Positions 1-64,000 of a stretch of DNA of 64,000 nt are shown here, piece after piece. A program made the translations under genes and the position numbers. Source of the DNA: Tribonema minus (Eukaryota; Sar; Xanthophyceae; Tribonematales; Tribonemataceae). The notes beneath the pieces were generated by a model that saw only the letters and a list, made by a program, of their open reading frames with translations, was not told the DNA's origin and searched no databases. The stretch lies in assembly GCA_017506865.1 (NCBI GenBank), contig JAFCMP010000025.1, positions 310,001 to 374,000 on the forward strand, written 5' to 3'. How positions within the stretch are numbered: position 1 is the stretch's first letter; every line of letters starts with the position of its first letter.

Positions 1-13
1 GCACCAGCTTCAC

Positions 14-3000
14 CTGATATGCTGAGGAACCCTCCAATGTCCAGATAATCCAGTGGATCCTCCAGGTACGTTTTGGAGAGTCCTTCCATGGTATCGCGCG
101 CAAATGCAAGAGCGGGCTGCAACGACCAAACGCGCACAGGCCAAAAGGCTGAGGTCCGATTGCTCGCGTCGACATCGAAACGTGCGCTTTGTGACTGAAG
201 CTCAAGGCACGGTGCACCCAAAACCCCTCACATTAGTTCCAGCCTCAACTTCAAGTCCGGCAGATGGCCCAAAGCCTTCTTGTACAATTCCACTCGTGCT
301 CGAGCATGTGACATTGAATTGTGCTGAGCTGCAACCCCCGTACCCACTCATAGGGTTGGTGTAAAGCATCACTATTAAGACTCATACTCCATCGGCAATG
401 CAGCGCCAGCAATCGCCGCAAGGCTGCTGCGGCACTGCAGGCGCCACGAGAATGCAACGCCAGACATCGCAATGGGGCTGTTGTGATCTCTGGCGGCGTC
501 TCAGTCGACGTCGCAGCGCACCAGCATTCAACAGCAAACCTCAAGTGTCAGCGTCCCATGTGGATATACGAGCTCCAGCATATTAACTCCACCCCCTAGA
601 CTATGCCAGCTGCATGCGATAGGCAGAGTATTCAACCCCCCCTCCCCCCCCCCCCCCCCCCCCACCCCCCATGCCAGTAGACGGCAATGCACTGAGCAAT
701 CCTGGGTTGGGTTGGCTGTTTCAATGCAGTACTGTAGGCTGAAGCCATTCATTGTGATAGACAGTGACTAGCCGTGGCACGCATCCATTGATGGGCCAAG
801 TAACTGAGAGCATTTCCGCCGCACCCGTGAGCGTCATCAGCGCTGCAGTGTACTTCAACTCATAGGAAAGTTTCGCCTCACCTGCAGCTTGTAACGCGGA
901 GCGTCACCAGACTTGTATTTGGTACTCCTCAGGCGTACTTGAAGTAAGGCATTTCTGTTTCAAGTATACAATAACCACGCCCAGCTCTGGGCTGCTCTCG
1001 GCGCAGAGCACCATCAGACGTGTCCTTGGTGGACTCGAGGTCCTCAAGCATACCTCCTAAGCTGGTCGGCTTCCACTTCAAGCAAGAGACCACGAATTGA
1101 TCTTGTGCGATACGTCGTCGTCGTCGCTGCAGTGTACTTCGACTTGCAGACAATCTTTCGCGCCTCACCCGTGGGTCGGTCTGCGCGGAGCGTCGCTGTC
1201 TCTGCAGTGCACTTCAACTTGAAGAAAAGGGTTCCACCTCGCCCGCAGGTCGGCCTTGCACGGAGCGTTGTCGCTGCAGCGTACTTCATGTTTACTTGAA
1301 CATGCACCTCACCTGCGGGTTGGCCTTGCGCGGCGCGTCACCAGCGGCGTCCCACGCGCACTGCTCCATTCGTGCGCTGCGGGTATCACGCGGAGCATCG
1401 TCGTCGCTGCAGCGTAATTCAACTTTCAATTCAACTTGCGCCTCACCTGCGGGTTCGTCTTGCGCGGAGCGTCACCGGCGGCGTCCCACGCGCACTGCTC
1501 CATCATGCGCTGCGCGCGGCCCATGGGCGCGAGGTCCGGCCCTAGGAACGTCACTTCAACAAGACGGCCGAGGCGCGAGAGCTGGTGGTGCGCGCTGAAG
1601 AGCTCAAAGAGGTCGTGCCAGGAGCCGGCGGCGGAGGAGCCGGCGATGACGGCCTGGGTTTGCGGATAGGGGTATGCATCAGGCGTGTGTGCTTTGAGTT
1701 GACTTTGTGTTGGCAGTGGAGAGCTGCAAGAGCACTTGGGTTAAGGTTAGAATTAGGGTGCGGCACTCTTCTGTCGCGCACTAATTGTTGCGCGCGCCAA
1801 GACGCTCACTGAGTCCGTTTGTGAGACGTGGGTGATCGCTGCTGCCACCACGGGTGGAAGGTAATGCATACGACGCCGCAACGGCGCGTGCGACCGCAGC
1901 ACTGAGTGAGTATAGCAGCCCACGTAAACCGCAACAGCACGCCGCGACGCTACTTACCCAAACCCTCATTCTACCTCTCTGCCTGCACCTTTCACTTGCA
2001 CACTTCAAAGCAGAACAGACAAGTCAGTCACTGCTGCGCGCCGTGGCGGGGGCATCGTACCGCATGCAACGCCGCACATAACTGCAGGCCGAATGAGCAC
2101 AACGCAATGCGCTTAGGGTTAGGGTTAGGGTTTGGGCACTCACCCGGAACAGTTTTGTCCAGTTCCTAGAACCGTCCGCGTACCAGTCCCCGACGTGCTT
2201 GGCGTTGGGCAGCTGCGCTGCGTCCCATGTGGCCACTGACAGGTGGTCCCTGATGATTGGCTGGATGTTGGCGGCACTGAGGATCGCGCTGCCGGAACCC
2301 CCTATTCAGGGTCACAACAAGGGGACAGGCCGGAAAGTGTGAGTTTCTTTGCGCAGCTCACACTATAGGTCAAATACGGAAGCTGATTAACGCTACAACA
2401 GGGTAACAGGCCTAATAACTGCGAGATTACTTGCGCAACTTACGCAATAGATTGAGAACAGAAGCAGCAGCGTGCACCCGCTTCTTGCTTGGCATGGAGC
2501 CACAGAAGTACGCTGCCCACCCGCCCGTCAATAACCCCTCCCCCGCGCAATGCAGTGCTTCCGCCTGCTCCAAAACTGCCCTACGTGGGCGTCGGGGGTA
2601 CAGGTAACGTCCGTGGGGGTTGGCGGGCGGGTGTGACATCCGTCACCGTGGCCATCGCCAACGCCACCGGGGAGGTGGGGGTGAGACCCGTGGTCATGTT
2701 CGGAGAAAGCGGTCATCCAGAAACACCTCGTAGCGAGCCGCCAAACACAAAAGACGCCAGCGATGATTTGACCCCTGGGCCACTGAAGAGCGTGCTGCTC
2801 AGGTGAAGGAGGTCCAGAGCTGTTGGTTCGCTGGCACTTGCAGCTGGCACTCTGGCGTCTTAAGTAGCACTGCCGCCACAAGGCTTTCTGGATGACCGTT
2901 TCCTGCGAGTATGTTCACGAGTCTCACCCTCTACCCGATGGCGATGGCCATGAAAACTCCTGTCACACCCGCCTTGCCAACCCCCACGTATGTCGGTCAC

Positions 3001-6000
3001 TCATACCTCGACCCCCACGTAGCGACAGCTTTGAAGCAGGAGGAAGCGCTGCATCGACCCACAAGCAAGTGACTAGCGCAGAACTTACAGAACTCCACCG
3101 AACTCCTACCCTATGCTGCGAGTTCAAGGAGTACTTCAACAGTACGCAGTGCTGCATGTCTGCCAGAGATCTGAGAGACTGTGCTGCGTGTGATCTGTGC
3201 GCCCGAACCAATCGCCTCCCCCCACTTCTGTGCCCCCCTGCTGGTGCCTGGATTTTGGCTCCACTTTGTGCCGAAATTGCCAAAAAGTCTGAGTATGTTC
3301 ATCAGCGGCAGTTTATTGCCTGCTTGCGCATGACCTACGGGCGGGTGGGTAACGTAGAGCTCAAGGGACTAAATGAAACTTCTACTCTTTCTGCTACTCC
3401 AAGAAGGACTTCAACAAGTACTTCAAGAGGGACTTCAAGAGTATTCCGGGATGTATATCAGCGGCGGTTTCCTGCCTGCTTGCGCCGCAGACTCTCCAAC
3501 ATAGAGCCTCCGCAGGCGCGACAGCATGTGCTTGCGACACTTTCGACAGCCGGGCAGCATATAGCTTGAGGAGTCGTCTAAAACTTCTACCTTTGCCTCT
3601 AGTCCAAAAAAATCTTCTAGAAGTACTTCAAGAGGTACTTTAAGAGGCATGCAGATATCAGATTGATCAGTGGCGGTTCTTGCCTGCTTGCGCCGGGGAC
3701 TCGCCGTAGTAGAGCCTCCGCAGGCGCGGCAGCATGTGCTTGCGACGCTTTTGCCAGCCGGGCAGCATAGAGCTCCAGCGACTCCTCTAAAACTTCACTT
3801 TTTCTGCTACTTCAAGAGGGACTTTAAATAAGAGGTACTTCAAGAGTATTAAGGTATGTATATCAGCGGCGGTGTCTTGCCTGCTTGCGCGGGGGACTCG
3901 CCGGCGTAGAGCCTCCGCAGGCGCGGCAGCATGTGCTTGCACATCGGCCGCACGTCCGGACTGGCGTCGTCGGTCTGGTAGACGAGCCTGCACACGCAGG
4001 TATGTATGTACACACGTACACGCAGCGCATTGGTGAATTCGTGCAGTTAATTGGGCATCGGCGTATACATACATCAAGTGTGTCATTGGCGATTCCTTGC
4101 CATTGACCGAGCGTTGGCATATACATGCATCGATGCCATGGTGATGTCGGTCTGGTAGACCAGCCTGCGCGCGCAGGTAGGTATGTATGCACAACACGCG
4201 CACAAGCACACACAGCGCATTGGTGAGATCCTTCCGATGGATTCAGCATTGCCATAAATATACATCAGTGCCGTGGCGATGTCGGTTTGGTAGATCAGCC
4301 TGCACACGCAGGCATGTATGCACATGCGCACACACAGCGCGTTGGTGAACTTTGCAGTTGACCGAGCATCGGCTTATACATACATCGATGCAGTGGCATT
4401 GGTGTATTCTCGCTATTGACCAAGCATCGGCGTGTACATACATCGATGCTGTGGCAATGTCAGTCTGGTAAAGCAGCCTGCACGCACAGTACTGTAGGTA
4501 TGCACACGCACATGCCGACGGTCTAGTAGATCAGCCCTGCGCGCACAGCACGCGCACGCGCACACAAAGCACGTTGGGCGATTCGTGCAATCGACTGAGA
4601 AGGGTGGACAAAACAAATCTGCAAGATGCCTGATCATGCCATAAGTTGCCTGGTGGTACCAGGTCCCTGGTACAAGTTCCAGCGTGACATGCCACACGCG
4701 AAGTTCAACTCGCAAAGTTCAACTCACGTCTGGCCATCGGGCAGATGCTTCTTCACAGGCGCGGTCGCACTTTCGTTTATGCCGGCCTGGAACTTGTTGG
4801 CGGGTACCTCCGATGACCCCCACTTCTGCAGCAGCAGCTGTCGCACGACGCGCACGAAGAGCGTAAAGCACAGTCGCAACGCTCAGCTTGACGAATATGT
4901 TGAGTCGTGCACTTCGGTCAATCTGTATGGGTCCATTTTGATTAGGTTGAGCTGGCTACCTGGCTGGTGTTGCCGTGTCCACGAGAGTTTGGCCTTGTGT
5001 GGTCCAGCGGAATGTGAATGGCCACCACAAGCTCGCTCCCCCTCTTTCTGTGCCCCTTGCTGGTTCCTGGGTTTTGGCCCCATTTTCCCCCAACATTGCC
5101 GAAAACTCTGAATACTTGCGCAGGAAGCGCATGCAACCTCCCGTTGAGGGGGGCATCCGCTGTGCAAGCGCCGTAGAGCGCGCTCCATCAAATGTCCTAC
5201 ATGCCGGAGTTTAACAAACAAGTTTGTGCTTGGAAGTGTCTCAAAGCATGCATACCTACCCCACCTTGACAACGGAGCTCATGCCGGACAGCAGCGGCAC
5301 GCCCGTTGTGGTGGGCGTAATGTTTTCGTAGCTGCTGATGTCTTCACCGGACAGCAGGCGCGTGCGCTCCACGGGCACGTCCCACCCGCGCGCGGCGGCG
5401 AGCACGTCAAGTTCAAGTTTGAGGTTCGCAATGTCGTCCGCGTCGTCGACTATGGGGCCCAGCCTGCAGAGGCAGGGAGAGCGTCCGTGCGCATGAATTA
5501 TTTCACTTTTGTCGGTGTGGTGACCCACTTTGAGCGGCGGCGAGCGCGTCAAGTTCAAGTTTGAGGTTCGCAATGTCGGCCGCGTCGTCAACGATGGGGC
5601 CCAGCCTGTAGCAACAAGGAAGGGCAACCGCATGAGTTGATGTGCACTTGTTGGTGTTGATCAGATACGCTGCGCTCATTGAGACAGGCTGAAGCAACAA
5701 CCTGCCCATGTAGCACTGAGGAACTTGTGACAGACTGTCAATCAGCGCACCCCGGAGGGGGCCGGGGGGGGGGGGAGGGGGGGCAGTAGGCCTTGGAGTT
5801 TGACTTTCTCGCTAGGAGACCCGGGGAATGGAAGCAGCGCGTTCATCACAACTTGGCGGTACCATCCAGCAAGTGTAGGTATGTAGCACCGCTGGTGGTA
5901 TGCTTGTATATATATATATACTTCATTGTATATATACTTCTTGATGTGTATGTGTATACACATGTATGCATATGCCCTTCACGGCTGGTCCGCGCTCGAC

Positions 6001-9000
6001 CGCACTGCATAGGACAAAAGTATGCGTGTCAAGGCTAGAGGAGCAGGCAGAGGCCATCCAGGCTGTGCAAGCTCAGGCTGCCACCGCGCAAGCGAATGGC
6101 GCCACCACAGCTTGGAGGAAGAAAGCGGCCTCCAGTGAGTGGCAGACAATGCGGCATGTACGTACGTGCACTCCATGCTTATATGGGGGGGGGGGGGGGG
6201 GGGGTGTTGTCTGACTGCTTAAACTGTGTTTCAGAAGCATTTGTTGTTCCATAATGCACACAAGTAATGCATTGAAGTGATACAATCGTGGCAGCCTTCC
6301 GTACAGAACATGTGCTTTAGAGTATATGGCGATACATCGTAGACATATACTTCAGAAGTACATCAGCGATGCGCAGATCACATATTCATGTGATCGTTGC
6401 CAACTGCTGCTGTGATGCACTTCAGAGTGCAAGTTCGTACTTTTTGTGATACCACCAATCACCCCAATGCATTCCAGTTTTGTCCTTGAAAGTGGCTCAC
6501 CTGCAAGCGTACTATTGTGATTTACCTACAAGTCAACCCAACAAATGTCAGGTTCGTCCTTGAAACTGGCTCACCTGCAGTGCGAGTAGTGATGCTCCAC
6601 CAGCGTGACTGCCAGTATGAGCATGTGCTGGTCGACACCAGGAGAAAAAAACACAAGAAACATACCAGTTACAGGGGCACAAAATCACTGAACGAGACCG
6701 AAAGCATTTTAGTACGGTCACACAAAAAAAAAGGTTCACAACAGCAGGAAGTGGCAGCAGTCACGTGAACTCTGATTCACTCAAGGCGGTGTGATCTGCA
6801 CAGAGGGGTAGGGTTAGGGTGAGGGTTAGTTGCATTGAGTTGTGATGCCTACTGCTGAAGGCCAGGCTCTCTCTGGCAGACGTATCTGGTCAGGGTTAGG
6901 GTCAAAACCTACCCCTAACCCTAGGACCTTCAGCTCTGAAGCGAACGCCTCAGTGGTGTACTATGAATCCAACACCACGAGTGCACGAGCAACTCACTTT
7001 GGAAACATGCGCTGAACATATTGTCAGTATTATCCAGTGTCTGGATCCTGTAGAGTCTCACTCGCCATCAATGGTCAATTCATCCTTTAACATTGGCGGT
7101 ATGTGCGTGACATGATTGTGTGAGGCTCTGGGCCATCTTCTGATCGCAGCTGCTCGTGTGCATGCACGATGCTGATTCCATGTAGCAGAAACGCACCCGT
7201 TAGACCTCAGGCTAGGGTCCGCAACGCTACGAAGACCAGATACCTGCACCAACACAACAGCCGCAAGAGAGAAACATCCGGGCCTGGTCTCACTGAGCAG
7301 CAGGGCACATACGCCTCTGGTGAATTCACACCAAGCGGTGATGAATGCACATCCAATGGTTGAGACTCTGACTTTGACTCATACCTTGGGGTTGTCGCCC
7401 CACAGCTCGTCGGCGGTGAGCCGAGCGCGGATCACCTTGGCGGCCTGCAGACAGAATGACGAGCAATGCTAACACTATCAGCCTTACAGAATGGAAATCA
7501 ACAATACCAATAGCAGTAATGAGCTGCAAGAAACGTCTCAAGAAGTATTCCTGTACAGCAGGAGCAGGCGGTACCACGTGGAGCGCTTTCTCATACACAC
7601 AAACAAGTCAGTTCTAGAATGGACTTTAATGTCGCCTGTGCATGGGGAGGAAGCAGGTCGTGCATGTGGAATGGTGCTCGTACCGTGCAAAGAAGCTACT
7701 TCTAGAATTCACTTCCACGTCACCTTGGCGTTGAACGATGCAAATGCACAAACGATCCAGTTTTCTTCCGCATCACCGGTAAGGGAGGACGCAGCCGGTG
7801 TGGCATCATGTACAGACGCGCAGCCAAGTCACTCAACTCTGCATCAGCCACATGTAGAGAGCCCCTCAGATGCGCAAATAAGGCAGTTCTGAAATTGACT
7901 CGTGCGTCACGTGTACGGGCAGGAGGCAGTCGTTCGTGTGGCACCAGACCTAGCCCTAGCCCTAGGTCGCCTCACGCACTCAAAGAGGCTCTGCAGTTGG
8001 AGTGGTGCTCACGTACGGAAACAAGACACTTCTGGAATATAATCATATGTCACCTGCAAGGGAAGAAGCAGTTGTTCGTGTGCCATATACTACAGACACG
8101 CGGCAAAGTCACTTGGGAATGGAACTCCGCATTTCAGGCACATAAAGGGTGATGCTCAACCGCCCAACAACTCAATTCTGGAATGGACTTGCGCGTCACC
8201 TGTAAGTAAGGGCAGAAAGCAGCGTGGTGCATGCGCAGGCGCTCAGCTAAATTGCCGCTGAAGTAGAATCTCGCATTAGCTACATGTGAAGTGATGCTCA
8301 GACGTGCAAACAACGCAGTTCTGGAATGGACTTGTGCGTCACCTGCACGGGCAGGACGCAGTCGTACGTATGGCACATTGTACAGGCATGCAGCTCAGTC
8401 ACTTTGCAAGTAAAACTGCGCATTTCAGCTAAATGTAGAGTGATGCTCGGATGCGCAAACAAGACAGCTCTGGAATGGACTTGCGCGTCACCTGTAAGTA
8501 AGGGCAGAAAGCAGCGTGGTGCATGCGCAGGCGCTCAGCTAAATTGCCGCTGAAGTAGAATCTTGCAGCAGCTACATGTGGAGTGATGCTCAGACGCGCA
8601 AACAAGTCGGTTCTGGAATGGACTTGTGTGTCATCTGTATCGGCAGGAAGCAGTCGTTCGTATGGCACAGTGTACAGGCATGCAGCACAGTCACTTTGCG
8701 AATGGAACTCCGCATTTCAAGCGCGTGTAGGGTGATGCTCAGACGTGCAAACAAGGCAGTTCTGGAATGGACTTGTGTGTCACCTGTATCGGCAGGAAGC
8801 AGTCGTATGTGTAGAAGTGGCCCAGGTCGCGCCGCGGGTAGATCATGAGCAGTGGCACTTGCGCATGGTGCCACGCTTGCTTCAGCTCGCCTGCGACAGC
8901 GGCAAGATATGAAGTTTTTGGCAGCAAGGTGGGAAGTTATTGGCACCAGGGGTTGAAGTTTTCAGCAGCAACAAGTGAAGTTCATCAGCGGGACGGCGCA

Positions 9001-12000
9001 ACGGAGCGCACTGCAGCAGAGCGCCATCGCTCACGCCTGCTTCAGACAATCGATGCCATGTCTACCCTGACTCACAGCTCACCGCATGTTGAGGTTGGGT
9101 CCTGCTGAGCACTGACGTGCCTCATTATGCAGGTTTCTCAGTGCTCACTTTCAGCGACACGTGCACGACCCGTGAGACTCGTGTCTGCTTGGGTCCCTGG
9201 GTCGTCGACCTCTAGCGCGGTGGCGAGCTACACGCTCTCACAAACACTGAAACATGTCGTGAAACCCTCGTGTTGAGGTATGTACTTCGCGGCGCAGGAG
9301 CAAATCACGAAGGCCACGTTTGGTTTCACAATTCAGCTATGCTACAAGGCATCACCCTGGTATCCACGTTCTGCCTCGTACTGCTGCACCGTATTCAGTA
9401 TGCAGCAACCCATGCGCAGGTCCATTACACCGCACTACATGATCTCTTCCGCCACAAACACCTGCTTGCACATACATTGTCTCTCACCTCCTTCCAGATA
9501 GAGACGGCTCAGGAACACCTGGCAGTCCGGCCGGCCTGTGTCGTAGGCAATGCACTTGCGGTACCACTTCTTGGCTTCCGCCCTGTTGCCGGTGAAGTAG
9601 TGGTGGTCGTGCGCAATCCACCTGTTAAGGGCGTTGTAGAAGAGAGTTCGCGAAGAAAGACAGGGCACACGAGGTTGGTGTGCATATGAAGTAGTGGTGG
9701 TCGTGCGCAATCCACCTGACAAGGGAGTTGCAGAAGACAGTTCGCAAATACCTTGCTGAAAGACAAGTGGGTATATGATGCGCACAAGTGGCGGTGGTCG
9801 GGTGCAATACTAACGGGGCAATTTAGAAGCCACAATTGTCGCGCCCACGCACCTTATGCGCCTTACAGGATCGGATCGTTGCCCAGACAGCGGGAGTCCT
9901 GCCCTCATTGGTTGGCAATGCTAACAAGGCACTTCAGGAGACCACAACTGCTGCGCCCACACTGATGCTGCTCCAGAAAATCGGTTGCGGTGCTGACAAG
10001 CACTTCACAAGACCATAACTGTTGCAAACGCGCACGTGATGCTGCTCCACAGGAACTCGTTGGCCTGGCGGACCGCGGGGGCCTCGCCCTCATCAGCTAA
10101 CAAGGCACTTCAGGAGACTACACTTGTTGCGCACACGCACCTGATGCTGCTCCACAGGAACTCATTGACCTGGCGGACCGCGGGGGCCCCGCCCTCGTCG
10201 GTCTGCACGTACTCTTCCTCCGGCACATCGTGTAGCTCCACCGCCTTCATCAGGTACCCCATGGCCTCGTCTATCGTCGCCGCGATCTCGGGCGTGCGCG
10301 CGTGCGTGCCCTTGCCGATCTGCGTCTCGAGCCTGCGTAATCACCCCAATTGCAATACAGATACAGTGGTGTTCAGCGTGGTGTGTACATTGCAGTTTCC
10401 GCATCGTGTTTGAAGTAATTATCAGGATTGAAGTACCGTAGCTCCACGCCTTCTGTACACACCCCATGACCTCGTCTACACTCGGCGTGTCTCGCGTCTC
10501 GCCTGCGTGCATGAGTGCATCGTAGTTTTCAAGTACGACTGTTAGGATTGAATTGTAGCTCCACTGCGACCACCATGGCAAGGCAGAAGTGGGTAAGCGT
10601 GCAGGCTCATGCTACTAGCAGTCTCTTCTCGCGCCTACAAAGTAAGCACATTGGAGTGCCAAATTGCTGCCAAACGTACGATCATATGGCACAGAGGCGG
10701 GAGGGACTCTGGACCTTGCGCTAGATCAGAAATCGTGCTTCTGCCACTATCAAGCTCTTCTTGCTTCTATAACTGAACTTCAGGACAGTCCGAGCTTTGC
10801 CATACGTATCCAAACAAGCTTTTCTTGCTTCTACAGATGAGTAACTGTCAAGCACGCCTTGTGAGCACTGTAATGAGAAGGTAGAAGAGCATGTGAGGAT
10901 AATCTAAATGCAGACTTACAGCTTTTCTACGTCAACAGACTGGTAGCTGCCAAGAAGTAACTGCCGAGCGCACCTCGCGGGCATCGTGATGCCAAGGCAG
11001 AAGAGCGTATGAGGATACTCCAAGTACTTTCACAAAGCTCGTTCTCCTTCAACAGACTTGGTAACTGTCAAGCAGTAACTGTCGAGTGCACCTCGCGAGC
11101 ATGGTTATGCCAAGGCAGAAATGTGTATGAAGATATGTACTCGAAAGTACGCCCACAAAGCTCTTCTAACTTCAACATACTTGTAACTTCAAGTAGTAAC
11201 GAGAGCCCCTCGCGAGCATCGTGATGCCGTAGAAGAGCACATGAATATAGTAAAAAATCACCCACAAAGCTCTGCCAACTTCAACAGACTTGTTACCGTC
11301 ACGTAGAAACTGTCGAGCGCACCTTGCGAGCATCGTGATGCCGAGGTAGAAGAGTGTGTGCAGGTCTTCCGGCATGTCGGCATAGTCGCGGCGCAGCAGC
11401 TCCATGTCCATGTCGAAGCGGTGCAGGCCGCGGCTGTGGCCGTGAATGTTGGTGTGCCAGCTGAGGGCGCCCTCCACCTACATGAACACACGACAAAAAT
11501 GGAGAATCCTCAAGTGTTGTACTGCTGTTCACGTTTATTTCCCGAGTTTTCCAGAGTGCTCTTAACGTTGGCAAAGGCGCACACAGAGAACATATAGGTG
11601 GCAACATGAGCAGCTGCAGATTGATGTTGAAGCGGTGCAGGCCGCGGTTGTGGCCGTGGATGTTGGTGTGCCGGCCGAGGGCACCCTCCACCTACCCGTG
11701 CATACAACCGGCAAATGTCAAGTACATGCACAACATATACTCTACATTAACACATTATGTGTGTCACATGCATATGTTGAAAGTGCAATTCCAAATCCAC
11801 GTTGAAGTGGGGTAGGGCGCGGCTGTGGCCGTGTATATTGCTGCGTCAGCTGCGGGTGTCCTTTTATGTAGAAAAACATGAAACTGGGCACTTTGAGAGA
11901 TGCCACGTGTAATTTTACCACACTTGGCATATGCATGCACACTTCAAGTTCTTTCAATCTAACATGTATTTGGCAGAAGGCGCATACGCATGTGTGTAGC

Positions 12001-15000
12001 ATCTCCACACTATGCCATGAGCAGCTCCATATACGTCGAAGCATCGTGGGCTGGACCGTGGCTGTCCAGGTTGGTGCATCAGCTCAGGGCTCCACCTGTG
12101 CATACCATGATCATCGACCAACTCCAAGTGTAAACAGGCCAAGGCCATCAGTTCAACTCCAGTATGTATGTATGAGGATGCCCGCAAGTGTGGAGCGGCT
12201 CGCCTCATCCACAGTTACAGCCGTAACCGCCGACTTGAACTTTTCTGAGAGCGTACATACCTCTGCGACTTCCCACTTCGTGCGCTTGCCGGGGAAGAAC
12301 CCGTTCGGTCCCGGCGGCGGCACCAAGTCTTCGTGCAGCCGGTACCTGCAGCCGTGTGACAGAGGCAGTGTGTGCAGACAGTGGTGTCGTGAGGACTGTG
12401 GCACGAGGCAGATTCAGTTGGTAACATGCGGCAGAACAGAGTGCAAGTTGCGAGAAGCTCGGCGCAAGGACGGAAACGTTGGGTGCGCCATCCAATTCAT
12501 AGCGATATTCCCATGTAAGCAACATGAGCCTCAGTGGGGGCGGTACCTGCAACTGTGCAATGACATCGGGGCGTGCACGGCGATTGTGAGCAGTGTAGCA
12601 TAGGGCAGAGTCAGTTTGTGCTGCAGCATGCGGCAGAACAGAGTGCAGCCATGGCGGTTGCAAGAAATTTACCGCGTGAGGACGGAGCATTTGGGTGCGT
12701 CATTCAATGTCGTTGCTCAGCCGTGACTGGCTAAAACGACCACAATTCTTGATGTGTTCAGGACAGTGATCACAAGCGACACGGCCCACAGTCTAGGGGC
12801 AGGAGCGTGATACAGCCGGCTTTGTCTAGGTAGTCGCACAGGCAGTGACGATACAGACAAATTTCAAGCGTCAGCGCTCGCACGGCGCCAAACGCCAGAC
12901 CCCAACACTAATCCTGATCCTCACCCTAGACCTAGCCCTATTTGTGACCCACTGCTGCTCGCAGTGCGCAAGGGAGCAGCCTTCATCTCATGCTCAAAAT
13001 GTTGCAAGGCGCCTACTGAGGGCGGCCTTTCACAGTGATACGAATGGCTGGTGCTCTCAGGTAACATGAAGATCAACGATTCACGGGGGCAGACAGGCTA
13101 AAGTGGAACTTCAAGAGGGGTAGTCCGCCGCATGAGATAAAATCGTCCGCATTACCAGGGTCAGACTTAGGGTTAGAGAGGATTTGCACAGCAGGCAACG
13201 CTGGCGAAATGAATGAGCCCGTGAGCGTATCACCGAGAAGGGCGCCGGCCCGAAGAGATAGGGTTAGGGTTAGGGCTGGTCATGATGGGCAGTTCGATGC
13301 ATGAGACGGGATCATACGTACTAACATCAAGGATGCGCAGAGCATGCTGCGGTGGCTGAAATAATTGAAACCATGAGCGCATCAAAGGATGAAATCGTGG
13401 GTGAATCAATGGAGAGGCAGGGAGAGCTGGCTAAAACATGCTGGTCCTGCAATTACAATCAGCATGCAAACTTACAATAACGTCAACCTAAATGTGTAAT
13501 CAGCCGTGAGCTCCAAACGTCACGTTGTGCGAGAGAGGCAGGCGCGATCCGCGGTTACCCTAACCCATAACCCATACTTCAACTTCTCACGGCACCTGAA
13601 TCTGAGGCCCTTGATGTGCTTTTGAAGCCACAGCGCGAGCCGCATAGACTGACCGCTCCTGCAACAGTTACACAGAATGAAACGGCTGTTGAGGAATGGC
13701 CTCAGAATTGTAGCACAGCAGTCGAGATTGACCCCAAAGTCTGCAGCGTGTGCGGCAAACAAAATCGCGCAGCATAGATTGCCTGTTACATGGTTGAGGC
13801 AACCTCACATTCTGCAGAGTCATGAAGTCTGCTTAGACTGTCCGCCACTGCCACATTCACACGGAGTGAAACGGCATTGGAGGAGTCATGCAAGATGAGT
13901 ACTCGTACATGCATTTGTAGACACCCTGGAAAGCAGTCAAGATCGACCCCAGCTCGCATTTGTGCGGCAAATACACTTGCACCGTGTCCCTTGCCTGCGA
14001 GTTGATGGGAATTTCAATTCGACAAAAGGCAACCTCAATTCTGCCACATTCGCAGCAGAGTATCTCAACAGACACACACCACAGCAGTCCATGACTAGAC
14101 GCAGCTGATCGTGGAAGGGTTATAATGGTCACAGCGCAGCTGATCGTGGAAGGGTTATAATGGTCACAGCGCCAGTAGTAGTGCATACAGCGCCATAGAA
14201 CGTTGCATAAGTTTGCACTTGGCCTTCTTCCCGCACATGCTGCATGGGCTTGCTTGAACCCAGGTGTTGGTGTTGCATGCTCCGCACCATCTGCTGCTCT
14301 GTCCGATGCCCTCTCAAGTGTGGCGGCAATTTGAGCGCAATTTGACTCACCTGTCCCAGATGCTGAACTCAAAGGACTGATGGTCCATATCGAGCTCCGT
14401 CTTGTCTGTTGTGGACAGATCCGGTTTCCTGGGGGTCGGGGGGGCGGGGGGGGGGGGGCGGAGGCGGATGCTGAGCATTGGGCATTCATGAATCATACCT
14501 ACCTATGGTGACAGGGTACAAGTCAATGTTCCACCGCGCGCGAGTGTGAGAAAAACAAAGAAATGGCGACGCATGGTGAGGTGGGTGCCATGCGCCAAGC
14601 GTGGTGATGTTCTACCGTGGCCCTAGCCGATAGCTTACTTTAAACTGAACACAAATTCTACCCTCGTGTAATACGCAGAAGCTAAGACATGGCAGCGCAG
14701 CAGCACGCTGTCATCCACGGAGTAAACAGTTCGAATGGCGGGCGGAGTGAGCGCTATGAAGCGATGGTTGAGCGCTGTTGACGGTGTGCTTCTCTCGCGC
14801 CTCGTGCGCAGCGCGCATCGAGGCTGCTGCAGCAATAGCGCCGTGTTCATGTAATGATGTGCTGCGGTTAGGGTAGCGTCATCACCATATGCAGTCACAG
14901 CCACACTACACCTCCGAACTACACACTTTGAAGCATAAATGATGTACAATAAGTATACTTTGAAAGCGCAGACTCATGAAATGTATACTTTCAAGTGCAA

Positions 15001-18000
15001 CTCTGAGCGTGACACTTCGCAATATGTCCGTGCACACATCCACATATACTTCGCATACATTTCAGACTTCAAGTATTGTACAAGGCTGAAGTACAACGCA
15101 ACAGGTGTGCTATTTTGACGTACTTCAAATATGCTTACACTCACCAGTTTGGGTCTGCCATCAAGAGATGCGTAGTGTTGAAAGAGTTCTGCCAAGAAGT
15201 ACTTACTATATGCCATATTCACCAGTCTGGATCTGCCATCAAGAGGTGCATAGTGTTGGAGTAATTCTGCCATACATATGCCCACACTCACCAGTCTGGA
15301 TCTGCCATTAAGAGGTGCGTAGTGTTGCGGTAGTTCTGCCACGCAGCATCCAGCGCTAGATTTCGTGCCCCCGCGAAACCGTCAAAGGTGTACTTGTACA
15401 CGGTCCTGCAGAGCAAGGAAGACACAGAGTCAGTGCAAAACCATAAACATGAAGTACTTCGAAGTATTCAGTTTGGAAAAACAATCAGCACAAGAAGGGG
15501 TGGCAGCAGGATGATCAACTGTGCAAGTGGTCTCCATATCGTTTGGCAGGATCAGAAGTGATGCACACGGCCCCAATCCTCGTTCACTCAGAGCCAATAG
15601 CAGCTGTGAGGGACCTGAAGAGCGCGGATGGGAGCCAAAATGCATATGATGCGTGACATTGCTCAGCATCAAGCAGCGCCGCACTGCTCATCACAGCACT
15701 GCACTGCTCCTGCAGGTACTTGGACGAATGTCATTGTAGAGTGCTGCAGATGGCACAGAAACTGGTGTTGTGCTGCAGACATGTACTAACACGCAGCAGC
15801 ACCGCAGCACGCGCAGCGCAAATGCGTCGCAGCAAAGGCCATTTGGGCTGTACATTGTCAGGGTGCATTATGGCAGTCCAAGGGTGCGCATTGTCGGGTC
15901 AGAGCGCGCATGCACACGCACAGCGATGCTGGCGTTGTTTTCGCAATGCTGCACAGCTTGTGATGCTATGATGCGTGGCATGGCGCAGCACCAAGCGGCA
16001 CCACACTGCTCACAGCAGCACACTGCTCCTGCAAATGCAAACAAGGAATGTCATGTTCATGTCTTGAAGGCGGCGGGGTAGCTGGTGTTGTACTGCGCAT
16101 GTGGCACGAGCAAGACGCAATATAGTCTTTCGGCGGCAATTGCAGGAACGCATGCATTCCTCAGCCACGCCTACTGCACTGCGTTCAACGCGTCGAGGCA
16201 CGGCACATATAATACTCCCAGCACCGTGCTGAACCGCGATGAACACAACCGCAGCGCACATGTGGTGCGCTGCAACCGCCAGACCACCACTTTGGTGTCC
16301 ACAGCAGCAGCCATGTTGCACATGACTGACGTTAGCGCGGCGCGCAGCGCGGCAGTACCCAGGCGGTGCCATGTGTTCAACGCACTGATGCCATAGCAGC
16401 GATGTGTGTGGCTCTCGCCTACGTGCTGCGTAGTACAGGTGTACATCCGCAGCGCTTGCGGTGCGTATGCGTCCTGGCAAATGGCCGTTCAGGCGCCCCG
16501 CATCATCAGGTCAAAGGTAGCGCAATGCGGCCCTCTATGACACACCGTGCAGCGTCACAGCTTGCAGTGAACATTCAAGCTCAACATCGTACGTGATGCC
16601 GCAAAGTCTATTATTGAAGTAGCATACAGGGAAAATGAGCTTTGAGCTCCCACCTGGGCATCCACGACGGCAGCGACGCGTGTATCGCCCCAATGCTGTC
16701 ATCGTCCGTGCGGTCATCCACTCCAAACACAAAGCAGTCCGCCACGTCCCGCCACAGCGGCAGGTTGAGCCTGGCGAGCAATCATCGACATCGTTTAGCA
16801 GTTTGCAATTCCAGTGTTGTGCAGCTTCACAATGAACGTCTGTTCGATGTTATGCCGCTTCGAATTCACCCTTCAAGAGTGCAAGTTGTCCAGTCTCCAG
16901 AGTTCAGAGTCAACACAAAGCAGTCCGCCACGCCCCGCCACAGCGGCAGGTTGAGCCTGGCCAGCAAATGTCAGCACTTATTTGCGGTTTGAAAATTGGT
17001 ATTATACATCTGAACGATCTGTGTCTGTGACCATTTGCATGTTCCATGTTTGCCGCATCAGATTTGCGCCTAGAAAATGCAAGCTGCCCCATTGGCGTTG
17101 GTTTGCAAAGTGCGAGGGTACTGACTACGAATGATCAATGCGCGCGTTGCTGTTGGTGAGCTCAGCATTTGTTGGCTCGTCAATGCGCCTTTCACACATG
17201 ATGAGCTTAATCTACTGCCTGCACAACCGTAAAGTGTCAAAGTGGAGCAGTCCGCTGCACTGCATGTACTGCCTGGGGAGCAGGCGTCGCTTCGTCGTCA
17301 GTGCTCAAAATACTGATCTCTGGAGCGGTGCAACAGGTATGCTAAGCCGCATAAGCGCAGGAGCACCGCAACAGCAGCTGTGCTACCAGCCTATCCCCGG
17401 GCCAACACACTGTGTGCACGTTGCACGTGATAGCTCAGCCTGTACGCAGCAGACAATACCTGTCGCCGCCAGCAGTATCCAGTGCGGTCGGCAGTGGTCA
17501 GCAGTTGCTGAATATTGACATGGCGAGGCTGTTACTGCTCAAACTAATCAATAATGAACCCTGCATAACATAGCTGCTTGCATTTGCTACTTAAGACATT
17601 GGCTTTTGTACTTGAGTCCTCCATGTTGCACCAACAAACTCAAAGTGGTTGGCCCAGGTCTCGTACACACACGTAAACAAATGGCACTACCAACAGTGGC
17701 CTCATTGCAGTTCTGGTGCTATTTCCTTGCAAATTGTCTGGCGGGGTCCTCACTGCCATGGCATGCTAGTCGACGGCAACATCAACCATACAAATCAACA
17801 ATATTAGATTTAGAGTCAAGAGTCTCGTGAGCATTTTGAATATGTGCTGCCAACTCATCACCATCTGCTGCAAGTAACCTCAATGCCTGGGCAGGACATA
17901 ATTGTTCCACATTTGCAGCTTCAATGATGATAGCTATCAGTGGCAGGCCGGACCTCTGCATCCCGCCGCTTGCACTTTGGTCATGAATATCATGGCATAT

Positions 18001-18594
18001 CGCGTGTCGTGAGTTGTGGCATGTGAATGATGCAAGAAGCTGTGTGTGTTGTGTCCGCAGGGCAAACAAATGCGAGTATTTCGAGCCAACTCTTGCGAGC
18101 ATTTCGAGCCAACTCATCACCATCTGCTGCAAAGTGCGCAGCACAAAATTGATGTGCCAGATTTGCAGTTGTTCAGAATGATAGCTACAATTGGCAGGCC
18201 GTACTCTGCGTCTCACAGCTTGCACTCTGGTCATAAATATTATGAGGTAATTACAGTCGTGAATTGACTGTGCGACTGATGCACAAGAAAGCTGTGTGTG
18301 TTGTGTCTGCACGTCAAATGCAGAGGCGGTGGTGCCTCACCTGAGATTTGCTTCCTCATTTCTGATGATCATCAGGATGCAAAGTGTGCATGGGGGTGGC
18401 GGAAGCGCCGGCGGCAGAGAAGCAGCGGTGATGTACTCCTCCCCTTGCGCCACCGACACCAAAATCACCGAACAGCAGCAGATCCAACGCAGCAGCTTGA
18501 GGCACACCCATTCTCGCCCTAGTGACGCTGCTCCCGCCATTCGCCCTCCGTCTGGTCTCCTTTTGCTGAGCATGCCAGCCAGCATGCTGTGCAC
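14..18594 (-). CDS. GT2-like glycosyltransferase with TPR-like region and unrecognised C-terminus (18 exons, left end open)
   Basis: Probable Golgi or ER glycosyltransferase. Exons, in order: 18594-18341, 16770-16654, 15405-15292, 14428-14351, 13658-13596, 12345-12261, 11477-11323, 10332-10141, 9621-9488, 8890-8784, 7444-7385, 6627-6575, 5463-5265, 4825-4728, 3987-3881, 2235-2144, 1653-1447, 116-14. Reading phase is kept at every join, giving about 739 residues before the window edge. Residues 1-55 carry a hydrophobic signal or anchor segment followed by a proline stretch. Residues about 70-240 look like a GT-A fold family 2 enzyme: CILMIIRNEEANLR, then FGVDDRTDDDS, DGFAGARNLALDAAW, and MADPDW in the place of the metal-binding DxD. 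Residues 238-400 resemble the helical TPR repeats that follow such domains in bacterial proteins (HTLFYLGITMLAR, EAKKWYRKCIAYD). Exons 1-11 are well supported; 12-18 are less sure. The third-last intron uses a GC donor. The family is inferred from motifs only. Confidence 0.72.
870..1440 (-). repeat. About four decayed copies of the exon 17 donor edge
   Basis: The end of exon 17 and its donor (ending at 1447) recur at about 1300-1395, 1230-1290, 1160-1225 and 870-910. Each keeps a CTCACC or CTCGCC core, which is the donor in complement, followed by a piece of the exon. The copies are separated by TGCAG and ACTTCAACTT-like sequence. Confidence 0.75.
2113..2134 (+). repeat. Interstitial telomere-like repeat
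   Basis: Three TTAGGG units and one TTTGGG lie inside an intron, next to the exon 16 donor. Similar short runs occur at about 6808-6830, 6895-6925 and 13258-13275. They are far too short to be a chromosome end. Confidence 0.6.
2555..3062. repeat. Imperfect long inverted repeat, arms about 180 bp
   Basis: Positions about 2555-2745, read in reverse complement, match about 2875-3062 read forward. Shared landmarks are TTTCTGGATGACCG, GTCTCACCC, TGTCACACCCGCC and CAACCCCCACG, in the same order, followed by CCCACGTAG and GAAGC. By eye the arms are roughly three-quarters identical with a spacer of about 130 bp. It lies in the intron between exons 15 and 16 and could fold into a long hairpin. It may be a folded-back element or a duplicated, inverted piece of a lost exon. 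Confidence 0.7.
3222..3300 (+). repeat. Dispersed direct repeat, copy 1
   Basis: About 80 bp matching 5034-5112 (CGC-TCCCCC, TTCTGTGCCCC, then TTTTGGC-CCA and ATTGCC-AAAA). Both copies are in introns of the minus-strand gene and have the same orientation. Origin unknown. Confidence 0.6.
3465..3765 (-). repeat. Two decayed copies of the exon 15 donor edge
   Basis: The exon 15 end (arginine- and leucine-rich stretch before GESPAQA) and its GC donor recur at about 3465-3545 and 3670-3770. The CAAGCAGGCAAGA context is kept in at least the nearer copy. They are embedded in sequence rich in TACTTCAAGAG. Confidence 0.7.
3975..4600 (-). repeat. Tandem array of the exon 15 acceptor edge
   Basis: Units start near 3975, 4150, 4284, 4460 and 4518, each beginning with the complement of GGTCTGGTAGA-AGCCTGC. 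Each carries the acceptor AG, about 20 bp of exon 15 and a GTATGTATGCACA-rich intron stretch ending near a GCGCATTGGTGA-like segment. The unit length varies from about 60 to 180 bp. Confidence 0.75.
5034..5112 (+). repeat. Dispersed direct repeat, copy 2
   Basis: Partner of the repeat at 3222-3300, in the same orientation and about 1.8 kb away. Confidence 0.6.
5530..5610 (-). repeat. Copy of the exon 13 acceptor edge
   Basis: The first about 65 bp of exon 13 with its acceptor reappears here, differing at a few bases (GPIVDDA-DIANLKLELD in both). It lies just upstream of the exon used in the model. Confidence 0.8.
5762..5786. repeat. Poly-G tract
   Basis: A G-rich mononucleotide run. Similar C or G runs occur at about 640-665, 6185-6205, 14430-14460, 31430-31445, 44870-44890 and 44925-44940. 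Lengths are prone to assembly error. Confidence 0.8.
5888..5962. repeat. TA and GTATAC-rich microsatellite
   Basis: A TATATATATATA run followed by TGTATATATAC and GTGTATACACATGTATGC-type sequence in an intron. Confidence 0.7.
6034..6134 (+). other. Exon-like open stretch on the opposite strand, alanine- and glutamine-rich
   Basis: On the plus strand, inside an intron of the minus-strand gene, 101 bp reads as a short amphipathic or coiled-coil-like peptide (LEEQAEAIQAVQAQAATAQA and onwards). It is followed by a consensus donor, CCA|GTGAGT, at 6135. Its GC content is that of an exon, unlike its flanks. I see no partner exons. It could be a nested gene piece, a remnant of a mobile element or chance. 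Confidence 0.35.
6480..6525 (-). repeat. Copy of the exon 12 donor edge
   Basis: TTGTCCTTGAAA-TGGCTCACCTGC is present at about 6480-6503 and again at about 6553-6577, the donor of exon 12. The repeated donor supports exon 12 as a real exon. Confidence 0.6.
7630..8780 (-). repeat. Five to six tandem copies of the exon 10 donor edge
   Basis: The end of exon 10 (YDCFLPIQ) with its donor CAG|GTGAC recurs at about 8625-8690, 8470-8540, 8325-8390, 8185-8250 and 7905-7935, with a weaker trace near 7630. The unit is about 150 bp. It includes a TTCTGGAATGGACTTG segment and, in two copies, a longer piece with CAGCTAAATTGCCGCTGAAG. Confidence 0.85.
9684..9835 (-). repeat. Two copies of the exon 9 acceptor edge
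   Basis: The acceptor and first about 30 bp of exon 9 (WIAHDHHY) recur at about 9684-9735 and, more decayed, at about 9785-9835. Confidence 0.8.
9850..10105 (-). repeat. Two to three copies of the exon 8 donor edge
   Basis: The last about 60 bp of exon 8 and its donor recur at about 10030-10100 (close match) and 9935-9975, with a trace near 9850. AACAAGGCACTTCAGGAG lies between copies. Confidence 0.8.
10975..11240 (-). repeat. Three copies of the exon 7 donor edge
   Basis: GCATCGTGATGCC next to a CTCGCGAGCAT or CCTTGCGAGCAT block, which is the complement of the exon 7 end and donor, recurs near 10980, 11100 and 11215. Spacers of about 110 bp carry ACTTCAACA and AACTGTCGAG-type sequence. Confidence 0.8.
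11595..12110 (-). repeat. Three copies of the exon 7 acceptor edge
   Basis: The first about 75 bp of exon 7 with its acceptor (EGAL--HTNIHGH-RGLHRF) recurs at about 11620-11695, 11800-11865 and 12030-12100. Divergence grows with distance from the exon. Confidence 0.85.
12345..12720 (-). repeat. Duplicated intron segment carrying the exon 6 acceptor
   Basis: A unit of about 200 bp starting at the exon 6 acceptor (CGGTACCTGCA in complement) is repeated once from about 12540. Shared blocks include ACATGCGGCAGAACAGAGTGCA and TTGGGTGCG-CAT. Confidence 0.75.
14101..14170. repeat. Perfect 35-bp tandem duplication
   Basis: Positions 14101-14135 are repeated as 14136-14170 (GCAGCTGATCGTGG and onwards) inside an intron. 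The identity suggests it is recent. Confidence 0.9.
15143..15290 (-). repeat. Two copies of the exon 3 donor edge
   Basis: The last about 50 bp of exon 3 with its donor (H-L-MADPDW|GTGAG) is repeated at about 15217-15280 and 15143-15205. A potential donor is kept in each. Confidence 0.85.
16915..16972 (-). repeat. Copy of the exon 2 acceptor edge
   Basis: The acceptor and first about 45 bp of exon 2 (LNLPLWR-VADCFV) are repeated here, upstream of the exon, with two or three base changes. Confidence 0.85.
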
Positions 18595-18850
18595 TTCACC
18601 GCATTAGCGCCTCTAGTGTGATGCATCACATCTGCAACTTCAACGGGTAATTAAAGATCTTCAAATTGGATCCATCCTTTTAAAAAGATCTGGAGAGACT
18701 ACCTACACGGACTGTGTGGACCCGATTGCGCACTCGAATAACCTGTACGCGTAAGTCTGCAGGGCTTGGCGTGTGCTGCAATGCCGCCGATTCACACCAC
18801 ACGAAATCTTCGGCTTCGGCATTAAGTCCGTGATCACCAGCTCAAAGATG
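18595..18850. promoter_or_regulatory. Divergent promoter region
   Basis: Only about 256 bp separates the start codon of the glycosyltransferase (minus) from that of D2HGDH (plus), so both promoters and 5' leaders must overlap here. It holds a perfect 14-bp palindrome, TGTGATGCATCACA, at 18617-18630, and an AT-rich TTTTAAAAAG block near 18678-18688. Their function is inferred. Confidence 0.5.
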
Positions 18851-21800
18851 ATGCCAAGAGTGGGTTTGAGGCAGGTGCGGAAGCTGCGGAGCTTGGCAGG
18901 CGGCAGCTTGCGCAGCATCACCAGCAAGCAAGGCGGCCATGGCGATGGAAAAAGCAGCAGATTCACATCAGCGACGGCGGAAGACATAGATGTTTTCAGA
19001 AGCATTGTGGGGGAGGAGGGCTTAGTCACGGATGCGGAGGACCTTGTACCTTACAATACTGACTGGATGAAGAAATGGTCCGGTAAGAGTTGCTGCATTT
19101 TGCCTGTAAACATTCATTCATATTCGCGCTCAGCTGCACTAGCAGGTCTACCGCGCTGCTGCAAACTCCGCCATCGTTTCATGCACGACCTGACAGCGAG
19201 CACTAGTTTCACGCCTCCGGATGCAATAACTATACAATTGCAGGTTCAAAAGCAGCAGGTCCACATTTTTTTCTGCTGTTGTGTCGTCTCTTTGAGGGGC
19301 GTGAGATGCCAGAGGTGCAACACCCCCACACACGTCCAGGGTGCTCGCAAACTGCCACATGCACACTGTCACCATCGCATCGAAGACGCAGACTCTCAGA
19401 GCACACCTGCTGCTGGTCAGATGAACATGCTTTTTAAGTGTTGAGGTACCCGCCGGGCACCGCCCCCCTCCGTCGCTGCGTGCGCAGGCGGCTCCCGCGT
19501 TGTCAGGGTCCTCGCGCACTGCCACATGTATATTTTCACGATTAAACTGAAGGCACAGACTCTTAGATCACACCTGCCACTGGTCAAGTGAACATGCTTC
19601 TAAAGTATTGAGGTACACACCGCGCACCGCCCCACTCCGTTGCTGCGCACGCAGGCGCCTCCCGCGTCGCCGTCCTGCCCAGGACCACGGAGCAGGTGTC
19701 CAGGGTGCTCGCGGACTGCCACGCACACGTTAAATCACAGCAACAGACCAGGAACAGCTGCTCAAAGCACGCCTGCCGCTGAATGAAACAATCGCTCTTT
19801 GCCCCCCCCTCCGCCGCCGCACGCACGCACGCACGCGCGCAGGCTCCTCCCGCGTCGTCGTCCTGCCCAGGACCACGGAGCAGGTGTCCAGGGTGCTCGC
19901 GCGCTGCCACATGCACATTTTCACGATTAAACTGAAGGCACAGACTCTCAGAGCACACCTGCCACTGGTCGAATGAACATGTTGTTGAAGTGCTGAGGTA
20001 CACACCGCGCATCGCCCCCCTCCGTCGCAGGCTCGTCCCGCGTTGTCGTGCTGCCCAAGACCACGGTGCAGGTGTCCAGGGTGCTCGCGCACTGCCACGC
20101 GCGCGCCATCGCCGTCGTCCCGCAGGGCGGCAACACGGGGCTCGTCGGCGGCAGCATACCCACGCGCGACGAGGTCATCCTCTCGACGTCGCGCCTGAAC
20201 GAGATCGTTGCGTTCGACGCCGCGGGCGGCGTGCTGACGTGCGGCGCGGGCTGCGTGCTGGAGGCGCTCGACGCGTACCTGACGCCGCGGGGTCACTGCG
20301 TGCCGCTGGACCTCGGCGCCAAGGGGACGTGCCAGATAGGGGGGAACGTGAGCACGAACGCGGGGGGGGTGCGCGTCATGCGCTACGGCGCGCTGCGCGC
20401 GTCGGTTCTGGGGCTCGAGGTCGTGCTTGCGGACGGAACGGTGCTGGACCTGCTGCGCACGAACCGCAAGGACAACACGGGGTGAGTGGGTGTGTGTGGT
20501 TCTGCGTGGCCGTGATTGAGCGTTGAAATGGGCCGCTGTGTTGTTTCAATTGGTTTTGTGAGTGTAGCAGGTGAAGGCAGGAAGCTGCACAATATTTGCC
20601 ATGGGCTGCTAGGGACTGTTCTCGGCATGCAGATTGTTATCGTGTGTGGAAAACGGTGCTGTACCTGCTGCGCGCGAACCGCAAGGACAATGCGGGACCA
20701 TCCGCAATGACAATGCGGGGCGAGTACGCGCGATTTTGCTGAGATGCGGGCGCCGTGAAGTACAACAAAGGACACACAACACAGTGTTCTTTGGCCTTGA
20801 ATCTAGTTTTGTGCAGCCTTGAGCACAAACTCATGGATTACGTGTGGCTGCTGCTCACTCTGCAGCCACAAATAGTGCAATGTATATTTGGCAACGCCCA
20901 GGTCTCTCAACCACAGAGCATTGCACTTCATCAGCCATGGCTGCCGCGCGAGGGACTGTTGTTGGCCTGCAGATCGTTCTTACAAATGGAACGGCGCAGG
21001 GCCGTACTGATTGGAATCAAGTGTACCGCTACCGCTGCAGATGTGACGTTGCGTTGTGCTGCGCTATTGTCAGTGCATTCCGCAATATATCATTGTTTGT
21101 CCTGGCCTTCACCCCATGACACCATCAGTCCACTTCTGCAGCGGTGGGATCACCGTTGGCCTGCTGCACCTCATCACAGTGTGTTTCAGGCACACTGTCG
21201 GCTCCTCCACACTCCGCTGGCAACTGCAACTTCAACCTGAGCGTCACCAGGGGCACTCATTTCCTTGTACTGTAGATACGACTTGCAACAGCTCCTCATA
21301 GGCACAGAGCGCACGCGGGGAGTGTTTATTGAGGACTTCGCTGCAAGTCTAACTTCAACTTCAACTTGAACCTCACCACCACACCCTTTTCTTGTCTTGC
21401 AGTTATGATCTGAAACAGCTCTTCATAGGCGCGGAGGGCACGCTGGGAGTGTGTACAAGTCCACTTCAACTCAAATTTCTTGCACCCTGTGTACAAGTCC
21501 ACTTCAACTTCTCGCACCCTTCTGTTCTTGTGCTGCAGCTACGATTTAAAACAGCTCTTCATAGGCGCGGAGGGCACGCTGGGAGTCGTCACCAAGGTCG
21601 CCATCGCGACGCCGCCGCGGCCGACGGCCGTGAGCGTCGCCATCTTGAAGTGCCCGAACTTCGATGTCGTGCTTCAACTCTTCGCGCTCGCGAAGACGGC
21701 GCTCGGCGAGATTCTGTCCGCCGTCGAGCTCATGGACAGCCTGGCGGTGGAGACGGCGATGGCGCGGTGTCCGGGGCTGAAACGGCCGATGGAGCTGGAG

Positions 21801-23610
21801 GACGGGGCGTTTGCGGTGCTGCTGGAGACGAGCGGGAGCTGCGAGGAGCACGATAAGGCCAAGATGGGCGCGTTGTTGGACAGGGCGTTTGCGGCGGAGA
21901 TCGTGGACGACGGGGTAATAGCGCAGGCGAGTGCGCTGCGTATCCTCGTGCGTTGCGCGGGATTCTTGTTTGTGAACGGTCCAAGAACTGGTACATGAAC
22001 TCGCGGCAGATGTTGGGGTCATCACGCAGTCGAGTGCGCGCGCGTCCTCGCGTATCGTGCGCGCGTCGCGTCCGCACACTGCGCACTTTAAGAGTGGTAC
22101 GTTGAAGTGTATATGCACTTCAAGAGTGGTATACGTTGAAGTGTATACGTACTGAATACGATTGTCAGATGAAGACCTCCAGTGTGAGAACTGATTGGGC
22201 GCTGTAGTGCGAGTGGAGGCATTCACATGCTGCAGGCTACGGCACGAATTCACATTTGTGGAACTACAGATGGGAGTCATGTATGACAGCATCATTGCTC
22301 AAGGTTGTGTGCGTACACGGCTTGAGCAGCATGTTCGATCTCCACCACATTGTCGGAAAACGTAGCAGCATCGGCCCATCTGCACAGCGCGCTTCAGCAG
22401 CCCAGAAATAGATTATCATGCTGCGGCATCAGCCGCTTACTGGAGCAGCACCATGCATCTGCAAGTCCCCCATCACAGAGCAGCAGTTCAAGTCCCAAAC
22501 AGCGTCTCAGCACCTGCCGTCATTCTCTGCAGCTGCAGGATGTGAGCCAGAGCAGTGACTCAAGCCCCAAAGCGTCTCAGAGCTAGGGCAGTGGTTCAAG
22601 TTCCCAAGCGTCTCAGCACCTACCGTCATTTGCAACCGCACGATATAAGCCAGAGCAGCTGCTCAAGTCCCACAGCGTCTCAGAGCCAGAGCAATGGTTC
22701 AAGCCCCAAAGCGTCTCAGCCCCTGCCGTCATTCTATGCAACCGCAGGACATGACGCAAAGAAGTGGCTCAAGTTCCAAACAGCGTCGCGGCACCTGCCG
22801 TCATCTTCCGCAACTGCAGGATATGAGCCACAGCAGTGGTTCCAGTCCCAGAGCGTCTTCGAACCAGCGCTCAAGTCTCAAAGCGAGTCATCACCTGCCG
22901 TCATTTTCTGCAGCTGCAGGACATGAGCCAGAGCAGTGGCTCAAGTCCCAAAGCGTCGCAGAGCCAGAGCAGTGCTTAAGTCCCCAGAGCGCGTCTCAAC
23001 ATCTGTCATCAATCTCTGCAAATGCAGGTTATGGATCAAGTCCCATAGCGTCTCACAGCGAGAGCAGTGGATGAAGTCCCTCTCAACAAAACAAACACAA
23101 AAGAAGCGTCTCAGCACTTGCCGCCGATTTCCGCGACCGCAGGACATGAGCCAGGCAGCGGACCTGTGGGCCATTCGCGAACACGTCCCCGTGGCCGCCG
23201 CGACGGGCGGCTACCAGTACAAGTACGACGTGAGCGTGCCCATTCCGCGCTTCTACGAGCTCGTGCGCGCCGTGCGCAGACGGTTCCAGGAACTGTCCCT
23301 GGCGGAGGACCGCGCCGCGGCGTTCGGCTACGGCCACCTGGGCGATGGCAACCTGCACCTGAATGTCGTGTGCGCGCGTAAAGATGATGAGGTTCTGAGA
23401 GCGCTGGAGCCGTTTGTGTTCGACTGGGTCGTGGCGGCGGGCGGCAGCATCAGCGCGGAGCACGGCGTCGGGCAGCACAAGCGCGCGTTCCTGGGCTTGC
23501 AGAAGGGTCCCGAGGCGCTGGCGCTCATGGCGGCCATCAAGCGCGCGTTCGACCCGCGCGGGATATTGAACCCCGGCAAGGTGCTGCCGGACGACCCTGT
23601 ATCTCAATAG
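18851..23610 (+). CDS. D2HGDH: D-2-hydroxyglutarate dehydrogenase, mitochondrial
   Basis: FAD-dependent oxidation of D-2-hydroxyglutarate to 2-oxoglutarate, expected in mitochondria, passing electrons to ETF. Exons 18851-19082, 20031-20481, 21539-21926 and 23143-23610 join in phase to 512 residues, the usual family length. The start was chosen at [19 protein letters not shown], an arginine-rich targeting peptide; an upstream in-frame ATG at 18773 is less likely. The FAD-binding [12 protein letters not shown] lies at about residues 110-121. [34 protein letters not shown], the metal and substrate motif [14 protein letters not shown], and SAEHGVG with [14 protein letters not shown] at the end all match the family. 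Intron 3 must use a GC donor (CAG|GCGAGT at 21927): the join [19 protein letters not shown] then aligns with the family without a gap. Every intron holds copies of neighbouring exon edges. It shares a promoter region with the glycosyltransferase. Confidence 0.95.
19270..19995 (+). repeat. About four tandem copies of the exon 2 acceptor edge (D2HGDH intron 1)
   Basis: Units of about 170-190 bp carry a GAGGTAC-C-CCG-GC-CCG block, the acceptor CGCAGG, about 70 bp of exon 2 (CTCCCGCGT, CCAGGGTGCTCGC, ACTGCCAC), then a CACAGACTCT and TGAACATGCTT tail. They start near 19270 (partial), 19440, 19610 and 19800, and the real exon follows at 20031. Confidence 0.9.
20590..21005 (+). repeat. Two copies of the exon 2 donor edge (D2HGDH intron 2)
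   Basis: The last about 90 bp of exon 2 ([20 protein letters not shown]) is echoed at about 20600-20715, with a second small repeat of ACAATGCGGG at the donor, and again in part at about 20940-21005. Confidence 0.75.
21245..21538 (+). repeat. Two copies of the exon 3 acceptor edge (D2HGDH intron 2)
   Basis: The acceptor and first about 50 bp of exon 3 ([16 protein letters not shown]) appear at about 21270-21335 (decayed) and 21395-21455 (nearly identical, with its own TTGCAG acceptor). The real exon is at 21539. ACTTCAACTT runs precede each copy. Use of the 21395 copy as an acceptor would soon meet altered reading. Confidence 0.9.
22010..22065 (+). repeat. Copy of the exon 3 donor edge (D2HGDH intron 3)
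   Basis: GCAG-CGAGTGCGC--CGT-CTCG-CG at the GC donor of exon 3 (about 21921-21960) is echoed at about 22015-22060. Confidence 0.6.
22480..23142 (+). repeat. About ten tandem copies of the exon 4 acceptor edge (D2HGDH intron 3)
   Basis: A unit of about 50-70 bp built from AAGCGTCTCAGCACCTGCC, TCATT-TCTGCA, the acceptor CTGCAG and the first bases of exon 4 (GACATGAGCCAG) repeats about ten times up to the real acceptor at 23142. Several copies keep a complete CAG|GA acceptor and a pyrimidine stretch. AGCAGTGGCTCAAGTCCC joins the units. Confidence 0.93.
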
Positions 23611-24169
23611 TCGTATTTATGTAGTTGTATTGATACTACTATATCATAATAGTAACATTCCGGAGTGCTGCAACGCCCAATCAAGGGTCACGGCACTGGA
23701 TCTCAATGTTCTGTCCCAACTGCATGCTCTCACTTTGGTGACCATCTGGCCGAATGACTATGTGCTGGGTTTTGGGCAATCATGATAAATTTGCTGTGTA
23801 AAGACTTGGCATTTCTGGTTGTTGCCCATAGATGCAGCAATTATTCACAAACCTGGGGGATAGTAAGGTCAAAGTTTCAACTTCAAAATCAACTTGAACT
23901 TTGAGGCATGAAACAGTCGTGCGGGCTTGGAAGCGCACTGTGCAGGAGAAACAGTCAGCGCCACGCTGATAATGACATTTCTCAGTGGCGCAGAACCTGC
24001 GCTGGCGGCGCAATCCAACCTGTGAAAAAAAAGCGAACTTCAAGCCTTGAAGTGCCGGAGGTGAAACCTGATCAGGATCAGGATCAGGATCAGGGTGCTA
24101 GTGCTGTGTGGGTAGTGCTGTGTTGGAGCAGTAGCTGTTGGCGCTGCTCGCACTGCTCGGCACTGGTCG
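23611..24169. other. Gap between D2HGDH and arylsulfatase 1
   Basis: It holds the D2HGDH 3' flank and the sulfatase 5' flank. Four perfect GATCAG units lie at 24070-24093, and an ACTTCAAG copy near 24040. I see no gene or clear polyadenylation signal. Confidence 0.5.
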
Positions 24170-27100
24170 ATGATGGCTTTTTTAGGGGCTCGCGTGCAGC
24201 TGGCGCTGTTGGCCCTGGCTATGCTCCTGCACGGCGCAGCCAGCGCCAAGAAGCCTCACATCATCACCATCATGATAGATGATTGGGGGTATAATAACTG
24301 GGGCGTTCACGCAAAGGACGAGGCCAACAGCAGGGAGGTGCGGACGCCATCGCTAGACGCCTTGGCCAATGTGGGCATAGTTCTGGACCGGCACTACGCG
24401 GCGCCGCTGTGTACGCCCTCACGTGCTGCTTTCCAGACTGGAAGGAATCCTATGCACGTAATTGCAGTCAATGGCGACGCGGCGCGCTATAACCCTGCGG
24501 ACCCCGTCAGCGGCTTCGATGGAATCCCAACAGCCATGACAGGCATAGCATGTGAGTTGGACAAAGCGCAATTCCTGGCATCATCTGTGAAACGTTTGCA
24601 CTTCAGGCACACATGATAATGTGTGTTGCAAAATGTGCTGGTATCACTTGTGCTGATTGATTGTTGTGGGATCTGTAAACATCAGGTTTTGGCTCGACAC
24701 AGTTCAATACCGGATGGTGTAATCGTGAGGCACCACAAAAGAGTGGTGGCTCTGGCACTTGCTGACAGGCATTGTGATGGCAGCCCCTGTGATGCAGGTG
24801 TTGCGATAGCTGCATCACAGCTGCTATGTCGCGTCTACTGTAGACGTCTCAGGCATTGTAGTCTTGTTTCATGCTTGTGTACCTAGTGCAGCAAGCTTGC
24901 CCCGAAGTTCATGCATGCCGTCAATGCGCAAGCCACGCATCGGCCTGCAGGCTTTGTGTTGTTACTAGTAAGCTTGCTTCCCGTCCCTTGCATGCAAAAG
25001 CACCATAACCCCTCTCACCGCCATGCAATCAGCAGTTCAGCAAGCCGGTCATACGGAAGGCCACGTGCACTATCCATATTAGGTCCAAACCGAGCCAGCT
25101 GTTAGTTGCGCACTTGCGTACAGTCCTGCGTGACTGGCATACGCTGGCCGAGGAAACGGAATCACTGGCATGCACTCCATGGGACTGTGTTGACATTTAT
25201 TTCTTCAGGACACCTACAGCGGTGTGCCACACATATATTGCATTTTCAGGTGGTGCATCTGCACGTCATCAAGTCCCCATTTTATTGAGCACAGCGACAG
25301 GCGGTGCATCTTCAGTGCTGAACTTCAAGTAGTACTGCATGGGGGGGGCGGACTCTGGTTGTGGCTTACAGTAGGGTAAGTATGAGGTCGGATACTGGCT
25401 TGAGCAGGATTGCCACAGCTTGAAAACGGTGGGTGACAACGATTGGAGGATCAACGGATAGGTAGGGTACACCCAGCACTTGTGAATTGTCAGTCGGTGG
25501 ACATCATCATGTACATTCGGGTGATAACTGCACTGTGTTAGGTGATCAAGCCGCCAGCAGCGCGACAGGTTGCTGGCAGCTTTCAAGCACCGAAGCACAA
25601 CATATTGCAGATCATCACAGTTGCATGGACTTTCACCACTCAGCTGTCATCGGCTCTGACAATGCTTTGGAACTTGTTGCGCTGGCCCTCGTGTGAGCAG
25701 CGAAGATGGCGTCAGCTGGGTATAACACCCACTTTTTGGGCAAGTGGCACATTGGCTATGCCTCTCGCCTCCAACTTCCGAAAGGTAATTGCACATCAGC
25801 TTTCTGGCATGCAAGTTACCTGCACCTGACCATTTTTAATGACCTCAACAAACAATAACTGTGGAGTTCAGGAATGGAGACATATGATAGTACACATGCA
25901 CATGGTACCACCACTACTTGTAGGTGGTGCAGCGCACAGCATGGCAGGTGCAAGTGCCAGCTCACCAGCCGCATGTTGACACTGGTGTCCATGGTGCAAC
26001 AGCCGAGGCTGCAGCTTCAGTTTAGGTATGCACACAATTCATTGTGGCGAGTTTAGCATTGCTGGCAAGAGCGGCCCTGTGCCCCCTGGCACCGTTAGTG
26101 CCAGCAAACATAAACATAATTTCGTCGAAGTACTGAAAGGCTGTATGTAAATGTAGCAGTTTTATGATCCTCAAGTACTTGTTGTTGGATGCCCTTCAAG
26201 TCTGACCCCGTCCAGGCACGCAATAGCTTCAGGCGTCTGCTGATCTTGCACAGCCTCTCCCTTGCTGTTCATCCACGTCTGTTCATCCACGTCGGTCAAC
26301 TGCTGCAGTATGACTCTTGTATATGGTGCTGCATTACCAACTGCTTAGCAGACATTACTCGGCCTCAAGGAACTGGTGCCCTTTTTTTGAGGTCCACGCA
26401 CAATTTTGGCAAACCGTTGAGCAAGTTTGTGTAATCGGACTGATCAGCAGGTCTGCATCAGGCCTTGAAGATCTGTTTGCTCGTGCAATATTGGGAGTTT
26501 ACCACGGATGTGCAAGATATCTGTATTGAAAGCCCTGCCTGAGGTATGCTTGTGCCTTTTCCTCTGGAGTCACTTTTGGTGATAGCGCATGCGCCGTTTT
26601 TTTCAGAGGTCCATTGTGCAACCACAAAGCAGGCCAGTCCTTTGGCACTGGTTGCGGAAACGTGACGGTAAACAATATGGAATAGACTCAGTTGCACTTG
26701 CTCTCCGTGTCTCAAGGTATCCCACTTTCACTTAGAAATAGGTGTCACGCTTTATCCCATGGATGCATGTCCCAATCTGCTCCATCACACTTTAGCCCAT
26801 GGACGCTTGCCCCAATCTGCGCCGCTGGCAAGCACATTCCACGTCACCGCCGTCCACGCCGCCTCTTCAGCGCTCGGCAGAGCTGCTGGACACCGCTTAC
26901 AGTCAAGCGCGCAAGATGTTCAGAGGCCTTGGGCACGCTTCACACCCTATACGCTTCGCCACACAGAAGTGGCTGGAAGCTGAAAGGTTCTCCCCGGCGC
27001 CCACGGTGGCTCGCATGTCCCCCGCGTCCCCCCCCGCGTGCTTCTCCAGCGCGCGGCTACAAGAAGTCCCTCGCCTACCTCTGCTCCGGCAACAAGTACT

Positions 27101-30100
27101 GGACGTACGAGGCGCAGTTCGGCATCTGCGGCGCCGGCGCCGGCCCCACGCTCACGGATCTGTGGCAGGACGACGGCCCCGCCATCGACCTCAAGCCCGC
27201 CGCCGGCTGCGCCAACGGCCAGGCCAACTGTGTGTACGAGGACGAGCTGCTGGAGCAGCGCGCCACGCAGTGGATCAAGGCGCACGACGCGAGCGAGCCG
27301 CTGTTCATGGTGTACGCGCCGCACGCGCTGCACAGCCCGCTGGACCCGCCCGCGGCGCGCGTGGCCGACTTTGCCTTCATCAAGCAGTGGTCGCGCCAGA
27401 TGTACGCCGCGACGCTCGCGGACATCGACATGTGAGTCCGAGTCGCGGCGGAGGGGTGCTGGCGTCCCCAAGTGCCTTTGTGATGCCGCGTCGTCTCGTT
27501 GACCACAGGCTGGCCGCAGCGGGGCATGTGCGCGGCAGAGGGGTGCTGGTTTTCCCAAGTGGTTTGCAAAACTGATGTCGCGTGGTCTTGTTGACCACAG
27601 GCTGGCAGCAGGGGGGCATGTGCGCGAGGGAGGGGTGCTGGTATCCCCAAGTGGTTTGAAAAACGGATGTCGCATTGTCCTGTTGACCACCGCCTGGCAG
27701 CGGGGGGCATGTGCTGTAGACTGTCGCATGGTGCATAGCGTGGCAGCTGAAGCGTGCGTGCGACGGCCGCCTGCTCACTGACAGGTGTTTGTGTGACGCA
27801 ACGCATCGTGGTATGTGTGCGACATCAGCGTTGCTGATGCAGCGCACATTGGTACCTCTGCGACGCTGATGCATTGAAGTATGCCAGTATGGCGCTGATG
27901 TTGCCCAGTTACCCACTTGTGCTGTGTCGGCAACACCTTGATGCACATAACTGTTGAAACTCTATGTAGTACCTTTTTGCACACATGTTGTGGCGTGTCG
28001 TGGTGGCCAGTAGGTGCGCGTGTGCTGTGGACCGACAATGGTACAGAGCATCGCTCTGGGAAGTGAACACACAGAGGCAGCAATCATTCATGGCTAGTCA
28101 CAATAACCTCGCCTACTGTAGTACTTCTATCAGGCTTGCAGAAGGAGCCCAGTGGCATACCTTGTCTGTCTCCAAACACAACTTCAGCCACAACATACAT
28201 GTTGACACGCTAACTGCGTCTCTTGAATGTCACAGTGCTAAGTGCATCAACACTGTTTTCCGCTCACCCAACGCTTGCGTGTTGCCTGGGATGATCGCTT
28301 CAACAGGAGGATTGGGAGGATCATCCAAACTGTAAAAGACAAGGGCCTGTGGGACAATGCTCTCATTCTCGTCATGTCAGACAACGGCGGACCCATTTCC
28401 GTAGAGGGCGGAGCGAGCAACTTCCCTCTGCGAGGCGGCAAGTACGGAAATTTTGAGGTATGTGCATTTGCAGCAGTGCATCGATCACTGTCGCAAATTG
28501 CCTAAGCGCATATTCAACACCAAACAGCCTTGTGGGCTGAACGCCCTTGTTGCAGCAGGTAATTTCCCTTGCACAGATGCAGTCAACAATGTCAGCATGC
28601 TGCGTGCCTGACGGTGACTCAGAGGTACACTGTGAGTTGAACAATGCTTTTGAGCATTTGAGGCTGATCTGCAATCTGCAAAGCGGGTCGCCAAATGTTG
28701 AAAAGCAGAAACTTGGAGAAAGAAGCCGGAGTCAAAACTTACTAGTTTGACTCCGGCTTCTTTCTCGCGATGCAATGGAGCACCTGCAAGAGGGGAGCTT
28801 ACACACCCACAATGGATGCAGGTTCAACCACTGGCTACGGGGTCTCATTCTGCCAGTGACTCCAAGCCTAGCCCCATGATTCGAAGAGATTCATGTCTGA
28901 CTGAGTCAGCTGCTTCAGGTTGTCAGGCAGCAGCATCTGGCAAGAGACCGGTAATACACTTACGCTGTGCATACAACTGGCTGAGCTAATAATATGGTGT
29001 ATGCACACATCTCAGGTGTCTTGCCCACAGCTATCACAAGAGCTGACAAGGCACAAGACGCGCTGTCCCATTGTCTGTTGGCTAGAAATTTACCCTCAAT
29101 CTTAGCTACCAAATGGGGGTCACAGCCTGCCATTGTGACTTGGAGTTGCCTCTCAGCCGGTTTGACTATCTTGAACCTTGCATTGAAATGACAACAACAA
29201 GGCCTCCATGCAGTAACTTGAAGGTGTAGCCGAAGCGACTCAACCAAATGAACGGCACGCAGATTGCGATTGGCTTGAAAGTGCAATGGTCGTGCTGTAA
29301 CTCATTACATTGTGCAGAAACCCCGCAGGCAGGTTGGTGTTGAGTCATCAATGTATATTCTTGCAAGGCGCCTTATGCATGCCGCTGGTGTGCAGGCACA
29401 GGCGACTGTCTCACTGTGCACAGAAGCTTGACGGCGTCTCGGACTCGGAGGCTGATCTGCAACTCATCCTGTGGGCGCCACCACACACTTGATGCCTCTG
29501 ATGACACAGTCTACGGCTGTCACTGCACATGACATAACAAAGTTGGAAATTATGTGAAACACTCAGTCTCAAAGGACACACAACAAGCTGGTTTAGGTGA
29601 AGCAGGGTAACATTGTCAACTGCAGTTTTCATGTTGAATTGGTTGCTGCGCACGACAACAACTGTGTTACCGAGCAGGCAAGGACACCGCAGACCGCTGA
29701 CACCAACAGAATTGCTCACCCTCTCTGTAATCCTCACCGATGTCCACGCAGGGCGGCGTGCGCACCAACGCATTCGTGTCGGGGGGCTTCGTGCCCGCAG
29801 CGCAGAGGGGCACCACGGTGGACGGCTTTGTTGCCGTGGAGGACTGGTTCAGCACTTTCTGCGCGCTCGCCGGGGTGGACCCCACTGACACAAAGGCCCA
29901 GAAAGCGGGTCTTCCGCCCATAGACTCCATCAACGTGTGGCCCTACCTGTCCGGGCTGATGAACACGTCTCCGCGCAAGGAGATCATTCTGGCCAACACG
30001 AACAAGGACGCGAATGGCACCAAGGTGCAGGGCATAATAGACCAGCAGGGCAACAAGCTGCTGGCGGGCATGATCCGGAATGCGGTGAACTCCCCCGCAA

Positions 30101-31269
30101 TCAACCCCACCGGCACCCAGAACGACCTGCCTAAGGTGAGTTGCAGCTCATGCTGACTCTATTTCTCATGCATCAGCTATTGGCGTTGCTGGCGTAGATA
30201 TTTCTTCACTGCAGCGACAACGATTCCACACTCAACCGGGTGGAAGCTCAGGCGCAACCAAGTCAGCAGGAGATCACTGGCTCAGCGGTCCATCATTGAA
30301 ATGTGACACGCTTGCCAGCTTGCCTGTAGCCATGCCAGTCAGTCTAGCACGCCAATGTGGCGCTGGTTGTGAATGCGTTTTCAGAGTACACTCCAGTATC
30401 TGAAGGTCGTACACGCGTGCCCATGTCGCTGATTGAGAAGTCTGCTCATAGTCATGCTGGGTCTCCCATAGCATCTGACGACTTCAGTACATGCCTCGGG
30501 CTGTTGTATACTATCAGTAGTACGCTGCATCACTTCTTGACCCCAGCTTGGTGTGCTCGCATGATCCAGTTGCTTGGTGGGTTGTCTCAATGCCATGTCT
30601 TTGCATCAGCCACGCTCGATACACTACAGGTAGAGCGACTGCAGGGCACCATCGTGCACACCGGCGCACACCACTTGCATATAATCCACTCGAGTACGAC
30701 AGTGATATTATCAAGTACAATACGCAGACGTAGTTGCACGACAAGGTTGCTGCAATCGTCACATACTACTGCGAACTTGAGGCACGCCAGCTCTCTGCCG
30801 CTACCCCCATGAACGTCACCGCAACTGCCTACAATCGTCAAATACTAATGCGAACTTGAGGTACACCACCTCACTGCCGCCATCCCCGTGAATGCCACAC
30901 CGCAACTGCCCGAAACGCATGCCGCAGCTGGACTGCGGCCCCCCCGGCGACCCCAGGTACCCGTACGACGGCGCGTGCCTCTTCAACGTCTTCAGCGACC
31001 CGTCGGAGCTGACCAACATTGCGGCGCAGAAGCCCGCGGTCGTCGCGCGCCTCGCGGAGCGCCTGAAGGCGATCCAGGCGACGGCGTTCTCCGCAGAGCG
31101 CGGCGACGCGCCCAACGACAAGCCGAGCGGCCTCCCGTGCCAGAGCGCGCTGCGCAACCTGTCGGGGTTCGAGGGACCGTGGCTAGACATGCCGTTCAGC
31201 ACGAAGCCGAGGCCTGTTGCGGCGGGGGCCGCGATGGCCGCCAGCGACCCGTCGCAGGCGGAGCTGTAG
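24170..31269 (+). CDS. Secreted arylsulfatase 1 (S1 formylglycine sulfatase)
   Basis: Hydrolyses sulfate esters, probably of glycans, outside the cell or in the secretory system. Exons 24170-24551, 25701-25784, 27050-27431, 28307-28457, 29752-30135 and 30928-31269 join in phase to 574 residues. There is a signal peptide at 1-26 (LLALAMLLHGAASA). The metal pair is in MIDDWG (37-38), and CTPSR at 81-85 is the formylglycine signature (Cys81). GKWHIG in exon 2 carries the catalytic Lys and His, and VMSDNGGP in exon 4 the Asp and Asn metal ligands. The C-terminus has YPYDGACLFNVFSDPSE and FEGPWLDMPF. By order and motif it is closest to arylsulfatase B/I/J-like enzymes. It lies tail-to-tail with a paralogue at 34796-44386. 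Introns are long (1-1.5 kb or more). Confidence 0.93.
26740..26825 (+). repeat. Short tandem duplication in sulfatase 1 intron 2
   Basis: A unit of about 40 bp (TTTA-CCCATGGA-GC-TG-CCCAATCTGC) occurs twice, upstream of exon 3. Confidence 0.7.
27435..27720 (+). repeat. Three-unit tandem repeat after sulfatase 1 exon 3
   Basis: A unit of about 95 bp starting just after the donor (GGAGGGGTGCTGG, CCCAAGTG-TTTG, GTTGACCACAGGCTGGC, GGGGCATGTGC) repeats about three times. Each unit contains an acceptor-like CCACAGG. Confidence 0.85.
28716..28766. repeat. Perfect 21-bp inverted repeat (hairpin) in sulfatase 1 intron 4
   Basis: Positions 28716-28736 are the exact reverse complement of 28746-28766, with a 9-base loop. 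The stem holds GAAGCCGGAGTC. No flanking target-site duplication is obvious. It could be a structured element, a MITE remnant or a template-switch product. Confidence 0.9.
30750..30927 (+). repeat. Duplicated segment before sulfatase 1 exon 6
   Basis: A unit of about 75 bp (TACTA-TGCGAACTTGAGG, ACGCCA or ACACCACCTC, CTGCCGC, CCGTGAA, ACCGCAACTGCC) is repeated once in front of the acceptor at 30927. Confidence 0.75.
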
Positions 31270-34200
31270 GCCGCCCGAGGGGCTCGTCCTGTGAAGCCTT
31301 TGTTGTTTTCATCGCAGGTGGTTGGTGCACTCACTGCGAGCGGATTGCGACACTTGGGTGCACGCAAGGGGCAGATGTGGATCTCGCCGGTGTAGCTGCA
31401 GCAGCAACACCAGTGCGTTTGGTGTGCCCCCCCCCCCCCCCCCCGCCCACCAAAACGGTGTCGTGCTGCGGCACCAGTCCTGTGCCATTCACCTGTGTCT
31501 TCAGTTCCTGTTGGCCATGGTCAGCTGGCTGCGGCGAAGTTGCTCACAGTGCAAGTTCCACTCATTGTATAAAGCACCATTACACAGCGGGCAGTCATGC
31601 CGCTGCCAGCACAGCCCCTTATTGATTTGATTTACAAGTTGAGGCCAGGCTCATGTTCATTTGGGGACGCCTAGAAGCTGCAACTCGTCTCAGCGCGCTT
31701 TGCACCTGGCCGTAAATCCATAGTCGCACCACACACGTTGCTGTCAGAGAATAGCAGTAGCGCGACGTTGCATCATGTCGCACGCATCCCCACATGCCAG
31801 AGTCGACGGTCTGGTGCTTTAATTTTCGGTCTGCAAAAGCGCAGGGGCCCTGGTCCGCAAGCCCCGTTGATTTGTTGAAGGCCTGGCTGTTGGATGAATT
31901 TGCTCAATTTTTTCCAGGCTGTCATCAACCAGCTGTTGTTTGATCAGTGTCAAGGGACGCTTGTAGTTATCGCATACTCGGCATCACCAAAATACGCAGA
32001 CCCTAGCAGTGAACAATCCAAGCTGTGCCGCAATAGAGTCGCATTGAATCCTAACCGCTCGTCTTTTTTTTTTGCTTTGTCTGCACTATTCTTTTTTGCT
32101 TGTCTGTTGTCTGCTGCTCTGGATCACTTCAACTACCAGTCCTGGCTTGTGGCATAACAGTTTTTTGTTGAGCACGTGCCATTGGAAACGCATGCGCTCT
32201 CAAGTCTGTTGATGCCATATGGCCTGACAGTTTCAGTGTTGTTTTGTTTGAGTTCATGTTTCATCTTATTGCAAGGCATCACCATCTGTCCGTCAGCCAC
32301 CTGCAGCTGAGCAGCGACATGCAAGTCCGCAATTTTGCAAGTCCGCAATTACTCAAGCTGTGCATTCAGCTGCTGCTGAATAGAAGCACGCTTCACGACT
32401 GCATAGGCCGCCCGGCTTCCCTTAGAGCCTTCATTAACACAAGTCCACAATACGTTCAACTTCAATGCATGACGACGCCGCCATGCACGGGAACGCCCGT
32501 GCGTACCTGGCGTGCACAGCTGCGGCTGCATTGGAATCCGAATTGATCATGATTGCACAGCATGTCATAGGTCGCACAGAGGCGCGCGCTTATGTACTAC
32601 TTGTGTACCAAAGTTATGCCTATGCCATGATCTGGAAGTGGCGTCTTCACACATGTATGCTGGACTGTGTAGACTAGTGGCTCCGCTATCAAATCTGTCG
32701 GGACTGTGGTGCACAAGTGTTGTCAATGCCGGCACTTTTTGGTATGTTTTTGCTATCACTGCCGGTGCAGTTTTACCGGCTACAGTTTAGGGTTAGCCTC
32801 ATGTTGGCGTGCTCAAGTAGGGTTCACCTTCCACGTAAGGTTCAGCCACATAGACACATGACGTTTTGGGGCTGTAAAATGCGTGTTGGTGCATGCCTCC
32901 CGTGAAGGAGAAGGTACTGTCAGCGTAGCTAACAACAAGGCCTTAAGGGTCCCCAATAACAGAGCAATCCTGCGACTATACATCTGGTGGTCATCATCAG
33001 CGCTCTGGACGATGCATGAGGGTATGCTCCGGCAAAGACCACCTGCCCAACAAGGTGCAAAAAGCGGTGGACATTGTACAACGCAGTGGCATCAACCACC
33101 AAGAGGCGCAGGGCTGTCGCTGAGAGCAAGGACAGGAAGCCTGCAACACGAAGGCCGATGTGCAAAGAGTTCAGACTTCAACTTGCTGTGCCTGCGTGCA
33201 TGCAATACATACTTCAATGAAACCGCACCATACGCATACGTGTATGCAAGCTGCCCATTGACGAATGCTTGACTTGTTACACAGTCATTGAATGGGTGCC
33301 AGCACCAGCATCAGGGGGCGTACGCAGAACAGACCAAAAGCAGGTCTAAGGCTAGGTAGGGTAGGGTCAGGGCTTGAATTAGCTAACCTTTCAAGTGGTA
33401 GGGTTAGCTGGTGATGTAATGCGCATGCTCTGCAAATCATACATACTCCCCTGTTACCTTGTGTGTATATACTCCCACATGCGGACTTGTGGACTTAAAT
33501 TTATTTATTTATTTTTAAAGGCCCAAGGGAGGCCGGGTGCCTATGCAATCGAGAAGTTTGCATCAACGCAGCAGCCTAGTCTGCACTGCGCCCTACGTAC
33601 GTACATCATTAACAACATTGGTGGTTCAGACATTTGCTATGCTTGATAGTGGACAACAGCTGCTCACACCAGTCAGTTGCGGTTTCAGCAGGCGTTGAGC
33701 AATGACATCTATCAGATCATGCAAAGTTCACAATGCCAGGAAGAGTCTTACACGTTCACAAGGTTATTGATACTAATGCTCCTTGGCCAGCGCAAGCTCC
33801 GAAGCACAGCCGTTTACTTCAACATGACTTCGGCTGCGAGTGTGTTGAGCCAGCGCTCAAATGCTCACCTGCTGATCTACACGTACATACACGTGACATG
33901 CATGCCTGTAATGACAGAGTTCACATTTACGCATAGACATGCGCATGGTATGCATTTGCTGCAATAAGTCTGGCCGTTGAAGTTCTTCAACAGTTTGCCA
34001 CACACACAAGCCGCCCCGGCAGCATGCATATGCTTCAAAGTATGCCTGACTCTGCTCATGCAAGACACTTGATCATGAATGCATTGAGACACCTGCAACC
34101 CGACGGCCCTTTGCCCCCCACATCACTTTTATAGAGAAATATGCATCTCAGCTGCAGTAATTGGCTAGGGTGTGCAAGGAAGAGAAATGCACATGGCAAT

Positions 34201-34795
34201 GAAACAGCAGACTCCACAACTGTCAAAGTAGCAAAAAATTTTGAAGAATTGCTGAGCTTGGGGAGTAATGGAGGGAAGGGTCCAATACTCTGAGGCTCAC
34301 GGTTGCATAGTCTATTGCTGGTGGCGGGCAAGGGTGGGAGCAGCTGGCAGTGTTGTCCCCATCAGCTCCTGACATGCCCGCCCCCCCCTGTCTCGTCACC
34401 TACAGTACTAAAATTAATAACCCTCGACGCCTGAAAGCAATGAACGGCAATGTGTGTATGTGGGCTTCCTGAATTGGCCCACCAGCTATAGTACTCAAGT
34501 AGACCTACTGCAGCCTGTATACCTAAAAGTGCTGTTTTGTGGCAGGCCAGAGCACACGCTGCTGCTTACCAGAGCTGCGGGTTTGCAGAAATGTCAACCT
34601 TTGTGCCCCATGAAGCCTGCTAGTTTAAAGCCACAGCACATGACAAACGTGAGCACCACTCACTGCGCACAGAGGTGGCTGACCTCGCTGCAGTCATGAC
34701 CTTAGAATAAGAGTCTAATGTGTTGCAAAGGCAAACGATCACGTAAAGTTACGTCGTCATCAACTGACACGTGTACTTGACACCTGGGGGCATGA
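31270..34795. other. Gap between convergent sulfatase genes
   Basis: It holds the 3' flanks of both sulfatases, a C-run at 31430-31445 and a LINE tail at about 33488-33595. Otherwise I see no gene: open frames are short and none carries a recognisable domain. Base composition becomes AT-richer from about 33 kb. Confidence 0.5.
33488..33595 (-). mobile_element. 5'-truncated LINE, 3' end only
   Basis: Positions 33519-33595 match 60719-60795, the very 3' end (last codons and about 60 bp of 3' UTR) of the LINE at the right edge, with a handful of differences. On the minus strand it ends in a simple TTTAAAAATAAATAAATAAA-type tail, as LINE 3' ends do. Extreme 5' truncation is typical of target-primed insertion. 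Confidence 0.85.
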
Positions 34796-37700
34796 TCACT
34801 CCAGCCACGGTCCCTCAGACCCTGCCCACTTGTTGAGGACAAGCTGGCATGCGGTGTCGTCCTGAGTATCGGGCCCGCGCTTTGGCGCAAAAACCGTCTT
34901 GTTGATGTCAACAAGCCGTTGCGCCAGGCGTTGGATTATGGGCAGCTTGGTCACATCAGCAGCCAAGTTTTGGCGCTCGCTGGGATCGGAGAACACGTTG
35001 AAGAGGCACGCGCCTGTGTACGGGGCCATGAGCGCCTGTGTCCGGTCGCCGCATTTGAGCTGCACAGAGCAATTCAAGGACAGGTTCAAAGAACAAAGTT
35101 GAGGGGTTTTGGGGCTGGCTGGACAGTGTGCGTATGTCACTGTAGATAGTATACTGATGAGTCTTGGATTTACGTTAGCAATGTGCCTGCTGCAGTCTGT
35201 GTACCGATCCGCTGGATGCCTTGAAGCATTACATGGGTAGACTTGCAATTGTAATCTGAAATTCAGTGTCTCGAGCGTGTGCTACCAGAGTGATTTGCTC
35301 CAAAGCATTGCCGCGTACTATTACATTTTTGAAGTATTTCAAATGTACACCACAGGCTGTATGTTAATAAAAGTAACCACACTGACTAGATGTCAATCAC
35401 ACGACATGTTGACTGCGCCACCAGTAATTATGTGAGAAATATTAAAAGAGAAACCATCGACGCAGCCCAACAAAGGCGTGCCTGCACATCAACGCACTTA
35501 CTGAATACTGACAGGTGGGGTTACGGCAAAAGGTACATTGAGGGTGAGCAATACCTGACAACTGGAATGTACTCCGTATGTGTGGCTTACACATGTATTT
35601 CATTTCCTTCCCTTTGAGGGGGGAAATCTCTATGAACTCTGCAAGACATGCAGCTCTTATGCTAGTGCAGTGCGTGCGCTTGCAGCAAATCTGCAAGCTC
35701 AGTTGAACATGTACATCAACACATTCGAGTGGGGGGCATACACTCTACGGCAAAGTATGAAGTACTTCAAAACGTGCAGCTCTTGTGCTTGTGCAATGCG
35801 TGTGCCCACAACGCATCCGTTAGCTCAGCTGGAAGCAAGTGATTCCTATGCTCAGCCATGCCAGCTACAGATGGGCCTCCAGGAGAATTTTGTGCGTGAA
35901 TGCGCAACACCCTGAGAACAAGGTATACCACCATAGTACCAATGTGTAGGAACTTGGCATGTTGTGGTATCAATTAGTGCATCATGTTATTGCATGATTT
36001 GCGCCATGTTGGGCTGAGTTGCGCGGAGCTTGTTGTGACTCAAAAACAACATGCCAATACATCAAGCTCGTTTAGGTCAAGAGGTTTATGGGGGCTGCAA
36101 AAAAACCAGCGTCTGCTCCTTTGTTGAGTGCGCACGGCCGTTGCCATGACAAATCAGAACTGGCTCATGATTTTGGACTTCTGCAAATGTACATTCATGC
36201 GCACATGCACAAAGCCGCTCTGAACTTGCAATCAACAGATCCACTAGATACAGTGTTTACATAGGCATGTCATGCACTTGAAATGTGTACAGTCCAGTTT
36301 ACGTGTGTTTTATTACTGCAAAATCTGTTTTCTATTACTGATCATGTGCGACGGTTCGCCTGCTGCAATGAAGACTGTTAACAATCATCATGGTATAGAA
36401 GCTGCCTCAAGGGCCACCTAAGCACACCGATTGCAATAGAGGTTATCAATGCTGGAGTGCCCCTGTGTCCAGCTGAAAGAAATGATACTGTTGCTTGCAT
36501 ACCTACTGTTGCTGGAAGTTCAACAAACGTAGTCAGCGACCTCCAGGTAGCGCTCCTACACCAAGTAGGAGAGTGCGCCAGTAGTGCGACATGTGCTGCT
36601 GACCCACTCTTTGGTCAGCAACACGTGCGCACGTTACGCGCACGTTACCGGACCTGCTTTATTGCTAGGTCATCCACCTCTCACACAGTGGTGGTGCCAT
36701 GCGCTGGCATTCCTACTTGGCAAGGACCCTTTGTCCTTCCATCTTCTGAAATTGACGTGTTTTAAGATTACAGGAGCAGACTACTACTTCGGGATAGACT
36801 AGCAATTGGACTACAACATTACCCCATAAAGTAGGCTCTCAGTCTGCTGCAAGGCTTGCAGCCCCGCACCCGCGTGTTTCTGTCAGTGATGGTTTTCAAG
36901 CTGTTGATATGTGACAAGACAGACATACTTTTTGATGTGGAAATACAAGCATTGGCATGCTTTGCAGGTTACATGCATGTCCCAGCGTTGGTCGGTGACT
37001 CTAGCATAACGCGTTAAACCACCTTTGTTGATGCTGACGTCGTGCCGGTGGGGTTGATCTGAGGAGACCAATCTGCAGGAGTGACGTCCCCAACAATGAG
37101 TTTGTAGCCGTTTTTATCAATCACCGCCTGGGCAGCCACAGTATCCAGCGGCATCCCCGTAGTGAACCCTAAGGTAACCTCTTTGCGAGGGGACTTCTGG
37201 ACCTGCGTCCAGCACACGAAAACAGCTGAGCTACAAATCACGAAGTTCAAGAGGTGTGGACCACGCCTGCAGTGTCATCCAAGGTAATACAATACAGTCA
37301 TACATGAAAGCAGTCAGCAATTTTTGAAGAGTTGCAAATTTTTAAACAACTGTTACAGGGACCTTTGGCTTTGAATATTACAAAGGGGCCCATGAAGTTA
37401 TACATCAACCACGGCTGCGCTTATCAGGAGCAGGAAGGGTTCCGCAAAGCCCACACATGCGCTGCATGACCTCGTTTTAGACAACGGCCGCCAGCTTCTA
37501 ACCCCAATTTGAAGTTGTGTCAAAGTCATGGCTGACGGGGTCACCGGTGAACTTAAACGCACTAACCTGCCCAGATAGATAAGGCCACATGTTGATGGAG
37601 TCCACGGGCGGAAGACCCGCTTTCTGGGCCTTCGTGTCGGTGGGGTCCGCCCTACCTAGGGCGCAGAATGTGGCATACCAGTCCTCAACGGCCACCAGCC

Positions 37701-40700
37701 CGCTCGCGACCTTGCCGATCTGCTTCGCTGGTAAACGGCCGCCGGTTATGAAGGCGTTGGTGCGCACTCCGCCTTCCATGCTGCCGTACTTGCCGCCACG
37801 CAGTGGGTAGTTGCTGGCGCCGCCGTTGCTTGAGATTGGACCGCCATTGTCGCTCATCACAATGATGAGGGAGTTGTCCCACATGCCTTGGGCCTTCAAA
37901 GTGCTGACGAGAGCTCCGATACGTCTGTCACAAACCATAAGCACGCACCATCAGGAATATGTTGGATGCTGCGCGGCATGGTGAGTGCAAGCTGCGGAAA
38001 TGGAGGGGTACCGTGACGGCTTGCAAGACCACACAGCGTGTCATGGAAAGTACATCACAGTACATTGAATGTTAGTCATGGTCACTTGTGACCAAATCTA
38101 GGACTTACACAAAGCAATTTAATGATGAGCAATTGGATTGAGCGCTGCGCAGCTGTCAGCAACGTGCTTCAATGCTGCGGATTTCAGCAACGTGCTGCAG
38201 CTGTATCAGATCTTGTGATGTAACAGTGTTGAGCAACACCACATGACATGCCCGCAAGAATAAAAATGCCTACAACAGAACGTGCAAGGAACTTTATGTC
38301 TTTGACTGTTTGACTCGACATCTGGTTGCATATCACATGATGATTCTCTCTTAAAGGAAGCAGCTATTTGCAATTGCCTCAAGTCGACTACTGCTACATA
38401 CGTTGAACAAGTGACCTCGCAAAAACATGCTGCCGAATCCATTTATGAAGTTCCTGCACAGCCTGACAGTGTGGGTCATCAATGGTTACATGTAATGAGC
38501 AGGGACTTGAGAGGCCCGACACAGAGACCGCCGCTTTGTACTCACGTGTCAATGTCTGCCACGGTGGCAGCATAGTTGCGTCGAGCCTTACTGTCGCCGA
38601 TGGATGCAAACTCTTGCAATCTGGCAGCTGGTGGACTGAGCACTGAGTGTATGGCATGTGGCGCATACACGAGGAATAAAGGCTGGTTCTTGTCATGAGC
38701 CAGGATGATGTCAGAGGCTCGCTCCTGCAGAAGTTCATCCACATACACACAGCCGCTCTGATGCTTTGTATTGCATGTTGCAGGCGGCTTCACATCAAAG
38801 GCTGGGCCTTCAGTGGTTGCGTTGTGTGCCCACATGTCCATCACGGTGACCTTTGTGTCTCTGCAGATGCCGTCGTTGACTGTATACTTCCAATAGTTTG
38901 TGCCGGCATTGAAGTACCCCAGAAATGTGCTGTACCCTCGTGCTGTCGAATCAGTCACACACCAGAGCGAAGGGCACGCAAAGCAAGCAAGACAGACACT
39001 GTGGAAAACCTGAGGAGGTCGTTGTTCAACAGATCATTGAATCTTGAAGTCGCAAAAGATACTTCGTAGTGTTACACAAATTCAGCGACGAGAGCATGCT
39101 CTTCTAATGTTTGACCTTTGTGGCAGTGTTCACATATTCTGAGTTTGCGATAGTTTGTGTTATGAGCATGTAATACATACTATGTACTGTGATGGTTTCA
39201 AGCGGTTTGCTGACAAGGATTGAGGAAAACTCCAGTCTGTCTATGCATGTTTTGCTACTGTAAAACACCACCTGTCAGTCAATTCTACTATGGAATACTG
39301 ACCATCATGGCAATGTAAACAATTGAGGTGTGCAGCACTCAGACCCAGCCACGACTTTGACCTACAACTACTAGTATGACGCGAATGCGGATGACCACAT
39401 CTGTTCGAAATTTCACAGAAATTAACCATCGACCACTTGGATGCACATGGCTTCATAGAGCCTAGTAATACCAGTATTACCATTTGCTGGCAGACTTGAT
39501 GCACCCACTGGAAGCCCTACTGTTACTAGTAGCAGGAGCCGGCAGTATTAGTAGTATGTGCAATGCAAGCATTGTCAATACAAGCCATCAGATCCTGAAT
39601 GTAAAGCATAATGACTGCTGCATGCAACATGTCGACGTTATGGTAAACCAGATGGTCACGCAAACAGCATCAACATGGCACTTTTGTGAGCCATTGGCAA
39701 ATAGTGTTATTTCGAGTGAAGTACTCTTAGGCAGGGACACAATGATAATTATGACCACAATGTATGCTACGCGACCACCAAATATCAGCACCCAACTGCA
39801 ACACAGCTCTGAATTGCCATTACGATAAAATGAAATTCAGTCACTGAGTGACTGTGGGGCTAGTACTACCGAGTAAGTCATATTGGAATGTCGAGTGATT
39901 TCTGGCATTCCGCCGATTCACAAGACAATACTAACTGATATGAATGAATGAATGAATGGTTTGACCAACTCACAACTGTCACAGTGCACGCTGCGGCACA
40001 AGGTTCTGAGACTGATGCTGCAGTGTGGTTCCAAAAGTAGGTTATGGTGACCACTTTCCGGTCCAGCATGTCAGCTTAGAGATTTTATTTATTAATTTCA
40101 CAAAACTTTAGCGCATATCATTCAGAGATGTCTTGGCGAGGCTTAGAGACGCTCTGTTACATGCCCAAAATTTCAACATGATGTTTATTAGTAAGCCCTG
40201 TATCCTACAGGTTCATGATGTCTGTCGGTCGTTCATTCAAAGCATGCTCTAAATAATTAACTGATTAAACTTTCTAGTCTCACAAATTTTATGTAAACGT
40301 TGTGCACAATGACTGACGGTCACGGTGCCTGGCCCAATTGGAGGCTCGATCCAGTGCAATTTATGCGACTCAGAGGAAACCCGTAGATAAGCGACCAATC
40401 ACTTACCGGCACTGATTCGATAGTTTGATGACATCAGACAATGATGCTGACCTTTGGGGAGTTGACGACGCGAAGAATGCCCAACATGCCACTTGCCAAC
40501 AAAATGGGCCGCGTACCCGGCAGATGACATCTTCTCTGCACAAAGAGCACGTTGTAGCAAAAAGTGACTCTGAGTCATTGGTCACTGATGGCATCTCAAA
40601 CTTGAAATCTCCTTTAAAAATAAAACCATGATGGTGAGCCTGGCCCACTGGCAGTCTGAGACTGAGTCTGACACCATCAATGACTGTCACAGCCGCTTCA

Positions 40701-43700
40701 TGGTTCGTGGCTCCTTAAACAAGTTGAACTAATTGCACCAGCTGGTGTACTGTGACAGTACTTCAAGGACAGCAATTAAAAAAAACGGGCACTACTAACC
40801 ACACACCACTGGCCTACACCATCATGATGGTTGCAATCGAATGTTGAGTGAATATTTTAGCAACAATATTCAAACTCACTATAACTTCACACCTAACTTT
40901 GACAGAAACATGCTCGGCCCACACATGTTAAGCCAATGGAGCGGGCTGCCCAATACGGCGGTCGGAACGCTGCACTGTGTCTAGACTACTACAGTAACTG
41001 TTACTGCAATTATTATGTGATTTCACGATGCAGCCACAGTGACTGGCAGGCTAAGCATGTCTTAGGGCCGTCATGGACTTGTAGGCATGCCATCAGTGAA
41101 CTTCAAAGCCCCAATACTTATACTACAGCAATTTGAAGTAGTATTTAATTCAGTAGTCACTGACAGTTACCGTAGTAGTGCAACTATTAGTCTTGTACTA
41201 GCCTCAGTCCACAATACCTTACAAATTTATCGTAAATGCACAGCTGCTAGAAGCGACAATGTGCCAGCATAAAGTAAGTTTCAATGCTGCACATGGCACC
41301 ACTGTGCAGACTGGTGTTTTCAATACAACGCATCTCGGTACCTGTACGACAATCATGATGCCCATTGGGCGCAAACCATCATCCACTGGCAGGTGGCAAA
41401 AGTTAGTGAGTGTTTGCCTCAGTGTTTGCACGCAATGCCATCCAATCAATTGTCACAGACTGAGCAGCTTGAAGACTTACTAATAGTCTCTTTGCGCCAC
41501 ATTGAAGCTTTACGCTTTCTTCAGATTTCCCAAGGCCGCCCTGAACTGCATGTAATATGGCCATGAATTCTGTTACATACTATAGTAACTCTTCTGGTAG
41601 TACTAGTAGCTGAAAATCACAATAGCGTAATCAATGATGATCGCAAAATTAACATTCACAAGTTTTTCTTGAAGAATTCAATCATCCAGATTGGATTTAC
41701 TTTTTAAATTTTAAATCAGTCATGATTACTGCATTTACCATCATCATGACAGCATTGATGACCTTTAAATATTGCATAGTCGGATTCCAAAATTAGACCC
41801 AGTGTTCACCGGATCAATGATTCAACTAAAGGCTGAGCACCTTTTGAGTCAATTTGCGCAATGGCCTCAATGATAAAATCCGACACTGCTTCAGTCTGAA
41901 TCTGCACACGCTCCTCACTTTCTTCATGACTGGTGCGCACGTGCACCTTTTGTTCAATCAGCGGCTGCCTCTATCTGTGACTGCTGGTACACCGTGACGT
42001 CAGACTTGCAGGTCCAGGAAACCTAACGGTGTCGAACCAAGTCAGCTTGCATATTGTCGCCCTGATTGGTTTTCATATGCAATTGCAAAGTTTTGAGCGC
42101 AGGTGATAGTAGGCCGCGTCACGACCGTCACGGTCAAACGGTCAACACGGAAAAGCCAACTTCCTCCGAGTCGGTTCCAAGGAGTCTGCTCCCTCATGTG
42201 CGCTGGGCGGACCGGGGTGCGGTCATTTAAGTTATTATTGTAGGCGATGGCCATTATACCCCCCTGGGCCAGTGGCACATGGTTTAGGGGAGGGGATCAT
42301 CCGATGGTGATTAAGGGAAGGGTTAAAGGCCTTGTTATAGGCACTACGCGAAAACCATTGAGACGGGAGGTACATGGAATAAGACACCCGCCCTCAATGT
42401 ATAAATAAACCTGCACACAGTGCCCATCATGCGTCACTCAACCTGGGTGACTCGGAGGCGCCCGTAAACTATGTTTCATGTGCTACAATTTGAAAGCGGA
42501 ATTGTATAGTGTACCTAAAGCTCAGGCACCTTGATTTACCACAAGTCTATGTTGAAGTTCTACTATTTATAAGTTATTGAACAGTTGAAGTCCAAGGAAC
42601 CAACAGGAGAGTCATAGCGATAGGCTATGCAGTCAGAGAGAGGCATAGTGAGAGGCATCATGACGGTGGCACTGCTACTGCTCACGATATGCGCGGGTTT
42701 CTTGCACTGCAGGTGTCACTGCTGTCAATCTGTTGCAGGTACAATGATTGAAGCATGATGGCACTGCTGCAGTCAACAGCTCAGGCAAAACTGCAGGAGA
42801 CCGTCCCGAGCGCTCCATGGGTAACAGCGTGCACAGGCCGATCAGTTCTATCGTGTCCTTTACTACAATCCAAATCTAACCATCATCTGGCGTGAATGCC
42901 TGGTGCGTCATGTGTTTGGACCCCGGCTTAGTCGTGTCCATAACCCAGCGCATGAGACGCATCTCGTTGCGACGAAGATGCTATGCCGGAGCCCCCGGGG
43001 GTACAAGATGGAACAACTTGAAGACGGGCTCCCCTAGGATGATCATGCAATGCATCTGGCCCTTCAAGTCCTAGACGGGCGGGTCTCAATCGCCATTGCC
43101 TACGGTATATTACAGTAGTATGCATAATCTGCTCTCCCATCATTTCGTCAAACTGGATGAATTAAAAACGCTCAGCCTGATCAAAATGTATCAGTTCATG
43201 TTCATGTTCATTATTTGTTCATTTGCTCAGTCACTGTGACTTGAAGGTAGCCTAGTAGTAAGTTAGAGCTTGTCGCTGAGCATGTCGCTGCATTTCAAAA
43301 CCACGAAACAGTTGAAGTTGATGCGCAATCTTTTATGCTCCGGCAACCTGCTGTGCGCATCCGGGTACGGTAACCACTGCATCAACTCTGTTGATGCTCA
43401 TACAACAGTTACTTTGGTTTCCTGCTAAAGCTTCACACCTCACATGATCACCACTCGTAAAACCTCCATTTCACACACTCACGACCATTCAATGATAGAG
43501 AATGTGCTGTGTGCAAGAACAACATCTCATTGAAGCATTGCGGCTACTAGCCTAAAGTATGAGCCAGCAGCCAGGACACTGGAACTTTGAAAGATTCCTA
43601 GTAGGTTAATGACCTGTCCACCAAGTTACATATTATTCAAGAACTGTAGTACTACTGTTAGATATAGTGTATAGTGTATGTCTCCTCCACCACACTTAAG

Positions 43701-44386
43701 GCGTGCCCAATACAGGCGCGGTCGCGCGTGTCTTCATCCGTACTGCAATATTGCTCAGGGACGCCTCACTACAGCGGCACCAGGTACCGCAGGTCCCGCA
43801 AAGTTTAACACCTGTATCAGTTGTCCTCGACCTACTAGTAGTACATACCCGCAAAGTTTAACACCTGTAACAGTTGTTCACGACCTCATATAAACTCAAC
43901 AGTTACTTCTGTAACACAGGCATCATGCAGTTCAAACTGCTACAGTTTGCACTTGCTGCAACACTTGCCTGCGATGACTGTCATGTTGGTCGGGATCCCC
44001 TCAAAGCCCGATACCCTGTCCGTCGCGTTAAACCGTGCCGGATTGCCGTTCGTACTGTCCACGTGAATGGGGTTCCTGCCTGTTTGAAAAGCTGCACGAG
44101 TAGGACTGCACAGAGGAGCCGTGTAATGCCGATCGAGAATCAACCCTGCTGCCGCCAGCTTGTCGAGCTCGGGAGTTCTGACCTCTGCGTTATTGGCCAG
44201 TCCGTGTGCGTGTACTCCCCAGTTGTTCCACCCCCAGTCGTCTAGCATTACCGTTATGATGTGGGGCAGCCTGGCGCCAACCAAAGCTGGCAGCAGCATT
44301 ATTGTTATGATGTGGGGCAGCCTGGCGCCAACCACAGCTGGCAGCAGGCTGAGCGCCAAAACTCCAAGCGAGCTTTGCAATCGCAT
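34796..44386 (-). CDS. Secreted arylsulfatase 2 (S1 formylglycine sulfatase)
   Basis: Paralogue of arylsulfatase 1, probably also acting on secreted or surface glycans. Exons 44386-43969, 40535-40452, 38942-38546, 37924-37567, 37202-37023 and 35059-34796 join in phase to 566 residues. The signal peptide region MRLQSSLGVLALSLLPAVVG is followed by an in-frame duplication: residues 14-30 are repeated as 31-47, so the metal motif MLDDWG comes 17 residues later than otherwise. CSPTR at 93-97 is the formylglycine site; GKWHVG and VMSDNGGP are present. The first three intron positions and phases equal those of sulfatase 1; the intron between the SDNGG exon and the GGVRTNAF exon is missing here. Intron 1 uses a GC donor (GCAG|GCAAGT at 43968). 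The introns have few exon-edge copies, unlike the genes to the left. Confidence 0.92.
44246..44347 (-). repeat. 51-bp in-frame tandem duplication in sulfatase 2 exon 1
   Basis: 44246-44296 and 44297-44347 differ at only a few bases. Together they code two copies of LLPA-VGARLPHIIT-M around the expected signal-peptide cleavage site. Confidence 0.95.
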
Positions 44387-45950
44387 GTTGATAACGCTGC
44401 AGCGACCACCTCCGCAGGCCCAGCTGCAGTGTGTGTGTGTGCGAGCTAGAGTGCTTGCTTTCGCGCCGCGTCCCTTCGGCTTTGCCCGAGTCAACGGACG
44501 ACGCGGAACGACCCTGGGTAATATGACGTAATTTTCGGCGAAAGCTCCTGTGTCAAGACACGTACCAGCTGAAATTTGGTATCCTGGCGTCTGAAAGCAC
44601 GTGTGGTATCCACCTCCGAGGTCGAGGTCAGGTCAAGTCTGGGCTGCTGGGCTGGGCACGAAGGTAACCGTTTTCCGAATCAACGCAGGGCGGAGGCACC
44701 GACAAGGCACGGTCTACTGCTAGTTCCGAGAGCCGCCGCGCAGGTGTGTAGGGCCTGCTGCTGCCTTCATCCTCATTGCTAGCGTACATACACTATCAGA
44801 CAGTGAGGTGCTGGTGCTTGCGCTGTTTTCTAGCTGCTTTTCTCATCGCGTCGCTTCGGCGCATTCGGTGCCCCCCCCCCCCCCCCGCCCGGCAAGGGCC
44901 CGAAAATGCATGTATCCTGCACCGCCCCCCCCCCCCCCACACTCAGCTGAACATTCTGCAATTGAGGATTTGAAAAGTGACAACCACGCGTCCTACCATC
45001 ATACTACTAGAAGTAGCTGCCAGCCTGAGTGGTCCGCGAAGTGTAGAGATTGACAAACTGCTTTGTGCATGCGCGCGCATGCAGCTTAAGCAATTGCTCA
45101 GTGCATTGAGCGTTGAGCATTTGCCTTAGTGAAAAGCGACAACCACACGTCCTACCATCATACTCAGTCTGTTAGCTGCGCAACGTGTAGAGATAGACAA
45201 ACTGCCAGGCTCTGTGCATGCAGCTTGCTCAGTGCACAGTGACTGCATCTCAGTGCATGCATAGACAATTGTTTGTAAGGGAATGATCTTCGACGTCGGG
45301 CGTCATACCACGAAAACCCTAATCCAAGTAGGGCAAGCTATGGTGAACGCGGCGATGGCCCAGGTATTGGGTGTGTAGGTCATGACTGCAGTAGGTCATG
45401 ACCTACGGTCAACCAAGCAGGAATTGATGTAGGTCATGCATCACCAGCGCCAAATCAGCAGGCATGCAACACCCAGGACATCGCAGTCAAGCACAGGCAG
45501 TGCAGCATTGTGATTTGTTGTGAAGGATACGGGCAATTTGAGAGCGTATGGCACAGCATGCTGCAGTGAGCAGGCCACGGCGGCACAATGCAAAGCATCA
45601 CAAGGCACACATTCATGTACTTCGAAGTTTGCAGAATGGTGGGGCAGAGACTGAGCCATCTGTTGCACCGCATTGGTATTGTCCAGCGTTGTCACATGCC
45701 CTGCGTAACCTTCTTGTCCACCAGGCTGAGCCAGGAAGGCAATACACATTTAACATGGGCAAATGTAAGCATACGCATACTATGTAGTAGCTGTTCCAAA
45801 TATGTGAGCTCGCGAGCAGCTCAGGGGGACATGGTTCAAGGACCATATGATTCTGAACGCTGATCAGCTTCGAAGACTCAGTCTGGTGGCATAACAGCTG
45901 CTGCACTCGATGTGCGCTGTCGGTAGGCTTTGTACGGACATATGCATTCG
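44387..45950. other. Upstream flank of sulfatase 2, no gene seen
   Basis: It holds two C-runs (44870-44890, 44925-44940), a tandem duplication at 44972-45245 and a TAGGTCATGA repeat near 45377-45440. Open frames are short and unsupported. Confidence 0.45.
44972..45245. repeat. Tandem duplication of about 150 bp
   Basis: GAAAAG-GACAACCAC-CGTCCTACCATCATACT, then GTGTAGAGAT-GACAAACTGC, TGTGCATG and CTCAGTGCA, occurs at about 44972-45105 and again at about 45130-45240. Confidence 0.85.
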
Positions 45951-46640
45951 CTACAGTCTGTCAGATGAAAATTGCAGGATGAACGAAAGGAGCATTGTTG
46001 TGCATAGCTTGCTGACACTCGTCATAGGTCTCCTGTGGCCAACTTGAAGCTCCACAACACACGTGGCAAAACTTGACTTGCCAAGTTCAACTTGGTAGGA
46101 ATACAAACGGTCATAGAACGTATGGACTTGTATATAGAACTCCTCTGCCAAGTTGAACCCTAGAACATGAGGACTCTTGAGCATAACTGCATGATATTGT
46201 ACTGGCAGCCCATCCGGTGATCCTCCTGTAGCTGGTTGCCCGTGTAGCAACTGCACATGCGCAATTTGAGTGTCCGCACGTGATAAATCAGTGACACCAG
46301 GACTGAATGCGTCCTCGGGTGCCTCAGTGAGACATTCACCGATGAATTTATGTCAGTTGTGCGCGTTGGCCCAAAAAGTATCGTTCACTCTACGAGAAGC
46401 CACTCTGGCATTATCTGCTGCAATACGTCGCTGCTCCCGTTTGCTGTGGTGTCTCTCGCGCACGAGCATCAGACTGCCTATAGCACGACGCGCAGCGAGA
46501 CGTTGCGCACGTTGCGCTGGTGTTTCTCGCACAGACCGCCTAGCACGGTCAACAGCAGACCGTTGCTGACGTTGCGCTGTTTTCTCTCGCATAGGGCCGC
46601 CTAGCACGGTCACCAGCAAGCCCGTTGCTCACTGCTATCG
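45951..46640 (-). pseudogene. Coding-like remnant with ETPAQR-type repeats
   Basis: On the minus strand 46619-46353 reads as arginine- and glutamine-rich repeats of about 22 residues (RRSVRETPAQRAQRLAARRA). This repeat type is seen in several eukaryotic mobile-element and helicase-associated proteins. Below it, about 46345-45951 is open and protein-like (KFIGECLTEAPEDAFSPG, LPVQYHAVMLKSPHVLGFN). The two are separated by a stop and I cannot name the family. A Helitron- or transposon-derived protein is possible but unproven. Confidence 0.3.
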
Positions 46641-46841
46641 CGGTGGACACGACTAGCCACTCTTTGCACCTCTTCGCTTGCGACCTTGCTGCTCTGATGC
46701 GACGGCCGATTAAGTGCTGCTGCTGCACTGCGGCTGCTGTTACTGCTGCTGCCACTGTCGCCGACACTGCGCCTCTCGTTCTGCTCGGTTCAGTGGTTTC
46801 GGTTTCGAAGTTCAAGTTGTGCGTCCAGGTGTTGTCGACAC

Positions 46842-49800
46842 TTGTGCCATGCACGTGTCTCGGTACCTGTACGCTGGATTGGCAGCTCCGTAATGGGTGC
46901 AATAATGGGGGGAGCACAAGTGGCAATGGCGGTAGAGATAATTGAAGAGTTCGCCAAAGTTTTTCGTGCATCTCACCCCACGGTTCCGATGCTGGTAGGG
47001 GACTACACCTCTGATGAAGTGTGGGACAAGATAGTCGAGCTGGACCCAGATCTGGTGACCGCAAGCACCACACCAAAGCTGCTGCGCAAGGCTATACAGA
47101 GGGGAGTGAAGCGTCTCTTGATTGGGAATGCGCCAGAGCTGGGGCTGACTGTCAGTGGAGTTCTCGCGTTGGAGGCAGCGCTCAACGCAGGTTATCACAT
47201 ATTGTCATTTTGAGCTCTCGGGTGAAAACCTGGGGTTCCCTAACCTGCGCAACCGAGTGTTCCTCCTCATGATGAAGGGTGATCAGAGTGTGGTGGACGC
47301 ACTCCAGCGCGTGGCTCACAAGGTGGAGCGCGCAAAGCATAAGGGCAAGCACGAGCTGCAGATCACCCCCATGGAGATGTGGGGTGTCACTAACCCAGTG
47401 TTTGTGCTGCCACCTTGCAATGCCACAGCGCGCTGGACGCATGAGATGACGCGCAGTGCACCAACCCTTGTTGCGCGTCACTTTCATGCATTCCGTGAAC
47501 CATCAGACAGTGACATGCGAAAGGGGGACACGCAGTACAATGCCACTCAACGCTATGCCCCATCGCAGGCAGACTTACTGCGGGCCAATGGTCTGTGGTG
47601 GCTCAAGGTGCCGCCAGGCATCACACAGTCAACACTGGCGAAGGGCAGTGGTCAGATACTGCTTGCCCCAGAGATGTCATTCATCATTCGCACTCTGCGT
47701 ACAGAGCCGGTGCTGTTCAACTTGCAGGGCCAGCAGGCACCCATACCGCCTCGCATGATTGAGGATGGCTTGTTTGTGCAGACCTTGGGTCCCTATGACC
47801 TCCCTGATGACCACCCACAGGGAGGCACCTCAGTGGGGCCTGTCCTCATATCAAAACACCTGCAAGGCATGCCTTTCCTGCGCGAGTTGAAGTACAAGCA
47901 GGGCTTCGCGATGGGGGCGGCGAACAACAACCGGGAGCCAGGGCAGCAGCCCTCCACAGCAGACCACGCCAAGAAGACCGCCAGCGAGACCAGCGCGCAA
48001 GTATCAGCCAGCAACTCCACGAGCGAAGGTGACGAGACAAGCACCAACAGCGGCGAAGCTGGAGGTGATGACGAGGATGGCCATCGTAGCGGCGGGGCAC
48101 GCACGCCAGGTAAGCTGACAATGATGGAAGCATACACCATAGCGATGGACCATGCAGATGAGCGCTTTGGCAAGAATCATGTGTCAGACAACCCTGAGTT
48201 GGCCGCTGCCGCCGAAACCGAACTACCAGGATGGGACAACGTTGTGTTGGTTGCGGAGCAAGGGGCTGCTTTGCAAAAACAAGCTACTGTCTATATAGCC
48301 AAAAAGTACCCTGTCACAGAAGCTACAGCGGATGGAATTGCAGTTGTAGTGACTTGGACCGGTGACGCACCACCGGGGAACTATGTGCTTGAAGGGGCAA
48401 TTGACCCACGGGGGCATTGGGCTGTGCGGCGGCAGCGAGTGTTGGTAGAGGAGGGTATGCACACCAGCACTATAAATCTCACTATTGTCAAGCGTACCGG
48501 TAAGCTGAAACCGGGCGTCAAGCTTGGGCACTTGCACTTGCTAAATGAGGATTTGTGGAAACGACAATCACACAGATGTGAAGTGGAAGCCACACGGAGC
48601 TTAATAGCACTGACTTCAGTACAGGCAAAAGACGAGAAACAGCAGTTGCTAGAAAAGCGCTTGACGGCGATCAAAGCGAGGATAGCACAGATAGAGCGCA
48701 ATGATCGTCTAGCCACGGTTTGCTTCATGGTTGCTGCTGGTTATGTGACACCAGCTGAGGCGCAAGCAGAGGCGCCAGATGTCATTTCGGGAATGGCAGC
48801 AGAGGCTCTGTTTGCTGAGAGCTGCGACGTAGGTTGGGGGTGTGGAGCACAGGTGAACCCTACTTCAACGTCAACTACTTCAACTAGCAGCATGGCAGAC
48901 AAAGTCAGTTCGGCTAACCCAGTCTCTGATTCACGAGTGCAAACATTGGGTGTAGAGGAGCCCCACGCGGACAAGACAGTGCACACGGCGCGGCCCCCCG
49001 CAGAACCGCCGCCGCCAAAGCTCCTTGCACTGCCGTCCCTGAAACTCACAAAGAACCAAAAAAGGAAGCGAAAGTTGATGTAGAATCGCAACCTGGTGTT
49101 GGTGCTGACTCACCTGCAGCTCAAGAGTGCATGGACGATGAAGCAGTGCAACGGGCACGGGAGCTGGAATGGCTTGCCGCGTTCCGTGTTGGGGAATTGG
49201 AACTCTTAACGGAAGTTCAACGAATGCAGTTGACAGATTTGCTTCGCAAAATGGCACGTAAGGGGATCTTCTCACATAACGGTAGGCCAGGAAAAGTGTC
49301 GTTGGTCTGCCACCATATTGATGTTGGAGATGCTAGGCCTGTGCGTTCCAGATTGCGAAAGTAGTCTGAAGGAACTTGAAGTTTTAAGGAGATTGACTTC
49401 TTGTTGAAGAAAGTGATTACCGTCAAATTCACCCTGGAACTCTCCTCTCATGATAATACCAAAGCCAGACGGTGGTATGAGAGTTGTGCAGGATTTGAGG
49501 GCGGTTAATCAAGCAGTGAAAGAGCGTGGTGGCGGTCAGGATGGGTTTCCGCTGCCGCGCATAGATGAGGTGCACTCAGTGTTGAATGGCTCTGAGTGGT
49601 TTAGCTCTATGGACGCGGTTGCTGGATTTTGGCATGTTGAATTGGACAGAGAATCCAGAACAATAACGGCTTTTCAAACCAAATGGGGGTGCTATCAATG
49701 GAAGGTGGGACCTATGGGGCTTATGAACATGCCATCTACTTTTCAGCGTCTAATGCAGCTTGCTATGGGGCATGATGCGCTGTGGGTGTACGCCCTGGTG

Positions 49801-52800
49801 TACATTGATGATATTCTGGTTTTCAGCAAAACCTTCAAAAAGCACATGAAGCACTTGGAGATAGTGTTGAGCCGACTGCTCTCAGTAGGCATAAAGCTGA
49901 AGCCGTCCAAGTGTCATTTCGCCATGCGGGACGTCAAATTTCTGGGTCATGTCGTAGATGCCCAGGGCAAGCGCGTTGATCCATCAAAAGTAGAGGCGAT
50001 TGAGAAGATACCTCTGCCCTCTGACCTTCATGATGTGCGTTCCTTTCTGTGTATGGCAGCGTACTACAGGCAGTATATCCCCCATTTTTCAACAATCACG
50101 GAGCCCCTGGTCAACCTTACTCGCAGGTGTACCGTTTGAGCTCTCGGATGATTGCATTGCTGCGTGGCAGGTGCTCAAGGAGGCCTTGAAGACATCCCCT
50201 GTTTTAGCACATCCCGATTTGAAAGGCATCCTCAATGGGTCAGTCAAGTTGGTTTTGCAGACTGATGCTTCTGACTATGGACTGGGAGCGGTGTTAACGC
50301 AGATATGCACCACCAACGGAGAGCACCCAATAGGATACTATAGTCGTACTTTGAAAAGTGCTGAACGCAATTATGGTACTTATGATAGGGAAGCGCTAGC
50401 AGCAATGGAAGGAGTTCACTACTTCAGACAGTTTTTGCACAATGGTAACACGTTCATCCTACAAACTGACCACTCTGCATTGGCGCACTTGATGGGTGGC
50501 TCAGAACCGCGCACCAAGCGGCAGGAACGTTACATATCAGAACTGCAAGAATACAACATGGACATTGTGTACAGGCCTGGTAGAGAGAATGGTAATGCTG
50601 ACGCCCTCTCGCGTATCAGGGATGGCACTTTCGTCACAGTGTCTGCAGGTGTGGCCTTTTCTAATGATGCAGCGACGACCTCGCAGCATGGGGGGGTACA
50701 GCGGCCAGCACCTGTTCCGGGAAATTTTTCCTCTGTTGTTTTGCCTGCCGCTTGTGAATGTGACGATGCAGCTGGAGTGAAGATAGCGTCAATCAAGATC
50801 ACAGCAAGCGGGGTGGCTCAGCAGTTCCCAGAAGATGGCGACGAGAACATGGACCTTGAGGCTGAGTTGGAGGATGGCCATGAAGACATCAACAATAGGG
50901 TTGGCACGTGCGTAGATAGTATATATACGGTATATTGGTACATACGCGTATATATACGCGTAGACGCCGAAACGGGGCGTATATTCGCGTATACGCTTTT
51001 GCACCGCTGTGGTGCTCACGAGCGCTGCCCGTGGCCCAGCGCATGCCAAGGGTAAGGTGGCTAGGGCTATCTGGGGGCCAGAAGCGGAAAGGCAGGGCTG
51101 AGCGGTGGTCTCAAGCCACAGAAGGCGCCTGCACAGCCTGAACTTGGCAATTCAGTGGCTCAGGCAGCTTCGCACCTGGCCAGCAGAGCCTGCATGAGCC
51201 TTCACGGCTTGTTCTGTCGGTGATGTGGAAGAGGACGATGGGAAGGGAGTCGCTGCACATGCTGACAGACACGCTGCCCTCTGACGAGGCGCAGCTTTTC
51301 AGCGGCACCATGCGGTCGGCGCACTCAGGCCGTAACCAAGCTTCTTTTGGCATTTCGGCCAACTTCAAGAAAATCCCACACTTCAAGTGTTGCTCTGATG
51401 ACACTTTATGAAGGCAATTATTTCTAGTGTCTGCATGTCTGTAATCAGCACCCTGAGCCCGTTCGAATGCACCTGGTTTCAGAGAAATCTAAAGACGACA
51501 AGTCGTCGTAGCGAGATTTGGCTTTGTCAGATACGCTACTATACGCAGTATATACGTATTGTACGCCAAAAATACGTATATATGCGGGTATGCAAAATCC
51601 AAATATACGCAATGTGCCAACCCTAATCAACAACAAGGATACAGGTGGCAAAGTAGATGGTAATAGGCAACGACATCGCGCCGTGTTTGAAGCGGGCGAC
51701 TTGGTATCTTCGCTGAGCAAGGATGCGGTATTGGGGAAAGTAGCGAAGTACTTGACTACTAGAGCAGGTGGTCCCCCACATGGCCTCTCACCTAGAGAAG
51801 TTGAAGATGCTCGCGCATTTGAGCGCGCTGGCTACTACATGCGCAATGGGAGAATGCATTTTGCTGCAGCATGCTGGTGGCAGGTCCCACAAGACAGGCA
51901 CAAACTTGCTAGTGGTACCGAATTCACTAAGAGAGCGCGTGTTTGAGGAATGTCATGATGGTGCGATTGGTGGAGGTCACAGTGGCTTTGCTCGCACATA
52001 TGACAAAGTGAGGCGCAGGTACTTCTGGCCTGGCATGTATTCTGATGTTTTCAAGTGGGTGCTGACTTGCCTGGCATGCCAAAAGCGCAAGTCCAAGCGC
52101 GATATGCGTGTGCGTGTGCATGGATTTGGAGATGTAGATCTGCAGCATGCGTTTCAATTGGTAGGCTTCGATATTGTGGGACCGCTGCCCAAGACTGCTA
52201 GGGGCAACACTTTCACTTTGGTCTTCATGGATTACCTGACTAGGTGGCCGGAGGCCTTTGCGATACCTGACAAATCAGCAGTCACTGTTGCGCGTGTCAT
52301 AGTCAGTGAGATCATACCAAGGCACGGGTGCCCTCAAATGTTCCTCTGTGACAATGCTAAGGAATTCAGGGGGTTGCTGATGAAAGAGCTAACTAGGTTA
52401 GTGGGCATTGAGCAGCGCTTCACATCCCCTTACCACCCTGCATGCAATTGTCTCACTGAGCGCACCAACGGCACGCTTGTCAACCTTCTGGCAATGATGG
52501 TAGAAGACAGTCAGAAGAATTGGCACTCAGTCTTACCCATGGCTCTTTTCAACCACAGAGCTTGCACAAACACGACGTATGGCATGTCACCATTTCGCAT
52601 GTTATATGGGCGTGAGCCCCTGCTGCCGTTCGAGGCAATGTTGGGAGATCTTCGTGCACCTGAGCTGTCGCGCAGGTGGAAGTCAGCAGCTGAGCACCTG
52701 CACGTAATTCATGAGCTCATCAAGGAGGGACACAGGCTGGTACAGGTGTCACTACAAGAGCAGGAGGAGAGGCTACGGGCGGCGGCAGCGCAGGAGAAAG

Positions 52801-53195
52801 GGTTTGCTCGTCGGTTTGAACCTGGAGATCATGTTCTTGTACACTATCCGCCCGTTCGTAAGGGGCTGAGTAAAAAATTGAAAGCAGAACGCTGGTTGGG
52901 TCCATTTGTAGTAGAAAGGCGGATACCTGGGCTAGACACATATGTTCTGCGGGCGACGCATGCAGGGCAAGTCATGTTGAAGTACATCCACTGTAGTAGG
53001 CTGAAGTTGGCTACTGAGCGACAACTTGAAGTAGCGGTGCCGCCTCCACCAGATGTACACTTGCCTACGCGTGATCAACAGCATGTGCCCCGTGACCCGG
53101 CTGACAGGCCATCAGCGGCTGCAGCAACTTGCCTTGAGAAAGCAGCGGCGCTTGCAACTACTCTCTCCAGATACCAAGTGCCATGGCGCCGGTAA
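46842..53195 (+). mobile_element. Ty3/gypsy-type LTR retroelement fossil, interrupted by a hAT-type element
   Basis: Domain order is that of Ty3/gypsy. A long N-terminal polyprotein-like region lies at about 47.2-49.1 kb, with further open sequence upstream from about 46.84 kb that may belong to it. Reverse transcriptase with YIDD is at about 49.2-50.1 kb, and RNase H at about 50.15-50.65 kb. Integrase, with a zinc-binding N-terminus and DDE core, is at about 51.8-52.6 kb, with a C-terminal DNA-binding part to about 53.2 kb. It is broken, with roughly two to four breaks besides the inserted element. I found no LTR pair, so the ends are approximate and the age cannot be read from LTR divergence. 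Long open stretches suggest a moderate age. Confidence 0.85.
50896..51625. mobile_element. Non-autonomous hAT-type DNA transposon (730 bp)
   Basis: Terminal inverted repeats: TAGGGTTGGCACGTGCGTA at the left and the complement TAGGGTTGGCACATTGCGTA at the right. They are flanked by a perfect 8-bp target-site duplication, ATCAACAA (50888-50895 and 51626-51633). An 8-bp duplication and TAGGGTTGGC-like ends fit the hAT superfamily. Sub-terminal sequence is rich in CGTATATACG motifs on both sides. I recognise no transposase inside. It sits within the Ty3-type element, so it is younger than that insertion. Confidence 0.9.
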
Positions 53196-54284
53196 ACGTG
53201 GCGGTGCAAAAGCAGACAAAAGCCTTCCTTCAAGTTAAAGCATGTAGATCGGTTTCTGATCGTTAGGCGAACACAAGCACAAATGCAGCTGAGCGCTGCT
53301 GCCATTCAACTTGAGGTGACTGTTGACAAATACGGGCACAACTCTCCAATTGAGCCCTGGCCACCTCAAGGCGTGCTACGTGCTGCCAACACACATCTAT
53401 CATCCTAATGCACGCTATTATGCCGCTTCACGACATACGCCCCCATCCATGACGTCATCGACCGTCTGGATCAAATAACAGTGAAGCGTGCATAAGGAGC
53501 TACTGCAAGCCCGGCCTACCGCAAATAAGCAATGCAAATCCTAAGCAGATACAGCACGCCTGGCACCACTTTACTGCGCGCCAAGTGTTGTCGATGCGAT
53601 TGCAACACCTGATTGCGCATCACAAGCAGATACTACCCCTCTAGGCGGCGGCTGCGGCTACACGGTGGCGGCGACACCGGCAGCGCAGAGCAGCACCATA
53701 TGTTGACGTCATGGTGCTGAACTATCAGAGGGGAGTACTGCAAGTGTGTGGCTATATGCCTACAATGCTGCACCCGTCAAAGAGGCTGCACCACTTACAT
53801 ACGCCCCGGTAATTGCCTAGTAGTACACAAGCAAACAAACGCACAACCTGCGATGCAAACAAGCAATCCACACTACTGTGCCCCCGCTTGAGGCACTCAC
53901 GCAACCCCCGCACTACTGCGCTCCCGCCTGAGGCACTCGCGCAACCCCCCACTACACCCCGTGTCATGCACGCCCTGTTATAGGGGTATAACCCCTCCCC
54001 AACCCCTAAAAGGTCACCATAACGTAGGCGGTGCCTTGAGGTGCGCGCTGGTAGACGCGACTATGCACCTGCTGGAGAAAACGATACACCTGGCGCCTAC
54101 TCTCCCCGCATTTCCTTGAACGTTACAGGAAAGAGGCTGGAAGTTCGGCTGCGGTCAGTCTCATGGCATATGGCCCGAGTTCCCGCGCGCTACCAACCAG
54201 GCTGACGACCAATTCCCCCCATGACGCCCCTCCCCCAAGTCGGCGGCTACAATGGCCACGCCCCCTGCTCCAGGCCGTAGCAGT

Positions 54285-54590
54285 GCTCAGCAACGTGAGG
54301 AGCACCGCACACTCCGCGCGGCGCAGCAGCTCGCATGCGCGCCCGCCCTGACTCCCACAGTACGCCCCCAAGCTCTTGGCACTGCTCAGCAACTTGCTTT
54401 GCATGCCGTAGCTAGGCCATACTATGCAACCCCAGTCCGCCCAGGCCCGTCAAGTTGACAGCGCTCAGCAGCTCGTATGAGTGCGTCCCAAATAGCTTAG
54501 TCCCCAATCCGCCTCCGGGCCTGGGGCAGCGCTCAGCGACTGATTGAGGCTGCCCTTGCCTTGGCAGTGCTCAGCAACTCGCTGGAGCAC
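54285..54590. repeat. Degenerate minisatellite
   Basis: A GTGCTCAGCAACTCG-like core recurs about every 60 bp, some five times, with variable C-rich spacers. Confidence 0.6.
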
Positions 54591-55586
54591 GCACTGCGCC
54601 GTGTGGTAACTCACTCACACTTGCGCTAGGCCAATAGCTGAAGTTGAAGCGCCCTTGCTGAAGTTGAGCTGGTGGTTGAAGTTGAAAGGTCCTTCGCTTG
54701 AAGATCTCATCACCGGTAGATGTGCATGTAGAACGCCCGCCGCTGCGCGCCAAGACTCCGTCTTCACCTCATATGACACTCCTCCTGAAACATGCGGCAC
54801 GCAAGGCGCGGGGTAGTGAACGCTGCCAAACAACAAGACTTGAACATTTCTAATTGACATATACTGTGGTATTGCAGGACCGAACCGCTGGTGCTGTTGC
54901 AAGGGGCTGCCAGAAACTGCCAGTACGCTCGCCAAGGAACGGTGACGAATGATGCAGTGTATAGATGAGACGTGCCAGATGCTTGTCGCCTTTAGTCGCA
55001 TGACCTTTATAGCGGTTTGCAAATGAGGGCAGCTGAGCCGTCAACTCATCCGGCTCTGCTGCATCAGTCCTGCCAAGATCGCCGTATTTAAGCCTGAGTC
55101 GCCTCACTGCTGTGTTTATGAACTACTGACTACAGCTAGACACTACACACCTTGCGACTCCTGAGACCTCAGTTCCACATGCCCATGTGCTGTGTGTAAA
55201 CCCATATCAAATGAGAGTATAGCCAGCGGCCAAAGGCAGTGGAGAGAAGTCCTGTCAGGAAGTCATGGTGTTGGGTATCGTGTATAGCACACAAGGCATG
55301 TCGCGCACCGGCGGTTACGCAACCCTACTTCAACAACGGCTCCACCTAGGGTCGCCTCACCACAAAGTTTTGCGCACACACAGATTCAAACTTGGTTCAC
55401 CATCCCTTAGTCCCCCCACGGAAGTACATAGAAGGCGTGCGCACGGCGCGCGCTCGCTTGCGCTCGCTCGCGAACTTTGCGCCCGCCGACAATAAGGAAT
55501 TTCAAAGTTGAACTTCCACGTGTAGTACACGTGGGACACTCACCTGCATGCAGATGTAAGTGTTACTCTGACAGCTGCCACTGTGT

Positions 55587-55942
55587 GACACAAGATTTGC
55601 TGTTATTCCAATGGGCGATGGGCGATCGTAAACCATCACTGTGACACTGTGGCAAACCATGTGCAGTCGGACAAGCATGCAAGCACACTGGCAGTGACTG
55701 TGACAGATGCAAGAGGTTGGCTTCAGGTTGCTTGACACCAACTTGAACTTGAAGGTATACAATCACACAAGATTTGCTGTTATTCCAATGGGCGATCGTA
55801 AACCATCACTGTGACACTGTGGCAAACCATGTGCAGTCGGACAAGCATGCAAGACACACTCAGTCTGGCAGTGACTGTGACAGTGCAAGAGGTAGGCTTC
55901 AAGTTGCTTGACACCAACTTGTTGAACTTCAAGTTGAAGGTT
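55587..55942. repeat. Tandem pair, period about 177 bp
   Basis: CACAAGATTTGCTGTTATTC through AACCATCACTGTGACACTGT to TTGCTTGACACCAACTTGAA is repeated nearly exactly. The units end in ACTTGAAGG or ACTTCAAG, again the ACTTCAA-type motif at a repeat junction. Confidence 0.9.
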
Positions 55943-56146
55943 TACAAGAACTACTACAGGCAGACACTGCCAGTGAGGTGCAGAGTTCAACTTGATGAAC
56001 ATTGTCAACTTGAAGCTTCCAAGAATCAGATGGCCCAGCTTTCAAATTGTTCATTTGAACAAATTGACAATGATTGAATGAGCACACAACTTGCATGTCA
56101 TCTCCACCCGGCGGTCCGGCACAGTGACCACCGTATACTATAGTAC

Positions 56147-57840
56147 TCACGGGGACAGCCTGCCAGTGACAAGCCTTGAAGGGCACCCAGGCTGGGCCAG
56201 CTCGTGCAGCAGCGGGCGCAAGATGGGTGAGGACTCAGAGAGCAGGGTACACTCGGCAAATGCGCCCCAGCGCCGGCACTGGCACTGCCCCCATGGGCTG
56301 CAGGGGCAGCCGTGGGCAGTGGCCCACACCATCATGCCTGCATGAGCTTGAGGGCGCAGCGGCACGTTGCGGCAGGACATGGGAAATATTAAGTCCACTG
56401 GATCGGCCCGCTCACTGACAGCTGCCCCCTCGCTGCGCACTGCCAGCCACTCCGAGTCCGGAGTCCGCCACTGCCGTGCTCTCTCAGGCTGGTGGTACAG
56501 CATTGCATTTCTGAGCATCTCCGTCGAGCCGTCCGGGGTCCAGTCGCCGCCGCCGCAGCAACTGATCCACTGCATCAGGCGGAGCGTCGCGGCGGAGCGG
56601 CTCTCCAGGCTGAGCGCAGCGGCGCACACATCGTCCATGCTGTGCGGGCAGCCCTGCTCCTGGAACCACTGGCACTGCTGCAGCAGCGCCGCTAGATGGC
56701 CGTCGCGGTGGTACGCAGCAAAGGGCATGGTGTAGGCGCTGAATGTATCATAGCCCTGAGGCTCCCTCAGCAGACGGCAATCATTGATGCTGCAGTGCAT
56801 GCCGCTGCACGCGGCCATGTCAAGCAGCCGCTGCGTCAGACTGCACGCGCTGAAGGCAAAGTGCTTCATGCATCTCAGTGAGTCAGCGCAGCCAGCAGGT
56901 CGTTGCAGGCGCCACCATCTGATTCAGACTCAGAGCCAGAGTCAGAGTCAGAGTCATTCGGACACTCCCCTCAGCCTGAGGCTGCATTGCTGCTCACTGT
57001 GGGAGGGATCATCAGCGGCCCAAACAGTGGGATGCCGCGCCTGGGGTGCAGCAGGTACTGCAGCGTGGCGAGCCTGAGGTGGCCTCTGAACGCGGCGCGG
57101 AAGCACGTCAGTGAGCAGGTACCGCGGCCACGCCTTCAAGTTGGGGCGGCTGTCCCCGGGCCGCTGCAGCAGCTTATGTGAGCGCGAAGCCGTCGTCGCC
57201 GCTCTCCGCGATTGCTCGAGCGCCAGCGCGACCTCGCACCAGTGCACGCCTGCCATCAACGAGGGCCACGCGCAGCACGTCCTTGTTGTACAGGGCGGTG
57301 AGGAGGCGCAGGTCGCAGTGCCGCGCCGCGCCGATGAGCACATGGGGCGTCACCTCCGCATCGCAGTTCAACATCGACCGCATGCGATGCACCAGCTCCA
57401 GCGAGCCGCGCTCCCCCGCTAGTAGTCTGCTGAGCTCAGCTGCCTGTGGCGCACTGTGGAATTCCGAGTCGTCGCCAAAACGGTGCAAGATGGCCATACT
57501 ATGCGCCGTACTACTAAACGACTGCATGGCCGCGTCGTGGGTGGTCGTAGCGAGGTCTCCGATGCGGCATACGTGCTGACGACGTGGGACATGTACGCGG
57601 CGCCGACGACGCGACTGACCGGCGCTATATAGATCCAGTGGCCGCCGCGTCCACGTAGCGCATGATGTGCGCCGGGTCGCTGTCATTGAGCACGGCTGCC
57701 GGTGCTGTCACGGGCGCGCAGAGCCGCTTGCACGTGTGCCTTCCGAGGAATCCCTGCAGCACGCCGTCAACCGCCTCAGGCTCCAGCCGTTGCTCCAGTG
57801 CCTTGATAATCTTGCGCAGGCTCTAGGTGCACATGACAAG
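56147..57840 (-). pseudogene. Ankyrin-like repeat gene, probably decayed
   Basis: Several neighbouring minus-strand frames look coding: 57830-57630 (LRKIIKALEQRLEPEAVDG), 57560-57174 (HDAAMQSFSSTAHS; AARHCDLRLLTALYNK), about 57110-56960 (CFRAAFRGHLRLATLQYLLH), and 56869-56147 (LLQQCQWFQEQGCPHSMDDV; MMVWATAHGCPC). The spacing of AA--GH---L--L and W---GCP patterns resembles divergent ankyrin-like repeats common in algal and giant-virus proteins. Frames change without good splice sites at least twice, so it is probably a broken gene. Small unseen introns cannot be excluded. Confidence 0.4.
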
Positions 57841-59750
57841 GGATATCATATGGTCAGCCGCAAGTGCCTACCACCAATAACCGTGGTCGCTGCTGCTGCA
57901 GCAATTGGCCACGAGTCAAACAGTACCACAGTGACCGTATCACTAGTCAAAAAGACTTCTATGTGCAAGCTGTTAGCGTTCGAGGCTATGGTTACTAGCT
58001 AACAGTTGTAGTTCAACTTGGCAACAATCTGGGCCTGATGCAACGTGCGCCAGCAATGCCCTGCCACGGTCAGCACTGCTTCTGAAGTCTGTGAGCCTTG
58101 AGGGTATGTCAGCGGCGCTGCAAAAAACGACCTTCGGGGCAGAAAATGGCCACATTTCAGGCAATTGGCTGCATTCCACAATTTTCTAGCGAGCGTCGCT
58201 ACGCCTTGTCATGATGCCGGCTTTTCAGTGTCAACCTCACGTGCAATGCATTCATGCGTGTACCTGTCAACTGCCTGCGCATGCGCAAACCAGTGCAGCG
58301 CGAGGTGGCGCAGACATAAGATGCAGTAGTGGCTAGTTAGCTTAGGCGATGGCCTCGCAGTCCGAAGTGAAGTTATTCGGTACCTCAAGCTGTGTCGAGC
58401 GTTCAGACGCACCTGGAAGCTTGTTTCAAGTTGCAAATACGCACGCCGCCCCATCCTGAATTCCAACAATGTACTCCGAAGCACGTGACCGACGACAATT
58501 CCACTGGTGGGTTGCCCACGAGAGGCAAGGCACGAAGTGCGTGCAACTATTACTATAGTATGATGTCACCTCCATGCGCACGGCATATATGCGCTAAGCC
58601 CATCTGTTACTGGACCTGGTGCTACATTCAGTGATCATTGAGGGCACCATCAATGTTTGTGCTACTCTACATATTACATGCGTATGACGTTAAGTGCTGC
58701 AGTACAGTACTACATGTAGGAACAATCGACATCGTACTACACGCGGAGATTGCCATGCCAGCCAACATCATGTGATAAGTTATGGCAAACTGATCATGCA
58801 GAAAGGCACAACATCGTCAGACAGCACCAACAGAAGCCAAACATTGAAGAAACAAATGCTGCAGTCCCTGTGATCGTGACAATTGGGGTTGCTCAGCAAG
58901 GTAGCTAGCTTACTGCCTACTGAGATTCTAGGGTCCAGCACCCTGCCAGTACTGTGGTAACCAGAATGGCAATATATGCGAATCTCGGCACTGCAAAATT
59001 CAAACTGCATATGCATATGCTGCTGCAAACGAGTACCTGTGTGCATGCAGTTTTAAAGGCATCAGGACGCGCTTCAGAGCGCGCTGTGGATGCCAACATC
59101 ATTATTGCTGGAGAAAGGATTATGATTTTCTGAACGCAAGTCTCAGTCAAAAAGTTGAGCATGTCAGACTTGTGCTGACACTTCTCACGGTAGTAGCCGT
59201 GCCCACTAATTTCAATAAGTCTCGGAACGAGCTTGATGAACTTGTCAAACTCGAAGACAGTGGCACTGCACCCGAGTCAAAGCACTGCGCAGCGCAATAT
59301 GCCGCACGCGCTAGTGCCTCACTTGGCAAGCCATGAGTGCCAATTCGATCACTCGTCTCTGCAAATGTTGGTCAAGAAAAGGTACATGGCAATCGTTGGC
59401 AAGGGGAACGCCAGACGGGGGGTGGGGGGCTATAGCCTAGGCGGGACATGGTCCGGCATTTTCGAAGTACTGGACACACAAAATTTGAATGCTGCAGAGG
59501 CCTACTACTAGGGCTGACCTCAGACTATTGAAGAAAGATTGCTGAATGAACAAGCCAGGATAGAACCATGATATCCTGTGTAAGAGTAAGAAGGTGGCCC
59601 CGACCAATTTATTGCACAACCTGGTGCAAGAGCCAGCTGCTCACAGTTGCGGTCAACATGCGTAATGGGCTTGCCAGCCTGAACCACGCCGCAGCACGTT
59701 TCAGCGGCCGCAACCGCAGGTTTCGCCTGCCACATCGGTCGCGCTGAGCA
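57841..59750. other. Gap without recognisable gene
   Basis: Intergenic. I see no domain-bearing frame, RNA gene or clear repeat array. Confidence 0.4.
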
Positions 59751-60050
59751 TCAGCCACGGCGGCCCGCTGCTGTGCTGTTGCTGAACGGCATGTCCAGCC
59801 ACGGACCCTCGAACCCAGACAAGTTGATCAGGGCGCTCTGGCACGGCAGCGCATTCACCTTATCCTTGGGCACAGTGCCACGATGCGGTGAGAATGCCGT
59901 CGCCTGGATCACACGCATGCGCTCCGCGAGGCGCGCGACGATGTCCGGGTGCTGCGCCGCAATGTTGGTGCTCTCCGCGGGATCCGTGAAGACGTTGAAG
60001 AGGCACGCGCCTGTGTACGGGTAGACGGGCTGGCACCCCCCACATATGAG
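59751..60050 (-). pseudogene. Last exon of a third arylsulfatase
   Basis: Exactly 100 codons including stop. It starts after an acceptor (CTGCAG) in the same phase and at the same place as the last exons of sulfatases 1 and 2. It codes ICGGCQPVYPYTGACLFNVF and ends in SGFEGPWLDMPFSNS. It is closest to sulfatase 1. No other sulfatase exon is visible upstream (to the right) before the LINE at 60.7 kb. Either the gene continues beyond the window with the LINE inside its intron, or this is a cut-off remnant. Confidence 0.85.
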
Positions 60051-60716
60051 CTGCAGTCGGGCCAGGCGCAAGGGGAGGCTGGTGAGTCCACCTGTTGTCA
60101 CTGTGGCACCCTAATAGCGTTATCAACTACCTTGGAGGAAAGTATGGACATGCAGTGTGACTATGGTACATAAACCGTCAGTGTGCAAACTCTTGATGGC
60201 GATGAGGGGCCACGGGCAGATCCGCAAACATAAAGTGTTGGTTGGTCAACATGCTCACCGAAGTTCCCTCCGCGCTAAATAACTAGTAGTACATGGAGAA
60301 CGCCCGGCCTTCAAGAAGCAAGCTAAGTGGTGGGAGCATGCAATAGGAATTGCCTTGCTGCATGCAGTCTCCATGACAGAACAAGAGCACAGGGCAACGC
60401 CAGACCGTGGTGCACTCACCCGAGCAAATGTCAACTTTGCCGCCTGACGTACGTACGTGGCAAGCACTGCAAATGCCAGTGCACTGCAACAGTTACTGTA
60501 TAGCAGACAATGGAATTAGCAATTGCTGGCATGCTTTGATGACGTGCCGTCAAGCAAACTAAAGCCCCTGTTCCCTGTACCCTTTGTACGCTTTGACATC
60601 GCCTCAAAGCGATCCTGTACCCGAAGCGCGGTGCTGGTCAGTTAACATGCACCAGCTTCATCGCCCATTGTTGAGTCAGGATTTACACTCAATGGTACGT
60701 ATGGACTTGTATTTAT

Positions 60717-63700
60717 AAAGGCCCAAGGGAGGCCGGGTTGCCTATGCAATCGAAAAGCTTGCGTCAACGCAGCAGCCTAGTCTGCGCTGTGCCCTAGGAG
60801 CTTGGATACCGGCGCCGCAACACAGCCCAGCATTCGCGCTCCACGTGTGTACGCCATGACGCGCTCCGCCAACTCCCGCGCCAGCGATATGCTCAGCTCA
60901 ATGAGGATCTGACGCTTAGCTAACCCGGCCTTGCGTAACACATCTGCCTTCCCCCCCCCTGAGCACAGTGCTGAGTGCATTGCCAACTCCTTAACAAAAA
61001 GGCTTGTCTGCTTGCCCAGCCGTCCGTACGACTCCTGCACGAATGGCACAAAAGCCCAAGATGACGTCAAGGTGCCGGTGTGGTGCTTGACCTTCGCGTC
61101 CTCCCCCACCCCAGCAGCATAGCCGCCCGTGTTCGAGGCATTTGTTTTGCCTGTCAGGTACGAGCTCGCTGTGGGCGCGCGCACACTTGTGTCTAGCACT
61201 ATTCCCTTGTTACGGTATGTACTGCTAAAGTGCAGACACCCTGGGTCAATGACTGTGTCCGCCCGATACCCCGGTACCTTGAAGACGCTAGCGTCCTCAT
61301 TGCGGACAATAGAGACATGGTGCTGTCTCAAGATGCGCTGCAGGCACCGCTTTTGGGCAGTGTGTGTCGCGTTGTGCCCCCGTATGTGCTGGCTGGGGCA
61401 GCTGATCGCATGCGTGGAGGTGGGGCTCACATCACTGCACCGCCATGGGCACACCTCGCCCTGTATGCCCCACCCGTCTATGAAGATTGCAATCAAAATC
61501 ATCGTGGCTGCTGCCATACTGGACATGGGCGCCGCACCCGGGCGGTCATTGGCAGTGGGTGGCACGCTCATCCACGCCATTGCCCCGGACGCACGCTGGC
61601 TGCGCAGCTGCGCCAGGACCCGTGCGCTAGCCTGTTGGCGGCGGCGGCTGGTGTCGCGCGAGTCACCAATAGGTGCAGCCTGCGTCGGCTTGCCCACGGC
61701 ACCAGCCGAGGCAGCCTCTAGGTCCTCCACCAGGCAATCCTCGTATTGACGTCGAAGAACATTTGAAAGGCCGGCTTGTAGTCCGTGCGTGAAGTGACCG
61801 CGCCGGCGGCGGGGCACTACCTTCCTGCAGATCTCGTCAGCATAGGCCTCCCAGTCGTCGTCGTCGTCCTCCTGCCCGCCGCTGCAGCTGCTTTCTTCCG
61901 CGCTAGTTTGTGTTTTAGCGGGCGTGGAAGGGGCAGCCGCGGCAGCGGCTTGAGGGCCAGGTACGGTCGCCGCCGCAGCGGCCGCCTCGGCGCCAGGCAC
62001 AATGCCGTGGGTGTGTGGGGCTGGCTCAGTGGTCACTGTCTCCGTGACGGCAGTTGCGGCGTAGATCGCTTGCACCGCAGTGGGGAGCGTCGACGCTGCG
62101 GCCGTCGTATCTGCTGCCCACCGTAGCAACGATGCTGGGAGCTGCTCGGCCACAGCGGTGCGTGATTTTTCGCCGCCATCAGCTGTCAGCGCTCGCGTAG
62201 AGCGTCGCACGGCCTCGATGATTGGCGGCAGTCCCTGGTCCTCGCGTATTGCGCATGAGTGCTGCGCGAACCAGGTGACTGCGCCGTGTTCGTCAGTGCC
62301 GAGCCTCAGGGCCCCTGCTGCCACAGTGGCATGAATTATTGCTGGCCTCAGTGTTGTGCATGCCTGGGCCGTGTATGCGGCTGGTGCCAGTAGCCCCAAA
62401 AGCGGCATGCCCAGACCGCCTCGTCGCTCCGGCAACCGTGACGCCCGCAGTGGCACTGCGATGTCCGTGAGTTCTGGCGGGCCCAAGCGCGGCAATACCA
62501 GCACGCTGCCACTGCTGGCTTCTTCATTGTCACCAGCAGTGCAGGCGGCCAGCAGGTGTGACTTCATGGCTGCCGCGGTAGAGCAGCCGTGCAGATGCAG
62601 CATGCGTTCGAGCGTCCATGCACAGAACCCGTCAAACGCGTGCAACCATGTCTCACTCAAAGCCGTGTCAACGACCCGAGCTAAGAAGCCCATGCGCTTC
62701 GTCAGTGACCTGCGTAGAATGAACTGTGCTGCCTGTAGGTGATGCCGCGCCATTCCAGCTAGCTGCCACGACAATCGCCATGTCCCTGCGTCGACAAGAT
62801 GCTTGCTCATGGCAGCGTGCACATAGGCTGGGTGCCCTACCGGTACCCCGACCGACGTAAAGCCCTGACTGGATTCTGGCATGGTGGTGTCCACAAACGG
62901 TATGTCAAGGGCGCGCAGGCGTGCTCTGGCCGCTTCATCAAACACTGTGCCGCGCATGGCGATGGCCAGCGACTTGTCTGGTCGAACGCGTAGGCCCCCT
63001 GCCGCCAGCCGGCGGATCACCTCTGCCACCCCAGCGGCCGCTGCATCGTCGAAGTAGGCAGCTTGCAGCACGTTGAGGTCATCCAGGAAAGCGCAGTGCG
63101 GGGCTGGCGGTTCCGCTGTGCTGTGGCCGTAGGCCGGCATACTGCCGGGCGTCGCATTCACTCCATCAGGGTAGAAGAGTAGGAAGGCCGCTGCCACTGC
63201 AAAGTACAGCGGCCCTAGAGGGTCCCCTTGCTGGCACCCTAGGTGGGAGCAGATAATGCGAGCTTCACCGTTCACCTCCACCCGCATCTCTGGGGCAGTG
63301 TCACCACAGTATACGGTGTCACCACAGTATACGGACTCAAAGTGCGGGAGCAGCTCCGGACAGAAGAGCATAAGCCCCCGCACAATGGCGGCGCGATCCA
63401 CACTGTTAAATGCGTTCTCACAGTCCAGTTGGATAGTGGTGCCATACAGCTCGTGCCACACGCGCGCGCGCGCTGCCACATGCTCGACGCCAGACCGGTA
63501 TCCTACGCCAAACTGCGACATGGAGGCCAGCAGCCCCGATATCTTGCCCTTGACACTCCGTGCCGCTGTGGACCCGAGGAGTCTGCGCCAGACACTGGAG
63601 CAGGCGATCGGACGCCGCTTCTGTCCTATGCCTGAGAGGGCCGCGGCGCGGAGAAGCCGTTGCGATTGCTCCGGCAGCAGTTCGGGCTCAACAAGCAGCG

Positions 63701-64000
63701 TCGTGAACACCTTGGCCAGGTGATGGGCGAATGCCGGTTCCATCACATCTGATTCTGAATCACCAGCTAGTCCTGGCGAGGCACTGCTCACGGGGCGGGT
63801 GGCTGCTTTCACTGGTGCACCAGGCCCAGCGGCCATCAAGAGGTGTTCATAGCGTAGGCCGTCCAGCCCTCCTGCCTTACCCGCCCCTGCTGCGGACAAG
63901 GTCGACAGTATGTCTGCCGCCTCCACCTCGAGGCGCCGTCTGGCTGCGCTGGCAGCATCCTCAGGCCTATCGCTGTGATCATGTGCCTGACCCGATTCGA
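60717..64000 (-). mobile_element. LINE with restriction-like endonuclease, 5' end outside window
   Basis: One open frame from the right edge to the stop at 60777, over 1070 residues. Reverse transcriptase motifs: AGGLDGLRYEHLL, LDCENAFNSVDR, QQGDPLGPLYF and FLDD in place of the usual YxDD. The C-terminal part has a CCHC-like finger (CPWRCSDVSPTSTHAISC) followed by KVPGYRADTVIDPG and IVLDTSV. This order resembles the finger plus PD-(D/E)XK restriction-like endonuclease of R2/CRE/NeSL-type LINEs. The long intact frame suggests a recent copy. The 3' UTR is about 60 bp; a sister 3' end lies at 33.5 kb. Confidence 0.85.
63294..63335 (-). repeat. 18-bp in-frame tandem duplication in the LINE reverse transcriptase
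   Basis: The six residues VYCGDT are written twice (VYCGDTVYCGDTAPEM) by a perfect short tandem repeat between two RT motifs. Confidence 0.85.

Follow-up and report, generated by a model that had tools for sequence, protein, structure and literature searches.

Many exon edges in two adjacent genes are accompanied by copies of themselves, which lie in the flanking introns and repeat the edge's own splice junction. The genes lie in a 64,000-nucleotide stretch of Tribonema minus DNA, here referred to as the window. The observation of exon-edge copies in the introns of genes 1 and 2 is confirmed in this study, and its probable best explanation is that short units spanning the exon-intron edge were duplicated repeatedly, in direct tandem.

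The gene models and the edge-copy arrays are listed in Table 1. Gene 1 has only weak TPR matches (Pfam), no close relative of it was found in the libraries searched, and its 5' and 3' ends were not found. A single frame is maintained across 13 of its 14 introns; the phase is lost between exon 7385-7444 and exon 5265-5463, where one small exon may therefore have been missed. Gene 2 aligns with human D2HGDH chain 6lpn_A at 513 bits, with an alignment that spans all three junctions, and contains the Pfam domains FAD_binding_4 and FAD-oxidase_C. Genes 1 and 2 adjoin, and the two sulfatase genes used for comparison are neighbours.

Table 1. Genes and exon-edge copy arrays in the window
Feature	Position	Strand	Details or basis
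Gene 1	1447..16770	-	15 exons found, 14 introns of 427-1921 bp; reading frame and splice signals
Gene 2, D-2-hydroxyglutarate dehydrogenase	18848..23610	+	4 exons, 3 introns; homology and Pfam
Sulfatase gene A (comparison)	24170..31269	+	6 exons, no edge copies
Sulfatase gene B (comparison)	34796..44386	-	6 exons, no edge copies
4 copies, donor edge of exon 1447-1653	822..1381	-	per-copy search
3 copies, GC donor edge of exon 3881-3987	3283..3743	-	per-copy search
4 copies, acceptor edge of exon 3881-3987	4139..4589	-	per-copy search
1 copy, acceptor edge of exon 5265-5463	5534..5657	-	per-copy search
7 copies, donor edge of exon 8784-8890	7577..8657	-	per-copy search
1 copy, acceptor edge of exon 9488-9621	9687..9748	-	per-copy search
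3 copies, donor edge of exon 10141-10332	9810..10080	-	per-copy search
1 copy, acceptor-side interior of exon 10141-10332, junction itself unaligned	10439..10510	-	per-copy search
4 copies, donor edge of exon 11323-11477	10840..11237	-	per-copy search
3 copies, acceptor edge of exon 11323-11477	11609..12121	-	per-copy search
1 weak copy (score 18.5), acceptor edge of exon 12261-12345	12519..12600	-	per-copy search
1 copy, acceptor edge of exon 13596-13658	13831..13884	-	per-copy search
2 copies (one scoring only 18), donor edge of exon 15292-15405	15099..15231	-	per-copy search
1 copy, acceptor edge of exon 16654-16770	16912..17011	-	per-copy search
4 copies, acceptor edge of exon 20031-20481	19334..19910	+	per-copy search
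2 copies, donor-side end of exon 20031-20481, alignment ending at junction	20605..21009	+	per-copy search
2 copies, acceptor edge of exon 21539-21926	21264..21459	+	per-copy search
1 weak copy (score 23-24), GC donor edge of exon 21539-21926	22015..22063	+	probes and per-copy search
5 copies, acceptor edge of exon 23143-23610	22501..22939	+	per-copy search

Edge copies were sought with 80-base probes at every exon edge (36 edges in genes 1 and 2, 20 in the sulfatase genes), using a cut-off of 22.5, i.e., 0.5 above the 99.9% quantile of a single shuffle (maximum of that shuffle, 24). A copy of the edge's own junction was found on the intron side at 17 of the 36 edges, including edge 21926, whose score of 24 equals the shuffle maximum. 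Wrong-side copies were present at none of these 36 edges (best wrong-side score, 17), and none of the 20 sulfatase edges reached 22.5 (best score, 20), so that edge copies are not general even within the window; the two sets of edges differ with a Fisher p of 1.4e-4, for a locus that was chosen for its striking look. A looser per-copy search (score of at least 18) yielded 52 stretches, two of which were discarded with fewer than eight exon bases. The remaining 50 copies belong to 19 edges, with one to seven copies per edge and 9-90 exon bases each, and three of them score 18-20 and may be due to chance. The original prediction of own-junction copies at no fewer than 15 exon edges of the two genes, upstream of acceptors and downstream of donors, agrees with both searches. 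It overstated the extent, since about half of the edges carry copies rather than most, and the number per edge, given as up to about ten, reaches seven at most. The direction of the copies is no evidence for a special process, because an edge duplication is harmless to the coding exon only if the copy on the exon side stays in use.

The copies are direct, adjoin the original edge, and are spaced roughly 70-240 bp from copy to copy. In 45 of the 50, the alignment spans the splice dinucleotide, i.e., exon and intron sequence were both duplicated. Local self-comparison revealed 69 repeat pairs, of which 65 fall within positions 1-24000 and the remaining 40 kb contains 4; each of three shuffles gave none. 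Recognisable local duplication makes up about 36% of intron sequence in one of the two genes and 59% in the other. Insertion of copies in either orientation is rejected, as six of the seven inverted local pairs in the window are palindromes. When compared with the sulfatase genes, duplication activity is confined to this stretch of the window. As a separate observation, the seed candidate motif ACTTCAA has 29 matches on the plus and 11 on the minus strand in 1-24 kb, versus 10 and 11 in 24-46 kb.

As had been proposed, divergence grows with distance. The nearer copy is the more similar to the original in 54 of 67 pairs, and in 41 of 67 triples no two members are closer than the original and the nearer copy, although pairs, triples, and copies that share an edge depend on one another; tallied by edge, the net gradient holds at 11 of the 12 edges with at least two copies. 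Among 30 copies, mean identity is 0.861 on the exon side and 0.807 on the intron side, with the exon side better kept in 19 (p 0.006). Mismatches fall most often at codon position 3 (148/682, versus 105/687 at position 1 and 79/678 at position 2), which, together with the better-kept exon side, fits a neutral copy of a constrained exon. The copies decay like unused sequence.

The original prediction also raised a supply of alternative splice sites, and the copies might be retained as alternative or decoy sites. The splice dinucleotide is intact in 36 of the 45 aligned copies, more than is expected from intron identity (p 0.02), and the core of the copied site is better kept than its flanks. 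However, retention shows no excess over the expectation from exon identity (p 0.10), which is the fairer yardstick because the original splice site is frozen, and all 36 intact sites would, if used, give a stop (34) or a frameshift (22). The copied sites are conserved about as well as an unused copy would be if the original site were frozen, and a role in supplying splice sites is considered highly improbable. For annotation, copied splice sites flanked by 9-90 exon-like bases are traps for gene finders.

Under recurrent tandem duplication, direct units of about 70-240 bp would cross the exon-intron edge. With a unit spanning a donor, the first donor would remain in use, and with one spanning an acceptor, the last acceptor; in either case, the protein would be unchanged and the intron longer by one unit. 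The spare copy would turn into intron and drift neutrally, while the unit anchored in the exon, with its exon half under purifying selection, would usually be the source of the next copy, pushing older copies outward in conveyor-belt fashion. As a guess at the cause, the stretch might be transcribed or prone to recombination and so undergo breakage and repair.

Whether junctions are preferred, as the original prediction held in calling the copies junction-centred and more than random, depends on the model: no preference appears by base coverage, and one is present by array. By base coverage, 17 of the 36 edges are covered, versus 14.4 expected under circular shift (p 0.21), a test that ignores that exons reject most duplications, and probe coverage is alike near edges (0.41) and far from them (0.39). 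By array, 13 of 18 contain an edge versus 8.6 for shifted arrays (p 0.002). The coverage results are in line with small tandem duplications placed randomly in a duplication-prone stretch, where exons reject the events that break them, edge-spanning ones survive, and the frozen exon half keeps their copies recognisable. Very short starting introns can also produce equally many edge copies under random placement. The array test and most simulations speak against it. When exons are set to reject the majority of duplications, the simulated edge-to-intron coverage is about half of that observed. Of 136 unbiased calibrated runs, 1 attained the observed coverage, 7 attained the probe share, 4 attained the array share, and none attained the copy number; about one third of the arrays lay at edges in unbiased runs. 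With balanced duplication and deletion, no bias, and high turnover, the probe share was reached in 18 of 90 runs and the copy number in 10, but edge-to-intron coverage in only 1, and the runs that reached observed values mostly had far too much intron coverage; across random-placement settings with enough edge copies, intron coverage is 69-95% versus about 40% seen. Balanced duplication and deletion did not reproduce the edge excess, and random placement is regarded as a possible but rather doubtful account. Protected-exon simulations need an excess of exon-touching duplications of about 4-14-fold to fit, and, with less certainty, such duplications seem to arise or survive that much more often than intron-only ones. 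The biased simulations (biases 4-14) still yield a mean of 21-34 copies versus 45 observed with the same code, and a distance gradient of 0.67-0.75 versus 0.82.

Alternatively, a doubled edge unit may have been followed by homology-driven gain and loss through unequal exchange between existing copies, with the frozen exon half sustaining homology. Arrays with a two-unit period (e.g., 8049-8788, with a period of 292 beside 143 and 149) and the usual closeness of the original to its nearer copy are compatible with this. When it was simulated, a few intron arrays dominated and the edges remained nearly empty (mean ratio 0.06-0.19, five settings, 80 runs), in a test that is weak because it included no unequal deletion. 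On this weak test, homology-driven expansion failed to reproduce the edge excess, and it is judged unlikely.

It is conceivable, though speculative, that exon-intron boundaries are themselves hot spots of a recurrent duplication process in some genes and not in their neighbours; transcription, splicing, or the chromatin at exon edges might, for example, bring about breakage or re-replication there. If so, introns would grow outward from their exons, and much of an intron would preserve, in fossil form, the history of its own exon edges. In both genes studied here, much of the local duplication in the introns descends from exon edges and forms a record graded by divergence. Should this hold generally in the lineage, such records would offer a direct and datable way of watching intron growth, and a test of exon boundaries as preferred duplication sites.

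No report of dense exon-edge arrays was found among the titles and abstracts searched, a coverage that lies mostly outside the subscription literature. Several known systems share features with the arrays. In tandem exon duplication and mutually exclusive exons, exon-like copies adjoin an exon, as they do here; in contrast, all kept copied sites here would give stops or frameshifts, and no whole-exon copy with both splice sites was found. With probes holding up to 100 exon bases, every copy left some of these bases unmatched; the longest exon part is 90 bases of a 451-base exon, exons shorter than 100 bases are represented by 26 at most, and the per-copy search found no complete copy of a shorter exon. 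Introner elements likewise are repeated pieces with splice sites in introns, whereas each copy here resembles only its own exon edge, and only 2 of 61 repeat pairs within this window are more than 2 kb apart.

The Rogers model, in which an exon segment containing AGGT is duplicated in tandem and an intron is thereby gained (PMC3443670, PMC2891723), also has tandem duplication as its motor and a splice-site motif within the unit. The original prediction took the arrays to fit such intron creation or extension. The signature of a new intron, namely, an intron start resembling the downstream exon or an intron end resembling the upstream exon, was absent from all 27 introns tested (100 shuffles per intron, their maximum as threshold, by which very old births would be missed), and the copies contain a junction that already existed. 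Intron birth by this route is thus extremely improbable for the arrays, which extend introns that were already there. In a potato RdRp gene, a tandem genomic duplication across an intron-exon boundary, described by Ma et al. 2016 (PMC4974935), both created an intron and extended the exon sequence in a single event. Both cases involve tandem duplication of an existing boundary with its exon and intron parts, but here, with the new-intron signature in none tested, many successive units lengthen existing introns. Lastly, natural Drosophila lines carry 1901 small tandem duplications with a median of 367 nt, 624 of which include some exon sequence, as quoted in PMC2891723. They resemble the edge copies in size class, in being tandem, and in containing part of an exon, whereas the duplications described here recur many times at individual edges, are graded in divergence, and are restricted to one locus.

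Spliced eukaryotic genes are present in the window, with a G+C content of about 54% over the first 24 kb. For gene 1, the Pfam search returned weak TPR matches only, under the curated cut-off. The exons flanking its intron 5464-7384 are out of phase, and the model may miss a small exon there; upstream of its first known exon, a 270-base tandem duplication (17808-18318, 71% identical) may conceal another. The spliced protein of gene 2 aligned to the human enzyme with 513 bits, the alignment running through all three junctions. Two sulfatase genes (A and B) were used for comparison; exon 1 of gene B carries an in-frame 51-base tandem duplication close to the protein start (44244-44347, 94% match). 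The 28 modelled donors comprise 25 GT and 3 GC sites, and because GC donors occur on either side of the 24-kb mark, a junction of two organisms at that point is disfavoured. Further along lie long ORFs that resemble a Ty3/gypsy-type retroelement (47149-53192, +) and a LINE-type reverse transcriptase (60780-63998, -).

Positions of genes, GC donors and repeats in the window
Feature	Position	Strand	Remark
Gene 1	1447-16770	-	15 exons; single frame maintained across 13 of 14 introns
Gene 2, D-2-hydroxyglutarate dehydrogenase	18848-23610	+	Protein alignment to human enzyme
Sulfatase gene A	24170-31269	+	5 introns
Sulfatase gene B	34796-44386	-	5 introns
GC-AG donors	3881, 21926, 43969		3 of the 28 modelled introns or donor sites
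TTAGGG-like patches	2111-2136, 6804-6829, 6888-6902, 6908-6923, 13257-13277		Gene 1 introns
Dispersed repeat pair	3216-3295 with 5036-5114		79% identical
Dispersed repeat pair	33510-33595 with 60710-60796		92% identical

Self-comparison of the window yielded 61 repeat pairs, 59 of them spaced less than 2 kb, and a more sensitive local search yielded 69 (65 in 1-24 kb, 4 in 24-64 kb); three shuffles gave none in either case. The local repeats are direct, a minus-strand search of the whole window having returned 7 inverted local pairs, 6 of which were palindromes. They occupy 36% of intron sequence in gene 1 and 59% in gene 2. One gene 1 intron contains an imperfect palindrome some 505 bases long (2550-3054), perhaps a fold-back element.

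Many of these repeats are edge copies, i.e., decayed direct copies of an exon-intron junction inside the adjoining intron. When each edge was probed with 80 bases, intron-side scores of 24 to 56 were obtained for 17 of the 36 edges of genes 1 and 2, above a cut-off of 22.5 derived from one shuffle whose maximum, 24, equals the score of the weakest of the 17. All remaining scores in these genes were at most 18, and those on the side away from the intron at most 17. None of the 20 sulfatase edges reached the cut-off (top score 20; Fisher p 1.4e-4 for edges with copies), and lack of room is no explanation since sulfatase introns are equally long (364-3433 bp). A looser per-copy search found 52 stretches; after exclusion of 2 that had under 8 exon bases, 50 copies remained at 19 edges, 1 to 7 per edge, with exon parts of 9-90 bases. 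The cut-off of 18 in this search is close to the 99% point of the shuffle, and the three lowest-scoring copies (18 to 20) could therefore be chance matches. In this search no copy extended over the full exon part of its probe (100 bases at most) or, where the exon was shorter, over the entire exon. Both searches bear out the original count of at least 15 edges with copies, the maximum being 7 copies per edge rather than about ten.

The layout first described, acceptor copies upstream and donor copies downstream, was likewise observed, but would be expected from splicing logic. A duplication spanning a donor would leave the exon unchanged only if the first donor is used, and one spanning an acceptor only if the last acceptor is used; because only this choice keeps the exon as before, the spare copy would lie on the intron side in both cases. 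The direction of the copies is then a consequence and no clue to mechanism.

Divergence tends to grow with distance, as had been noted: in 54 of 67 pairs the nearer copy resembled the original more closely than the farther one did, and the same held in net terms at 11 of 12 edges with at least two copies (sign test, p 0.006). The closest pair in 67 triples was most often original and near copy (41), less often near and far copy (15) or original and far copy (11), pairs and triples within one edge not being independent. Given this predominance of original-near pairs, the exon-anchored unit looks like the usual source of new copies, with the caveat that a frozen splice site and exon shorten distances to it. 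Identity to the original was 1715/2047 on exon sides and 1594/1984 on intron sides; 30 copies had 20 or more bases on each side, and in 19 of them the exon side was the better preserved (p 0.006). Mismatches at codon positions 1, 2 and 3 numbered 105/687, 79/678 and 148/682. This pattern would be expected if the copy decays neutrally while the exon undergoes selection and silent change. The splice dinucleotide was intact in 36 of the 45 copies where it was aligned (acceptors 18/21, donors 18/24), with p values of 0.10 against exon identity, 0.02 against intron identity and 0.05 against both pooled; exon identity is the fairer yardstick because the original splice site is also frozen. If used, each of the 36 intact sites would introduce a stop in frame (34) or shift the reading frame (22), which argues against the suggested supply of alternative splice sites.

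Whether copies are centred on junctions beyond random expectation, as originally claimed, depends on the measure. Base coverage of edges was not enriched (17/36 vs a shift null of 14.4, s.d. 2.6, p 0.21), whereas 13 of 18 arrays held an edge (null 8.6, s.d. 1.65, p 0.002); of the other five, one terminates exactly at an edge and another sits upstream of the known exons. Model-based support came from simulations of random duplication and decay in which exons accepted only one-edge overlap, first-donor and last-acceptor use was assumed, small indels were set near the real values, and detection was as for the real data. With gene 1's two outermost edges omitted (34 edges), the same code, run on the real data, flagged 15 edges by probe and found 45 copies at 17 edges, an edge in 12 of 19 arrays and an edge-to-intron coverage ratio of 1.02. 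Among 136 unbiased calibrated runs (96 + 40), the ratio was matched in 1, the probe share in 7, the array share in 4 and the 45 copies in none. A 4-14-fold weighting of exon-touching over intron-only duplications brought ratio, probe share and array share into range (best at 4-8 when the median unit was 130 bp and at 8-14 when it was 190 bp), but fell short in mean copies (21-34) and gave a weaker distance gradient than the real one. Unbiased duplication with balanced deletions attained the probe share in 18 of 90 runs and 45 copies in 10, but the ratio in only 1 and the array share in 2, and 16 of the 18 probe-share runs had the highest turnover, where introns were 55-78% covered. Short starting introns without bias can yield as many edge copies (exploratory grid, 64 runs), but at intron coverage far above the real 40%. 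Homology-driven expansion (80 runs) matched the data more poorly than the other simulations. An excess of duplications at edges is likely under these models, for a locus selected for its striking look. The bias fits both junction targeting and exons that are more duplication-prone with the rest purged, which the data do not separate.

The five short TTAGGG-like patches all lie in gene 1 introns, with none in the rest of the window or in three shuffles. Because such patches are reported in mammals as double-strand-break repair scars (PMC2246262, PMC7215372), they suggest by analogy a possible break-prone or chromosome-end stretch.

The AGGT model of intron creation, as set out in PMC4974935 and PMC3443670, had been invoked for these introns but is not supported here, since in none of 27 introns does the start resemble the downstream exon or the end the upstream exon. 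The arrays lengthen pre-existing introns. The closest published case found is the potato RdRp duplication, which likewise lies across an intron-exon boundary (PMC4974935).
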